This document shows, one piece after another, positions 1-64,000 of a DNA stretch of 64,000 nucleotides (positions within the stretch are counted from its first letter, which is position 1; each line of letters opens with the position of its first letter). The notes under the pieces were generated by a model. It worked only from the letters and a program-made list of their open reading frames with translations, was not told the origin of the DNA and ran no database searches. The DNA comes from Chloranthus sessilifolius (lineage: Eukaryota > Streptophyta > Magnoliopsida > Chloranthales > Chloranthaceae): contig CM037593.1 in NCBI GenBank assembly GCA_021018995.1, positions 15,032,088 through 15,096,087 on the forward strand, written 5' to 3'. A program made the position numbers and the translations under genes.

Positions 1-875
1 TATTCATAGAAACATGAATATTGAGGAAGAGTTGCGTATGATTGGGTTGCTCCATGTTTTAAACAATTGTCGTAGAAATGTAGCCAATCAGGATGTCAGG
101 ATTTGGATTTCACATACAAAAGATATTTTTTATGTGAAATCTTTCTATTCGAGTCTTCATCGGTAGTCAAGGTAGAATCTGAATTAAGTAAAGATCTGGA
201 AGAAAAAGATTCATTCCAAAATCAATTTTTTTGGATAGAATGTTGGTTGGGGTAAAATCCTTACCATCGATCAGCTCAATTGAAGGGGGATGAATTTGAG
301 AAATAGATGTGTTACGCGCCTTCAGAGAGAAGAATCTACAAATCATCTTCTCATCCATTGTTGGGTTGCTAAAAAAGTTTGGAATGTGGTCCTCTAGTAG
401 TTTGGAGTATTGTGGGTGTTTTCGGAATCATGTGTTGATGTCTTAGCTGCTTGGAATGGGGTCAGATTTGAAAGAATTAAGGGGGGATTCTGGAATTTTA
501 TGAATCTTGCTATTATGTGGTCACTTTGGACTGAGAGAAATAGTCGAATTTTTAATTAAAAAAAAATATGTTTCTATGATTCTTAAGGATGTTTGAGATT
601 TGGCTTTAAACTGGATCAAGATTGGATGTCATTCAACGCATGATGAAGATGTAGACTTTATTAATAAATGAGATAGCCTGTGCATATAGTCATTTTTCTC
701 TTGTGTATAGTTGTACTTTCTTGTAGATTTGGCAGATCAGTTGACTTGGGGGTGAGGTTTTTTCGAGTGATGGGTAGTTTTTTTTTAGGTTTGTTTGCTT
801 CTTGCTCGATTTTTCTGGTTTGTATTATTTTTTCAATATAATAAAGGTTATTGGTTATCGATCAAAAAAAAAAAT
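1..875 (+). mobile_element. LINE (L1-type) 3' end fragment
   Basis: From about position 13 a frame reads as the tail of a plant LINE ORF2: DVRIWISHTKDIFYVKSFYSSLH, stop, then in shifted frames INFFGWNVGWGKILTIDQL, RNRCVTRL, NHLLIHCWVAKKVWNVV and, near 500-545, FWNFMNLAIMWSLWTERN. This order matches the zinc-binding RT-associated domain (zf-RVT) at the C-terminus of plant L1 ORF2. Stops and frameshifts show it is dead. The copy ends in TTATCGATC plus an A-run at 865-875, a LINE-type 3' end. The 5' part lies outside the window. No RNase H domain is seen in this fragment. Confidence 0.85.
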
Positions 876-927
876 AATCGAGTTGAGAAGAAGAATCATG
901 AACTGTAAATAAAGTTACCCTTTAAGA

Positions 928-1118
928 CAAGGATCAAAATTTCAGCCGAAATGATCGAAATTTCAATCCAAATTATCGGTTTCGGTCCTCACCAAAACGA
1001 TAATTTGGACCGAAATTTTGGTCATATTTTGTATGGGATTGAAATTATCGGCCAAGATTCAGATTTTCGGTTTCAGTCCCCTTCGAAACCGAAATGAAAC
1101 CCGAAATTTTGATCCTTG
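928..1118. mobile_element. hAT-like MITE, CGAAATTTCGG subfamily
   Basis: The ends are perfect inverted repeats, CAAGGATCAAAATTTC and its complement. They are flanked by near-identical 8-bp duplications, CTTTAAGA (920-927) and CTTTGAGA (1119-1126). The 191-bp body is filled with AAATTTCGG/CCGAAATT-type words on both strands and has no coding capacity. An 8-bp TSD is typical of hAT transposons. The superfamily assignment rests on TSD length and TIR similarity to the transposase-bearing copy at 30254. Confidence 0.85.
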
Positions 1119-1244
1119 CTTTGAGATTAGAAAGAGATTTATGAGGCTGTAACACCCTTCTCAATTAGAAAGAGCTTTCGGCTGCTTACCCAATAGTAAG
1201 CTCTTTGAAGGTAAAGAACGCTTTATGAAGATTCATTATTATTA

Positions 1245-2003
1245 GAGAAATTTACCGGATCGACCCTGTCAGATACACTTTTTCCGTCAGAGATCGTATA
1301 TTTTCACCTTTACCCAAATCGACCAACTTTTAGTCGAGCCATTTTCAGCTAGCACAAAAAGTAAGAAATATCCATTCTTACACTTTTTTTCGTTCTATAT
1401 AGTTTAAAATTTTAAATATTTGCACTTTTTTATATTTATGTGATATGAAATGAGATATATGCCGTCTGATTTGAAGGCCGTAATATAAAAATCGATTGTG
1501 CCAAAAATAGACACGAAAAAAGGCGTTATCGCTTCTTTAAAAAATAAATAAATTCAAACAGTCGATGGCGACTGTCTAAGCAATTGATGGTGACTGTTTA
1601 AATAGTTGATATCGCCTTTTTAAGCAGTTAGTATCGACTGTTTTAAGAGTCGCCATCGATTGTTTAAAGAGTCAGTATCAACTGTTTAAATTTTTTTTTT
1701 TTTTGTTTACAAGGTGATATCGTCTTTTTTTTTTCGTGTCTATCTTTGGTACTATCGATTTTATATTGTGGCCTTCAAATCAGACGGCATAGATCCCATT
1801 TCACATCGCATAAATAAAGAAAAGTGCAAATATTTAAAATTTTAAACAATGTAGAACGAAAAAAAGTATAAGAACGGGTATTTCTAACTTTTTGTGCTAG
1901 CTGAAAATGACTCGCTAAAAGCTAGTCGGTTTGGGTAAAGGTGAAAATATAGGATCTTTGACGGAAAAGTTGTATTTGATAAGGTCAATTTGGTAAATTA
2001 CCC
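1245..2003. mobile_element. Long-TIR Mutator-like MITE with 9-bp TSD
   Basis: Two arms of roughly 290 bp are inverted copies of each other (left from GAGAAATTTACC, right to GGTAAATTACCC). The element is bracketed by a perfect 9-bp direct repeat, TTATTATTA, at 1236-1244 and 2004-2012. Long terminal inverted repeats with 9-bp TSDs are the mark of Mutator-like elements. The centre carries no ORF but a six-unit tandem array (separate entry). Both arms contain the phrase TCAGACGGC/GCCGTCTGA, also seen in other MITEs of this window. The TSD is low-complexity, so its weight is moderate. Confidence 0.75.
1559..1690. repeat. Six-unit 22-bp tandem array inside the Mutator-like element
   Basis: Six consecutive units of 21-23 bp built on CGATGGCGACTGTTTAA fill exactly 132 bp at the centre of the element. 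Units vary (TGATGGTGACTG, TGATATCGCC, TAGTATCGACTG). The fifth carries the core in the opposite orientation (AGTCGCCATCG), so unit cores can pair with each other. Confidence 0.85.
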
Positions 2004-2337
2004 TTATTATTATTTAAAGGATTATATGATGGTATCTTTACTTGCAACCAATAGCTTTTGCAACCATAGATTCTTTCTTTAGTTATTAACTTTTGCAACT
2101 TTTTATATTTTCAAAAAAATTTAGGATGCTTTTTGGATAAAAAGCCACCCTCAAGTTATATATGTTGTCAATGGGCGCCTACTGATGGGTTGATGGATCT
2201 TTCAATGATCACCCACCAATAGAAACATAAAAAAATTTGTCCCGTCCTCTAATTCTTTTCTTCGGTGGACATAAGCCGTAGTAGTATTGCCGTGATTGGG
2301 AGAGGATGAGAAGAGCATACGGGTGGTAGTGTCTGGG

Positions 2338-2583
2338 CAAGGTGTCAAAGTCGGTATCGGTCTATGGATGATCGATACGACTCGATTAATACATATCGGC
2401 CTAGGTTTTAAAAAATGAAAAATAAAAAAATAGAGGTATCGGCTGAAACGGGTACCGTATCGGCCGATACCCGATACGTATTGGCTGATATGGGCTCGTA
2501 TCGGTCGATTCCAATATTGAGTTGAGATACGTATAGGTTTGCCGAGAAATCGATATCGGTATCGGCCGATTTTTTACACTGTG
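2338..2583. mobile_element. hAT-like MITE, TATCGGCCGATA subfamily (decayed ends)
   Basis: It begins CAAGGTGTCAAAGTCGGTATCGG and ends CGGTATCGGCCGATTTTTTACACTGTG. The interior is a patchwork of CGATAC, GTATCGG and CCGATAC words in both orientations. The left end matches the better-preserved copies at 5278 and 61805. The right end is eroded and no convincing 8-bp TSD is visible. Confidence 0.65.
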
Positions 2584-2849
2584 TGGGGGTGCAAAAGTAG
2601 TGGTTGGTTGGTGAGGGTGGAGAAGATGGTGGATGTGTGGTGGAAGCATAGTGGTGAGTCATGCTAGTGGTGGTAAAAGAAGAAAAAAAAGAGCAAAACC
2701 TATTTTTGCAACCTAAAAAGGTTCCACATGTGCCAGATAATAGTAAAGAAAGAATCTCTGGTTGCTATTATGTGCCACATAATAGCAAAGAATCTCTGGT
2801 TGCAAATAACAGTACCCTTCTTGATATTTTTCTATGATAAAATCAGAAA

Positions 2850-3270
2850 GGTTATAATGATGGACTAGGTCTTCGCAACTGATGGTGGAAGTTCCACCGG
2901 TAACACTTGACTTGAGATGGAGATCATTTTTCATCTCAATCTTTTGAACATCAGATCTTGAGATCATGTCCCAAATATCAAACGGTTAGATGTTGATTCC
3001 GCGTGACACATATAACCTGAGAACATTTCTCATGGTGTACCATGATCAAGATCACTTTTGGAGATGTGCCTCATATGAAACCAACATCTGACTATCTGAT
3101 ATGTGAGTCATGATCTCAAGATCTATTGTGTAATAGATTGGGCCCAAAATGATCTCGATCGTCTATTCAATGCAATCAATGATATTACCGGTGGAGCCAT
3201 CAATTGGGGAGATCGAATCGTCCCAATCTATCACACAATATATAGTGGGGAAGTGGGGACTGACTCTTCT
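2850..3270. mobile_element. Long-TIR MITE of the ATGATCTCAAGATCTATTGTG family
   Basis: The left arm (TGATGGTGG...TTCCACCGGTAACA...GATCTTGAGATCATG) is answered by an inverted right arm (CATGATCTCAAGATCTATTGTG...TACCGGTGGAGCCATCA). The arms are about 190 bp each with a short spacer near 3040. No coding capacity is seen. This is the commonest MITE type in the window (other copies at 8580, 9517, 16000-16520, 20930 and 24950). A TSD was not resolved. Confidence 0.7.
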
Positions 3271-3791
3271 CGTTCTATGGTTGAAAATGAAATATCCCTT
3301 TCATCATCTACTTTAGTGCTATTTTTATTATGACTAATACACCTTGTCCAAATCAAATGTCATATCATCTGAATTGAACTGGACAACTGATCTGGACTGA
3401 ATTGGTCACCCGACCAGCGTGGTCTGTGGTTCAGTTTTAAAACATTGACCCACTTTTGTCCTTCTTGTAGGGCAGGGTGGCTTTATTTGCAGCCCACAAA
3501 ACTTCAGGACCAACCCACATTTAGGTTGTAGTGAAAGATTTGCAAGTCACAAAGAGCATGATTCATGGCAGGTTAAACCCCGTTATCCCCGCGCCATCTA
3601 CGATTATATGTATCATTTATTTGATGCAATTTCCTCGGCCTACATTTTGACAAAGTTTTGCTTATGACATTAGAGGCTCGTAAGCCATCTATTCTAACGG
3701 GTTACGTGCCAATCAAACCCAGTTAGAAAGATTTCGAACCTGGGCTGTATTTAAAGACTTGTAAGAAAAAAATAAATAAGGGTATATTTTA

Positions 3792-4185
3792 TGGGAGCCA
3801 TTACTTCATTTTTCAAGTGATTGCACTGAATTTAAAGAAAGACTTGATATTTTAGAGACATGTGATATGTAAAAATGCAATATGGCCGTCTGATTTGAAG
3901 TTCATGATCAATAGATCTCTAGTACATAAAATTGGAGCAAAACACAATACTTGTCATATGATCTATTGTAGTCTATGGAATTATATAATAGCCTTTGATT
4001 CCATTTAATCAAATAATGAAAATTATATTTTATTCTAATCTTTTGTAATTGATATCTTTAAATCATGAATTTAAAATCAAACAGTTTAGATGGTGTTTTC
4101 ACATAATAGAGGTGGCCAAACTTGCAAGTCTTTCTTTTAAATTTGGTGTAATCACTTAAACAACGTGTGCAAGTAATGGCTCCCA
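3792..4185. mobile_element. MITE with TGGGAGCCATTACTT ends
   Basis: Terminal inverted repeats TGGGAGCCATTACTT and AAGTAATGGCTCCCA are continued inward by inverted matches (GACTTG, CCGTCTGATTTGAAG). Flanks show a direct repeat TATTTTA at 3785-3791 and 4186-4192. Internal DNA is non-coding. A second, left-truncated copy lies at 20555-20906. Confidence 0.75.
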
Positions 4186-4709
4186 TATTTTATTGGTAAC
4201 TTACAAATTTTTAAAAGTGGTTGCATTGAAAGGTTTGTGGGCTACAAATAAAGGCACCTTTACTACCGAAGAAACGGAGTGGACACAACCTATCTTGCAC
4301 AACCTGGTGCACACTATGAAAGCACTGTGTTTGTTCTTATCAAGACAATTGGCCCACACGTGGCAATCAAACTTGACCTCCCTCACATGTATCTACCTAT
4401 AGAAAGAGGGCCTAAACCTAAAAGAAAATTAATTCATTTCAATAATTGAAAAGACTGGGCATTCATGCCTCTCAATAATTCCATACCCTTGTCTCCTCTT
4501 ACATTTAAAAAACTAAGGCAACTGGCAACGATAAGATTCAAGTGCTCCAAGTCTACTGGTTTTTGATTGATTTGTTTACTTCCGTTTTTATGCATCCACT
4601 GGCCCCTTCAGAAATATTCCTAACTATTTTTTTTCTATTTTTTTCCTTTTTTTATAGTTTTTTTAGCCTTCAAGCGAGTGAAAATTACCCGGATTCATGA
4701 TTTTAAATA

Positions 4710-5138
4710 GGCTTGTGTTACTACCAGTACCTCACCGCATTATGTTACACCCCACCTCACTTATATACATTAAAAATACATTGACTATTTTAAATCAAAT
4801 GATGGAGATCATTTTTCGTCTCAGCTTTTCATGCAATAGATCTTGAGCTGATAGGCTTACTATCTGACAATTAGATGTGGATTTCACATGACACACATCT
4901 CAAAAAGTGAGCTAGCTCAGTGTACCATCAAATGTGGTTCGCATTCATTTTTTAGGATTTGTGTCACGTGGGATCAACATCTGACCATCTGATAGTAGGC
5001 CCATGATCTCAATATCTATTGTGTGGAAGATTGAGCCGAAAAATGATCTCCATCGTCCGATTTAAAGCAATCAACAAATTGTTTCCTTGTTTAAGTGAGG
5101 TGGCTGTAATATAAAGTGGTGTGGTAGTAACACCAACC
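4710..5138. mobile_element. MITE with GGTTGGTGTTACTACC-type ends and 8-bp TSD
   Basis: The left end GGCTTGTGTTACTACC pairs with the right end (complement GGTTGGTGTTACTACC). A perfect TTTAAATA repeat flanks both sides (4702-4709, 5139-5146). The body contains the inverted CAATAGATCTTGAG...CTCAATATCTATTG pair and ATGGAGATCATTTTTCGTC, linking it to the family at 2850 though the outermost ends differ. It is followed directly by a scrap of TATCGG-type hAT MITE at 5150-5215. Confidence 0.75.
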
Positions 5139-5277
5139 TTTAAATATCGGTCATACCCGAAAATCAGCCGATATGTATCGGGTTAGGACCCTCCGATACC
5201 ATATACACGCCTGATTTGAATACAGTCAAATATGTATGGCACATCAACCCACTCTTACTATTATATAATCGCATAAG

Positions 5278-5553
5278 CAAGGTATTAAAATGGGTATCAG
5301 TCTCTGATATCAGTTTGTTGGAGGCCGATACGTATTAGCCGATACATATCGGTTGATACAAATACGTATTAGTCAATAAAAAAAAAAAGTCTCGATGGAA
5401 ATCGAGACGTATCGGCTGATACCCGATACGATCCCGTATCGGCCCACACGTAACAGCGATACCGATACGCCAAACTGATACATATCGGACCAATATATAT
5501 CGGTTTGACCAAAAACTGATATGTATCGGTATCGGCCGATTATTGATACCTTG
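5278..5553. mobile_element. hAT-like MITE, TATCGGCCGATA subfamily
   Basis: The ends CAAGGTATTAAAATGG and ATTATTGATACCTTG are inverted repeats. They are flanked by CGCATAAG (5270-5277) and CGCATAGG (5554-5561), an 8-bp TSD with one mismatch. The 276-bp interior is dominated by GATACGTATCGG and CGGCCGATAC words, many self-complementary. ORFs crossing it are by-products of the repeat. Confidence 0.9.
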
Positions 5554-5561
5554 CGCATAGG

Positions 5562-6015
5562 ATAGCTTCTTGTAATGGAATGCCTAAATTGTAAATCACA
5601 CTAGTTTAGGAAAGTGTTAGCATATTATATCATTTATGAAAGTTTTAGAATAGAAAAAGGATTAACACATTTTTCAAGGTCGCCAAAATTTCATTTAGTC
5701 AATGTGGGAGGGAAAGGGTGATTTGAAATTATGAAAAAAGTTCTCAAAAAGCCATTCAATCAACTTATATGAGAAACATTTATAATTAAAATTGTAAAAA
5801 TATTCTTTTACAAAGTGTCATGTAATATAAATGATATTGTGTATTAAATAGAAAGAAGAGTGATTTCGTAATTTCAATTATAAATATTCTTACACGTTGA
5901 TCTTCTTATTCGAAACCTAAAAAATTGTGATGATCTCATTATTTTTTTATCAAAGTTTATAAACTAAGTAAGCTAAAACCTTTTACAAATAATCTTTATT
6001 TTCTAAACAGCCTAA
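5562..6015. other. AT-rich spacer, no feature recognised
   Basis: No coding frame, RNA gene or element boundary is recognisable here. The stretch is AT-rich with scattered short direct repeats and ends at the TAA that flanks the Harbinger-like element. Confidence 0.5.
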
Positions 6016-6284
6016 GGCCCTATTTAATAGCAATGAAACTCCAAAGAGGAAATAAAATCAATTTCTTAGTTGATTTCCTGATAAATGATTTCTTCTATAA
6101 ATGAATTTTTCACTGTTTGATTAGTGTGTTTGAAAAATGAATTTCATTGGAAATTGATTTCTCTTGTTTAATTAGTATCTTTAAAAATAAATTTGAGAAT
6201 TAGTTTTTAAGTTTTGATCATTTATTATTAAAATTATAATTAAAGTGAAATATTAATCAATAATTTTTTTAATGATATTCTATT

Positions 6285-6532
6285 TATAGTGCGAAATTTC
6301 GCCGAAATTCGGCGAAATTTCGCGAAATGGAGGTCAAACGAAAATTTCGGGAAAATTTCGATTTTCGGTATTTTTCGGTAAATTTTTTTAAAATATTTAA
6401 AAAAATATTAAAAAAATATTTTTAATCTCCGAAACTTTCCCGAAATTTTTCCGAAAAGTATCGAAATTAATCCGAAATGTACCGAAAGGACCCCCCACCG
6501 AAAAATTCCCGAAAACGAAATTTGTCACTATG
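6285..6532. mobile_element. hAT-like MITE, CGAAATTTCG subfamily, nested in the Harbinger-like element
   Basis: The left end TATAGTGCGAAATTTCG (with a small internal loss) pairs with the right end CGAAATTTGTCACTATG. Flanks ATTCTATT (6277-6284) and ATTATATT (6533-6540) are an 8-bp TSD with one mismatch. The body is CGAAATTTCG, GGAAAATTTCG, TTTTTCGG and complementary CCGAAA words around an AT-rich core. It closely resembles the 12912-13206 copy. Confidence 0.85.
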
Positions 6533-6589
6533 ATTATATTACGTTATAAATTAATATCATAGTAATTATTATTTATTATTAAGTTACAT

Positions 6590-8050
6590 AAATAAGAGTT
6601 TGAAAAGTTAAACTCAAATAAAAAGTCAAACTTTGACCAAACTTAAAATTTTGATAAAAAAATATGTAAAGTTAAATAATAAAGTTGTAAATGTTAGTAT
6701 CTAATGTAAGTTTATACGTTAAAATGGAATGAAATTTTTATAAAAGTCAAACTTTGACAATTTCAACTTTGACCAAGAGAAAATTTTGCAATATACCAAC
6801 AAGTTACAAAAGTCCAACTGCAAATTAATATAACAATATTCATATACACTGTTAGGTTACACTAGTCAAAATTTGATCAAATATCGAATTTTAATAAAAG
6901 TCAAACTTTGATCAAACGTAAAACTTTGATTAATAAAAAATTTTAAGACTAAAATACAAAATTATATAGTAAATGCTAGTATGTAGTATAAGATTACATG
7001 TCGAAACAAAATTCAATTTTTAAACTTCAAAGAAAGTTCAATTTTTTTAAAAAGTCAAACTTTGACAAAATTTTTTAACTTTGACCAATAAAAAATTCGA
7101 TAATCTACCGTCAACTTACAAATTAATATAACAGTATTCGTATCCATCGCTGGATTACACTAGTAAAAAATTTGACTAAATATCAACTTAAAAAAAAGTC
7201 AAACTTTGATCAAATGTAAAAAAAAGTAAAATAAAATATGGTAATGTACTATAAAGTAATAAATTAAAAAAATAATAATCTTATTGGGGATACAGAAGTT
7301 TAAAAAAATTAAATTATTTTAAAAGTCAAAGTTTGACCAAATATCAAACTTTGACCGATAAAAATTTACATTACCAAAATACAAATAATAACAGTAATAA
7401 TCACTATCAATTATCAAGATACACTTCTCAAATTTTGATTACAGTTAAAATTTGAATAAAAGTCAAACTTTGACCAATAAAAATGAGTCAATGTATTTTC
7501 AATTTATAAATTAAAATAATGATAAATATTTTTAATTATAATATTTCACTAATAAAAATATATAACATTTTATAGAAAATCGAACTTTGACCAAAAGTCA
7601 AACTTTGACAAAAAAAAATTGCACTAATACGGTATAAATTTATGTAGTAGTAGACTCCAGCTATAAGCAAGTTTTGAGTTTGACTAAAAATAAATTTTGT
7701 ATAAAAGTTAAAGTTTGACTAAATTGTATTAGTCAAACTAATGACTAATACAATTGAGAATCTAATATACATCAATGCGGCAATATCATTTTTTCGCCAT
7801 CAAATTATTGGAGCTAAAGTTTAATAAAAGTAAAGTTTTAATTAAAAGTTAAAGTTTAACCTTAAAGTCAATCTTTGACTTCTAAAAATTTGATAATATA
7901 TTACTAACTTACAACTTATTATCATGTTTCAGTAGTTAAAGTTTGATCAAAAGTCAAAACTTTATATAACTTATAAATCCAATTAAAGTTTGATTAAAAT
8001 GTAAAATTTGACCAAAGTCAAATATTAGCTGAAAAGAGTGTGATATAGAT
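6590..8050. repeat. Degenerate GTCAAACTTTGAC array
   Basis: AAGTCAAACTTTGACCAA-type words recur at about 6632, 6754, 6899, 7054, 7198, 7325, 7462, 7588 and 7705, spaced roughly 120-155 bp. Longer phrases (AAATTAATATAACA...GGTTACACTAGT near 6822, and its match near 7125) recur at about 300 bp. The motif is close to self-complementary, so it appears on both strands. No ORF runs through it. Confidence 0.8.
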
Positions 8051-8579
8051 AATGTTGTGGTCATAGTGATCGTGTTGGTATGATGGTCATAGAAATTGAA
8101 GTTACTGTTTAATAGTCAAAAAATAATTTTTTGTCTTTTGGCTTTTTACAAGTAACTTTAGATTTGCAATAACAAAAAATTATTATTTTGTCATTAAGAA
8201 ACTCAATTTTAACCACTTAAAAAGTTGAAATGATTTCCTCTTAAAATAATTTGATGTATGAAAATTCAATTTCCATGCGGAGCGACTTAATTTCATTTTC
8301 ATCTCCTTAAATAGCTATCAAACTGTATCAATTAGAAACTAAATTTCATTTCCACAATAAAATTATATTTCCATGTCATCAAATAAGGCCTAAACGTATA
8401 TTCATTTTTAATAGCCTAGATAGAATACAAGGAAAGAACCTAAATGAGACACAACATCTACTCGCATCTCTAATTTAAAATTATATATAGAACAATTAAA
8501 TAATTTTTTATTTCTTTTATAAATATGAGATCGGTTTATGCACTGAACATTCTGTCTTTGCTAACATTCGGTCTTCGCT

Positions 8580-8925
8580 AGTGATGGTTCCACCATTAAC
8601 ACCGCTGACTATCTTAAATTAAATGATGGTGATCATTTTTTATCCTAATTTTTCATAGGGATACCATGGATAGATCTTGAGATCATGCCCACATATCGAA
8701 GGATTGGATGTTAATTTCATGTGGTATACATCTCCAATGTAATTGTAGTCATGACATAATATGAGAAGAGCTCTTAGATCACTTGGAATCAACATCTAAC
8801 TGCCATGGTCTAAAATTTATTGTGTGAAAGATTGGGAGGAAAAACAATTTTCATTTTCCAATTCAAAGCAATAATGGGTGAAATCATTAATTGGGAAGAC
8901 CAAATTTTGAATTGCAAACACGTGT
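8580..8925. mobile_element. Long-TIR MITE of the ATGATCTCAAGATCTATTGTG family
   Basis: The left arm (AGTGATGGTTCCACCATTAACACC...GATCTTGAGATCATGCCC) and the inverted right arm (ATTTATTGTGTGAAAGATTGGGA...CAAAGCAATAATGGGTGAAATCATTAATTGG) match the 2850 copy in order and length. No coding capacity. TSD not resolved. Confidence 0.65.
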
Positions 8926-9191
8926 ACCTATTAAATATTTCCAACATTATTTGTAAGTGACCAAGCACAACTTTTCTGACGACACCTCAAAGAAAGAGAC
9001 TGATTCTACAGTCCTTAGAAGGTTTCTTCCACAGATTTTACAGTCCTTGGAATCTGCGCAAGAAAGTCTTGTCCAGGCTTCAACGGTCAAAAGTGATGCA
9101 TATGTAATAATGCCTCTACTGCTCCCATTAATTCTACGTAAAACCAACCAAGTAATGAGATTAAACTTTAGCATCCCCAATGCCTTACAGC

Positions 9192-9392
9192 TATGGATTA
9201 AAATATCGTCCGATATCGATACGTATCAGTATCGGACATGGATAATATATTTAATATATTGTTTGATATATTCAATTGTATGATATGTATCGAACAAGAC
9301 ATTTAATGTATCGTTCGATACGGATCGATACCAATACGTGCTAGTTTTCCGGTCAAACGATATGTACCGATTTTCCGACATTTTGATCCATG
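9192..9392. mobile_element. hAT-like MITE, ATCGTCCGATA subfamily
   Basis: The ends TATGGATTAAAATATCG and CGACATTTTGATCCATG are inverted repeats. The interior carries CGTCCGATATCGATACG, TATCGGAC and ACCGATTTTCCG words. Flanking 8-mers CTTACAGC and CTTATAAT agree only partly, so the TSD is decayed. It is a close relative of the better-preserved insertion at 57180-57409. Confidence 0.75.
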
Positions 9393-9516
9393 CTTATAAT
9401 TACTTCTTAACCTTTTTATTGGCCATCAAGATAACCATTTCAGAGATCGACTCTCGTCACATCAACCTATTATCAATGGACAATAGGGTTCCTTTATTCT
9501 CACCCACCGAACCTTT

Positions 9517-9838
9517 GAGGGCACCTAATATTGCTACTTTGAATCAAACGATGGAGATTATTTTTTGTTCCAATCTTCCACAAAATCGATCTTGAGATAA
9601 AGGGCGTACCATCATATGAGCAGTTATATTCCACAAGACACATATTCCAAAGAGTGACTTAAAAATCGAGTTTGGGCATATTATTAGGCGATCAATTTTT
9701 TATTTCACATAATTTTCTGGTCACTTTTTGAGATTTGAGTTCCATAGAAAGAAAATTTGATCATTTGGAAGGTTGGGACAAAAATGATCTCAATCTTTTG
9801 ATTCAAACTAGTCAATGGATTTCCGCATTGGTGCCCTC
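9517..9838. mobile_element. MITE with GAGGGCACC ends
   Basis: The left end GAGGGCACCTAATATTGCTAC and right end GCATTGGTGCCCTC are inverted. The arms then share TTTGAATCAAACGATGGAGAT...TTTTGTTCCAATCTT with the inverted right arm. A second, partial copy ends GGTGCCCTC near 16520. It belongs to the same broad family as 2850 and 8580. Confidence 0.7.
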
Positions 9839-10108
9839 ACAAGTCTACCCTTATGAATATTAAGAATAGCAATTCATGATTAGATCATGTCAAAAGCAGA
9901 TTTGCACGAATTTCAGTGTCCTTGTTCAGCTTTTGAGAGGATTAATGAGTTAAAACGCTTTTTATAAGCAATAATAGTCTTAGAATGCTGGGGATGACCC
10001 ATTAATTCAATATTTTGTACACTCAAATTAAATCTAGTCTTCCAATGGTCACACCATCAAGAACATGAGACCACCATTACACACCAAGATTTCTTATCCC
10101 AAACCCAC

Positions 10109-10117
10109 CTATAAATC
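10109..10117 (+). promoter_or_regulatory. Candidate TATA box of the HMA gene
   Basis: CTATAAATC sits in a C-rich stretch about 590 bp upstream of the start codon. The following leader would be about 560 nt and includes a 17-T run. This is a plausible but unproven core promoter. The 9845-10108 flank is AT-rich with no recognised feature. Confidence 0.35.
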
Positions 10118-10706
10118 TCATCTTTCTCCCAAGTTTCTTCATTGGTTCATGTGATTGCTTTTTTTTTTTTTTTTTTTGAGAGAGAGGAAAGCCTAATCCT
10201 TTAGTTAAGTTGCGGTGATTGCTATATCATTCTTTCTCCAGTGTATTTTGATATTTTATTAGGTTTTCTTATAGCATTTAGTCACATGGGGAAGATGACC
10301 AGCTTACCTATTTGGCCATTTTTTAAGGTGTCAATGGTTCTTGCTTTAGCTGTTAAAGTCACATGGGTATTTATATATATCCATTTTAGGTCTTATGACA
10401 GCTGAAGCTTCTCATTTGAAGAAGAGACTCTTTGTTTAAACATTGGTATTAGATTAGATCACCGCCATTATCATCATCATCACCATCTTTGAGCACATTG
10501 AAAACTGGGTCTTAATTTTCCAAATAGGCTTTCTACTAATGGCCACCTTCTTGACTTCTCTCTCATAATTTCTAATTTTTTGAGCAGTTTATCATATCGG
10601 GAAGCTTCCTTATATGGGTTGTTTGACAGATGGTTCAGATATCCGTGTCTGAGGGTTTGTGGTTCTTTTAAGGTGTTTTTTTTGTAGTAGTTTAGAAGTT
10701 GGTCAG

Positions 10707-10919
10707 ATGGGAAAGCTGAGTCTTGGCAGGGTGTTGGATTGCTTTTGTCTTTCTTCTTGCTCAAGTTCTTGTTTTTGCATCAACACTTTGGAAATAGAAG
10801 ATGATGTTGAGAATGATAGAAGGGCATTGATCAGTGGTGAAGGCAATCAGATGGTCAGAATTAGGGATATTGTTGATGTTGATGAAAACCAGACATTGGC
10901 CTTTCAGCTAAAGCCCAAG
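10707..10919 (+). CDS. HMA gene exon 1
   Basis: This exon holds 71 codons from ATG at 10707 to AAG before the donor gtgaag. The chosen ATG is the first in frame that gives the conserved MGKLSLGRVLDCFCLSS start. The open frame continues a short way into the intron, which explains a longer apparent ORF ending at 10958. Confidence 0.9.
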
Positions 10920-11569
10920 GTGAAGTACTTACTGCAATACTATATACTATACAGTTAACTTTATGTAGCCTGAGAAATAATAGCCAAATGCACCACAATT
11001 ATTGTACTCCATGCTTTACCACAACCTTACCACAACTCTCTAGTTTTCATGATAATCGCCTCATCGGTCAAAATCTTGGATGTCAGGTACTTAGCTCCAA
11101 AACTAATACATATCAGACCATACCTATCAGTTATGTATCAGTCGATACATACCGATATATGGTGACCTCCGAAACCGAGACATATCTGATGACACGGACA
11201 ATGTTGTCGGGAATTTTGAGCCATAGACATGATATTAATAGAGAATATATTTTAAGATTGAGAGAAAGATACACATCTATTAGATATCTTTTTGGATGGT
11301 CTATAGCAGCATTCTTGAAGTCCTGCGATATTGTTGACACTTCAATCAGCCACCCACCCGATTTTAGAGCTATGATCCATCCAAGAGGTGGACGGTCCCG
11401 ATTGATTGGCATCGGCTTGATAAGTCCAGCATAGTTTAAAATATAATGCATGCCACCACCGAAACTTGCCGTAGTATCAATATCTAACATCATCTAATTA
11501 CTTCATATATTTTTAATCAAAAATTTGAAGCCAATAAGAAGCAGAACTTAAGAAACACTCATTTGATCA

Positions 11570-11633
<64 letters not shown>

Positions 11634-13000
11634 TTTATATATATATATATGGCATATACCTAATATAATCAGTTTGTATAGCTGATATTACATTCAAGGT
11701 ATCAAATATGAGCCGATTCCAATGTGTATAGGCACTCTGATACATTTTGAGCATCCAACTTGATATCGGTATGGGAGGCAGATACGTATCGGTATCGGTC
11801 CTCCAAGGACTGATGCCCAGTACCGAGTTTGTTATCTTGATAACATTTATACCTTGTACCTATTTTGGAGGGCTGCTATGCACAACACTTTTTTTCTTCC
11901 CGCACACCCATAAAACAAAAGTAGAGTAAGTGCCAAGATAGCAAAAATATGTGTACACTTAGAAACAAATGTTTTACGAGAAAGAAAACAGAATTGGGAA
12001 AAGTTTGTCTGCATCCAAGGCTGCTATGGACACATTTTTTGATAAGTAATACAGATTGTGGATCTTTGTTGCTTTAGCAACAGAAAAGAAAAAATTATTA
12101 TCATATTTTTTGTTTCAATAATTGGTGTTGGGTAGAAAAAGTTGGTGGGCTGCTAGAGGTGGTGTGTGAGAAGAAAAGCATATTGTGCGCTTAGATGCCC
12201 ACTATTGTGTAGTGAAAATTGCAAACAGTGGGCAGGTTTTGTGCTGGCAACTGATGTGGTGTGACGTGATTGGCTGCCCCGACCTTCAGTGCTTGAGCCC
12301 CACTGCACTTGCAGCCAGTTGGATCGCTCCACATCAACTGCCTGTACAAATCCTGTCTACCATATAGCACCGTCCATTATGTATACTGCCTTACAAATAC
12401 TATGCAATGCTCATGGTTAGTAACTGATATCATTTCCAATATATAGCCGCCATATATTAAGAGCTAAGAAGTGAGATACAATGAATCAGTGTACTATGAT
12501 ATCATTTCTCATTCTTCCGCACTCATTTAGATATGAGACCGGGGGATATAGATTGGAAGAATTGTGGATCATGCATTCTAACCTCATACGCAATCATGCA
12601 AGGGATCGAGTGTCACAACAACTTGGCCCAAAGACAATCAAATCTATTTGAAAAAGAAAACAATTAAAAAGGTAGAAATCTTATGTCCAAAATGTGAACA
12701 AATGGAAAAAAAAATTAATGCATCAGAATGTTTGGAGTGGTACCCAAACTTTAACAAAAGTTTTACCACCAAAAGTATTTTTTTGAAAATTTTTATGGTA
12801 GATTATATGCCACATGAGACATGATCCCAAAAGGGCTGTTATTTTGAGATGATGTGCCACATAAGGTGCCTTTATAATTCAAATGTATGAGTTCTTCCAT
12901 CATGTTCCAACCATAGTGACAAATTTCGTCGAATTTCGCTGAAATGGGCGTCAAACGAAAATTTTGATTTTTAGTATTTTTCGGTAAATTTTGCTATTAA

Positions 13001-13078
<78 letters not shown>

Positions 13079-13615
13079 TTATTATTTTATTTTTAAATTT
13101 TATTTTTTAATCCTCGAAATTTTTTTAAAAGGTATCGAAATTAATCCGAAATATACCGAAAGGATCCCCCACCAAAAAATTTCGGAAAACAAAATTTGTC
13201 ACTATGGTTCCAACTCATTCTTTTTCCCTTATTTTTTTATATGTCGTGTATATGTTAATAATGTTGTATTAATGGGTTGTGTAGATTGTAGTCCTAAGGG
13301 TATCCATGCATTGCAATGGCTGTGCAAGAAAAGTTGAGAAACACATCTCAAAGATGGAAGGTACAAATCTTAGTCTTTCCCTATTTTCATAAGGATAAAG
13401 TTAGGCTCGTATCATGGACCACATAACTTATGTGGTCTAGGCTAATTTGTAGTCACATGCCACTCAATCAAATTGGATGCCATTGATATGAGCGGTTTGA
13501 TAATGTTACAATTATTTTGTGTCAAAAATTAAAATAAGAAATATACATCAGGTCAAAAGAGTCAATTGTATATAAAATGAATGATAAAACAAACGCTTGA
13601 ATCCATTGACTATAC

Positions 13616-13682
<67 letters not shown>

Positions 13683-15607
13683 AAATAATTATAATCATCG
13701 AGCTGCTTTTATTTATGACATTGACACTCAATCACGAGATATATATACAAAATAATTATAATCATTGAGTTGCTCCTATACATGACATTAACACCCAATC
13801 ACAAGATTGGGCGCCATGTGACAGCAAATTAGTGATGAAAATTATCTAGTCCATAATACCGAGCTGCCTTTACCCTTTTTACAAAATACTCAAACACACA
13901 TGCAAGCACAAGGCTATGAGTATGTGTGAATCCCGGGACATTTCATACGTGTTATTTTGGGTGCCAGATGAGCATCACGCACACATGCATAAGATCATAA
14001 GATCGAGCTCACCATTAATGTTTAAATTACCAATGACAAAATATTTAAGTGAGCAACTCATATCTTTGATTTGAGAAATTAATGGACACTTTTTTGAAAA
14101 ATACTAAAATCATAAGTGATTAGCTGAATCCTTAGAGAACGATGATGTAATTTGGTATCGCGTCCCACACCGCACATGAGCTAAAATAAGTGTTCAATTG
14201 CAATTGGCCCAATAAGTACTTCAAAAAGGAAAAAAAAAAAATGAAGCACTAGAGGCATGAGAAGCAATTAAAGATCCAGACAAATTCACATGTACTAGAG
14301 TATCAGAATGTGACACCCCGAACTTTGGCATGAACTGCATTAGCTTCATAATAAAACCCATTGAACAAGCCACTGCGTGGATTCTTCATAATAAACATGG
14401 TTACCTATAGTAGATTTTCCGCAGGATCTCTCGTTGCAATTTTTTTTTTTCTTAAAATTTTTTTAAGTTCCATCTTTTTATGGAAAAGATCTTTTAATAA
14501 GTGTCCCCTAAATCTCAAAACTTTTTAAGATATATTAAAAACTTATTTTTTTATCTACAAATTTTTTAGCAGAAATAGACTCCCAAAATTCTCTCTCTCT
14601 CTTCTCAAATATTACTCCTAAAATTCTCTCTCTCTCTCTCTTCTCAAATATTACTCCTAAAATTTTCTCTCTCTCTCTCTCTCTCTCTCCCCAAATCCCA
14701 TCCTAAAATTCTCCCGATTTTCTAAGACCTTTTTAGGGATAATGACTCACATTCATACACCAAATAGTGTTTAAATAATCTTCTATCAGTAAATTAAAAT
14801 TTTTGATCTCACACCATTAAAGTGGTCTTTACTATTATTACTATCTTATGACTATAAGGGATCCCCCATCAAAAATATCCTAACTCCGCCACTGAAACCA
14901 CGGGAGTGGATCCACAAACACCAAGCCATAAGGTTAAGCCTATCACAACCAATATGGGGTTGGCACAGTGGCCAAACCACACCTCAAAAAGCAGAGCTCT
15001 TGAGTTCAAATACCACCCCCTGGTGGCCGCGTGCAAGAATTTATCCCTACTAATTGGAACATCTGATGTGTGCGTGCTGCACATACTCAGGAGACTTAGT
15101 TGGGTACTCTAAGAGGGCCTGACGCCCTGTTTTCTTCATAAAAATGAAAAGAAAAAAAGGCCTATTACCTTGCAATGGCATCAAGGTAACTTATTTATCT
15201 TGGCCAAATCGAACTTTTGAGAGTTTTAGTAAATTATCAAAATAAATCTTCACCATTTGATGTTAAGCCATCTTGATTTACTTGAAGTCAGTCACTATAA
15301 AAAATAAGACTATTAGCGGCACCAAAAACTATCGCTATTAACAAAAAAATATGTTATTTCAATAGTGACATGACTAGTAGCGACAATTTTTTTGATAATA
15401 ACGACAGTTTTTGGCGCCGCTAGTAGTCTTATTTTTTGTAGTGAGTATTAGGATAGTGGTGTCACGGGCACTACGATCTAGGGACTTGAACCCAATTGAC
15501 AAGGCAGTACCTTATAAGATCATGTGCATTCATTATCGTAATGATCAGAAGATCTTAAACAAATGATCATAGTTCTTTAATATAAGATTATTGCTTTTGT
15601 GATTAAG

Positions 15608-15662
<55 letters not shown>

Positions 15663-17016
15663 TTTTGCTTATGTTCACTAACAATACTATCTTAAATTGC
15701 TCTAATGAATTGGTTTTCATGCTCCAATGCATGATTTTTCACTTAATACCAGTGATGGCCGTCAACATAAACCACTTTATAGGCGCTTCTCATGACACTA
15801 TTTGTGTAAAGCGACCGTAAGAGTCAGTCGAAAAGCTCATACAATTCCGACATTTACACTGGCTCATGTAATTGACTAAAATTAGACGGACATTGCCCAA
15901 CTTTTTAGAAGTTTCTCTATTATGAGCTCAAACTGTTTCCACATCTCTAGGGCTAGGTCTCGGGTAAAGGTTCTAGCCCAATGGGCCACTTATTTAGGAT
16001 CGATGCCTTGTGGAATAAGAAATTGGACATCTGATATGGTATGCTCATGGTCTCAAGATCTATTGTGTACAAGATTAGGGTGTAAAACGATCTCCGCCGT
16101 CTGATTCCAAAGCAGTCAATGGGTTTTAGTGGGTTTGAGATGTAAACACCCTAAATAATCCCATAGGCACAAACATCGGTACTCATGTGAAACTTTTCCC
16201 TTGAAAAGGTCTAAGTTTTGCATGCATAGGCCCAGATTACATGTGCAAGTAGTTGCTCCTTAAAATTTGAGGATTAATTGTGAGGGTAGTAAAAAAGATA
16301 CTTTCAAAAAGTGGCATGAAAATTGCGTTTGAGCATAATTTGTGCCACATGATTTTATGATCACTTTTTGGAATATGTGCGGCATGGAATAAAAAATTGA
16401 TGGTATGATGGTACGATCATGATCTCAAGATCCATATTGTTGAATATTGGGAAGAGAAACTATTCCATTGTCTAATAAAAAAAGCAGTCAATTGTTTTTC
16501 AGCATAGGTGCCCTCAAAGATTCCATGAGTAGGAATAAAAGTACCATCCTAGGTGCCCTCGAAGATTCCGTGCATACGAATAAAAGTACCATCCAAGTTC
16601 CTACACCGTGATAATGCCTGTAAGAGTTTGAATTAGGCTCCTAACCCCTACATCATGCTCCAAGGGCAGTGCACTGGTCAATCTCCCTCTGCAAACCTTA
16701 GAAGATAGATATATTTGTAATGCCAAATCAGCTAAAAAAAGGTCAAAAACCAAAAAAAACCTTCACCAACTACAAATATTAAGCTCTAACAGCTGTTACT
16801 TGTACATAATGTGTACATCTTTCTTCTTTGGGAATTCATGCTGCTTGAACATTGCCATTAACTTGTAATCTTTCTTATCTCTCACTAGGAGTGACTTCCT
16901 TTGAAGTAGACTTGGAGAACAAGAAAGTGACTCTGATAGGGGACCTTGCTCCTTTTGAAGTGTTGGAGAGCTTTTCCAAGGTCAAAATTGCACAGCTTTG
17001 GAGTCCACCTTGTTGA
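10707..17016 (+). CDS. HMA-domain (heavy-metal-associated) protein, three exons
   Basis: Join of 10707-10919, 13285-13360 and 16889-17016 gives a 138-residue protein. Exon 1 encodes a Cys-rich, basic start (MGKLSLGRVLDCFCLSS...) ending AFQLKPK. Exon 2 continues IVVLRVSMHCNGCARKVEKH with the MxCxxC metal-binding core (Met79, Cys81, Cys84). Exon 3 gives VTSFEVDLENKKVTLIGDLA and ends AQLWSPPC. The splice sites are AAG|gtgaag...tgtag|ATT and GAAG|gtacaa...cactag|GA, all GT-AG and phase-consistent. The single HMA ferredoxin-like fold is that of plant copper-chaperone-like and NaKR-like proteins, which bind soft metal ions in the cytosol. There is no C-terminal CaaX box, so it is not a prenylated HIPP as read here. 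Introns are 2365 and 3528 bp and packed with transposons. Exon 1's N-terminal 70 residues resemble short plant HMA proteins; exact orthology is not claimed. Confidence 0.92.
11098..11205. mobile_element. Fragment of a TATCGG-type hAT-like MITE in intron 1
   Basis: ACATATCAG, CAGTCGATACATACCGATA and CCGAAACCGAGACATATC words mark a scrap of the subfamily seen at 5278, without recognisable ends or TSD. The ORFs that overlap on both strands from 10988 to 11493 are intronic and show no family resemblance. Confidence 0.45.
11572..11628. repeat. (AT)n microsatellite, intron 1
   Basis: About 28 AT units, followed by a second short AT tract to 11650. Confidence 0.95.
11695..11856. mobile_element. hAT-like MITE, TATCGG subfamily, intron 1
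   Basis: The left end CAAGGTATCAAATATG pairs with the right end ATTTATACCTTG. The interior has GATATCGGTATGGG and GATACGTATCGGTATCGG. Flanking 8-mers ATTACATT and TACCTATT match at five positions, a decayed TSD at best. Confidence 0.75.
12912..13206. mobile_element. hAT-like MITE, CGAAATTTCG subfamily, intron 1
   Basis: Perfect inverted ends CATAGTGACAAATTT and its complement are flanked by a perfect 8-bp TSD GTTCCAAC (12904-12911, 13207-13214). The centre contains an (AT)n tract (about 13003-13073). Subterminal words (TTTCGTCGAATTTCG, CGAAATT, CCGAAA) are self-complementary. It lies 78 bp upstream of exon 2 on the intron side. Confidence 0.93.
13285..13360 (+). CDS. HMA gene exon 2 (metal-binding loop)
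   Basis: This 76-nt exon lies between tgtag and gtacaa. It is too short to appear as an ORF but encodes the diagnostic VSMHCNGCARKVEKHISKMEG block of an HMA domain. It starts 79 bp after the hAT-like MITE at 12912-13206. Confidence 0.93.
13619..13680. repeat. (AT)n microsatellite, intron 2
   Basis: About 30 AT units. The flanking sequence (ATATACAAAATAATTATAATCATYGAG...) is duplicated at 13676-13730 and 13741-13800. Confidence 0.95.
14585..14712. repeat. CT-rich minisatellite, intron 2
   Basis: Three to four units of CTCCTAAAATTCTCTCTCTC with TTCTCAAATATTA spacers and a lengthening CT run. Unit length is about 45-50 bp. Confidence 0.85.
14951..15158 (+). mobile_element. tRNA-type SINE, intron 2
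   Basis: It carries a pol III A-box-like GGGTTGGCACAGTGGCC and a B-box-like GAGTTCAAATACC about 40 bp apart. A body containing GGGTACTCTAAGAGGGCC follows, then an A-rich tail (AAAAATGAAAAGAAAAAAA). The tail phrase CTCTAAGAG is shared with the SINEs at 23841 and 42680. TSD not resolved. Confidence 0.75.
15293..15443. mobile_element. CACTA-type MITE, intron 2
   Basis: The ends CACTATAAAAAATAAGACTA and the complement of TAGTCTTATTTTTTGTAGTG form long inverted repeats. They extend through AGCGGC...CCAAAAACT and are flanked by a 3-bp TSD AGT (15290-15292, 15444-15446). CACTA termini with 3-bp TSDs define the CMC/EnSpm superfamily. The body is 151 bp and non-coding. Confidence 0.88.
15609..15655. 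repeat. (AT)n microsatellite, intron 2
   Basis: About 23 AT units. Confidence 0.95.
16000..16520. mobile_element. Partial MITEs of the ATGATCTCAAGATCTATTGTG family, intron 2
   Basis: At 16020-16140 a right arm reads GACATCTGATATGG...CATGGTCTCAAGATCTATTGTG...CAAAGCAGTCAATGGG. At 16262-16520 a second piece ends GCAGTCAATTG...GGTGCCCTC, like the 9517 element. Sequence around 16515-16590 (GGTGCCCTC...AAAGTACCATCC) is duplicated in tandem, about 48 bp apart. The intron remainder (16590-16888) shows no feature. Confidence 0.6.
16889..17016 (+). CDS. HMA gene exon 3 and stop
   Basis: The acceptor is cactag. The exon supplies the second half of the HMA fold and stops at TGA 17014-17016. A 12-A run lies about 15 bp after the stop, and a copia RT relic begins 150 bp downstream, so the 3' UTR is probably short or partly transposon-derived. 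Confidence 0.9.
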
Positions 17017-17166
17017 ACAAGAAATACATAAAAAAAAAAAATTGATCAAGTGGCATGTAATACATGTTGAGCACAAAAATATGTCAAAATTTTCGTTCTT
17101 AAGGTTTCACCGTATGACAGAATCAAATAAGGAACAGCCTTGTATATATAATATGTTTCAAATTTT

Positions 17167-17250
17167 CAACTAGATGTAAAGAATGCATTCCTTCGTAATG
17201 AAGTTAAGCGCGAGGTATACATGTATTCTCCTCCGGATAAATGTTGGTGA
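17167..17250 (+). pseudogene. Ty1/copia reverse transcriptase relic
   Basis: The frame QLDVKNAFLRNEVKREVYMY followed by SPPDKCW matches the start of the copia RT (RVT_2) LDVKNAFLHG..EEVYM..PPG block. It then ends at TGA. No LTR, integrase or further RT is seen nearby, so this is an isolated scrap just past the HMA gene. Confidence 0.75.
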
Positions 17251-17643
17251 GAATCAATATCCAAGCACTTTTAGTGCTATGATGCTGCCATCTCTATAAG
17301 TTTGCAATTGCAATCTTTTTTCATGTTATATATTTAAACAATTAAGAGAGTAATTGACTCCTTTTACTAGTACATATCAAGAATTCTAATCCCCAAATCC
17401 AGGTGCCCGATTCTCTAAAGAATTTGTTTTAAGTGCATGACTGGGCATTATAGGTCAATCTTTCTCTACCAAATTTTGTCTAATGATTGGATAGACAAGA
17501 TTTACGAGCATAAAACTAGTGAAAGTACAGTTTCGACCATTTTTATAGAGTGAGATTGACTTGCTTACTATTATCATTCGGCTCCAACGGCCCAATGCCA
17601 TCTATTTATTCTCCAATTCCGAAATATCATGCCCAGGCTTTTA

Positions 17644-17908
17644 GGCTGTGTTTGAGATTGCTCTTTAGAGCCAAAGAGCATGCCACTTAAAAGATTAGGT
17701 TTAAATAGCTTTTTTAAAGAGATCCACTTTAGCTCTTTCACTCTCCGAAAGGGCTAAGAGCACTTACAACATATTCACATACTAAAGTGCCAGACCTAAA
17801 TTCAGCTCTTTCACTCTCTGAAAGAGCTAAGAGCACTTACAACCAAACACTTTCCCGTACTAAAGTACTCTGCACTAGAGCAGAGAGCTCGCAATCCCAA
17901 ACACGGCC
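17644..17908. mobile_element. Tourist-like (PIF/Harbinger) MITE
   Basis: The ends GGCTGTGTTTGAGATTGC and (complement) GGCCGTGTTTGGGATTGC are flanked by TTA on both sides (17641-17643, 17909-17911). Inside, a phrase CTCTTTCACTCTCYGAAAG followed by GAGCACTTACAAC is repeated twice about 78 bp apart. 265 bp, non-coding. Confidence 0.85.
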
Positions 17909-18643
17909 TTAGTCATGCTTAAAAGCGTCCCCAAAGCCTGGATTGGTTATTAAGTTGCCCTAAAATATTAAGCTAAATATTGGCATGAAATGGGATAAAC
18001 AGACCATTATTGAGAGACTCACACTAACCCTAACTTTAACACATTTGGGCGCACTTGGCCCAATTATTATGTAGCACCTGTGATTGGCTTCCAAAAGAGA
18101 CTATTTTAAGTACTCAAAATAGTGTTTTATGATCTTCAAGCAAGGTAATTACTAATGATTTTTTTAGTTTAGTGAATTATGAGCATATTGAAAGTTATTG
18201 ATAAAATGTGTTAATTGCGAGCAATAATCATTGATTCAATGCGCGCAACACAATTGTGAGACCAAGAACGAGCTCCAAAAGAGCGAAAAATGTAATGAAA
18301 TATGAAGCAGAGAAACATTTCGTGGCAAGCAATAGATAGTGGTAGCAAATACAGAAACAAAAAGGCAAAGAAACTCAAGTCAAATTTCATAAGAAAATGA
18401 AGAAGGCTCGAATTCGTGGCCATGAGTCCCAGTTCGTGGCATGAGAATGGTCCAGAAACATGGTGTCAATGCTCGAAATTGCTCAAAAATTTGTGAAACT
18501 ACACCAAAGATCGGATCCTTGCTTGATGCATAGATTGGAAATGAGAGGTTAACTCTCTCGTTCAAGGAGAAAATGAACCCTAGATGAGTATATAATTTCC
18601 TTTCAATTTTATCTTTTTTATTTTGAATATTGAATCTTACGGC

Positions 18644-18760
18644 CATAGTGACAAATTTCGTTTTCGGCAATTTTTTGGTGTGGGGTCCTTTCAGTATATT
18701 TCGGATAAATTTTGGATAAATTTTGAGGATTAAAAAAAATATATATATATTTTTAATATT
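18644..18760. mobile_element. Left end of a CGAAATTTCG hAT-like MITE
   Basis: CATAGTGACAAATTTCG followed by TTTTCGG, GGGGTCCTTTCAG and TTTCGG matches the inner order of the 12912 copy read from its right end. The opposite terminus is not found, so the copy is truncated. The surrounding 17912-18643 is AT-rich with no recognised feature. Confidence 0.7.
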
Positions 18761-18929
18761 AAAAAAAAATGACTAAAATATATACTAACATATTTAAAAT
18801 TAAAAAAAATAATTTTAAATATATAATGGGTGTGTGAAACTTGTCACACACATTTTAAACACTAAAATCGTGTTTGGAATTTGGATGATCATAGCCGATT
18901 AAATTAAACACCAAAATGGTGTCGCTGGT

Positions 18930-20030
18930 GGTTGGAAATAAAGCCCTATTTGATTAAAAAAAAACAGTTCCATTCATCCATTGAAAAACTGAAAAAAAAC
19001 AGAGGTATAAGAAAATAAAAATAAAAATTAATACACGTGTGCTGTGTGAGTTAGGAGCTTCGGATGTTTGCCGGACAGCCGGACGTCGCAGCTTCATCCT
19101 CATTAAGGTTTCATAAAATAAAATGAAAATAAAACCTTGAGAAATGAGAAGAAGAAGAACAACAAGATCAAGAAGAAAAAGATAAAGGTGATGATTAGGG
19201 ATTCTACCTGTGTTCGGCGGAATCAATGGACGGGTCGCCGGAATCAATGGATGGGTTTAGGGTTTAGGTTTCTCAATCAAGAAGAAAAAGATTGGTTTAG
19301 GGTTTGGGTTTCTCAATCAAGAATAAAAAGATAAAGGTGATTCACGATTAGGGATTCTACCTGACGGGATGACGACCGGGAGGTGGGGCTCGATGGGTTT
19401 AGGGTTTGGGTTTCTCAAATCTGTACGGCTGTATTCGAGAGTTTTTTCTAGCCAGATTCTGCCCTAATATAAATTGCAAAATCTGATGGAAGCCCATGTT
19501 CGGGAGTTTTTTTTGGCCAGATTCTGCCCTGAGATAAATTGCAAAATCTGATGGAAGCCCATGTTCAGGAGTTTTCGTTGGGAGATGGGAATCAGAGCAT
19601 TTTTCGTTTGAACGTTTGAGCAAATTGCTCAGATTAGCTCAGATTCTGAACTCAGATTTCGGCTGTGAAGTATACTTCACTTTAGCATATACATGTGATC
19701 TGAACTCACCTCTCAACGATCAAAAAATGAAACTGCTATATATTGTCTTCTCCAAATTACTTATCTCTTGATAGGGGCCAGATTTGGGATTTTTCTGTTT
19801 TTATCAGAAAAGTTAGAGAAGAAGAAGAAAGGGGAAAAAAAATATCAAAAAAGTTAGTGAAGACGAAGAAAGGAAAAAAAAAAAATGAGGAAGATCTACT
19901 TGACTAGTTTTTTTTTTCCTTCCTTTTTTTCTTCTTCTCCTCTGTTTTTTTTTTTTTTTTTTTTCTCTGCAAATGTGAGGAGGGTTGCTGTAGCGGTAGG
20001 AGCCGTCTAAAAGGTAGCCCATATCAGTTA
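18930..20030. other. Non-coding stretch with short tandem duplications
   Basis: It holds two copies of GGTTTAGGGTTTGGGTTTCTCAA-type sequence with AATCAAGAAGAAAAAGAT (19200-19340). It also has a clean 65-bp tandem pair at 19440-19504 and 19505-19569 (GCCAGATTCTGCCCT...GGAAGCCCATGTTC), then purine/pyrimidine-rich mirror tracts (19810-19970). Apparent ORFs are low-complexity and match no family. Confidence 0.6.
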
Positions 20031-20554
20031 TTTTTATTTATCTTTTTTCTTAGATTGAGATGACATTTATTTGAGTAAAGATATCTTGTTAGTAATATAA
20101 GTTGTTTATATATATATGAATATATTTATGGCAAGATTAATTTCTTTTCACGGAAATCAAGGAGCCTTTGTTGCTGTGACACTTTTTCTTTGTTCCAATT
20201 TATGTGATGCAGCATAATTTATATGGATATCAGCATGTCATTTAAATAAAATATTAGTGTTTTATAAGTGATATTTTATCCTCTTTAAGTATGGGATCTA
20301 GATAAGCTCATTTGGGTAACAGATGCCACGTCATCAGATGTCTAGAAGGGGATGTGGTGACTTTCCTAAGGTTCACACTTTTTGATGGCCCTGATGTGTA
20401 GTGGGTTATTATTAGATGTTTGTTTAGGATCACTGAAAATCGTAATATGTATATCAATGTTATAAACTTGGCATTGGTTTAAGTCAATTCAGATCGTTGA
20501 TATGGAAGTTCTTGGCTTGGATTAGAGGAAGGCGGAAATTTATGTTAGTTGGGA

Positions 20555-20906
20555 GATTTTAGGGACATGTGATATGTAAAAATGCAATATGGGCCATCGG
20601 ATTTGAATTTCATGGTCAATAGATCTTTGGTATATAAAATTGGAGCAAAACACGATACTTGTCATATGATATATTGTAGTCAACTGTTGAATTATATAAT
20701 AGCCTTTGACTCCATTTAATCAAATGATGAAAATTATATTTTATTTTAATCTCTTGCAATCGATATCTTTAAATCATAGCCTTCAAATCAAATGACTTAG
20801 ATGGTGCTTTTACATAGTAGAGGTCACCAAACTTGCAAGTCTTTCTTTTAAATTCAGTGCAATTCGGTGCAATCACTTGAAAAGCGTGTGCAAGTAATGG
20901 CTCCCA
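20555..20906. mobile_element. Left-truncated copy of the 3792 MITE
   Basis: From GGGACATGTGATATG to the end GTGCAAGTAATGGCTCCCA it follows the 3792-4185 element almost base for base. About 65 bp of the left arm is missing. Non-coding. Confidence 0.8.
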
Positions 20907-20929
20907 ATAAGAAGCAATCAATGGGTTTA

Positions 20930-21125
20930 AAGGGGTTGCACATATGGACACTTTCAAAGATTGCATGAGCGGTAATAGAGGTATCCATATATATAAATGT
21001 ACGTAATATTTCACACAATAGATCTTGAGATCATAGCCCAACTAGTAGACGGTCAGATCATAGCCCAACTAACCGTCTGATATGTTTTGCATGAGCTCAA
21101 GATCTATTGTGTGAACGAAAATTAG
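20930..21125. mobile_element. Short MITE of the ATGATCTCAAGATCTATTGTG family
   Basis: CACACAATAGATCTTGAGATCATAGCCCAACTA and its inverted partner (CATGAGCTCAAGATCTATTGTGTG) surround a duplicated GGTCAGATCATAGCCCAAC phrase, forming a hairpin of about 125 bp. Confidence 0.55.
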
Positions 21126-21184
21126 CTTCACTAGTATAAATATGTATTCTAACAATGTTAAAGAATTTAAAAAAATTAATAAAA

Positions 21185-21324
21185 TAAAGTTCGGCAAAGT
21201 TCAGTAAAGTTTGGAGCATATTTTCAAAAAAATCTGAAATTTATCGAAATTTACTGAAATTTTATCCAATTTATGATTCATGTCATAAACGAAATCGAAA
21301 TCGAAACCGAGATTTTGATCCATG
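21185..21324. mobile_element. Right end of a CGAAAT-type hAT-like MITE
   Basis: CGGCAAAGTTC, TTTACTGAAATTT and CGAAATCGAAACCGAGATTTTGATCCATG end in the same TTTTGATCCATG terminus as the 9192 and 57180 elements. No left end was found. Confidence 0.55.
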
Positions 21325-21436
21325 GTAGGGCCTCAATTATATAATATTGGAATTAAAAATAGGCCTTCTATGGGTTTGACTTGGGGCGCCCCATTGTTGA
21401 AAAGTTTGTATCTTTCACTAGCATGTAGGGCCTTAT

Positions 21437-21609
21437 CAAGGCTCAAAATTTTGGCCGAAATGACCGAAATTTCGGTCATATTTTGTATGGGACTCAAAAT
21501 TTCGGTCGAAATTTTGGCCAAATTATTGGTTTTTGGTCGAAATCTCGGTCCAAATTTTTGGTTTTGGTCATGCCCGAAATCGAAATTTTACCTGATATTT
21601 TGATCCTTG
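21437..21609. mobile_element. hAT-like MITE, CGAAATTTCGG subfamily
   Basis: The ends CAAGGCTCAAAATTTT and GATATTTTGATCCTTG are flanked by a perfect 8-bp TSD GGCCTTAT (21429-21436, 21610-21617). The interior is CCGAAATTTCGG, GGTCGAAATTTTGG and similar. It is closest to the element at 928. Confidence 0.92.
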
Positions 21610-21617
21610 GGCCTTAT

Positions 21618-22329
21618 TGAATTGCAATTGACTAGGGCTCTCAATGGGTCGGGACTCGGGCCGACCCAACAAAAAATGGTCCTTTCTATCAAGCAAACCC
21701 GATATCCAGATCGAGTTAAACATGTTGCAACCTGGATAAATTTGGGGCGGGGTTGGGTTGAGTGTTCCAACACCCGACCCGCACTAGACCAGGATATTAT
21801 ATATATATATATATAATATCCTTTTAAAAGTAATAGCCATTAAATCAGATTCGAAAAAAGACTCTGTCAAATATGTTCAGCCTCCTCTCGATTGGTTGCC
21901 CGTAAATTTTGAGAGAAATCCGAGTACGACACATAAACCGATGATTAAATCACGTTTCTACGATTATAGCATAATCATTGATTGAATCGATTATGAGGAT
22001 TTTCTGAGAGGAACTTAAAAACAAAGGATTCTGAGTTTTATAAGAATATGTTAGGAATCTAAGTAACTTAAGAACATATATAGAAAATCATGAATCTGAG
22101 TCTACTAAGAATTTGTCAGGAATCTGAGCGTCCAAGAGTCTGAGCTTTTCTCGGAAAAACCAAGAAACAACTGAACGAGCCCTAAGTTTGCAAGTCTTAA
22201 GAAATCCTCTCGTCTCGAAATCTCTATGGGATTTTAGCCTTTTAAAACGCCTCTTAACCCATGAGGCGGTTGCAATTAATTTTTTGGTTGCATCTTCTAA
22301 AAATACATTGTAGAGTTGGGTTGCATTTA
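21618..22329. other. Spacer with no recognised feature
   Basis: The stretch includes a short AT tract at 21798-21816 and TCTGAG/AGGAATCTGAG repeats near 22030-22140. No coding or RNA signal. Confidence 0.45.
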
Positions 22330-22426
22330 TTGAAATTTACCAAAAATTTACCGAAATTGCCGAAATTTCGTCGAAACTTTCGACAGACCCCTATTTCGCC
22401 GAATTTCAACGAAATTTGTCACTATG
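22330..22426. mobile_element. Right end of a CGAAATTTCG hAT-like MITE
   Basis: ACCGAAATTGCCGAAATTTCG followed by GTCGAAACTTTCGAC and the terminus CGAAATTTGTCACTATG. The left terminus is missing. Confidence 0.65.
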
Positions 22427-22672
22427 CATACGACTAGGTTATTCTAGATGAATACTATGTTATCATTGAAAAATCATCTATGGTCATTGATATTGTAGAT
22501 TAGTGGCCGTATAAGGGTTATCACATTACTTAGATTGATCTTGTAGATTAATATATGTTGTCGTGTGATTGATTAATATGTTGTGGTTGGTTATTCTTGA
22601 TACGTTATACTTTGTGTATGACTCATGTCATTCGTGAATGCATTATATAGTAATTAGGATAATATATGCGTG

Positions 22673-22860
22673 CACTACGTCAAAAAAACTTTAAAATGAC
22701 ATAAAATAAGACTGTTTTTTTCTGTCTTTAAATAAGACCGTTAGTAGCCGTCTTAAATTTACTAATAGGACGATCACATACTAACAAATGACATAAAATT
22801 TAATGACGGTAATTAAGACTATATATATCGTCTTATTATCTCGAATTGTTTTACTTATGG
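22673..22860. mobile_element. Probable CACTA-type terminus
   Basis: CACTACGTCAAAAAAAC is followed by repeated AAGACCGTTAGTAGCCGTCTTA and GACGGTAATTAAGAC words. A CACTA end with a short subterminal motif array is typical of CMC/EnSpm elements. The opposite end was not found. Confidence 0.5.
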
Positions 22861-23840
22861 TAAAATGATGGTAGATATTTATTATTTATGATTAATTAAA
22901 TTGAAAGGAGAGAATCTATTGAATCTAGAGTATAGCTGGATCCTTGAATGCCATTGTCTTTATTTCATTTATTAATTTTGAATCATCATAGTTAGGTGTT
23001 AATAATTCATTTTGAATTAATTGAGAAATAGTAAGTTTACCATCAAAATTGTTTCCAGCTTTAGTATAAATTAGATTTAACACTCTTACGATTTAGTAGA
23101 TTTACTCACTCCTTGTGGGTTCAACATCCATAATACTTGCTCTTATCCCAGGAACTTGTGCACTTGCAATGTTACCGTCTTTTAAAAGATCAACCCGACT
23201 TTTTCAGCATTTATGAAAGGTCAATAAATCCTCCTTTGATGTTTTGATTTTCGAGAATTAAGTCCAAATATCCTTCATGAGCGTTCAATAAATCTCAACA
23301 ATTCCCTTCGTAAAAAAATAAAATCTCAACAATTCTTCTGTCCATCGTAAGAGCTTTGATCTTGACCCTAGTTGTTGATGGCTACTTCGATTTGCTATAA
23401 TTACATTCACCGACTTACAATTTCCTTTGTTGATTGTCATATCTTTGGCCACCCTTGAGGCACTCCCAATGATCTATCTTAGCCATATTCGAGGCTATCA
23501 ATCTCGTCCAATTAGTATTTTATCTAGTTAAAAGGCTTTGATGACCATTGATTCCATAAACCTTAACCCTAATTGGCTTATGATCATTTCGGATGTTGTA
23601 TCTTCACTCTGATGTCCTTCGTAGTGACATCGATCACTATTTTGGGCCCTTCGAAAATCGATGACATCTAAAGCCGACTCAATAACCCTTGCGATCTCAA
23701 AAGGTACTTCATGGCACCCCTTTGGTCCAAATTAAAAACATGAAAATATATGCGTAAAACTAATGATTGGTACTAGGTTAAATATTTATAGATTTTGCAT
23801 AAGACAACTGAGTTGGAATTTTGCACCCCTTTTAGGCCAC
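22861..23840. other. No feature recognised
   Basis: Mixed-composition sequence without a convincing reading frame, RNA gene or terminal repeat. It could be an eroded retroelement. Confidence 0.4.
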
Positions 23841-23972
23841 CTTCGGGATTTATATCCTGAGCTGATCCGACATGTACTGAATGCCTGAATTTGGGGTTCA
23901 TATGTGTCCCTGAGATTAGGCTGGTGCTCTAAGAGGCCCGAACACCTAAATTATCGAAAAAAAAAAAAACTG
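23841..23972 (+). mobile_element. 3' half of a SINE
   Basis: AGGCCACCTTCGGGATTTATATCC, CCGACATGTACTGAAT and GGTGCTCTAAGAGGCCCG followed by a 14-A tail match the body and tail of the SINE at 42680. The pol III head is missing. Confidence 0.75.
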
Positions 23973-24020
23973 ACTTGCTTCAAGCAGGGGTTAGGGAGGG
24001 TTCATTGAAGGTAGAGCCGG

Positions 24021-24206
24021 TGCTGAGCATAGGTTGGCGAGGCGGCCGCCTTGGGCCTCCTAATTTTGAGTGATAATAGACCTCCTAATTTTTAAAGGCC
24101 CATGGCCCAATAATATATATATATTTTTTCTATACTAGAGCTCCAATTTGATTCTCATTTACTAATTTGGCCTAGTCTCCCAAAATCTCAGGGCCGGCCC
24201 AATAAA
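24021..24206. mobile_element. hAT-like MITE with GGGCCGGCYCTGAG ends
   Basis: The left AGAGCCGGTGCTGAGC and right CTCAGGGCCGGCCC are inverted; CGAGGCGGCCGCCTTGGGCCTCC lies just inside. Possible TSD TTGAAGGT/ATAAAGGT with two mismatches. Ends of this type are common among plant hAT MITEs. Confidence 0.55.
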
Positions 24207-24862
24207 GGTCGAGTCAGATGCCTTATACCAAACTGATAAAAATTTTGGGTTGGGCGGATCAGGAATTGGGTCGATCCGACTTGTTGAGAGACAGGTGACA
24301 CTTAAGTGCCCCGTGGCACCTGAATACTTGTCTCCGAAAATGGCTTCCGAGTTCTCTTTTTGGCTTTTTCACTCAACAAACTAAAGCTGTACCCCTAATC
24401 TAAGCAACTAACCGCTCCATCGTGGAAACCCTTCACTGGCCTCTCCAAAACAGGTAAACTATCTAATTTTCCCCCTTTTTTTCTTCTGTTTTCTTGTTGT
24501 GATTTTTGTTAGGGAGTAAGATATTCGGTACCTGCAAATTATGTGTAATTATATGAAATTGGTAAATAATGAAGAAAAAACTGGCATCGTAAGCACAAAT
24601 TCTTGGTGGATATGCAGTTAATTCAGAACCTGTCGTTTTGAAGCTAAATACTCCTTCAAAGATTGCTCAGAGAGAGAGAGAGAGACCACCCAGACCCACA
24701 TGCCAACAATATTGTCGGTCCTGGGCTAAGGTCACCACACCGATTTTGTTCCTGGCATAGGCGTTACGTGTCACCGTACCTATCAAAAATGCGTCATTAT
24801 ATGTAAAAACCGGTCGCACCTCATAGCCCAGGCTCAGGACAAGTCTTTATGCAATGTGGGAC

Positions 24863-24866
<4 letters not shown>
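24207..24866. other. No gene recognised; C-rich leader-like stretch
   Basis: Contains a short hairpin (GTGCCCCGTGGCAC) near 24310. A segment at 24690-24860 is bracketed by GAGAGAGA runs and ends GCAATGTGGGACTATC, possibly a retroelement scrap. Confidence 0.35.

Positions 24867-24928
<62 letters not shown>
24867..24928. repeat. (GA)n microsatellite
   Basis: About 31 GA units. A complementary (CT)n tract of about 19 units lies at 25390-25427, flanked by a duplicated CTGATTAGTRATGGAGATGAA phrase. Confidence 0.95.
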
Positions 24929-24933
<5 letters not shown>

Positions 24934-24949
24934 TTAATATTAGGTTAGC

Positions 24950-25330
24950 AGCCACGCACAAAGTGGTTTAGTACTTGAGTCACTTTTTGGGATGCTAGCC
25001 ATGTTATTCAATATGTGTACCCATGTCATAGGCGCTTCATGATCTAATTATCTTTCATATAAAATCTTGAGATGAAAAAGGATCTCTATTGTTTGATTCA
25101 AAACAGTCAAACACAATCTAAAACAGTGTTAATTTTTTTTTTTATTTCATTTGACCACATTGAATGGGACAATGGAAATTGTCTATTGATCTTGAGATCA
25201 TGGTGTTAAATCACATGGAACATATGATGATTTCACATGGCACACATCCCAAAAGTTGACCAAGTACAAGTGCATCCATGCTTGGGCTTAATTGGCTATC
25301 TACACTTCTTCCGTAAGTTTTTTGGGGGCG
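24950..25330. mobile_element. Degenerate MITE of the ATGATCTCAAGATCTATTGTG family
   Basis: CTTTTTGGGATGC...ATCTTGAGATG...TTTGATTCAAAACAGTCAAAC on the left and GATCTTGAGATCATGG...TTTCACATGGCACACATCCCAAAAG on the right are inverted arms of the family seen at 4710 and 2850. Confidence 0.5.
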
Positions 25331-25388
25331 GGGGAGGGGGGGTGTCACTCTCTCTTTTCTGATTAGTGATGGAGATGAATTATTTTTT

Positions 25389-25429
<41 letters not shown>

Positions 25430-25555
25430 TCTGATTAGTAATGGAGATGAATCTCTTTAAGAACACGTTCCCAGCGTGGAGTCTTTGGGTAAATGCCTAG
25501 ATGCGGGGTTCAAGCACTTAGTGTCCATGTGGCACACATCCCCCTAAGGTTCCGA

Positions 25556-26722
25556 TGTAGGACAAAACGCTAAAACCAGAATTATGCGTTTGAAAATCAA
25601 TTTTTATTTTTATTGAGCAGTGGAAATATTCAAAATCAACCCAAAGACACTTAAATTATTCAATTTAGGACTTAGGTTCGGTCTGGTGTATCACACCGTT
25701 TGCAATTGATCCTTTTCCGTTCTAGAAAATAGGGTTCCGAAGAGAGAACTTGATTTTTGATCTAGTCTAGGGCACCAAGTGACAATCTCCATGTTGTCTC
25801 TTCACTCCTCTAGGGTTTGAAGAATTTAAAAGGCCCGAACAGTTTTAAATTGATCAAAGGAAAAATTATATGTTCAATCAAATGAAATCAATGGATAAAT
25901 TTCAGCAACTCAAATTAAAACAAGGTATTTTAATCACAAAACTAAAATAATAAATTACTTAATAAATAATCCAGAAGTTAGATAAGAAAGATAGAAGATC
26001 CAAGGAATTTCAACTAGGAAAATAATTGGCTTCCACCAAACCCTATGGGGAAAGAAGAATTGCTCTTCGGTAGTGAAAGAATCACTCTGTCATTGAAAAC
26101 TCATCTCAAGTTCTCTAGAATTCGCTCAAAGTAAAATATCATTCATTAATAATCAATAAACTACCTTAAAGTTGTCTTTACGATGCTTTAAATAGGCATA
26201 AAAACCCTAATCTAACCTAATCTCTCATAGTTAAATTAAACAACCCAAAAGGCAACTTTTCGTCCAAACTTTTGGACCACTGCGACAATTCTGGTTCATA
26301 TTCGCCCGTGTGGGAACTGGGTTCACACACGCGAGATCGTGGAGCCCACATTGCTCCAGAAATCGCTGTCATCGTGAGCACAGAAGTCAGACTCACCGCG
26401 CGAGTTTCACAAATTCTAATTCCTGCGTTCTGTGTGATCCCGCATGCGCGAGACTGGAACTCGCGCACGTGAAATTATGCAGAATACACTTTCCTGTTCT
26501 TCAGCTCTCTTCTCTCTCTCTCTCTCCTATCTTTACTCCATGTGCATGCCTTCCCAATGTGGGATCTTCTAGCATAGTGTTTACCCGTACATTGGTCTTT
26601 GAAACTTTGGGTTTCTTCTCGCGATTCCCATACACATCGTATTAGTAGATTTCCCCATTAGGTTCACTCCTCCCTAAGGATTTTTAGAAAAAAGTGCAAA
26701 AATATACTATTAGAAAATATAC
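25556..26722 (-). mobile_element. LTR of the gypsy-like family (minus orientation), right edge unresolved
   Basis: The left edge TGTAGGACAAAACGC is the complement of an LTR end like GCGTTT-GTCC-CA seen in the solo LTRs. ACCAAACCCTATGGGGAAAG and AGAAGAATTGCTCTTC match the gypsy LTR near 30000 (CCAAATCCACATGGGGAAAG). A TATA-like TTTAAATAGGC lies at 26190. The matching outer edge and TSD were not found, and a 320-bp duplication overlaps its right side. Confidence 0.5.
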
Positions 26723-27042
26723 AGGCGAGTTTCACAAATTCTAACTCCTACGTTCTGTGTGATCCCACATGCTCGAGACTGGAACTTGTGCGCGTGAAAT
26801 TATGCAGAATACACTTTCCTGCTCGTTCGCTCTTCTTCAGCTCTCTTACCTCTCCTATCTTTACTCCATGTGCATGCCTTCCCAATGTGGGGTCTTCTAA
26901 CATAGTGTTTACGCGTACATTGGTCTTTGAAACTTTGGGTTTCTTCTCACGATTCCCATACACATCGTACCAGTAGATTTCCTCATCAGGTTCACTCCTC
27001 CCTAAAGATTTTTTGAAAAAAGTGCAAAAATATACTGTTAGA
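26400..27042. repeat. Divergent tandem duplication, about 320-bp units
   Basis: The segment 26400-26722 recurs at 26725-27042 in the same orientation (GCGAGTTTCACAAATTCTAA, TTATGCAGAATACACTTTCC, ATGCCTTCCCAATGTGGG, GTGCAAAAATATACT). There are several substitutions and small indels. ORFs repeated in both units are products of the duplication. Confidence 0.9.
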
Positions 27043-27162
27043 TGAGACGGATAGTGATTTGATGAAATACTTCACCATTTATTTTTACCCCAGTGGTCAC
27101 CATTAGAGTTTTTTTTAATAAAAATGGATCACCCTTGTGCCTAAACCTGTGGCACCCAAACA

Positions 27163-27339
27163 CTAGTTTGAGTGCGATTTGATGCATCTGTCACGCATCA
27201 AGCGTTCATGTGCTGGGCTGCCGGGCGCTCTCCCAAAGTCTCTGTTGTCAATATCCAAGTATTTACAATAGCTGCTAGCCATATATACAAATAGGAGGAA
27301 CAAGATTACACCAGCTGATAGAATAACTCCACTAACCCC
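27163..27339 (-). other. Short hypothetical frame with a membrane-like segment
   Basis: Read on the minus strand, the frame gives SGVILSAGVILFLLFVYMAS, one strongly hydrophobic stretch of about 20 residues. It continues SYCKYLDIDNRDFGRAPGSP and AHERLMRDRC to a stop. The open frame extends upstream into the adjacent solo LTR, so only this part predates that insertion. I do not recognise a family. It could be a last-exon fragment of a host gene or chance. Confidence 0.25.
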
Positions 27340-27344
27340 TATTC

Positions 27345-28422
27345 TGACGGGGAAGCCAACATTGTAGACGTTGGATAAAGACCATTTCGCGTGTACCGAT
27401 GTCGGAAGAAGCGGAACGGAAACGGAGATCAAAACCCGACTTAAAGAATCAGCGTGCTGGAGCAACGCCAGTCAATCGATCGACATCTAGTATTCGATCG
27501 ATTGACCGTGGCCACTTAAAGAATCAGCGTGCTGGAGCAATGCTACTCAATCGATCGACATCTGGTATTCGATCGATTGACTGTGGCCTGTGAGGAACTA
27601 ATTCTGATGATATATATTAGTCAATCGATCAAATACCAGATATCGATCGATTGACTGCACCAGAATTCGAATTTGAATTTTAAGGGCATACTTATCTTTG
27701 TTTATATTTGTTTTAGGGTTTTATTTTCTTTTGTGAGGCCTCCTATATAAGGTCTCTAAATACACATTGTAAGGGGATGATTGCTTATGAATGAAAGCTA
27801 TTGCTTGTGTGCTTGAGATGAGTCATTGTTGAAGAGTGATTCTTCTTCACTTCCCGAGAAGAGTTTGGTGTGAAGCTTAAAATCTATCTTCTACCTATTT
27901 CTTCAATTTTTATTTTCTTTCTCTGCTTGTTTTGATCCCATAAACCATAAATCCAGCCATTATCCCTTTTCCAAAACCCCAAAATCAGAATCATTGATTC
28001 AAACCAATCTCATAAATCCCTAATTCAGTCACCCAACCAGAAATACCCCGAAATTCAAAACCCAACGATCCATCAGAACCATTGAATCAATCTGATTCAA
28101 ACTCTAGATCTTACACGAGCCGTTAACTAACCCGAATCAAAACTCCTTAGAGGACTCATGATCCCATCATTGAATCCTGAGCGGTGCCTTAATCTGGAAA
28201 AGCTAGATTCCTACCTCTAGAACCGATCTACCCTGCGAATCTAACAGATCTAGCGCACAGACCGGACCCTACTCAAATCAAGTGGGATCTCCCAATGGAA
28301 AACTACGAAACCCTAAGGTATCTGCATTAATTTCATAGTTTATTATTTAATTAATTTAGTTTAATTTCGGCAATTAATTAAATCATGACATTCACGTAGT
28401 TTAGGGTCCTTGTCCCGCATCA
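27345..28422 (+). mobile_element. Solo LTR (gypsy-like family)
   Basis: It starts TGACGGGGAAGCC and ends GTCCCGCATCA. Flanks TATTC (27340-27344) and TACTC (28423-28427) are a 5-bp TSD with one mismatch. A TATA-like CTATATAAGG lies near 27740. The U3-like part holds a 76-bp tandem pair (27440-27590) and three GTCAATCGATCGA...TCGATCGATTGAC palindromes. Its start and end resemble those of the solo LTR at 40188. Confidence 0.7.
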
Positions 28423-28427
28423 TACTC

Positions 28428-29268
28428 CCTACTCCCCTGCTTAATGCAGCCCCACCTTTGCTTGCCCATTTAATTCACATCTCAGCTTTTATAGTGCCTC
28501 CCTGCAATTTTAGAGCCATTGCCCACCTTATTGTACAGTCATTGATCAGACGTTTTAGATCGTCAATTGAGTACTTTCCTACTATTATTTCTTTCCTTCG
28601 ATAAACATCAAAGGACAGGAACCGGGATCAACTTCCATAGAAGCCACTTCCTTTGCACTGGGACCATTTCCCACATGGCACAGAGGTCTGCCTAAAATTT
28701 GCCCAAACATTGAAATGCCTTTTTCTGTTGGGTTTGTGCTTTTGTTTTGCATATGCTCTGACATGCTGCAACTGTTATTGTTTTTGAATTTTAGATAATT
28801 ATATAAAATTATTAATTCTTGTTTTTTGGAGGAATGGATCAGTTGAATGTTTCATTGGTGATCTACTGATCTTGTTACTCCTGTTTCCGACCTGTTCCTT
28901 ATTTATTTATTTTTCTCTCTTAAAAGAAGGGGAGTTTACACCTTTGTGTTTATTGCACTGATGAATAGTTTTCTGAATTATGAAAAATATACAAATTTGT
29001 ATATCATTGTGTTGAAGTTCAAGAAGGGTGTTGAACTTTTTAGAAAAAGCAGGTTTGTTCATTTTTTCGTTCTGATATATTTGTATTCTGACTTGAGTCC
29101 AGTCATTGGAAGCATGCTTGTTTTTTCTTAGGATGTGATAACTTACCTAATTATAAAATCCATCTATGTTTATTCCTTTTTAGCTCCTCTTAATTAGGTG
29201 ATATGCGTTGCTCTCAATTAAGATCTCACTTTCTTAAGTCCAGGTGCATGGGTTTTGATCCTCTCCAC
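28428..29268. other. No feature recognised
   Basis: T-rich sequence with short frames only. It lies between a solo LTR and the copia 5' LTR, so it may be pre-insertion host DNA. Confidence 0.4.
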
Positions 29269-29494
29269 TGTTGGGTATGATATATTTGTCTTGGCGTGTA
29301 TAGACCCAGTGTGGGTGTGTAGATAGTTACGTTGGTGTGTGTGAGTACTTTTATTTCTTTCCTCTTTATGTAAGTTGGTGTGCCAACAACAGGTTGTAAG
29401 TGGTATAAATATTAATGAATGAAGGGTTTGAGGATAATAACTCAACCCTAATTTCCTTACTCTTCTTCTTCCTCTCTCCTCACCTAAACCTAAC
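29269..29494 (+). mobile_element. Ty1/copia 5' LTR (interrupted)
   Basis: TGTTGGGTATGATATATTTG to ACCTAAACCTAAC repeats, with about 10% divergence, the 3' LTR at 38402 (shared TTTATGTAAGTTGGTGTGCC, GGTATAAATATTA, GAGGATAATAACTCAACCC). The TATA-like GTATAAATA lies at about 29403. The copy stops at 29494, where the gypsy element begins. Confidence 0.8.
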
Positions 29495-30253
29495 TGACGC
29501 GGGACAGCGACGCTAGAATGAATATGAGATGCTAATTGCCAAAATTAAACCAATTAATCGAGCCATTAAACTTAAATTAAAGCGATACCTTAGGGTTTTG
29601 TGGACTTCATCTTAGTTAACCATGCTAGGTTCGCTTAGGGTTCAATCCGGTGCACGAATCCTTTAGAATGGAGGAAGGTACAATCGTAGAGATAGAACTC
29701 TAGCATCCTCTAAGTTTGGGCGTTTGCTCGTGGATCGATGTGGATTCTTGTAGCTCCTCGCTAGGGCTTTCCAATCGATTGGATCATCGGTTGCAAATAG
29801 AGCAATCTCGAGCCCAATGATGGTTGTGGATCGAGTGGTTGTGATTGGAATCAATCCACAAGGATGGGCATCAAGGTTGTTCAATAATTAGGGTTTTAAG
29901 CAATCAAATGGATGTAAATAAATGCAAGAAAGTAGCAAGCAAAATAGAAAAGTGGGAATGAGAAGATCAAAGAATTAAATGAGCCTCTCACCAAATCCAC
30001 ATGGGGAAAGAAGAATCACTCTTCACATGCTCATCTCAATCTCTCAATGCAAAGCATTTCCATTAAAATCTACCAATGCCAAATTTGACTTACATAAGGA
30101 CCTTATATAGTAGGTACCAAAGAGATAAAACCCTAAAATAGTTAAGTACAATAATACCCAAAGTAGAAAATTACATTAGGAAGAAAATACAAAAGAAGAG
30201 ATATAAAGAAAGAGGACGAGAAGGGAAATTGCGTGGCTTCCGTCACTTAAAAC

Positions 30254-33200
30254 CGTGGTTTTAAAATTCGATGAGTCAACTCGATTCGACCCAGTTTCGA
30301 GTTGACTCGTCTATAGGCTCGATTTGGGCTTTGACTCAGTCGACTCGACGAGTAGACTTGAAAACTCGACCGAGTTTGTCGACTCTGTGAGTTGACTTAA
30401 GTTTCATAACATTTGGGCTGACGGGGGTTTTAAAGGAATTTTAAGGGCATACTTGTAATTCTGGCCTTTTATATATTTAAGGGCTCTCCCTCAACAAAAA
30501 CTCGACGAGAAAGACGAAGAAAGAAGAAAGAAGAAGAAAGAAGAAGAAGAAGCAAGAAGAAAGGAGAAGAAGAAGCCCTCAACCCTGAGCCACCCCTCTC
30601 GTGCCCTAAATGTGAGTTTTTTTTTTTTCACTTTGTAAGCCCTAAAATCTGTTTTTTTGTTTTTTCTTTTTTCACGATTGCGCCGCAGATTTGAATCGTG
30701 CCCTAAAATCTTTTTTTTTTTTTTTCACTTTATAAGCCACAAGTGCCTTAAAATCCGTTTTTTTTTCACTTTATATTCATATATATAGATATATGTATAT
30801 ATATGTATATTATATATCAAATTATTAATATCATTGTCACTTAATTCTAGATAGTAGTGCACAATTTATGTTCATTGTTGCCATATATTAGTGCCCAATA
30901 TCTGTAAACGTTTTCCCTTCGTACACAAATTAACCACTTGTTTATTGATTTTTTTATTTTTATTTTTTTATCATGTAGTATATTAATATTCAATCATAGA
31001 AATGGAACAAAATTCTGGTACTGCTAGTGAAGCATCAAATCCTTCTCTACCATTAGAGATCGACACCCCTCATTTATCCGACCCGGGATGGTCGCATGGT
31101 ACCGCGGTTACCGAGGATAAAAAAAATGAGGCGTAATTATTGTTCTACCGAAATGTGGGGGGGATTAATAGACTTAAGCATCATTTGGCCAAAATCAAGG
31201 GAGATGCCAAGACATATTGGAAAGTTTTAGATCGTGTATTTGCTTCAATGAAAGAGCTTTTGATGAAAAACAAGGAAGAAAGTAAGAAGAGAAAAGAATA
31301 TATCAGTGACTTGGAGAGTTTTGGAAGTAGAATTGACACTAAAGTCGAGGATGGAGAAAATATTTCAACTAGATCAAAAAGAGGTAAAGATGTTGCTAAC
31401 ATGTCACAGAAGAAGGTGATGACATGTATGGATAAGGCATCCAGAAAGCGTGTATGTGAGACGATAGCTTGTTGGTTTTATCATGCTGCTATTCTATTCC
31501 ATGCAGCTGACTCCATTTATTTTCCGAAGGTGTGCGAGGTGATAGCCTTGTATGGTCAAGGTTTCAAGGCTCCAACACTGTATGAGTTATTCGGCCCTCT
31601 TTTACAGTCGGAAGTTGAAGTGGTCAAATTTTACCTAAATGAGTTCACAACATCATGGAGTGAGTGGTTGTTCGATTATGTCAAATGGGTGGAAAGATCA
31701 GAATGGACGAAAATTAATTAATTTTTTGGTGTCCTGTCCACGTGGTACAATGCTTATTAGATCGATCGATGCATCCAAAATTGAACAAAATGCAATGAAT
31801 TTGTTTAATTTACTGGATAATATTGTAGAAGTTGGGGAAGAAAATATTATTCAAGTGATAACAGATAATCCGACGAACTATGTTGCTATTGGAAAGTTAC
31901 TAATGGCGAAGAAAAAACATTTGTATTGGAGTTCGTGTGCAGCTCATAGCCTTGATCTCATCATTGAGGCAATTGGGAAAATGTACTGCATATCAGAAAT
32001 TATAAAAAAATGTAAACGGGCAACAAAGTTTATTTACAACAAGGGAAGACTGTTGGCTATGATGAGGAGATATATAGGTGAAAGTGAGCTCCTGTCAGGG
32101 GTCACTCATTTTGGTACAAACTTCATCCTTCTTGATAGCCTCATCGAGCAGGTAATAAAAGTTAGTATTTTAATTTTTTATTATTAAAATTTAAATTTAA
32201 ATAAAGTTAATATAATATTACAATGTCTAAATGTATTTTATTTTTTTTGTATTCACAGAGGGCTGCCCTGAAGAAGATGTTTCTTTCTGAAGAATGTGCC
32301 ACCTCTAAATTTGCAAAGTCGAGGAGAAGGAGGTTGAGAGTATAATAACTAATGTGAGCCTATGGAGAAAGTTGGATGAGATCCATATAGTGTCTTAAAG
32401 TATGTGGAAGGTGAAAAACCGGCAATGGGTGAGATATATGATCGAATGGACAAGGCCAAAATGCAAATTGCCGAAGCCCACAACCACAATGAGGCACAAT
32501 ATGAGAAATATTGGAAGGCTATTGATGACAGATGGGATTCAACTCTTCACTCTCCTTTACATGCTGCTGGTTATTTTCTCAATCTATGAATTCATTTCCA
32601 GCCTGACATTTCAAAACATCCTGAGATCCGGCATGGCTTGCAATAAGTAATTGATTTACTTGAACGGGATCTTGATGTTGGACAAGTATATTAGATTAAT
32701 AAATTACATTAGTAAACTTCATATTTTACACCATTGATCATGTGATGAGTGATATTAAAGTTTACATTTTTTTAGATAGCTTATTACAATGACGCAATGC
32801 ATACATTTGGAATGGAAAAAACCATTATCAGTAGGACTAGATTATCTCCTGGTAAGTATTACTTGTGATTTAATTTTGGTTAGTTATATTATTTCTTAAG
32901 TCAAATTATATATATATATATATATTTATTTATATAACAATTCTTTAAATATAATTGCAGTTGCTTGGTGGCAATCTTATGGTGGTTGTGCTCCATACCT
33001 CCAATGTATTGCGGTTCGCATCTTAAGTCAGGGGTGTTCATCATCTGGTTGTGAAAGAAACTGGAGTATTTTCGACCAGATTTATACAAAAAAAAAGGAA
33101 CCGCCAAAAGCAACGGAAGTTGAATGATTTAATCTACATTCATTATAATTTGAGGCTTCGAGAAAAAAATATTGAAGAGACATGACTCAAATTATGATCC

Positions 33201-33457
33201 CGCCAATCTTGACATTATTTTTGTTGACAGTGAGATTGATGGGTGAATCTATAAAAATGAGCACTTGGAAGATACTAAGTCATGGTTGAATGACATGGAT
33301 ACGACAGAGGAAGAAAATTAGGAAATGGGAGATGGAGAGTTAACCTTTTGTTTAAATGTAATGAATATTTAGAATTTAGATGGATGTTGTTTTATGAATT
33401 TCTAATTATTAAATGGATGAGATATGGACAACAATGAATTTTCATCTATTAAATATT

Positions 33458-33510
<53 letters not shown>

Positions 33511-33603
33511 TATTTTAAATAACCCGAGTCGGACCAATTTCCCCCATTGACTCTACTCAGATGATTTCCGAGTCGAGTCGAGTTTCCGTGTTTTAAATCC
33601 TTG
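30254..33603 (+). mobile_element. hAT transposon, structurally complete but dead
   Basis: The ends CGTGGTTTTAAAATTCG and (complement) CAAGGATTTAAAACACGG are flanked by a perfect 8-bp TSD CTTAAAAC (30246-30253, 33604-33611). Both subterminal zones are dense in GACTCG/CGAGTC words, including CGAGTCGAGTCGAG. An AG-rich leader (30500-30580), transposase remnants (31002-33180) and an (AT)n tract (33465-33506) fill the middle. It inserted into the gypsy LTR. The element at 48095 is its internally deleted relative. Confidence 0.93.
31002..33180 (+). pseudogene. hAT transposase pseudogene (BED, DUF659, dimerisation domain)
   Basis: It starts MEQNSGTASEASNP, then LSDPGWSHGTAV and a damaged BED finger. 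There, the first Cys is replaced (RRNYC against RCNYC in the copy at 50.3 kb) and a frameshift follows. 31140-31660 encodes INRLKHHLAKIKGDAKTYWK to FGPLLQSEVEVVKFYLNEFT. After a frameshift near 31665, a DUF659-like part follows (CSIMSNGWKD, PRGTMLIRSIDAS, HLYWSSCAAHSLDLII). A likely intron spans 32152-32258 (CAG|gtaata...tcacag). Then ECATSKFAKS and AMGEIYDRMDKAKMQIAEA. The last block, 32961-33175, is the hAT C-terminal dimerisation domain (SSSGCERNWSIFDQIYTKK, YNLRLREK). Stops and frameshifts prevent an intact product. Confidence 0.9.
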
Positions 33604-33869
33604 CTTAAAACAACTTGGATTCTCTCTCGGGCGAGAATGGAACTCGCTTGGGTGACAATCCAAGTGAATCTTGCTTCGGTGAGATGCCCCACTTGGAGTA
33701 AGCTTGGCTCTGGTCGTTTGGACAACCTATTTCACTTCAACTTAAGAATTCTGGTCGCTTGGGCGACTCCATCCTTGCCCGGGTGACTAGAATTAACTTT
33801 TAACTCCTTCTAGCTCCTTGGCTATCTTCATTTGGCGTTGTGGTTGGACCAACATTTCCTACTTCCTGG

Positions 33870-34200
33870 AGATCATTCTCGTGGTCGATGACTCTTCCGT
33901 TTCTTCATCCTTTGATAAATTTGATGTGGCCCGAACTCGAGATCCATAACGTCGACTTCTCCGCTAATTCCCCCAGACCAAAAGGGCTCCATCACCGATG
34001 AAGTACTCTCGTGATATCGGTTGGTAATGTCGAGGTCTAAGTAGGGCACCTCTTCTTTACTCACCCAAGTATTTTCAAATTCCGGCTTGCCAACCCACTT
34101 CACTAAATATTTTTGAAACCCTCCACTAAGTGGAAACCACAAGATCATCCAAGATCTTCTCGATTATCTCTCTTTTGGTGGGGTTGGGATAGGATCATGA
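33870..34200 (-). pseudogene. Gypsy chromodomain (C-terminal end of integrase)
   Basis: The minus frame 34148-33873 contains GGFQKYLVKWVGKPEFENTW followed by VSKEEVPYLDLD, the aromatic/LVKW pattern of the chromodomain in Ty3/gypsy chromoviruses. A frameshift separates it from the preceding PHQKRDNREDL segment. It abuts the PPT and LTR as expected for the 3' end of pol. Confidence 0.8.
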
Positions 34201-35691
34201 AGAGTATACGCAATGTTCTTATAGGCGGCCGGGGCGGCTTGTGACGGGGCCAATACTCGAGCTTGCAGCATGGTGCTTGGGGCACGACATGTGGTGCCAG
34301 GAGGGCACACGACATGGGGGCCAAGAGGGCCTTGTGACGTGGTCGTGCTGCGGGGACGCGATACAGTCGCATGGGGGGGGGGGGAAGACCCGGGAGCGAC
34401 GCGGTCGTGACACGGACGTGACACAGCCAAGGTGGGTTAACGATGCAAGAGGCGTTGCGGTATGTCAAACCAAGGGGTTTGAGGTCCTCTTGTCATTCTG
34501 GCTGAATGACTGTTTTACCCTTCTATGTGGGAGAGGAGCTGAAGAGTTGCCTTCTACCCACACGGGGCCTTGCGTTGCCAGAGGGGGCGCAAGTGTCTCC
34601 TAGGCCTGAAAGGGTGGGCCTAGGACGTCGACGCAGCGATGTCGTGTGGCACCTAAGGGAGGTTGAAGTATGGCTCCGGACTACGCGTCGCGGTGCATAC
34701 GACTGGGCAACCTCGAGAGAAGAACACCAACGCAGCGTGGGACCCAGTTGAGCACGACAGCACGTGAGCCAAGGATAAACTAGTAATTTAACGCACGAAG
34801 GCGGCATGGGGACTCGATTGAACTGGCACGCCAGGCACACAGTACCGTGGGCTTGGTTCGGTATGTGAGCAAGACATGGTGGCATGGGGAGCTGCATGCC
34901 AAGATTGTTGCGAAGCGAGGTACTAGTGCAGTGCACAGGGTGAAGCTTGAGCAGGCCAAGTTTAGCACAGTGGTGCAAATGGCGTGTCGTAAGGGGCACG
35001 ATAAGTTGGGTGGTAGGCCGCGAAACAGAGGTAACCATGTTGGGGGAGTTCCCGTCCTCTAGGCGGGTGGTATCAGAGCTGATGTGTAGATGGCTTGGTA
35101 TCGTCAGGTTGACCTAGCGAAGCGTGCGTTAGGTGCCGCACGGGACTGAGGTTGCGGAAGTGCGACCCGGTGAAAGGCTGCCCGAACGGTTCGGGGCCTC
35201 GGTTTAGCCCAGGCGGCTTCCCGGGTGGACCAGGTCAGGGGCGCTCGCCTGGCTGCTTTAAAGTCAGGGCGAGGCGGAGCGATTGATAAATTAACGAGCT
35301 TTTACCGTGTCGGGTCAAGTTATCAGAAAGTCGGGCATATCCTATTTTTTTATTAGACACCACCCAACTCGACCCGTCGATGACCCTTAAACTTTAAAGC
35401 CCTTATTGCCTAGGGATAATGGCTACTTACCGACATTTATACACCATAATGGTGTTTAAATGATCTTATACCACTAAAGTTAAGACTTTTAATCTCACAC
35501 TGTTGAAGTGTGATTATCATTATGCCACATGGTGAATATTTGTGATCAATCTAAATTGTCCAAGTGGCAATCTATCATTCAAACATGTCTTAGCCCAAAG
35601 AAATATGCCTATAAGTGGATTTGAATCATACGATTGATGAGCTTATCAGTGGATTTAAATGTTATATACGTTTATGTTGAAATAAAATATG

Positions 35692-35743
<52 letters not shown>

Positions 35744-35840
35744 TTACTTCGGGGCTGCCCGGATCTTGGGGTGCCTGCCTGGGCGCCTCCCAGCGACTTC
35801 CGCCTAAACATCCACCCGAACCAGCCCAACGACTTTGAGA
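34200..35840. mobile_element. GC-rich insertion separating integrase from chromodomain
   Basis: About 1.6 kb of markedly GC-rich DNA (34200-35330), then AT-rich sequence with an (AT)n tract (35695-35742). At 35069 TGGTATCAGAGCTG matches the 3' end complement of initiator tRNA-Met, the usual primer-binding site of plant LTR elements. This suggests an LTR-leader fragment in the + orientation. TTTATACACCATAATGGTGTTTAAA at 35440 resembles a phrase at 14760. Long ORFs here are not recognisable proteins. Confidence 0.5.
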
Positions 35841-36385
35841 TCATCGAGTAGATGTTTGAAAAGGATTGCTAGGAGGTGGGGTTGAGCCTAGATAAGGAAC
35901 TAGGTTTTTCACATTGAATGTTGAGCTAACTCCCATATCTTGAGGTAGCTCGAGAACATATGCATTAGGGCCACTCCTTGCCACAATCCTGAAAGGTTTT
36001 GCACCCCGAGCTTGGAGATTCTTCACGATTCCTGATGGAAATTGTTCAGGCCTAACTCGAACCATCACATGATGATCAATTTGGAATTCCTTGAAGCGCC
36101 TATGCAAATCCGTCGATAATTTGTAGTTATCATTGCTCCAATTAATTTACGTCTAACTTCAGCATGCAAATTATGAATATGACATGGAAATGCATCCACA
36201 GACTTGAATGTACTGTGAGATGCAGACATGAGGATTAAATCTAAGGGTGTTCTAGGCGTATGATCATGTACCAATGAACCTATTGACGAAATTGTTATAT
36301 CAAACTCAGCCATGGGTAAGATAGAATCCCAAGTCCTAATGTGATCGCTGATAAAACATCGAAGGAAATTGCCTAAACTCCTGGG
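35841..36385 (-). pseudogene. Gypsy integrase C-terminal part
   Basis: Two minus frames overlap. 36481-36065 gives LGNFLRCFISDHIRTWDSIL and, after a gap, HNLHAEVRRK. 36107-35841 gives MHRRFKEFQIDHHVMVRVRP, FPSGIVKNLQARGAKPFRIV, YVLELPQDMGVSSTFNVKNL. This is the integrase-to-GPY/F region of Ty3/gypsy pol. RT, RNase H, protease, gag and the 5' LTR are absent. The element stops at about 36385, where copia coding sequence begins. Confidence 0.85.
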
Positions 36386-38390
36386 ATACAGACTACTGCT
36401 GTAATGGTATATGTTGGTGATATTATCATCACTGGGGATGACAGTGATGAAATCCATGGATTGAAGCATTATCCGAGTCAAACTTCCGAAATAAAAGATT
36501 TGGGGCTCCTAAAATATTGCCTTGAAATTGAGGTAGCAAGATCTAAGAAGGGAATTGCATTGTTACAGAGAAAGTATACTCTAGATTTGTTTTATGACAC
36601 ATGCATGTTGGGTTCTAAACCTGCGATTAATCCCATTGAGCATAATCATCGGTTGAATGGAGAAGAAGGTGAACTCTCAAGAACCCGCACATTTACCAGA
36701 GGCTCGTAGGGAAACTCATTTATCTGACTATGACTTGGCCTGACATTGCCTACGCAGTGAGTGTTGTGAGTAATATATGCACTCACAGAGTGTATCTTGA
36801 TGCAGTGCATTGGATCTTGCAGTACTTAAAGGGAATCCAGGTAAAGGGCTCTTATATAGCAATCATGATCATCTTGATGTAGAGATATTTACTGATGCAG
36901 ATTGGGCCGGGAGTCTAGACGATAGAAGGTCTACTACCGGATATTGTACTTTCCTTGAACGCAACTTGGTAACGTTGAAATCTAAGAAGCAGCAAGTGGT
37001 ATCGAACTCTAGTGTAGAGGGGGGGTACAGAGCCATGTCCCAAGGGGCTAGAAAGGGATTGTGGTTGAAACACATCTTGGCCGATTTGGGAATCAATGTT
37101 CATTTACCTATGATTCTCTATGGGGATAATTGATGTGGACATCCAAAATCGCCCAAGCGACTTCTAAATCGCCCAAGCAAATTTTGAGTCGATACTTTAG
37201 TGAGGTTGTGTTTTTATTAATTTGCTTTAGGTATAGTTTCCTTATTTAAACTGTTTACGGGTCAAGCACATATATGTGACCTTTGACCATTAAGTTCATC
37301 ACTTTCAGTGCAGTCATTAGAAAAGTAGCCATAACTCTTTCAATAAATGTCGCGATTCTTGTCTTGTTGGAAAGCTACTTCGATAAGCTTTCGAACAAGA
37401 CTAATTTTGCATCAATCGGACATCGTTTGTCCTTTCAAAAGTGGTCTCGTAATAGAAAAACGGGGTTAATGGTGAAATTAATTATGACCGTTAGATTAGA
37501 AAAGTTTTAATGGTTATTTAGGAATTTATTTTTTAGGGTTTCTTGGCCCATATAAAGTCATGTAAAGACTTTATTTAATTTAGTTGATTGATTAATGAGA
37601 TTGAGAGCTTGCTTTTGTGCAAACCCTAGAGTTCTTGTGAAGAGTTTTCAACTGAAAGAGTGAACCTTTCAAAATTCGAGGAGCGAATCTTCGTTTTATC
37701 TTGCGCTTGGTGCGAAGCCGACGTACATCCTTGGTGTGAAGCTTTAGAATCTTTTGTGTAAAGCCTCGAAACCCTATCTTTTCCTTTTACCATCTTAATT
37801 ATTGTTAGGTGAATGATTTTCTTTTTATTTCTTTGATAAAAATTCAAAATACTAAAATTCTTATTTGTTTAGTTGCTGGGTTCTTTTCTCACACCTTATT
37901 ATTGCTATATTCTTTGATTTTCCCTTGAATTAATCAAACCTGTCGGACCTTTAATTTCTTCAAACCCTAGAGGAGTCAAGAGACGATCCCGCAATTGTTG
38001 TTTGGTGTCCTAGACTATATCAAAACTAGCGTTCCCTCATCGGAGCCGTTTTTCTAATGCATGTGAGCGCTAAAATTGATTTACACCAATTGCCTTAATT
38101 AAATTTCTTAAATTATTTAATGTGGTTGGGTAATTTGAATATTTCCTCTATTCAATTAAATCTGAAATTAATCCCCAAATTCGCATAAATAGGGTTTTAG
38201 CGTTGTCTTGCATCAATAATGAAGCAGCCCACCATATTACAAAGAACCCGGTCTTCCATGAAAGAACCAAGCACATTGAAGTGGATTGCCCCTTTGTCAG
38301 AGAGGGTGGAATCAAATGAGATTACCAATTTGGTTTGAAGATCAACTGGCAGATATTCTTACAAAGGGTGTTGGAGGAAGTAGACTGAGT
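36386..38390 (+). pseudogene. Ty1/copia RT-RNase H remnant, split by a solo LTR
   Basis: The frame from 36404 reads VYVGDIIITGDDSDEIHGLK (the YVDD-like catalytic box of copia RT), then LGLLKYCLEIEVARSKKGIA. After frameshifts it continues into RNase H: IFTDADWAGSLDDRRSTTGY and LVTLKSKKQQVVSNSSVEGG. At 37130 a solo LTR interrupts the codon run. The frame resumes at 38221 with [20 protein letters not shown] and DCPFVREGG. Gag, protease, integrase and most of RT are missing. Confidence 0.88.
37131..38215 (+). mobile_element. Solo LTR (gypsy-like family) inside copia RNase H
   Basis: It starts TGATGTGGACATCC and ends TTGTCTTGCATCA. The 5-bp TSD ATAAT is perfect (37126-37130, 38216-38220) and the copia frame is continuous when the LTR is ignored. 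It contains the CGCCCAAGCGACTTCTAAAT repeat near its start and GATAAGCTTTCGAACAAGAC, shared with the LTR at 40188. Confidence 0.92.
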
Positions 38391-38401
38391 GATATATATA
38401 T

Positions 38402-38661
38402 TTTTTTGGGTATGATATATTTGTCTTGGTGTGTGTATTGATCCACTGTGGGCATAGATAGTTAAGTTGGTATGTGTGAGTACATTTATTTCTATCCTCT
38501 TTATGTAAGTTGGTGTGCCAACAGCAGATTGTAACTAAGTGGTATAAATATTACTGAATGAAGGGTTTGAGGATAATAACTCAACCCTATTTTCCTTACA
38601 CTTCTTCTTCTTCCTCTTTCCTCACCTAAACCTAACCCTAATAGTTATAAGGAATTTAAAT
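38402..38661 (+). mobile_element. Ty1/copia 3' LTR
   Basis: It begins in a T-run in place of TGTTGGG, then matches the 5' LTR at 29269 through CACCTAAACCTAAC. TCCAC follows at 38662-38666 and also precedes the 5' LTR (29264-29268), so it may be the 5-bp TSD. The LTR would then end without the canonical CA, so the right edge is tentative. Confidence 0.7.
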
Positions 38662-38874
38662 TCCACGAGTTTTATGCTAAGTATAACTGACAACTAATTA
38701 CAAAAACTGCCATTAATGAGTAGCATACACACCAAGCCTACGTACAACACTTAACGACTATGTACACACCAATAGAAATACAACTACTGCAATAAGTATC
38801 CCAATAGATATGGTTCGTGAATTTTTCACATAGGTTGTAGACTTCTGGAATCTCATCAGGTGTCATATCTTCAT

Positions 38875-39192
38875 CATGGTATATAAACTCGGCTGATACC
38901 GATGCAAATCAGCTATACGTATCGATTTCATCAAGAACCAATACTGATACCACCCAAATAAAGGTTTCAGGGGGGTATCGGTCTAGAGTATCGGTATTGA
39001 CCGATACACATCCGTCTCAGTAGATGCTCTTGATACGTCTCAGGAATCAGCCGATACATCATTTTTTAGATTTTTTTATTTTTTAAATTATAAAAAAGAA
39101 ATCCCGTATCGGCTGATGCGTATCCTTATCAGCTGATACATATCGGTATCTCGGGGGCCGATATCCGCTACAATACTGAGTGAAATACCTTG
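38875..39192. mobile_element. hAT-like MITE, TATCGGCCGATA subfamily
   Basis: The ends CATGGTATATAAACTCGG and GTGAAATACCTTG are flanked by a perfect 8-bp TSD ATCTTCAT (38867-38874, 39193-39200). The 318-bp body holds CGATACACATCCG, GTATCGGTCTAGAGTATCGG, GCCGATACATC and GTATCGGCTGATGCG words. Confidence 0.92.
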
Positions 39193-39229
39193 ATCTTCAT
39201 ACACTTTACGGAGTGGTTGGAGGAACGTG

Positions 39230-39564
39230 GTTTTCACTAGTGTTAAAATCAGCTCCGGTTCTTGGATGCCTGCAATAAATTTCTGAAAGTTAAAAGATTT
39301 TCACCCTCATTGGAATATTTGGGTTGAGATTCTTCCCTAACTGGTAGAAGCACCACTTTTATAGCATTTTTGTGAAAAAGTAATTTTCTTCCCCTTGTGA
39401 ACGATGTCACAGTCATATTTCCATGGCTGTCCAAGTAATAACGAAAGTGCATTCATGGGGGCGCCACATCTTGTAGGTTGTGGATTTATTTTTGATGCCA
39501 TTTCTTGTGACACTGTTTTTACTGCTTCCACTATCGCTAATAATGATGCACAGTGTATGTACAC
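39230..39564 (-). pseudogene. Ty3/gypsy protease-region relic
   Basis: The minus frame from 39564 reads CGAPMNALSLLLGQPWKYDC followed by DIVHKGKKITF. It resembles the LLGRPWQYDRDVVHDG.. block that follows the aspartic protease in plant gypsy polyproteins. It is short and ends in a frameshift. Confidence 0.65.
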
Positions 39565-39870
39565 TACATTTAAAAACTCAACTGAGTCACTGTCTTGGCT
39601 GAGTTTCGAGTAAATTCGGTTACAAACTCGAAATTTCTAATTTTTCGAGTAATTCTGTGGGCCAATGAGGTGACTTGGCCGAGTTAACTCAAGTAACACG
39701 AAAATGAGACTTGTGGGACATTTTAAAATGTTAAAGAGAATAGATGTAAAAGCCTTTGTTTAGGTTTTCATGGGTTTATATCGAATGAAGAAGTAAAAAC
39801 GTAGAGAGAAGAAGGAGAGAAAGAAGGGGAAGAAGGTCGTCCTGCACAAATATTAATTATCATTATTATT
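39560..39870 (+). mobile_element. 5' end fragment of a hAT of the ACTCG subfamily
   Basis: TACATTTAAAAACTCAACTGAGTC starts a zone rich in GAGTTTCGAG, AACTCG and TCGAGT words. An AG-rich leader (GAGAGAAGAAGGAGAGAAAG) then parallels 30254-30600 of the complete hAT. No right end nearby. The rest to 40187 is AT-rich and includes a CACATGGTGATTC hairpin at 39917. Confidence 0.5.
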
Positions 39871-40187
39871 ATTATTTGTTTTTGATTCACTATCAAATAC
39901 AAAATAAAAACTATGACAGTGAATCACATGGTGATTCACTGTATTTGACTGTGAATATGTAACAATATGAATTTTCTTAAATCTATTTAATGGTGTTAGA
40001 TGTGTTTTGCACTATACACGGTGTTAGCGCTCCACACTAAAATCTACACTACCTTAGAAAACCTTATTTAAGTGCGTAACTCTTTTCTTCTTTTTTTATT
40101 CTAATTTTTTAGAAAACCCTAGCTGTCTCTTATTCTTCTGTTCTCTTAAGAAACCCTAGCCATGACAACTCCTTCATCTCAACTCAC

Positions 40188-41218
40188 TGACGGGGATATC
40201 ATGATCAATAACATCGGACTTCGAATGCAAAAACGTTTTAGTTGATTAAGATTCTTTTAATAAGTGGTTTGTTTTAGGATTAGTTTCCTTATTTGAATCA
40301 ATTATGGGTCAGACACATATATATGATATGTGACTATTAATCCCGTCACTTTCTGTATAACCATCGGAAAAGTGGTTATAAGTCTATCAATATATGTCAG
40401 AATTGTGTGATTCTTGTCTTGTTAGAGAGCTTCTTCGATAAGCTTTCAAACAAGACCAATTTCTTCTCAATCAGACATCGTTTGACAAAGTGGTCGCATA
40501 AAAAAAATTGGATTAATAATGAAATTAATTGTGACCGTTAGATTAGAAAGTTTTAATGATTGATTAAGAGTTTTATTTTAAGTGGTATTCTTAGGGTTTT
40601 GGTTTGCCTATTTAAAGGCTTGTAAACAACTTTATTATAATTTTAATTAATGAAAATTTGAGAGTTGCTTTTGTGCAAACCCTAGAGAACTTGTGAATCT
40701 TTCAAAACTTGAGTGTTTATGCATTTCTCGTGTGACTTAGTATGAAATCGACGTGCAGTCTTGCTGCGAAGCCTTGGAAATCCTTGGTGTGAAGTCTTGG
40801 ACCTCTATCCTCTTATTTCATCTTTTCTCTATTTATCATATGGTAATATTTTTTTCATTGCTTTTATAAATTCCTAAACCCCCAAAATATTAGTATTTTC
40901 AATCTTTTGATCTACCCTTTTATTTATTTTAATCTTTCAAGCCTTATTTATTCACCCGAGAGGAATTAAGAGACGATATCATGATTATCGCTTGGTACCC
41001 TAAACTAGAACAAAACTCGAATCCTTCTTCAGATCCGTTTTTCTAGATCGGAAAATTTTAATACATGCGAACGCTAAATTGAGTTACTCTAATTGTTTAA
41101 TTAAATTCTTTAAACTTCTTTATGTGTTTGGGTGATTTCAAATATTTTCATTATTCAATTTAATTTGTGGTTAATCCAAAACTTGCATAATTAGGGTTTT
41201 AGCGTTTGTCCCGCATCA
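40188..41218 (+). mobile_element. Solo LTR (gypsy-like family)
   Basis: It starts TGACGGGGATATC and ends TTTGTCCCGCATCA, flanked by a perfect 5-bp TSD CTCAC (40183-40187, 41219-41223). It shares GATAAGCTTTCRAACAAGAC, GAAATTAATTRTGACCGTTA and TTAGGGTTTTAGCGTT with the LTR at 37131. Confidence 0.92.
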
Positions 41219-41635
41219 CTCACCCTTCCTAAAACTCTCTAGTCTTCTCAAAACGTTCGTGTGTTCAAAAGAACCGCCGCAATTTATTTCCACCAACGAG
41301 ATCAAGTAGGAAGAAGAAGAAATCTGGGACGAGCTATCATGTTGGACGTCGATCTATTCAACCCTAATTGCTGTAGATCTACCGTTCACACTTTAACAGG
41401 TGGGTACCCATCAATCCATTCTATTCTTCTCAGATCCCGTCGCATAGGGTGCGTTCGATCGCCTATCTACGGGCTAAATAAATGAACCCATATATTTTTG
41501 TTATAAATATTATTATGAAAGAGAATGAAATGGCTAACCCTAATTATGATTTTGTTTTAATTAAACTTTTTGTTCTTCGTTTCCTTGTTTGAATATTATT
41601 TTTGGAACCCTAATATTTATTGAAATCTCTGAAAC
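41219..41635. other. Flank of solo LTR, leader-like, no gene called
   Basis: Joined to the left flank (AAACCCTAGCCATGACAACT) this is CT-rich leader-like DNA with a short frame only. It could be a decayed host exon or another retroelement. Confidence 0.3.
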
Positions 41636-42104
41636 CGATTGATCGATTTCTATTTACGATCGATCGACTCTGGACCGAATCGACTTTGCATATTTTCTAT
41701 CTATATTCATCGATTGACTCTATACTCATGATCGATCGATTCTGGACCGAGTTGACTTTGCATATTTCGTTATATTTCCGATCGATCGATTCTGGATTGA
41801 GACTAATTTATATATCCACTTTATAATTTCGATCGGTTGACTCCAAAACTGATCGGTCGATTTCTTATGTTCGATCGATCGATTCTGGATAGAACCGATT
41901 TACCTATTCATTTTAAATTCGATCAATTGAGTCTAATTTCCGATTGATCGATTATGAGCTGAACTAAATGACTTCTTTGTATTAATTTTGATTGATCGAT
42001 TCAAATAACCAATTGATCAATCGATTCTCGTCCGAACAAACGTTGAAGTCTACTTCATATTTTCGATCGATCGATCCCGATACCGATCGATCGATTCTTC
42101 AACA
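41636..42104. repeat. Array of CGATCGATCGATT palindromes
   Basis: About 14 near-palindromic CGATCGATCGATTCTGG or CGATTGATCGATT words occur in 470 bp, in mixed phase. Several are followed by ACCGARTYGACTTTGCATAT, giving longer units of about 50-100 bp. The same core occurs as paired palindromes in the solo LTR at 27345. Confidence 0.85.
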
Positions 42105-42512
42105 TGGTAATACCCAATTTTATTATAATCCAGTGTATGGACCTTTTACGCTCTTTTATACACCCGTTTGAGACTCGACCCGCGATGATTTGGACCCAGA
42201 TTTCATACCCGACTTGTGGTCTAAGGTTTCGAAACATCGATGTCTTTTGGTAGAGTATCAAATACTCTACCCCGGTTTATCACGTCCAAAACTTTTAATG
42301 CATGCTAATCACAAGAATGTTTCGATCGATAGTCGTGATTTACCTCACTTGAAATTGCAATATCTTTCAATTTGTGCATTAAATTATAGTAATCTATATA
42401 TATCAATTTTATCGCTTCAACGTGACCTCTTCGATAGCATGAAGAGTTAGAAATTCGATGCCCTCGTGAAAATCGAACTCTAACCTCCACGTTCTCAAAT
42501 TCACACTAATAA

Positions 42513-42520
<8 letters not shown>

Positions 42521-42581
<61 letters not shown>
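42521..42581. repeat. (AT)n microsatellite at the LINE 3' junction
   Basis: About 30 AT units abut the LINE 3' end. A second tract (46611-46648) abuts its 5' truncation point. Other AT tracts in this region lie at 43697-43732 and 49245-49298. Confidence 0.95.
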
Positions 42582-42585
<4 letters not shown>

Positions 42586-42679
42586 AAACGATAACAAAGC
42601 AGTATATTAAGATAAAAAAAGAAATGGAACTTACCTCGGTGGGTAGTAAGAAACTACCCAAACAAAGAACCCCCCAAAA

Positions 42680-42886
42680 GCACTTAACCTCAAGGGGTTA
42701 GGTGAGTTGGCCAGATACCTTCTTCCAAAAGCAGGAGACGTGAGTTCGAATCCCCTCCCTCCCTTGAGGCCACCCTAGGGATTGATATCCCGTGCTGACC
42801 CGACATGTGCTGAATTTGGGGTGCGCATGTGCCCTTGGGATTAGGCGGGTGCTCTAAGAGTCCCGGATACCCAGGTTATGAAAAAA
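42680..42886 (+). mobile_element. SINE inside the LINE, 16-bp TSD
   Basis: GGTTAGGTGAGTTGGCC (A box-like) and GAGTTCGAATCCC (B box-like) head a 207-bp element ending GGTTATG plus an A-run. The direct repeat AAAGAACCCCCCAAAA flanks it exactly (42664-42679, 42887-42902). The B box is close to the tRNA consensus, so the head is tRNA-derived. Confidence 0.93.
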
Positions 42887-42889
42887 AAA

Positions 42890-43490
42890 GAACCCCCCAA
42901 AAAACTCACCCAGGAACTCGAGCAAGCCGACGAAGAAGCCTATCCCCCACCGCAACCGACAGCCCCACGGGATCCAACCGGCACAACAGTCCCAAAGCAT
43001 CAGAAAATACTGAAGCCCCTCCTTAAAGTCAGCCATCTTCATAGCATTCCAATTAACCATGAAGTCCCGGATATCGCGAATAACCATCGCAAGAGGTTTA
43101 GCCCTTCGTCTGAACACTATTGTTCCTCTCAACCCATATAGCCTAAAACACAACATACACGATCATAGGCCATAAGTCGTTCCTCTAATCCTCTACCCCA
43201 CTTTCCTTCCACATGTCCATTTAGACCGGCCGACCCAGGATAACCCCAGTACACATTAAAGAGGCCAAAGATCTTATACCAAACCTTGCGCGCAAAGGAA
43301 CAATGAAGGAGGATATGCGCTGCCGATTCCCTCCCCCTCATACATAGGAGGCATTTGTTTCGCACTGGGATGTTTCTCCTTAAAAGTTGGTCATGAGTTA
43401 AAATTCTCCCCTGCACAATAGTCCATATGGAAAAATTTAATCTTGGGAGGAATCTTGATTCTCTAGAAGTCAGCCCACCACTGACCATTG
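42890..43490 (-). pseudogene. LINE ORF2 C-terminal zinc-binding region
   Basis: The minus frame 43488-43129 reads ILTHDQLLRRNIPVRNKCLL, CMRGRESAAHILLHCSFARK, VWYKIFGLF, the C..C...H....C pattern of zf-RVT. It continues in another frame to 42903 (LRGTIVFRRRAKPLAMVIRD). It is the downstream part of the RT pseudogene beyond the hAT-like insertion. Confidence 0.85.
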
Positions 43491-43587
43491 GTACTGCTCC
43501 TCTCCTGCTTCAACAATTGATTATAGAGGGATTTAACCGAAAAGTTCCCTTTGGTTGAGTACTTCTAGAGCCTTTGATCCCTATTAC

Positions 43588-43691
43588 CATAGTCACAAAA
43601 TCGGGGTTCAGTAATAATTCGGCAAAGTTAATCCGGAAAAATCCATCAAAGTTCGGGAAGTTCGGGAACATTTCGGGAAAATAAAAAAAAT

Positions 43692-43734
<43 letters not shown>

Positions 43735-44649
43735 TATATAATATAATTTTATGATTTAGATATATATTTAAATTTTTTTAATATACTTTTTTGAGTAAAA
43801 TATTAAATTACTAAACTATTTGGATATGGATACATGATTATTAATCAAACCGCTCATAACAAATTAATTGAACAATAACAAAAACTACTAAACCAATCAC
43901 AAAATATTAATATCATGATCCATATTCCATAGTTGCATCCCTACATTACAAAAAAATATTAAAATCCATAAATCCATAAATATTAATAATATGAGAAAAA
44001 TCTAGCAAGTTGAAAAAATACTCCAATAATCAGAGCCAAGTGGGGGGAAAATCAGAGCAAGTTGGGGGAAAAATTCAGCAAGTTGGGGAGAAAAAATCAG
44101 AGAAAAAAAATAAAAACTTACAAGAAGATGCAATAAAACTTACAAGAAGATGCAATCTGAGAAAAATCATAGCAAGTTGGGGGAAAAATACTTTAAGAAG
44201 AAGAGAGGTTACGTGAGATGCAGGGTTTAAGAGTTGAGAGAGATGAGACTTGAGAGAGGTCCAACACTCCAGCCGTCCCAGACTCCAGACTCCAAACTGT
44301 GACAAGGAGCAGAGAAAGGTGTTTGAGAGGGAGACTGGGCGATGAAGGGTTTGAGAATTGAGAGAGGACAGACGGGGAGAGAGAGAGGCTTTTAGGTACT
44401 TTTTACTTTAACTTTTTAACTTTTGACCTTTTAGATATATATAATATATAAACCATTAAAAGTTTTTAGCTTTTAACTTTTAACTTTTTAAGTTGCAAGG
44501 AGTATTTAGTTACTTAGCTGACTTCCGCGATGTCCGCGACTTTCGCGAACTTCGGCGATTTTTCCAAAAAATCGTGAATAATTCGTGTTTTGTTCGTTTT
44601 TCACAAAAATCGTGAATTATTCAATAATTCGGCAATTTTTGTGACCATA
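43588..44649. mobile_element. hAT-like element, CGAATTATTC subfamily
   Basis: The ends CATAGTCACAAAATCGG and (complement) TATGGTCACAAAAATTG are flanked by a perfect 8-bp TSD CCTATTAC (43580-43587, 44650-44657). Both subterminal zones carry AATAATTCGGC, CGTGAATTATTC and TTCGGGAA words. The interior has an AG-rich segment with an AGCAAGTTGGGGGAAAAAT minisatellite (44030-44190) but no transposase. TIR and TSD tie it to the CATAGTGACAAA elements. Confidence 0.9.
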
Positions 44650-44657
44650 CCTATTAC

Positions 44658-46600
44658 TATCGTTGGGAACCACCCCCCATAATGAGTGACATCAGATTCC
44701 TAAATTCATCCGCTTCCCACTGTCTGAGGCTACGGCGCGTCGGAATGCTCCAAACCCAGGTACCTTGTACCAATTTCACAAAGTTGGTAATAGCAGCCTC
44801 CTTCAAGGCCGAAAGCATATAAATCATAGGAAATCTAAATTGGAGCAGTTGATCTCCGACCCATCTATCTTTCCAGAAGCGAATCCGCTAACCGTCACCC
44901 TACCTGTACCTGGTATCATTTTAAATGAAGCTCACACACTGCTTCACCTCCTTCCACTAGGCCAACTTATGATTGGACCTGAATATATAGCTACAAGGCT
45001 CCTTCGATGCCCCGTATTTGTTAGTAACCAGCTGCCACCACAGTTTATCCCTATCTCTTCTATCTCCAATCCTCCATAGCCACTTAGCGAGGGCGGCATT
45101 GTTCATGAGCCGAAGTCTTTGAATCCCTAGACCCCCTTCTTCTTTGTGATCACAACACTCCGCCCATTTAACTAGGTAAAACATCTTCCGATCCCCATTC
45201 CCTTCCCATAGAAATCTCTCATAATCTTCTCAAGCTTCTTTGTGATACTCATCGGAGCCCTGAAAATAGACATCATAAAGACCGGAATAGAAGCTAGAGT
45301 GGATTTTATAAGCGTGAGCCTCCCCCCGTTGCTAGGCATTTACTTTTCCACGTAGCCAGCCTTTTCTGGAACCTCTGCACTAGCCCCTCCCAACTTCCTG
45401 CTCTACACTTCCCGGTTCCAAGAGGGATACCAAGGTAGGTGATAGGCAGAATTTCTTTCCTGCACTTGATCATTGCCAGGACCCTGTCTGTTTCTTCATT
45501 TGAAATATTAATACCGGTCAGGCTGGATTTGTGAAGGTTAATCTTCTGTCCTGACACACCTTTAAAAAGAACCATCAAGTCCGTGACCGCCTTATCTTTC
45601 GTATCCCCCCGTCTTCCGTTACAGAAGACCATCGTATCATCGACGTATTGCAAGTGAGTGATACACATTCCGTTGTCCGCCATCGCAAAGCCCGAAATCA
45701 AATGAAGGGCTTCCGCCCTCATAAACATCCTGTGTAAGGCCTCCCCTACGCAATTGAATAGCATAGGCGAAAGCGGGTATCCCTATCTTAGCCCTCTCAT
45801 GGCTCAGAAATAACCGTGAGGGGCCCCATTAATCATCATCAAGAATCTAACTGACACGTAGCAGCCCTTCATCCAATTCCTCCACACGGCGCCAAACCCC
45901 ATTCTAGAGAGCACATAGTCTAGAAAATCCCACTGGACCCTGTCATATGCCTTTTCCATATCGATCTTAAGAACCCAACCCTTATCCTTCCGCTTTTTAA
46001 CTGAGTCAATTGTTTCCGCAGCCATAACTGCGATATCTAACAACTCTCTACCAGGTGTGAACGACCCTTGAACATTGGAGATGAGTGTGTTGATAACTTC
46101 CTTGAGGCGAGAGGCAAGGATTTTGGCCACGATCTTGTATGCACACCCAATGGGACTGATTGGTTTGAAATCTACAAAGTCTGTGGTCCCTGCACACTTG
46201 GGTATGAGCGCAATAAATGAGGAATTTATGTTTTTAGCCAGCTTGCCATACGTGTGAAAGTCACAAAAAGCTAAGAAATCCGTGCGAATGATATGCCAAG
46301 AGGATCTGAAGAACTCCAGGGTAAACCCATCTGGTCCCGGAGACTTGTTGCTGCCGAACTTCTCCATAGCAGGCTCCACTTCGTCCTCCGTAAACACCCT
46401 TTCAAGATATTGAGCTTTATCCTCTCCAATAGAATTGAAGGGGATACTGTCCAACGACGGTCTACCCACCACCTCCGACGCATACAACCCCTTATAGAAT
46501 TTCACAATCTTCCCTTGCAGCTAATTCTGGTCCTCATACCTGATTCCATCGATCTTAATAGCCGAGATCCGATTATGATTCCTTCTACCATTCAAGACCA
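44658..46600 (-). pseudogene. LINE ORF2 reverse transcriptase
   Basis: Frame 46505-45804 covers RT blocks: KFGSNKSPGPDGFTLEFFRS, NINSSFIALIPKCAGTTDFV, ISNVQGSFTPGRELLDIAVM, LKIDMEKAYDRVQWDFLDYV, NGAPHGYF. Two in-frame stops (TGA, TAG) follow. Then 45764-45306 gives LQYVDDTMVFCNGRRGD with the catalytic YVDD, and YLGIPLGTGKCR. 45184-44957 gives EEGGLGIQRLRLMNNAALAK and WLWR. Inactive. Confidence 0.9.
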
Positions 46601-46608
46601 CATGGAAC

Positions 46609-46649
<41 letters not shown>

Positions 46650-48094
46650 CATAATGAAATCTTGAATGTAAATCTATCCATTAAAGTAAGAAAGTTCTAT
46701 GTGTTCATCTTGTATGTTGGATGAGTTATGGATATGTTAGGTCATATGTACACGAGTGTATGAGATCATGCTTACGCTTGGGCGTGGTGATTCGCTAAGA
46801 TGGTATCGAAACTAGGAATACATCGTATTCACATGCCTTGCAACTCATTGTGGTATGGGGCATCATGATGAGTGTGGTGAGTCGGATTTAGGATAACCTC
46901 GTATATGGTGGCATATGCGGTGACTCTATCATCCCCGATTTTTAATATGATAGGATAAGAGTTACGATATGAGGTTCGACCTATATGCCTTAGTTGTAGT
47001 GAGGTTTCTTTTACGATCACATGTAACTCAGAATGTAGACGTCTATGTACGGATGCAACACCTCTATTGTAGTATGGGCTGCCACACGAAGTTCATCAAG
47101 GTTACTACGGAACCCGTTCCTTGGAAAGCGTGGTTTAGTGAAGTTATCGCACTATAGCTCGTCCTAGATGTAAGTTGTAAGATTATGATATATATGAGTA
47201 AGTAAGATAAGATAAGTTAAGTATGATAATAAGACACCGCTGTTTAGGCCAGCATAAGATTAAGAACTTAAGTCTGTACGTGCCGTTCCTTACGTAGCCA
47301 CCATAAGGGCCATAATGTCTCACAGCCAAGATGGGTCTTTGAGGAGACAATATGAGTATGTTATGGGTTAATATTAGCCATGTTTTTCCATTAGGCTGAA
47401 TAGGGTGTATGAGTATGTTATGGAGGGTGTTATGTTATAGTGATAAGCTACTATGGTGACCCTCATATGGTAGGCTCGAGCAGCGACTCTGTCACAGGTC
47501 GTATAGGATTTACGAGTATGTACGTACGCTCATGCGATGTATAGACGCATGTGTTGTAATAATAAGATATGTTATGGTTATGAGGTATGGTGAGGTATGT
47601 TAAGATATGAGTGTGTCTAGATCATGATCCTACATTTATGTTATGATATGAACTCTACGATATACATATGGTTTTGCTATTTTCTCTTTCTGATTCCATT
47701 ATCATACTATTATTATGACTCACAAGATGCACCCACAATGTACCTGAGTAGTGTGGGGGTGGATTGCTGGTGTGTCCACTGAGTTACATCTTGTTTAGTA
47801 ACTAAGCCCTCGTGACATTTATCTATTTCAGGTAATTATATTGATGGAGTGGATACCAACTATCTTGATCCTATTGGTGTTGACTTCATTGACCCCATGA
47901 ACGTAGAGTACCAGGAGCCTTAGGAGGGCGACGTCGAGTACCAGGAGGACCTTGGTGCTGATTTTGACCTGAGTGCTGACTATTGATAGCAGTAAATTCG
48001 GTATTGAGTTACGTTTTATACTGTTATTGTTGACTGGTAGTCTCGTATATCGGATTTGTTTCCGACCCTTACTTCTTTGATTAGTAGTTATAAC

Positions 48095-49238
48095 CCTGGT
48101 TTTAAAACTCGCCGAGTCGACTCGGAACTCGGACGAGTCAACTGGACTTGACCCAGTTTTGAGTCGACTTGGCTATAAACTCGAAATGGGGTGAACTCGG
48201 TTGACTCGCCGAGTCGACTCGAAAACTCGTTCCAGTTTCTCGACTCGGTGAGTCGACTTAAAGTGCTTTTAAGTCTTGGCTGGCGGGGGTTTTAAAACAA
48301 TTTTAAGGGCATACTTGCAAATTAGCAAGTACGCCCTCTATAGTTTCTATATTTAAGTCTTTTAGGGCTTCAGCCCTTGTCTCTACAGAAACCCAATGAG
48401 AAAAGAATCCTCGTCTCTACAAAAACCCAACGAGAAGAGGAAGAAAGAAGAAAGAAGAAAGAAGAAAGAGAAAGAAGAAGGAAGAAGGAAGCAGGAAGAA
48501 GGAGAAGGAGAAGAAAGAAGAAGAAGAAGGAAAAGAAGGAGGAAGAAGAAAGAAGAAAGAAGAACGAAGAAAGAAGAAAGAAGAAGCCACCCTCAGCTCG
48601 TCAGCAGATCAGCCATTAAAATGTGAGTATATATATATATTTTTTAAGAAAATCTGTTTTTTTTTTAAAAGAAGAAAATATGTTCTTTTATGCCAAGTCC
48701 GTGCACAGATTTTTTGCTCTTTTATGCCAAAATCTGTTTCTGAAGCTATTTTAGGCACATATTTTCTGCTTTTTTATGCAAAAAAAAAAAAAAGATTTGA
48801 GTATAAGCCACAAATTATTTATTATTATTATTTTTTTAAGAAGCCTAAATTTGTACAGATTTCTGAAGCTTATACTCAAATCCGGTTTTTTATGCCAAAT
48901 TTGTTCTGAAGCTATTTTATGCCAAATCTATTTTCTGTTTTTTTTTTTCACACGCCACAGATTTGTAACGTGCCATAAAATTTGTTTTGCTTTTTTTTTC
49001 CCCATTTTAGGTGCCCTAAAATCTGTTTTACTTTTTTTTCCCCATTTTAGGTGCCCTAAAATGGCCCACTAAGCACAATCTTCTCATCTGTGCATCACTG
49101 CATCTATTTCGGCAAATTAGATGGATGGTGTTTTATTTATGAATTTAGATGGATGGCGTTTTATTTATGAATTTTTAATTATTAAATGGATGGGATATGG
49201 ACAATAATGAATTTGTATCTATTAAATATTTAAATTAC

Positions 49239-49302
<64 letters not shown>

Positions 49303-49386
49303 TAACCTGAGTCGGACCGATTTTCCGAGTTGACTCTACTCAGCTGACTTTCGAGTCGAGTCGAGTTTTCGTGTTTTAAAACCATG
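48095..49386 (+). mobile_element. Internally deleted hAT derivative, CGAGTCGACTCG subfamily
   Basis: The ends CCTGGTTTTAAAACTCG and (complement) CATGGTTTTAAAACACG are flanked by a perfect 8-bp TSD GTTATAAC (48087-48094, 49387-49394). The left 500 bp matches the complete hAT from its TIR through GGGGTTTTAAA, TTTTAAGGGCATACTTG and the AG-rich leader. The right 280 bp matches its 3' tail (TTAGATGGATG..TTTTATTTATGAATT, ATTAAATGGATGRGATATGG, AT tract, AATAACCYGAGTCGGACC). The transposase region is gone. Confidence 0.93.
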
Positions 49387-49581
49387 GTTATAACTTGTTA
49401 GTTATCCCTTATTTGTGACTGCCTTTTTCTCATCTTTATTGGTTGGATTCACGGATTTCATAGAACCATATTTGCGTGAGAACTCTGATTATGTATATGT
49501 CCGCTTAGCGTATCTGAGATGTGTGCGGGTCATAACTTAGAATTCTAAGCCCTATGGATGGGGTAGAATTTCGGGTTGTGA

Positions 49582-50160
49582 CAGAATCACATGGTGATTC
49601 CTACACAAATATTTTTTAATTTACTTTTTTGTCACTGTCAAATACAGTGAATCACCATATGTGATTCGCTGCCATAGTTTTTATTTTGTTTCTCTAAACA
49701 GTGTAATTTGATACAGATAATAAAAACAATGTAATTTTATTTATAAGAGAAAATAAGAGAAAGAAGAAGACCTACAGAGAGGTCTGTGACTGTGTATTTC
49801 TAATTTTGATTTATTTATTGTTTTTCGCGAGCTTCTAGTTAGAAATTTTTTTTCTTTTATTTTTTATGATTTCATCTGTGAATTGGAGAGGGGAGCAAAT
49901 TCAGAGTTTCGATGTGTTCCTGTTGTTGGAGTTTGTAGTTTTTTTTCTCCCCTTTCTAGTCATGCGAGTTGTAATAAACGTTCTTTTATTTCTGGAGTTC
50001 ATGTTTTTTTATATGTTATACCTTTTTTTTATATCTATAATCCAACAATATTGTTGACTATGGTTATCTGTTATTTCAATTTATCGTTTGTTTATGGTCA
50101 CTACTCACAATGACTCGTGTAAATCAGTAAATGTATTAATATAATTCTTAATTCTTACAA
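49582..50160 (+). other. Leader-like region upstream of a hAT first exon
   Basis: It starts with the hairpin GAATCACATGGTGATTC. It holds at 49637-49690 an inverted near-copy of 39898-39950 (GTCAAATACAGTGAATCACC, CATAGTTTTTATTTTGT). An AGAGAAAGAAGAAGACC leader follows, like that of other hAT copies. Short frames at 49866-50113 are probably chance. Confidence 0.4.
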
Positions 50161-50200
50161 TTGATAGAGTCTGATTTTTTTCACCTTTATTTAGTAAACA

Positions 50201-50553
50201 TGGCTATGGCTAGTCAAGCATCCACCTCTCAAGAAGTAGAAACCTCCCGTTTGTCCGACCCTGGTTGGGAGCATTGCACTGCAGTCACTGCTGACAAGAG
50301 GAGAGTGCGATGCAATTATTGTGGGAAGGAAATGTCTGGTGGCGTAAATCGGTTTAAGTACCATCTTGCTAAAGTCTCTGGGGATGTCAAGACATGTTCA
50401 AAAGTTTCGGATAAGATAGCTGCAACAATGAAGGAGTTCTTGAGTGAAAAAGGTAATGAAAGTAAGAAGCGGAACGAATATAGGAGTAATTTAGGGGTTT
50501 TTTATTCAATTATATTATGCTTGTTGACTTGTTGCAGCATGTGTAGTGTATAA
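50201..50553 (+). pseudogene. hAT transposase first exon with intact BED finger
   Basis: From ATG at 50201: MAMASQASTSQEVETSRLSD, PGWEHCTAVTADKRRVRCNY, CGKEMSGGVNRFKYHLAKVS, then GDVKTCSKVSDKIAATMKEF. The Cx2C...H...C BED zinc finger is complete, unlike the copy at 31 kb. The frame runs out after KKRNEYRSNLG and no later transposase blocks follow up to 51300, so this is a truncated copy. An upstream in-frame ATG exists at 50161. Confidence 0.8.
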
Positions 50554-51300
50554 GATTACAATTTACATTTTATTTGTTACATTGTGCTTTAGATTATGTA
50601 GAAAATTAAAACTTCAATTCATTTTGGAGCTATATAATGTTTGATAATCCTTTCATGGATGGATTCTTAGATGAATTCGATTATTAGATTTAATTTTTTG
50701 CGTATTTTTATGCATATGCTTGCTAATTTTTCATTTTGGAAATAGTTTTTAAAATATTATAGTATATAATTACATAATTTTTGCTAATTACTGAGTTGTG
50801 GTTTTTTTTTTTGAAAAACTTGTTAAAGTAGATTTATTCCATAATTTTATAGGAATGCTTATTAAATTAGAAAGTAGAGTATCTGGCTATGTGCATATTT
50901 TGAAATATTTGTTAAAGAAGATTTAATCTGTAATTAGAAGTTAGGATTAGACTAGTATATTCATTTTTTATAATTCAAAAAACTTATTTAATGACCACTA
51001 GTGCTGCTGTAAACTAGTTAGAGTTTAATGAAATATTCATTTTGGATCTTTAAAAGATCGTACTAACTGCGGTTAGTAGTAGGAGTTCTTACGGGTTCAC
51101 TGGCAGAGAGATCTAGTGGGATATCTCTTAACTGAACCATGTTTTGAAGCCTATTTTGTGTTTTTGGTTTTCGAGATTTTTATTTAATTTTATGTAAAAA
51201 AACTACTGTTTCTCTAAGTGGCTATTGTTTTGTTTGCATCACTTGATGTAGAGATTCAAAATTTGCTTGCGTGGGCTCGATGGATGAGATTAGTTCAAGC
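50554..51300. other. AT-rich, no feature recognised
   Basis: Could be a decayed intron of the hAT fragment upstream. No coding blocks found. Confidence 0.35.
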
Positions 51301-52172
51301 CATAGTTTTTAAAGCCTTAAGCGGGGCCTAGGCGGTGGACCCCTCTGAGGGTAGCAGGGCCTAGGCGGGGCGAGGTCTAGTATGTTGCATTTTGTTACTT
51401 ATTATAATGATCTATAGAAGATTTGTAATAAATGATAAATATGTGAAAAATAACAAATAATGATAAAATGTGATTATATACTTCCGTTAGTATCAACCGT
51501 TGTATAAAAATTATAGGTTAAAAGAGTGAAGTAACCACTAGAATCTAGCAAGCAGCAATTAGCAAATTATGTAAACAGAAATAATAAATTACATTTATTT
51601 TGAATTTGAAAGCATAATAGTTTTGGACTCTTTGATTTCTAAGGGCATCTATTGATCGGTAATATTCAAATCTAGAGTTAATTTGATACAATTGATACCT
51701 TTCTAGAAAACTTTCAAAATAGTGATTTTATTTCGTTCAAATTGATCCGTTTAAAAGATTGGAAAAATTGAGTTCTTATGGGATTGAGCCTTTATTCAAG
51801 TGGTGATGCCCTCAAGCATGTAGTTTGAAGTCAGGGGTTTAAATTGTTAACTCCTATTTTTTTAAGGTTTTAAGGATGACGCTTGCGAGTTATGATTGTT
51901 TTTCTTCTAGCAAGGGAAAAATAAACCATTTGCAAAGTTTGGTGCCGTATTTTCATATCCCTTAATGCCATTTGGCAGCCCTAAATCATCATCATCATAG
52001 CCTTATCCCATCTATTTGGCCTACCTAAATGCTCTCCCAGAAATCTGACATGTCTCCTTATGGTTCCTAAAGCAGGTAAATTATAACCAGGCTATGCCTA
52101 GGCGAGGTCACCCTGCCTAAACATGGCATAGGTGCCAAGGCGGCAGTCTAGGCACAAATATTGACAACAATG
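51301..52172. mobile_element. hAT-like element, GCCTAGGCGG subfamily
   Basis: The left CATAGTTTTTAAAGCC with GCGGGGCCTAGGCGG and GGGCCTAGGCGGGGCGAGG answers the right CTATGCCTAGGCGAGG, CCAAGGCGGC and GTCAATATTTGTGCC-type complement ending CAATG. Flanks GTTCAAGC (51293-51300) and GTCCAAGT (52173-52180) are an 8-bp TSD with two mismatches. No transposase. Confidence 0.7.
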
Positions 52173-52379
52173 GTCCAAGTCCGAATAATTTGGTATGTTC
52201 CCATAGATTGTGCTTAAGAGTGTTGATGTAGTGCGAAAAATTGGAGCAGGTTTGAAGCTGTTTGGCATATTTTAAAGACCCAGTGGGCCAAAATAAAATA
52301 AATCAGATGGGCTTAAGGGTGGCCTGGATTGATGCCCACGTGACCACTTTAAGTGGCCATGTGAACCAGTAAAGCAAGA

Positions 52380-52745
52380 TTGGTAATCTCGTGGATGCTA
52401 GGTCACATGGTCACTAAAGCTGTGTGGTGTGATGTGTTAAACACTTTTCATGTCGGTTGGGTCTTCCGGCAAGATTGTGATCAGCTTCTTGTTCAGTGGG
52501 GGTGTGTGATGTTTGAAGGTATTAAAGGAGAATTCTGGAACATAACAGTCTTTGCTGTTATGTGGGCCATTTGGCTGGAGAGGAATGAAAGGGTGTTTAG
52601 AAGGATTAGAAAACTGGTTCAGATTATCATGAAATCTGCTACGGATTAGGCTATGAATGTGTGAGGTCTTGTTTTTCTCAGGCAGCTCCTCGCTAGTCAT
52701 GTGTCAACTTTATTTGTCTTTTAATGCTTTTATTGTTGCCAATAA
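52380..52745 (+). mobile_element. LINE 3' end fragment
   Basis: The frame AVWCDVLNTFHVGWVFRQDC, GEFWNITVFAVMWAIWLERN, ERVFRRIRK is the tail of LINE ORF2 after the zinc-binding domain. It is close to the one at 480-560. It ends near AATAAAAAG at 52741. Confidence 0.7.
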
Positions 52746-52936
52746 AAAGCCTGCTGCTGTGACTTCTGAGTCACTGATCTGGAGGATTTCGGGAGTTGTT
52801 AACCTGGTGTTCTGCCCTGGATTGTGAGTCACATGTGGTTGAGTTATTATCGAGTGTTTCTTATCCTCTGAAGTCCTAATTTCTACTAGAATACAGTCCT
52901 TTTTTCTTTTTTTTTGATAACAGATTAGAATGTATT

Positions 52937-55900
52937 AAATCAAATAAGAAATTACAGCTAGAGAAATAGAGGGAGGAACAGATTCCATCCAAACTTGGGC
53001 CTGGGAAGATATTCTAGCCAAATTAGCAAGGGCATGAGCGATAGAATTGGAGGCTGAACATAGAGAAGAAAGGCTTAAGAGAAATAATGTCTTTAACTAT
53101 CATCGAGAGGGCCGATAAGTCCTCATCTCCCAGGTGCACCATATTGACAGCATTTACAGCATCAGATTCGACAATAATGTTGTGGAGTCCAATATCCTTC
53201 GCCAGCTTGATTCCATCCAAAAGGGCAAGCAATTCAAGATGAAGAGCGCCAGTAGTATTATCATATCCCTTACACATTGATGCTATCACTAAGCCTTCAT
53301 GGTCCCGAATTACCTCCCCTATTCCAGCCATTTGGTTGTTCTGCTGCCAAGATCCATCAACATTAACTTTATAAATGCCGAGAGGAGGTTTGCACCACTT
53401 TGATGGATCAACTTGGGGTTGGTTCTCATGCTTGGAGTTGGCCTTTATAACTCATAAAGCAGTCCCTCAGCGTAGGAAATCTGCTGTACCGGATCACCCC
53501 CTTTATCACCATTGACTATCTTGTTTCGATAATTCCAAATAGCCCAAGCCACCATTAAGAAGAGATTAGCAACCTCCTCCTTCTCCTTTAGGATAGTATT
53601 GTACCATTCATAGAAACTGTTAGTTAGGTGTATCCCACTTTGCAGTCCCAGAGATGATGAGAGCCAGAGCCTTGCAGCCGAAGGGCAGTCCTTTCAAGCA
53701 TGAATAACAGTTTTAGGGTGTTGGCCGCAAACTCCACAAATCGAATCATCAGTCACCTTCTTTCTCACTAGGTTATCCCTGACTGGTAAGATGTTCTTGC
53801 AAGCCCTCCATACAAAAATTTTGGTCTTATTAGGTATGTTACTCCTCCATAGCCTTCTCCAAAGAGACTCTGATTCATTCCTACTCATTCCTCCTGTCAA
53901 TGAAACCGGCTGAAGCGATTTCAAGGTGACATGGTAAGCACTCTTAACTGAGAATTGCCCATTGTTAGTACAAGCCCAAACAGCTGTATCATTTGATCCA
54001 TGTGCCGGCAGGGGGATCTGATAAATAGCATCGGTGTCTTCAATAAAAAACTCGTCTCAGATAAGTGTAGATTTCCATCTTTGGGGCAGCCCCTCTATGA
54101 GCTCATTGACGAAGGTAAAACTTTTGTTTTCCTTTGGAGTGAAAACTTGAAAAGTGGAGGGTCGTGGGATCCATTTATCATGCCAGATATTGATGGATTG
54201 GCCATTACCGACACGCTTGATGAGGCCTTGTTCCAAAGTCTCCTTCGCACCCCAAATGCTACGCCATGTAAAAGAGGGATTATACCCAATTTTAGATTGC
54301 ATGAATGATGAGGAATGAAAGTACCTCGCCTTCAAAGTTCTAGCTGCAAGCGATTGAGGGTTTTTAATGATGTGCCAGCCCTGTTTTGCTAGCATAGCTT
54401 TGTTGAACGCTTCCAAAATTTTGAAACCCAAACCACCTTCTCTTTTATATTTAGCTAACTGTTGCCACGAGACCCAATGTAGTCCTTGGAGTTTTTGACA
54501 ATTCCCCCACCAGAAACGAGTGATACACGAGGTCATTTGTTGAAGAAGACCCGTTGGGAGTTGAAAACAGCTCATCGCATATGTTGGAATTGCTTGGGCT
54601 GCCCCCTTGATTAGAATTTCCTTCCCCGCCTTAGACAGGAGGTTATCTTGCCAGCCTTGGAGTTAGCGCCAAACTCTATCCTTTATATATCCAAAAGTAC
54701 TCTTTTTTGCTCTTCCCAAGAAAGATGGAAGTCCCAGATACTTCTCGTGCGGGTTAGCGGATTTTATGGAAAATAGGTTCAGCAGCTACGATTGACAATT
54801 TGCGGGAACATTTGCGCCAAAGAACATGGAGGATTTCGCTAGATTGACCATTTGACCGGATGTCATTTCATATATTTTCAGAATATTGATGATCTCCCGT
54901 TCCTCCACCATATTAGCTTTGAAAAAGAGAAGACTATCATCTGCAAAAAGAAGGTGTGAGAGACGAGGTGCGTTTTTACAGATTTTCACACCAGAAATCT
55001 TCCTGTTAGAAATCCCATGAGAACACATAGAGGAAAAAGTTTCAACACAAATTATAAATAAGTAGGGAGACAAAGGGTCACCCTGTTGGAGGCCTCTCGA
55101 TGGAGATATGAACCAGTTGATGAAGCCGTTAACTAAAAAGGAATAGGAGACTGTGGACACACATTTCATGATACGATTTATCCATCTCCGGTCAAAGCCA
55201 AATTTAGTAAGGCAATCTTCAAGGAAACACCATTCCACACGATCATATGCCTTACTAATATCCAGTTTTAGAGCACAAAAGCCATCTTTTCCTTGTTTTT
55301 TGAGAAGTGCCCAATCTCATACGCCACCAGGATGTTATCAGTCGGCCCGGGACAAAAGCGCTCTGAAAAGGTGAAATGATGGATGGGAGCACAATCTTTA
55401 GCCGATTAGCTAACGCCTTTGCAATGAGCTTGTAGACAACATTACATAGGCTAATAGGGCGAAAATCTTTCATTCATTTTGGTTTCTTAACTTTTGGTAT
55501 AAGAACAATATGTGTGTGGTTGATAGGTGTGATATCTGAAGTACCATTCAGAAAACCCAGTACGATTGACAGCACATCAACATGAATAATATTCCAGAAT
55601 TTTTGAAAGAAGAGAGCTGGCATACCATCTGGCTCGGGAGATTTGAGCGGGTGCATCTGGGAAAGCGCCTTCCGAACTTCACTGATGGTGAATTCTTTTG
55701 TTAGTTCACTGTTCTGCGATGTGGTCACCTTAGGTTGGATGGCTGAGAGGGCAGTAACAGTTGAGTCTGGTATGTTCGAAGAGAACATCTTTTTATAGTA
55801 ATCTTGAATGATCTATTGGACATGCTCAGTGTCTGTTCTCCAATTCCCCTGGTTATCAGTGAGGCCTTCTATGTGATTTCTTTTTCTCCTAGCTGACGCC

Positions 55901-57015
55901 TTTGAATGGAAGTATGCAGTATTTCGATCCCCATCCTTCATCCGCACCTCCCTAGATCTCTGTCGCCACATCGTCTCCTGACGTGAAAGTAGTTCATTAA
56001 TCTCCAATGGCAGCGATTTAATCGCCCATTGACCAGATGGGCCATGGAGGTTATTAACTTGGGCAGCTTGTAGTTCAATCATTTTTTCTTTGAGCTTGCA
56101 CTCTATGTTGCCAAATGTCGATCGGTTCCAACTGCCAAGGAAACTCATCAGCTGATCTGTCTTGGATATATAGTTCTGCGCCAGTTCCCCAATTGATAAG
56201 GTGAGCTCTGACCACTTGTTTTGGATTAGATCTTCAAAATTCTCCGCCTTAACCCACATTGCTTCAAATCTGGTAGGTGTTTTTTTGCTCCAAGAGAGTG
56301 TGCAACCTGCTGAAAATTGAGGTTAATAACAATAGCAATAGGATCAGATCTGGACATTACCTGGTTGATAACTTTGTAATTCGGGAAGATGTTGCACCAT
56401 TCAGAGTTGCTAAGTCCTCTGTCCAATCTCTCTTGCATGAAATCGTTATCTTTCCCTGCCATTGCTCCAAGTGAAGTTTGGTCCGGAATATCCAAGGTCC
56501 AGAAGCTCACAATCGTCCAGACATTTTCTGAAGCCGTTCATCTGAGCCCAGCTACGCCTCCTAGAACCAGATTTTTCGTGTTGATGCAGGATCTTGTTGA
56601 AATCCCCGGCTGCCATCCAAGGTAGTTGATTCCTTCTCTGCAGTGATCGAAGCAGGTTCCAAGTTTCAAACCGAGCATTGGAATCAGGTTCCCCATAAAT
56701 CCCCGTGAAACTCCATTTGATACCATCCTCCAGATTGTTGATCGTTGTGTCATTATGTGATTTGGAGCATGATTGAACTTCAAGGTGGATTTCCTTCTTC
56801 CATAAAAGTGCGAGACCGCCAGATCTTCCTCTGCAATCCACAAACATTCCATGTTGGAAGCCTAACCGAAATTTCAAGAAATCCATCCTTTTTGAGGAAA
56901 GGAGTGTTTCACTCAAGAAGATGATGGAGGGGTCTTTAATCGTCAACAGTTGACGAAGGGCTCGAACAGTCTGGGGGTTCCCAAGCCCCCGACAGTTCCA
57001 AACACAAAGACTCAT
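52937..57015 (-). pseudogene. L1 ORF2: endonuclease, RT, RNase H
   Basis: The endonuclease (57015-56446) has MSLCVWNCRGLGNPQTVRAL, IIFLSETLLSSKRMD, TGIYGEPDSNARFE and WMAAGDFNKIL. The usual SDH box reads SRSDPIAI, so the His is lost. [45 protein letters not shown] (after an in-frame TGA at 55474 and a frameshift near 55330), GLQQGDPLSPYLFII, LLFADDSLLFFKAN. Then GGLGFKILEAFNKAMLAKQG, zinc region 53924-53694 (IFVWRACKNILPVRDNLVRK, ICGVCGQHPKTVIHA). RNase H: KVNVDGSW, ALHLELLALLDGIKLA, IVESDAVNAV, with the acidic D, E and D present, and IAHALANLA near the end. Confidence 0.92.
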
Positions 57016-58739
57016 AATGTCCGGCGGGATTGCTGAGCAATCACCGCCGATATAACAGTGTGGCCTATGTCACCATCTTCATTTCCCTTAGCTGCCTTCC
57101 CAGCCCTGGTTTCTTCCTCATTAAGCTTGGAATCATCTGAACATAGTCTTTTCCATTTCTTGTTTGGAGTGGACTGGTCCATGGATCAAAATATCGTCCG
57201 ATACCGATACATATCAGACGATACGTATCGGTATTGGAGGTGGACGATACGGTACATTAAATTTACTGTATCGCCCTTTTATATGGCAAATACCGGACGA
57301 TGCATTCAATGTATCGTCCGGTATGCTACTGTTCTGGTACGTATCGTCCGATACATATTGGTTTTCGGCTCGGACGATACGTACCGGTTTTCCGGCATTT
57401 TGATCCATGGACTGGTCCCCCGTGTCATTAGTAACCTTCACTGACATTTGTGATTTTTGGAGCGATTCATGGGTCTGTAATCGCTTCTCCCCATTCACAG
57501 TTTTCTTTGGTTCCGAGCTTCTCTCCATAATCGTTAACTGCTTGCCCCCATGTTTTCGTAAAAAATGTTTGACTCCCCGACATGAGGTGGCAACGTTTTC
57601 AACGCTTTCCATATTTTCTACTTTCTCTCCCATGATCGTCTGCGCCGATGAAATTGGTGTAGCGGTTGAGAAATTTTCGGAATTAGAGTCCAGAATCATT
57701 GGCATTTGCAGATTCACGTCCGGCTCATTATGCTCCGCCCTTATAGGGAATTCAGAGTTTGTAGGGACCCTTTTAAAAGCATATGTATTGCTACCTACTC
57801 CATCCTTACACGTGTCCCTATGCAGTGTGATGGTATCATCTTGCGGCTGTTTGGCTGCCCTCCGAGCAGGATTTCGGTCTCCGGCTGCCCTTACACTCCT
57901 ATTCGCTGCATCTTGATCAAACTCCCCTTGATCCATCCCAATGCTAGGTGTTGAAATCTTTGCTTTTGGAGCAGGGGTACTTCTCTCGTGACGAGATTTT
58001 GGTAGGGATCTGGGTGTGACCCGAAGCCAAGGTTCATACTGTTGATCATGTCCCTTAGGGTCTGTGCCAATGAGATTCGGGCATTCTCTCTCTGCATGTC
58101 CAATGATTCCACATTGGTAGCAGAAATTGGGTAAGCGCTCATATTCAAAGGGTATCCAAAGTGGTTTGTCATTCTTTAGTTCAATCAGAAATCCCCTTCG
58201 TAATGGCTTGGTAATATCCACATTTGTACGAATCCGCAAGAACTTCCCCCATCTCTTTCCATCCTGGTTCACATCGACACTCTCCACACGACCGATATGA
58301 TTACCAATCTTTGTACCAATTGTAAGATTCATAGCAGTTAACGGTAGCTCTGAAGCACGAATCCAAAAGGAGGCCCTATCAAAGACGACTTTAGAGATCG
58401 GTATCTGGGGGTCCAAATCTTTCAATTCCAAGAGGTTATTATCAAAAGACCAAGGGCCGAGATTTTGGATTCGTTGCTTCCAGGCGTCAGTAAAAATTCA
58501 AACAGGAAAGTCTTGTCATCTAGATCAGTTGCCAATGCCTCAGAGCAGTTCCATGCCTTAAGAATTGTATCCTTCATCACAGCTTTATTAAGAATTCTGC
58601 TAGTAATCACCCTGCCCAGGAGGCAATTCTTTCCCGATGCAGCAATAGATGCTGTTTCATCGTCATCTAGGAGAATTTTGTGTTGTTCTTCAGTCGTGAG
58701 GGAAAGCTTCCGTGTCCAGTCTCTCATAACATCTTCCAT
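57012..58739 (-). pseudogene. L1 ORF1: DUF4283 and CCHC zinc knuckle
   Basis: It starts MEDVMRDWTRKLSLTTEEQH. A one-base shift near 58490 separates FLFEFLLTPG from NLGPWSFDNNLLELKDLDPQ. It continues VVFDRASFWIRASELPLTAM, RTNVDITKPLRRGFLIELKN and the knuckle FCYQCGIIGHAERECPN (C-x2-C-x4-H-x4-C). This matches plant LINE ORF1 (DUF4283 plus zf-CCHC_4), an RNA-binding protein. A 230-bp MITE lies near the 3' end. Beyond it the frame continues TPNKKWKRLCSDDSKLNEEE to a TGA overlapping the ORF2 ATG (ATGA). Confidence 0.9.
57180..57409. mobile_element. hAT-like MITE in L1 ORF1, ATCGTCCGATA subfamily
   Basis: Perfect inverted ends CATGGATCAAAAT and a perfect 8-bp TSD GACTGGTC (57172-57179, 57410-57417). 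The interior is ATCGTCCGATACC, GATACGTATCGG, TATCGTCCGGTATG and similar. Counting one TSD copy, the ORF1 frame is uninterrupted across the site, so the MITE inserted after the L1. Confidence 0.95.
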
Positions 58740-58757
58740 AGGAAAAGGTAGGGAGGA

Positions 58758-59160
58758 AGGTAAAGGGAGGATAAGGATGGGGGAGACGATGGGTGGTAGT
58801 AAAATACAGATAGGATTAGAGAGGGATGAAGAGAAATGGAAACACAGGGGATTCAGGAATCCTTCCTACAAAGTGGAGAGGGCTAGGGTTTTTTAGGGAA
58901 CAGAGAGGTAAAGGGAGGATAAGGATGGGGAGAGATTGGGTGGTAGTAAATAGCAGGTAGGATTGGAGGGAGATGAAAGAAAGAGGATCACAGTGGATTC
59001 AGGAAACTCCTACAAGGGTTTTTTGTTTTTTAAAGGAAACAGAAAGGTAAAGAGAGAATAAGGATGGGGAGAGAGTAAAATATGGATAGGATTAGAGATA
59101 TATGAGAGAAAGGGAATCACATTGGATTCAGAATGCTCCTACGAAGAGGAGAGGGAGAAA
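58758..59160 (-). promoter_or_regulatory. Tandem 5' UTR monomers of the L1
   Basis: Three consecutive units start at 58758 (148 bp), 58906 (139 bp) and 59045 (about 115 bp). Each begins AGGTAAAGRGAGRATAAGGA on the + strand and contains GATAGGATTRGAG..., GATGAAGAGAAA-like and GATTCAGGAA..CCTAC. They lie directly upstream of the ORF1 ATG in the sense direction. Repeated 5' monomers act as promoters in some mammalian L1s; that role here is inference. Confidence 0.8.
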
Positions 59161-59654
59161 ATTTAAGACAGATCTGCTTGTTGATTTGTATCAGTTTTAA
59201 ACTGATAGTGCCTGTAGGATGTGCTGAAATTCTGAGCCTGGTGCTCCTCTCTTATCCATATGTTCCTTTTGCTGATCTCGTCATATCAAAGTGCTGTTGT
59301 GGATCAGATTTATTATCTACTGCTGATCATATCAAAGTGCTGTTGATTATATTTTATTACACATTGGAAGGGCAGTTTTATTTATCATTAATACAGTATA
59401 GAAGTGCAGATTTGGTACGACATTTTTATATTAATTAATTTTGGGCCAAATATACAATAATTATATTGTGGATCAAGAGTTCTTGTACTCAGAAAATCTG
59501 CACCTTCGTTTTATAAGATCTGGGACAGTCACGTTTTGACACGCTAACCCTGTTTTCTAAGTGGGTTTTCATCCACGAACCTAAACTTAAATGCAGATTT
59601 GAGTCCGGAGAGCAGCCACTTTGTGTGTAAAAAGTCAGAGGTTAGGGCTGTATC
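59161..59654. other. Spacer with no recognised gene
   Basis: Contains a GATCATATCAAAGTGCTGTTG direct repeat (near 59280 and 59325). No other signal. Confidence 0.4.
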
Positions 59655-59662
59655 CTGTCCAC

Positions 59663-60707
59663 CAAGGTAATTAAGGCGGTGTGGTGAGGTCATGGCAAAG
59701 AGGCTCACCATGCCATGGCGAGGCCATGACGTGGCCATGGCAATGCCATATATTAATTTTCTATTTTTTATTTATTTATAAAGAATTAGATAATTAAGAA
59801 TCAATAATATTATATATTTATATCATTACATGGGAGCTACAACCGGCACATGAGATTTGAAGGCCATGGTGTAAACATTTGATATTTTAAATCTTTCTTT
59901 TTCCACGTGAAAAGGAAAGACTTGATATTTTTCATATCTATGCCATGTGAAACACCACCAAAGACGTATGATTTGAAGGCCATGGTGTCAAGATCTTTTT
60001 GCCAAAGTTTGGCGCTAAAAGTGATCTTTGTCATCTGATTCAACACATTCAATGACAATCATCCGATTTAATGTTTTGTGCCATCTTTGGCTGCAAATTT
60101 TTTTACACGATTGCCTTCAAATTAGACGGCTTTGATGGTGTTGCACGTGGCACAGTTCCCAAATGATGTTGTCTTTCTTTTTACCCAAAACTCAAGCCTA
60201 TACTTGGATGTGAACCATCCATTTGAACTTTAATATCAGCCACTGAAAATAAGAGCAAAGATTGGTATTAAAGTTCGCAGTTGGGATTACCAACGACAGC
60301 CATTGAAAATTTGGCGCATACAAGGGTCAATCTCAATCTATTAAACACCAACTTAGAGTTAAATGATTAATCCATCACTTTAATGGTGCATGATCAGTTA
60401 AACACCAGCTTGGTGTTTCGATTTCATATGCTTGAGCTTAAGTTATAAGTAATGACTTATAACTTAAGTTATAACTTACAAGAGTTATAAATTATAACTT
60501 ATAAACAAAATGTGTTATTATTTATAGCTTATAATCAGTTATATTACAAAATTGACACCCTTTTTTTAAAAAATTAATTAATTTTCAAATAGCACCTATA
60601 GCGGCGCCATGGCGCTATACCGCCATGGCCATTTGGAGACTTTCGCCGTTTACCTTCATATGGCGATTTCCCTCGCCATTCGCCATGGCATGGCCTTGAC
60701 GACCATG
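59663..60707. mobile_element. hAT-like element, GCCATGGC subfamily
   Basis: The left CAAGGTAATTAAGGCGG and right CCTTGACGACCATG ends are flanked by a perfect 8-bp TSD CTGTCCAC (59655-59662, 60708-60715). Subterminal zones are packed with GCCATGGCGAGGCCATG, GTGGCCATGGCAATGCC and ATGGCGCTATACCGCCATGG words. No transposase. A MITE is nested at about 59830-60190, and TTATAACTTAAGTTATAACT palindromes lie near 60450-60540. Confidence 0.92.
59830..60190. mobile_element. MITE nested in the GCCATGGC element
   Basis: GATTTGAAGGCCATGGTGTAA, AAAGACTTGATATTTT and the inverted TTCAAATTAGACGGCTTTGATGGTG...GTCTTTCTTTTTACCC arms link it to the 3792 family. GATTTGAAGGCCATGGTGT occurs twice. Ends and TSD not resolved. 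Confidence 0.55.
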
Positions 60708-60715
60708 CTGTCCAC

Positions 60716-61160
60716 CCCTCCCATCACCCCATACGTATGGGAGCAACACTAGGTAATGCCTTTTTTTTGTATTATAATATTGACGACTGCAGGTTCTCAT
60801 TAGGTGTTTGTAGGTTGGGCTCTTTACCTAGTCAATTTAGGTTCAATATTATGGCTGGGTTTGGTTACTAATTGGGCCAGCCCCTTAGAATTTGACTTTA
60901 GGCTTGGCCTGGTCACTAGGCCTAATCCATTATTCTATTCCGGGTCAGGCTTGGGTGTAGTATTTGTGGTTTGATTGAAAAATGGATTCAGAATATATTA
61001 TTTTAGGTTCAATTAAAAGTCGGGTGATTCGAGGTCTAATTCAAACCCTACTTGGCCAGAACCATTAACAGCCAAGCTGGGTCTAACAGCCTTAGGTTGA
61101 ACCTAAATGGGGTTTGGTTCAGAGGTCCTACCAAAGCCCATCACATTTATTAATCGGGCT
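60716..61160. other. No feature recognised
   Basis: GGTTTGG/GGCTTGG-rich unique-looking sequence without a coding frame. Confidence 0.4.
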
Positions 61161-61163
61161 TTA

Positions 61164-61231
61164 GGCTGTGTTTGGCATTGAGCAGCAGCTGCTCTTTTCT
61201 ACTCCCCCAAAGAGCAATGCCAAACACAACC
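61164..61231. mobile_element. Minimal Tourist-like MITE (68 bp)
   Basis: GGCTGTGTTTGGCATTG and (complement) GGTTGTGTTTGGCATTG are flanked by TTA on both sides (61161-61163, 61232-61234). They form one hairpin with AGCAGCAGCTGCT inside. It has the same terminus as 17644. Confidence 0.75.
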
Positions 61232-61234
61232 TTA

Positions 61235-61796
61235 GTTTCTGGCTTGAGCTTACTAGTTGGCCGAAAATTTATGTCTAGACCAATTCATTACAGGTCAAGC
61301 CCATTGACTCATCATGGCCCATTTGCACTGTGTAGGTTGTGCCCATTAGCTTATAATGTCCCATTTGCATCGTTATCGTAGAGCTACACACAGGTTGGTG
61401 AGTCCAGCACCATGGGCTCCCAATTCGCAGACAGGATTTAAAATTGTTCTCATGGATTGGTGATGAATGTGGGGGACTTTATTGAACCGGATTGCAGATC
61501 CTGAGAATAAGGGTAAATGCTATACTCGCTACTGAGTGGCCATCTATCCTAAGATGTGTCATGGTTCGGGTTTGGTGCGACTGTGTATGAAGTCGGAGTT
61601 GAGGTTGTCGAGTGAATCTTAGTATGTGTAACAGGTGGTGGCAACAAAATTGGATGAAAGACATGTGAATCTTGATTTCGTGATTGCTGAGGGTCATATG
61701 AGTTAGGTTGATGTTGATTTAAATTATATCGTTGAATTAAGAAAATGTTCAAATCCGAAGGTATTTTATATCTTTGGGACTCCTAGCATTTATCAG
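61235..61796. other. No feature recognised
   Basis: Short frames on both strands only; no element ends or RNA gene. Confidence 0.4.
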
Positions 61797-61804
61797 GTTA
61801 CAAG

Positions 61805-62086
61805 CATGGTATCAAAACTTGGCCAATAACGATACGTATCGGCAATAGATATCGGTTTTGTTGAGAACCGGTACTGATACCACCCCTATATAGGTATCGG
61901 TATCAGACCGATACTGACCAGTATCGGCCAATATTGACTGATACAACCATCTTTTACTTTTTATTTACATTTTTTTTTCATAGAAAAAGATATCGACTGA
62001 TACGGTATTGGCGATACCGTATTCGTATCGACTGATACATATCAGTCCAAGATGGACCAATACACGATACCAATACTGATACCTTG
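61805..62086. mobile_element. hAT-like MITE, TATCGGCCGATA subfamily
   Basis: The ends CATGGTATCAAAACTTGG and ATACTGATACCTTG are flanked by GTTACAAG (61797-61804) and GTTACAAC (62087-62094), an 8-bp TSD with one mismatch. The body is CGATACGTATCGGC, GGTATCGGTATCAG, CCGATACTGACCAG and similar. Confidence 0.92.
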
Positions 62087-62094
62087 GTTACAAC

Positions 62095-62930
62095 TGTCTC
62101 AGATATGTGTAACAGTATTCTGCTATTGGTTTGGCTTTTGGATGGATCAGTGTGTTGGGCCAGGTTTGTGGGTTTGTAGATGCAAGTTCAGAAATAAGAG
62201 GGATATTCAGATAAATACTGATGGATGGTTTATCATGGCTTCTTGAAGCCCCTAAGCATGTTATCTTCTGTGATAATCTCGTCTAACTCTAAAACCTGTG
62301 TTTGTCAGAAACTGGAAGATATCAACAGATTTCAATTTACAGTGGGATGCTGCTTCATTATCAGCCACTCCATTGCCTCTTGGTCTTCAGTGTGTTTTAT
62401 TAGCCCAAAAGGATTCATGTGGGGCTAATGGTAATCATGTCAGTGAAACATCATACCTTAGATTTACTAGAGAATCAAGCGACCTAGTGGAGGCACCTGT
62501 TGTGTAAAATGTTGCAGATTTGACTACATGGACGTGTTCTTAGCAAAGGATTTAGTGGTATTAATAAACAACTGGGGCTTCACATGATGGAAAGCTGAGG
62601 AACTGTGATCTTTATTTTTAGCCGTTGAACATATGGATGAGTTTTCCTCAGTGATTGATAAAAGTAATAACAATAGCAAGGGTAAAGCGGGGAGAGTTGC
62701 AGTGGCTTCAGTGCTCTGTCAAATATGATAGGCATGACCATGAGAAAAATGCTGTAGTGGGGATTTTATTTTATTTTTATTTTTTTTAAACAGTTATAAT
62801 GATTTTGATGTTATGGAATATAGGATTGGGCTGTGCTAAGAAGTGTGCTATTGTCAAAGATTTAGTTGAAGAAATGAAACAAACATTGGTTACGTTTCAA
62901 GAAACGACGTGGGAAGAGCGTAGTACGGTT
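62095..62930. other. No gene recognised, possible LINE-derived sequence
   Basis: Several short + frames, for example 62298-62507 (DFNLQWDAASLSATPLPLGL), lead toward the LINE endonuclease at 63.3 kb. It may be eroded LINE ORF1 or 5' sequence, but no domain is identifiable. Confidence 0.3.
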
Positions 62931-62939
62931 TAAATCAGT

Positions 62940-63290
62940 CACAAAGTCAGGAGTCCGCAATAAATCGGCAAGGGTCTAAGCCGGTCAAAGTCGGCAAAAA
63001 TTGGTCAAAGACGGTAAAAAACCGGGGAAATTAAAAAAAATATATCATAATATATTTCAACTTAAAAATAATAGGTTTAATGAACAAAATATTGCAAAAA
63101 TAGGCAAAACCTAAAGATGTTTTTATGAACAAAATACTACAAAACCTAAAGGTTTTTTTTTGGCCTTTAAATATAAGTGAAAAAAACGAAAAAAAGAAAA
63201 CAAAAAATCGGACAACACCACAAACATTGCCAGTTAATCGGCTGACTCGCAATTAATCGTCGATAAAGTCGGGATGGCTGCAAGTCGACA
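62940..63290. mobile_element. Possible further hAT-like element, AGTCGG subfamily
   Basis: CACAAAGTCAGGAGTCCGC, AATCGGCAAGG, GGTCAAAGTCGGC and AAACCGGGG on the left, and TTAATCGGCTGACTCGC, TCGTCGATAAAGTCGGG on the right, flank an AT-rich core with a duplicated ACAAAATA(T/C)T(G/A)CAAAA phrase. Exact ends and TSD not found. Confidence 0.4.
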
Positions 63291-63299
63291 ACTTTTTCC

Positions 63300-64000
63300 G
63301 TTCTTGAAGAAGTTGGAAACTTTTGTGGCTATAGTTAAATTCCATTCTATACTTCTGGTGACTACTGGGATTTGCTGGTGGTGGGGAGATCCAGACATAT
63401 CTTTTAGCTTGGGATAGCAACCAGCTTGATAAGATTGAAATGCTGAAGGAGTTCTGTGCATTTCTTTTTGTTGTAGGGATAAAGGAAATGATTTTGAGTG
63501 GGCGTTTACTCCTGTTTATGATCCTAATGATTAAACTACGAGGGGATGCTTTCTTTTGGGGGGGGGAGGGTCCATTTTATCAAGGGGTCTCTATTCAATG
63601 CTGATTGTGTGTAATATTTCTTTATCTTCCTCGTCTTCAGAGCAACACTGCCCTTGGTTGGATCTTGAAGGATTCACAAGAAATATATCGGGCCACATAA
63701 GTACCATCCGTCATTGACAATTGGGGTCCTAGACCTTATCACTCCAAAATATGTGGTTTAAAGATGAAAAATTAGATGGTATAGTGAGCCCGCATTGGAA
63801 TTCTTGGAATATGAAGGGTAATAGTGCTGAATATGTCCTCAGGTCAAAGCTGAAATCGTTGAATGGGGAGCTGAAGAGGTGGAATAACAAGGTTCTTGTG
63901 GATAATAAGGTTAAAGGAAAATGAGTTGTTAGAGAGAATTGAAATGCTGGATTGAAAAGAAGAGCTAGTCCCATTATCCTCTTCCGAATGAGAACTAAGA
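63300..64000 (+). pseudogene. LINE ORF2 endonuclease to RT linker, runs off the window
   Basis: CRDKGNDFEWAFTPVYDPND at about 63475 resembles the G-V-Y-G-P block of the APE endonuclease. From 63750 NMWFKDEKLDGIVSPHWNSW and AEYVLRSKLKSLNGELKRWN followed by NKVLVDNKVKG match the linker upstream of RT. Frameshifted and stopped. RT would lie beyond 64000. Confidence 0.7.

Follow-up and report, generated by a model that had tools for sequence, protein, structure and literature searches.

The window analysed here, a stretch of 64,000 nucleotides, contains hAT transposons and their MITE derivatives, and near their ends lie short repeated words that differ from family to family. Three such words are preferentially co-located, in the source genome, with their own groups of transposases. 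These transposases occupy at least three separate, old places in a tree of related plant proteins, rather than forming one recently diverged lineage. We consider it probable that each class of word comprises the putative sites of its own clade's BED-DUF659 transposase, with paired BED domains docking on packed half-sites.

Elements of the window and their ends

Short TIRs starting with C/T-A are a hallmark of the hAT superfamily. A preliminary description of this DNA had listed 12 elements with ends of this type and 8-bp TSDs, and a reading of both ends and flanks bears this out for all 12, the TSD being perfect in eight (E4, E5, E6, E7, E8, E9, E10 and E11) and carrying one mismatch in four (E1 at 928, E2 at 5278, E3 at 6285 and E12 at 61805). 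In a strict scan of a 284-kb sample (the window plus 220 kb of flank), the TIR words were drawn from the listed elements and the TSD served as the independent test. A TSD of at least 7/8 was found in 17 of 3834 TIR-like pairs and was perfect in 10, more than in every shifted control (nine offsets; 1–4 pairs and 0–1 perfect). E3 falls outside these 17 owing to excess mismatches in its left TIR. Pairing by TIR consensus only, at 3 mismatches, had given 50975 pairs with nine perfect TSDs, while the four shifted controls had 2, 2, 4 and 11; this was indistinct from the controls and too loose, and the stricter scan was therefore substituted. Five further elements, N1–N5, were recognized beyond the original 12, two of them unsure.

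The GATAC class includes four MITEs: E2 (5278..5553; TSD CGCATAAG/CGCATAGG), E7 (38875..39192; ATCTTCAT, perfect), E10 (57180..57409; GACTGGTC, perfect) and E12 (61805..62086; GTTACAAG/GTTACAAC). Two GATAC-class elements had been missed, N1 (2338..2581; TIR CAAGGTGTCAAA/CAGTGTAAAAAA, TSD 6/8) and N2 (9192..9392), a decayed relative of E10 whose left end and TSD are unsure. E10 has at least 40 copies genome-wide at 91–100% identity, itself included; among eight of these (L001–L008, L001 being E10) the TSD is perfect in seven and has one mismatch in the other, three having been aligned by script and the five minus-strand copies read one base over.

Words of the CGAAATTTCG type occur in the MITE E1 (928..1118; TIR CAAGGATCAAAATTTC, TSD CTTTAAGA/CTTTGAGA) and in E5 (21437..21609; TIR CAAGGMTCAAAAT, TSD GGCCTTAT, perfect). 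E5 is nested within N3 (18644..22426), a 3.8-kb element, also missed, with the class B TIR CATAGTGACAAATTTCGTT at both ends and a TSD of 6/8. Class B TIRs are likewise found in E3 (6285..6532; TATAGTGCGAAA / CATAGTGACAAA, with CGAAATTTCG words and TSD ATTCTATT/ATTATATT), E4 (12912..13206; CATAGTGACAAATTTCG, TSD GTTCCAAC, perfect) and E8 (43588..44649; CATAGTCACAAA, TSD CCTATTAC, perfect), the last with GAATTATTC-type words in a weak array. The GAGTCGACTC class consists of E6 (30254..33603, plus strand; TSD CTTAAAAC, perfect), whose transposase is broken by frameshifts and stops, and its non-autonomous relative E9 (48095..49386; TSD GTTATAAC, perfect). E11 (59663..60707; TSD CTGTCCAC, perfect) is of the GCCATGGC class and is related to L031, a transposase-bearing element elsewhere in the genome. 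N4 (51301..52172; TIR CATAGTTTTTAAAG/CATTGTTGTCAATA, TSD 6/8) is of the CCTAGGC class, and its word, though not its start, had been noted previously. N5 (62937..63335), with a AGTCACAAAG-type end, is weak, has no clear word and is possibly a decayed element.

Across window and genome elements the TIRs start CAWGG, CATAG or CAWTG. The proposal that they are nearly fixed across subfamilies does not hold, as there are at least three types (CAWGGATCAAAA / CAWGGTATCAAA; CATAGTSACAAA; CAWTGTTGTCAA); E11 starts CAAGGTAATTAA, and the left ends of E6 (CGTGG) and E9 (CCTGG) depart from the CA start at base 2.

Subterminal words

The ends of the 17 elements make up 5257 of the 64000 bases. Counting with at most one mismatch, 20 of the 22 window sites of GATACGTATC lie in these ends, where 1.8 would be expected if sites were uniformly distributed; the corresponding fractions are 10/10 for GAGTCGACTC, 10/12 for CGAAATTTCG, 5/8 for CCTAGGCGG and 4/5 for CGAATTATTC. 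For GCCATGGC, all five exact copies are in element ends, but at a tolerance of one mismatch only 9 of 25 are. The literal word CCGATACGTATCGG is absent from the window, where six copies with at most one mismatch occur, four of them in ends. The earlier suggestion that each subfamily has its own near-palindromic word in its subterminal zones stands as regards concentration in the ends. CCTAGGCGG and CGAATTATTC are non-palindromic, and CGAAATTTCG-type words span two TIR types (E1 and E5 versus E3, E4 and N3).

The best 10-mer of E7, E10 and N1 is ATCGGCCGAT, with two half-sites back to back, rather than GATACGTATC. In the six GATAC elements of the window, half-sites are spaced non-randomly, with 13 convergent pairs at 6 bp and 11 divergent pairs at 8 bp, each against 1.8 expected. 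Genome-wide, exact copies greatly outnumber those of the reversed word for CCGATCCGGATCGG (104 versus 12), CCGAGTCGACTCGG (90 versus 0) and ATCGCTTAAGCGAT (157 versus 3). A palindrome-array test (100 shuffles) was non-significant for E1, the right end of E8, E12, N2, both ends of N3, the left end of N4, and N5, and was swamped by AT repeats in E4, the right end of E6, the left end of E8 and the right end of E9; the array count was ~7 or more in 5% of 184 control windows, mainly through AT and ATCGAT arrays.

Transposases and the words beside them

The relic in E6 (31002..33170, plus strand) retains a BED finger remnant, DUF659 (PF04937, 4.3e-44) and, reading through stops, the hAT dimerization domain (PF05699 Dimer_Tnp_hAT, 2.2e-6), in agreement with the hAT identity first proposed. 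An open reading frame at 50161..50553 (plus strand) encodes an intact BED zinc finger (PF02892, 1e-8) with 56% identity to the E6 N terminus over 102 amino acids. No element ends were found around it, its comparison with solved structures returned no BED match, and a second structural comparison was weak and tied with other zinc fingers. With the queries used, these two were the only hAT proteins in the 284-kb sample. Among 83 E6-homologous proteins, all but P0085 contain PF04937, and many also contain PF05699 and PF02892. The BED finger, CxxC..H..C, aligns in L031, L033, L037 and L039 and, with Y for H, in L032; it is degraded in L042 as in E6 itself.

A search of the 2.17-Gb source genome yielded elements bearing BED and DUF659 transposases for five classes of word, of which three (GATACGTATC, GAGTCGACTC and GCCATGGC) are among the six originally noted and two are additional. 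E6 itself represents GAGTCGACTC. L031 carries GCCATGGC, has TSD CCCAGACC and has ends resembling those of E11. The GATAC element L039+L040 (5826 bp, TSD AAAGGAAC) has ends resembling those of E10 and, by eye, GATAC words at both. L033, L035 and L037 carry ATCGCTTAAGCGAT, with TSDs of 8/8, 8/8 and 7/8, respectively. L032 carries CCGATCCGGATCGG; its left end alone was found, and a search for its right end and for the ends of L034 and L036 found none. No transposase partner for CGAAATTTCG, CGAATTATTC or CCTAGGCGG was found in the genome search. N3 was considered as a transposase-bearing CGAAATTTCG partner and rejected, since six-frame translation of 18644–21436 contained no hAT domain and no hAT protein match emerged; of 1405 N3-like candidates, 40 were scored and, by eye, none adjoins a found transposase. 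A plasmid collection search gave no match.

A tree was built from 90 rows, of which 15 were dropped by core length and 75 kept, the database proteins all stemming from the E6 query. The nine transposase rows of this genome require at least three changes on it and scatter among the proteins of other plants, and the word classes therefore represent old, separate families. This, with the differing TIR types, contradicts the notion of one lineage whose code turned over while the TIR stayed constant.

Co-location was defined as a word within 2.5 kb of a transposase copy, with expected counts assuming even spread, and all of the following counts apply among the matches listed, the first 50 places of each search. 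CCGATCCGGATCGG, CCGAGTCGACTCGG and ATCGCTTAAGCGAT lie 1.2–2.2 kb from transposases of their own groups. CCGATCCGGATCGG is beside 4 of 13 L032-clade copies (0.0043 expected), one being L032 itself, the source of the word; it is beside none of 24 copies of the group at 43–48% identity (including L038) and none of 24 E6-type copies. CCGAGTCGACTCGG is beside 2 of 26 E6-type copies (0.0065 expected, for 25 copies), none of 13 L032-clade copies and none of 27 in the 43–48% group. For the 0/24 and 2/26 E6-type counts, distance was taken from the match start and the expected values come from smaller, earlier lists. ATCGCTTAAGCGAT is beside 4 of 16 non-E6 copies at 45–50% identity (0.0072 expected), all four sites being 1.2–1.3 kb upstream and no copy being the source of the word, and beside none of 18 copies at 42–44% identity, a split at 45% drawn after the hits were known, and none of 16 E6-type copies. 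The exact word is absent within 2.5 kb in most own-group copies (9/13, 24/26 and 12/16), which we assume to reflect decay. As to the pairing of motif class with transposase clade envisaged in the preliminary description, three words fall with their own group, and CGAAATTTCG, CGAATTATTC and CCTAGGCGG are left partnerless. Separately, a copy of the 43–48% group at C6:55695409 has an unexplained GAGTC word 3.0 kb upstream.

The words as predicted BED sites

The question of how a transposase distinguishes its own copies from similar ones, and of how this specificity changes, has mostly been addressed element by element. Within this single plant genome, several transposase families occur together with their words, fingers and MITEs, so that finger residues can be matched to words. 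That several words adjoin their own class of transposase suggests that the word is the enzyme's address. The words would then be transposase binding sites, each class recognized by BED zinc fingers from its own BED-DUF659 clade, with differing helix residues setting differing words. Half-sites packed in both orientations would allow BED domains of a transposase multimer to dock pairwise on palindromes near the 8-bp-duplicating ends. Two fingers per palindrome would be analogous to the housefly hAT Hermes, described in PMC10368747, in which a pair of BED domains cooperatively occupies a single quasi-palindrome formed by subterminal repeats.

Binding of subterminal repeats by hAT proteins, given as known in the preliminary description, is indeed published for Hermes (PMC10368747), and that of AAACGG by Ac is cited in PMC3260210. 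Like the families described here, Hermes has short subterminal repeats, bound by its BED domains, but the text consulted describes one palindromic pair near the tip and another deep within, the remaining sites being single and asymmetric (AAGT/AAGC; PMC10368747), as opposed to dense arrays of near-palindromes with a different word per family. Maize Ac/Ds, as summarized in PMC3260210, has an 8-bp TSD, an 11-bp TIR and multiple copies of the subterminal hexamer AAACGG, to which the transposase binds cooperatively. AAACGG differs from the class words identified here and is not self-complementary, unlike the near-palindromic words of this genome, whose transposases have DUF659. To our knowledge, the Ac transposase lacks that domain. 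BED-type hAT proteins of the CGGBP / hAT-19 study bind diverse motifs, mostly with CGG, and for 4/4 hAT proteins the bound motif corresponds to subterminal sequence of the protein's own element; the sections consulted cover animals and one fungus, mainly hAT-19, and contain no plant families, palindromic arrays or comparison of motif class with transposase clade within one genome (PMC8097297). Kat1, a domesticated yeast hAT, has a TIR and the hexamer AATTCA/TGAATT six times, its subterminal repeats being important for cleavage (sections consulted of PMC4763223); unlike the families here, it is a single domesticated locus. Of 5.39 million open-licence PMC papers, 76 contain one or more of six words as text, and the matches listed include no plant hAT family; the passages retrieved there described none with palindromic subterminal arrays.

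It is unlikely that the arrays are by-products, formed by inverted or tandem duplication at the ends of founder copies and fixed by amplification, with the transposase recognizing only the TIR. Several ends have no significant array, CGAAATTTCG-type words occur in two TIR types, and descent alone would also co-segregate motif and transposase. Hermes with mutated distal left-end repeats retains ~70% of activity, most of its repeats not being palindromic pairs (PMC10368747, in the part consulted), and in maize some Ds1 elements without AAACGG move, whereas the tested Ds-l elements with AAACGG do not (PMC3260210, likewise); distal arrays may accordingly matter less than assumed. Against by-products, five transposase families all have elements with near-palindromic words at their ends, the L039 element has GATAC words at both ends (by eye), and subterminal repeats aid activity in Ac/Ds, Hermes and Kat1 (passages of PMC3260210, PMC10368747 and PMC4763223).

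We give little credence to mobilization of all classes by one or a few transposases through a common TIR start and 8-bp cut, the words not being specificities. CANNGT...CAAA-like TIR starts are common to the classes, but, among the matches listed, three words adjoin transposases of their own group and occur within 2.5 kb of no copy of the other groups compared, and both transposases and BED helices differ across classes. Action of the palindromes through the host, as CpG-rich targets of methylation or silencing or as hairpins, is scarcely plausible: 12 of the 17 elements are enriched in CGG/CCG, ~2.7- to 6.6-fold over 161 outside blocks, but GCCATGGC behaves alike without an internal CpG, and the words vary with the transposase group, a difference for which a host factor would have no need.

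If the words are BED sites, a more specific and tentative reading, which we regard as rather doubtful, is that each clade keeps a palindromic frame in which the family changes only an inner dinucleotide, read by BED helix positions 39, 41 and 43. Most words match either of two frames with a family-specific dinucleotide, a rule that is post hoc because it was derived from the same elements that it describes. CCGA-NN-CG-N'N'-TCGG accommodates the E6, L032 and L039 families (inner dinucleotides GT, TC and TA), and CGC-NN-N'N'-GCG accommodates L031, L033 and, by word, N4 (CA, TT and CT). The fit is poor or absent in E4, the left end of N3, E8 and N5; E3 and the right end of N3 are compatible with more than one frame, AA occurring in several, and TA and CA tie at the right end of E11. 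Neither end of L039 (left, 8 of 40 shuffles; right, 2 of 40) is significant by itself in the frame test, nor is the right end of E6 (4 of 40). In an alignment of 31 fingers, many of them close relatives, the variable BED helix positions 39, 41 and 43 are interleaved with R40, K42 and the zinc-binding H44, all three invariant; further positions also vary. Were the rule true, the self-complementary words would form a compact recognition code, and orphan MITEs could be assigned to their mobilizing transposase from sequence alone.

Elements and their subterminal words

The window (G000:C10:15032088-15096087 of the 2.17-Gb assembly) is transposon-rich plant nuclear DNA. All 12 hAT-like elements for which the preliminary description had claimed TIRs and 8-bp target site duplications (TSDs), E1 to E12, were verified at both ends and in their duplications. 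In a 284-kb sample, comprising the window with 10 kb to its left and 210 kb to its right, 17 of 3834 TIR-like pairs had TSDs matching at 7/8 or better, 10 of them perfectly, versus 1-4 such pairs (0-1 perfect) in each of nine shifted controls. Five further elements, N1 to N5, were added in the window; the TSDs of N1, N3 and N4 match at just 6/8, and the calls of N2 and N5 are unsure. The 5' part of N3 (window 18660-19300) is common to many genome copies, which have duplicated segments. At 142322-143548 of the extended window, an element of class B, one of the TIR types, and a GATAC-class element (L017:8322-9268 and 9287-9548) are separated by 18 bp, and both are flanked by perfect 8-bp duplications, TTTATAAC and GTTATAAA, respectively.

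Hexamers enriched at the ends of the 17 elements fall into several types: CGATAC/GTATCG or CCGATA/TATCGG in E2, E7, E10, E12, N1 and N2; CGAAAT- or CCGAAA-type words in E1, E3, E4, E5 and N3; AGTCGA and CGAGTC in E9, with ACTCGA in E6; CATGGC and CCATGG in E11; and CTAGGC in N4. Enrichment was weak in E8, and no clear word was found in N5. Element ends occupy 5257 of the 64,000 window bases, yet, with up to one mismatch allowed, they hold 20 of the 22 window copies of GATACGTATC, all 10 of GAGTCGACTC and 10 of 12 of CGAAATTTCG. For GCCATGGC, the five exact copies all lie inside ends, but only 9 of 25 do so with one mismatch.

The best palindrome array was unmatched by any of 100 dinucleotide shuffles in E2, E3, E5, E7, E10, N1 and the left ends of E6, E9 and E11. 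The top array word sometimes differs from that in the earlier finding, being ATCGGCCGAT in E7, E10 and N1. Against the same shuffles, E1, E12, N2, N3, N5, the right end of E8 and the left end of N4 were not significant, and AT repeats dominate the test in E4, the right ends of E6 and E9 and the left end of E8. The proposal that each subfamily carries its own near-palindromic word stands as regards the concentration of words at ends and the many arrays that beat shuffles, but not for every end. In six elements, with up to one mismatch, GATAC half-sites occur convergently at 6 bp 13 times (1.8 expected), divergently at 8 bp 11 times (1.8 expected) and directly at 6 bp 16 times (3.6 expected). 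Given these preferences, the "palindromic word" is better described as closely packed half-sites, often head to head.

Arrays of a TCGATCGATTGA-like palindromic word also lie outside the listed elements, at window 27470-27660 and 41640-42100, which were the strongest non-AT controls in the array test. By eye, a small element with a palindrome-like GAATCACATGGTGATTC has copies on opposite strands at window 39890-39965 and 49582-49720.

Transposases and their relatives

The E6 transposase is broken, with its DUF659 and hAT dimerisation regions present; the BED finger of the ORF at 50161-50553 is intact. A genome protein search with the E6 DUF659 piece, in which 150 of 5472 candidates were scored, gave a close group at 58-88% identity and many copies at ~41-50%. 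We examined ten of the latter (L031-L039 and L041) and, from the close group, the left portion of L042. L031 (TSD CCCAGACC) has ends resembling those of E11. L033, L035 and L037 (TSDs 8/8, 8/8 and 7/8) and L041 (TSD CTTCTACA, by eye) share ATCGCTTAAGCGAT-type arrays and constitute a single family, to which L036 belongs by protein; its ends were looked for and not found. L039 and L040 together make a complete element of 5826 bp (TSD AAAGGAAC) whose two ends both carry GATAC words and whose tips are close to those of E10, and L038 has the same transposase as L039. For L032, a left end with CCGATCCGGATCGG was found and a right end was sought and not found, and no ends were found in the fetched stretch of L034. 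Partner transposases for CGAAATTTCG, CGAATTATTC and CCTAGGCGG were not found in the search of this genome.

The GATAC-class MITE E10 has at least 40 copies at 91-100% identity, itself included (40 of 3088 candidates scored). All eight fetched copies, E10 among them, have an 8-bp duplication, seven of them perfect, five having been aligned one base over by hand. By eye, a GATAC-class MITE sits in the transposase gene of the CTTAAG-class transposon L041 (~1080-1390), one word class interrupting another.

The idea of one lineage with a fixed TIR and a turned-over code finds no support in that form. On a DUF659-core tree of 75 rows, the nine from this genome require at least three changes, three being forced by starred branches. 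L031, L033/L035/L037 and L034 cluster with P0032 and P0038 (Saponaria), P0075 (Perilla) and P0078 (Camellia), and L032 and L038/L039 with P0024 (Tasmannia), P0046 and P0080; E6 is on a long branch of unsure placement (93/5). Because the rows from this genome are interspersed with proteins of other plants, the families are old, and there is no recent turnover of the code inside one lineage here. TIRs also vary from one group of elements to another, and words of the CGAAATTTCG type are found alongside two kinds of TIR.

Word classes and transposase clades

Exact matches to 14-mers were tallied across the genome, and for each word the first 50 listed places were compared with transposase coordinates. 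CCGATCCGGATCGG has 104 sites versus 12 for its reversed control. Among the matches listed, 4 of 13 L032-clade copies, L032 included, have it within 2.5 kb (0.0043 expected), as do none of the 24 compared members of the 43-48% group (including L038) and none of 24 E6-type copies. CCGAGTCGACTCGG (90 sites versus 0) lies, among the matches listed, within 2.5 kb of 2 of 26 E6-type copies (0.0065 expected for 25), none of 13 L032-clade copies and none of 27 copies of the 43-48% group, one of which it adjoins within 5 kb. ATCGCTTAAGCGAT (157 sites versus 3) lies, among the matches listed, within 2.5 kb of 4 of 16 non-E6 copies at 45-50% identity (0.0072 expected), none of 18 at 42-44% and none of 16 E6-type copies. 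In all four cases the word is 1.2-1.3 kb upstream, and it was read from none of these copies. The groups in these comparisons were set by identity rather than by the tree, and the 45% cut was drawn after the hits were seen. The suggested pairing of word class with transposase clade holds for three words, each lying, among the matches listed, near its own group, with no copy of the other compared groups inside 2.5 kb. Contrary to the clade rule, the GAGTC-class word at G000:C6:55692424 has a transposase from the 43-48% group next to it, which it precedes by 3.0 kb on the upstream side. The exact word is absent near most copies of every group among the matches listed, which we take to be decay.

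Each word class probably represents the sites read by the BED fingers of its own BED-DUF659 transposase clade. The transposase core would bind the TIR and the fingers the subterminal words, the array raising their local concentration at the ends; by analogy with Hermes, palindromes would let two fingers of one multimer bind jointly. MITEs, in retaining the array, would remain mobile by the enzyme of their own family. The available text of PMC10368747 describes two Hermes BED domains on one quasi-palindrome. The same text reports ~70% activity after mutation of distal left-end repeats, and that of PMC3260210 describes some Ds1 elements as mobile without AAACGG; both weigh against a long array being important.

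A more specific reading, which we hold to be rather unlikely, is that words consist of a palindromic frame and a family-specific inner dinucleotide read by BED positions 39, 41 and 43. In the frame CCGA-NN-CG-N'N'-TCGG, NN is TA (GATAC class), TC (L032) or GT (E6, E9), and in CGC-NN-N'N'-GCG it is CA (L031, E11), TT (L033, L035) or CT (N4), a rule recognised after the fact and including some ends that are not significant. Across 31 aligned fingers, G36, G37, R40, K42, L45 and A46 are invariant, H44 varies once and helix positions 39, 41 and 43 are variable: T/L/E in L039, S/L/K in L032, T/Q/Q in L031, and G/H/Q in L037 (S/H/Q in L033). The corresponding residues of E6 are N/L/H. Residues 37-45 are helical in a model of the L039 finger. 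Base contacts of Hermes given in the available text of PMC10368747 include S66, N67 and R70 of the matching helix, in a Hermes-to-plant register that is our own reading. Confidence in both readings is slightly lowered by the Hermes and Ds results, which speak against distal repeats being required, as well as by the after-the-fact 45% cut.

As far as the available texts of PMC10368747, PMC8097297, PMC3260210 and PMC4763223 go, it is already in print that hAT elements carry subterminal repeats specific to their family, that BED domains bind them and that such motifs are diverse. A set of plant hAT families whose palindromic arrays pair with the transposase clades of a single genome was not found in the searches of the open-licence PMC literature.

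Other features of the window

By eye, a PIF/Harbinger-like element with TAA on both sides and TIRs GGCCCTATTTAATAGC / GGCCTTATTTGATGAC occupies 6016-8390, its interior packed with GTCAAAGTTTGAC-like near-palindromic words; E3 lies within it. Exons of a gene resembling those for heavy-metal-associated isoprenylated plant proteins were recognised by eye at ~10708-10931, 13283-13370 and 16889-17010, and its introns are crowded with transposons. Minus-strand ORFs at 43000-46600 and 52900-58800 resemble, again by eye, LINE relics (reverse transcriptase, endonuclease), one of which is overlapped by E10.
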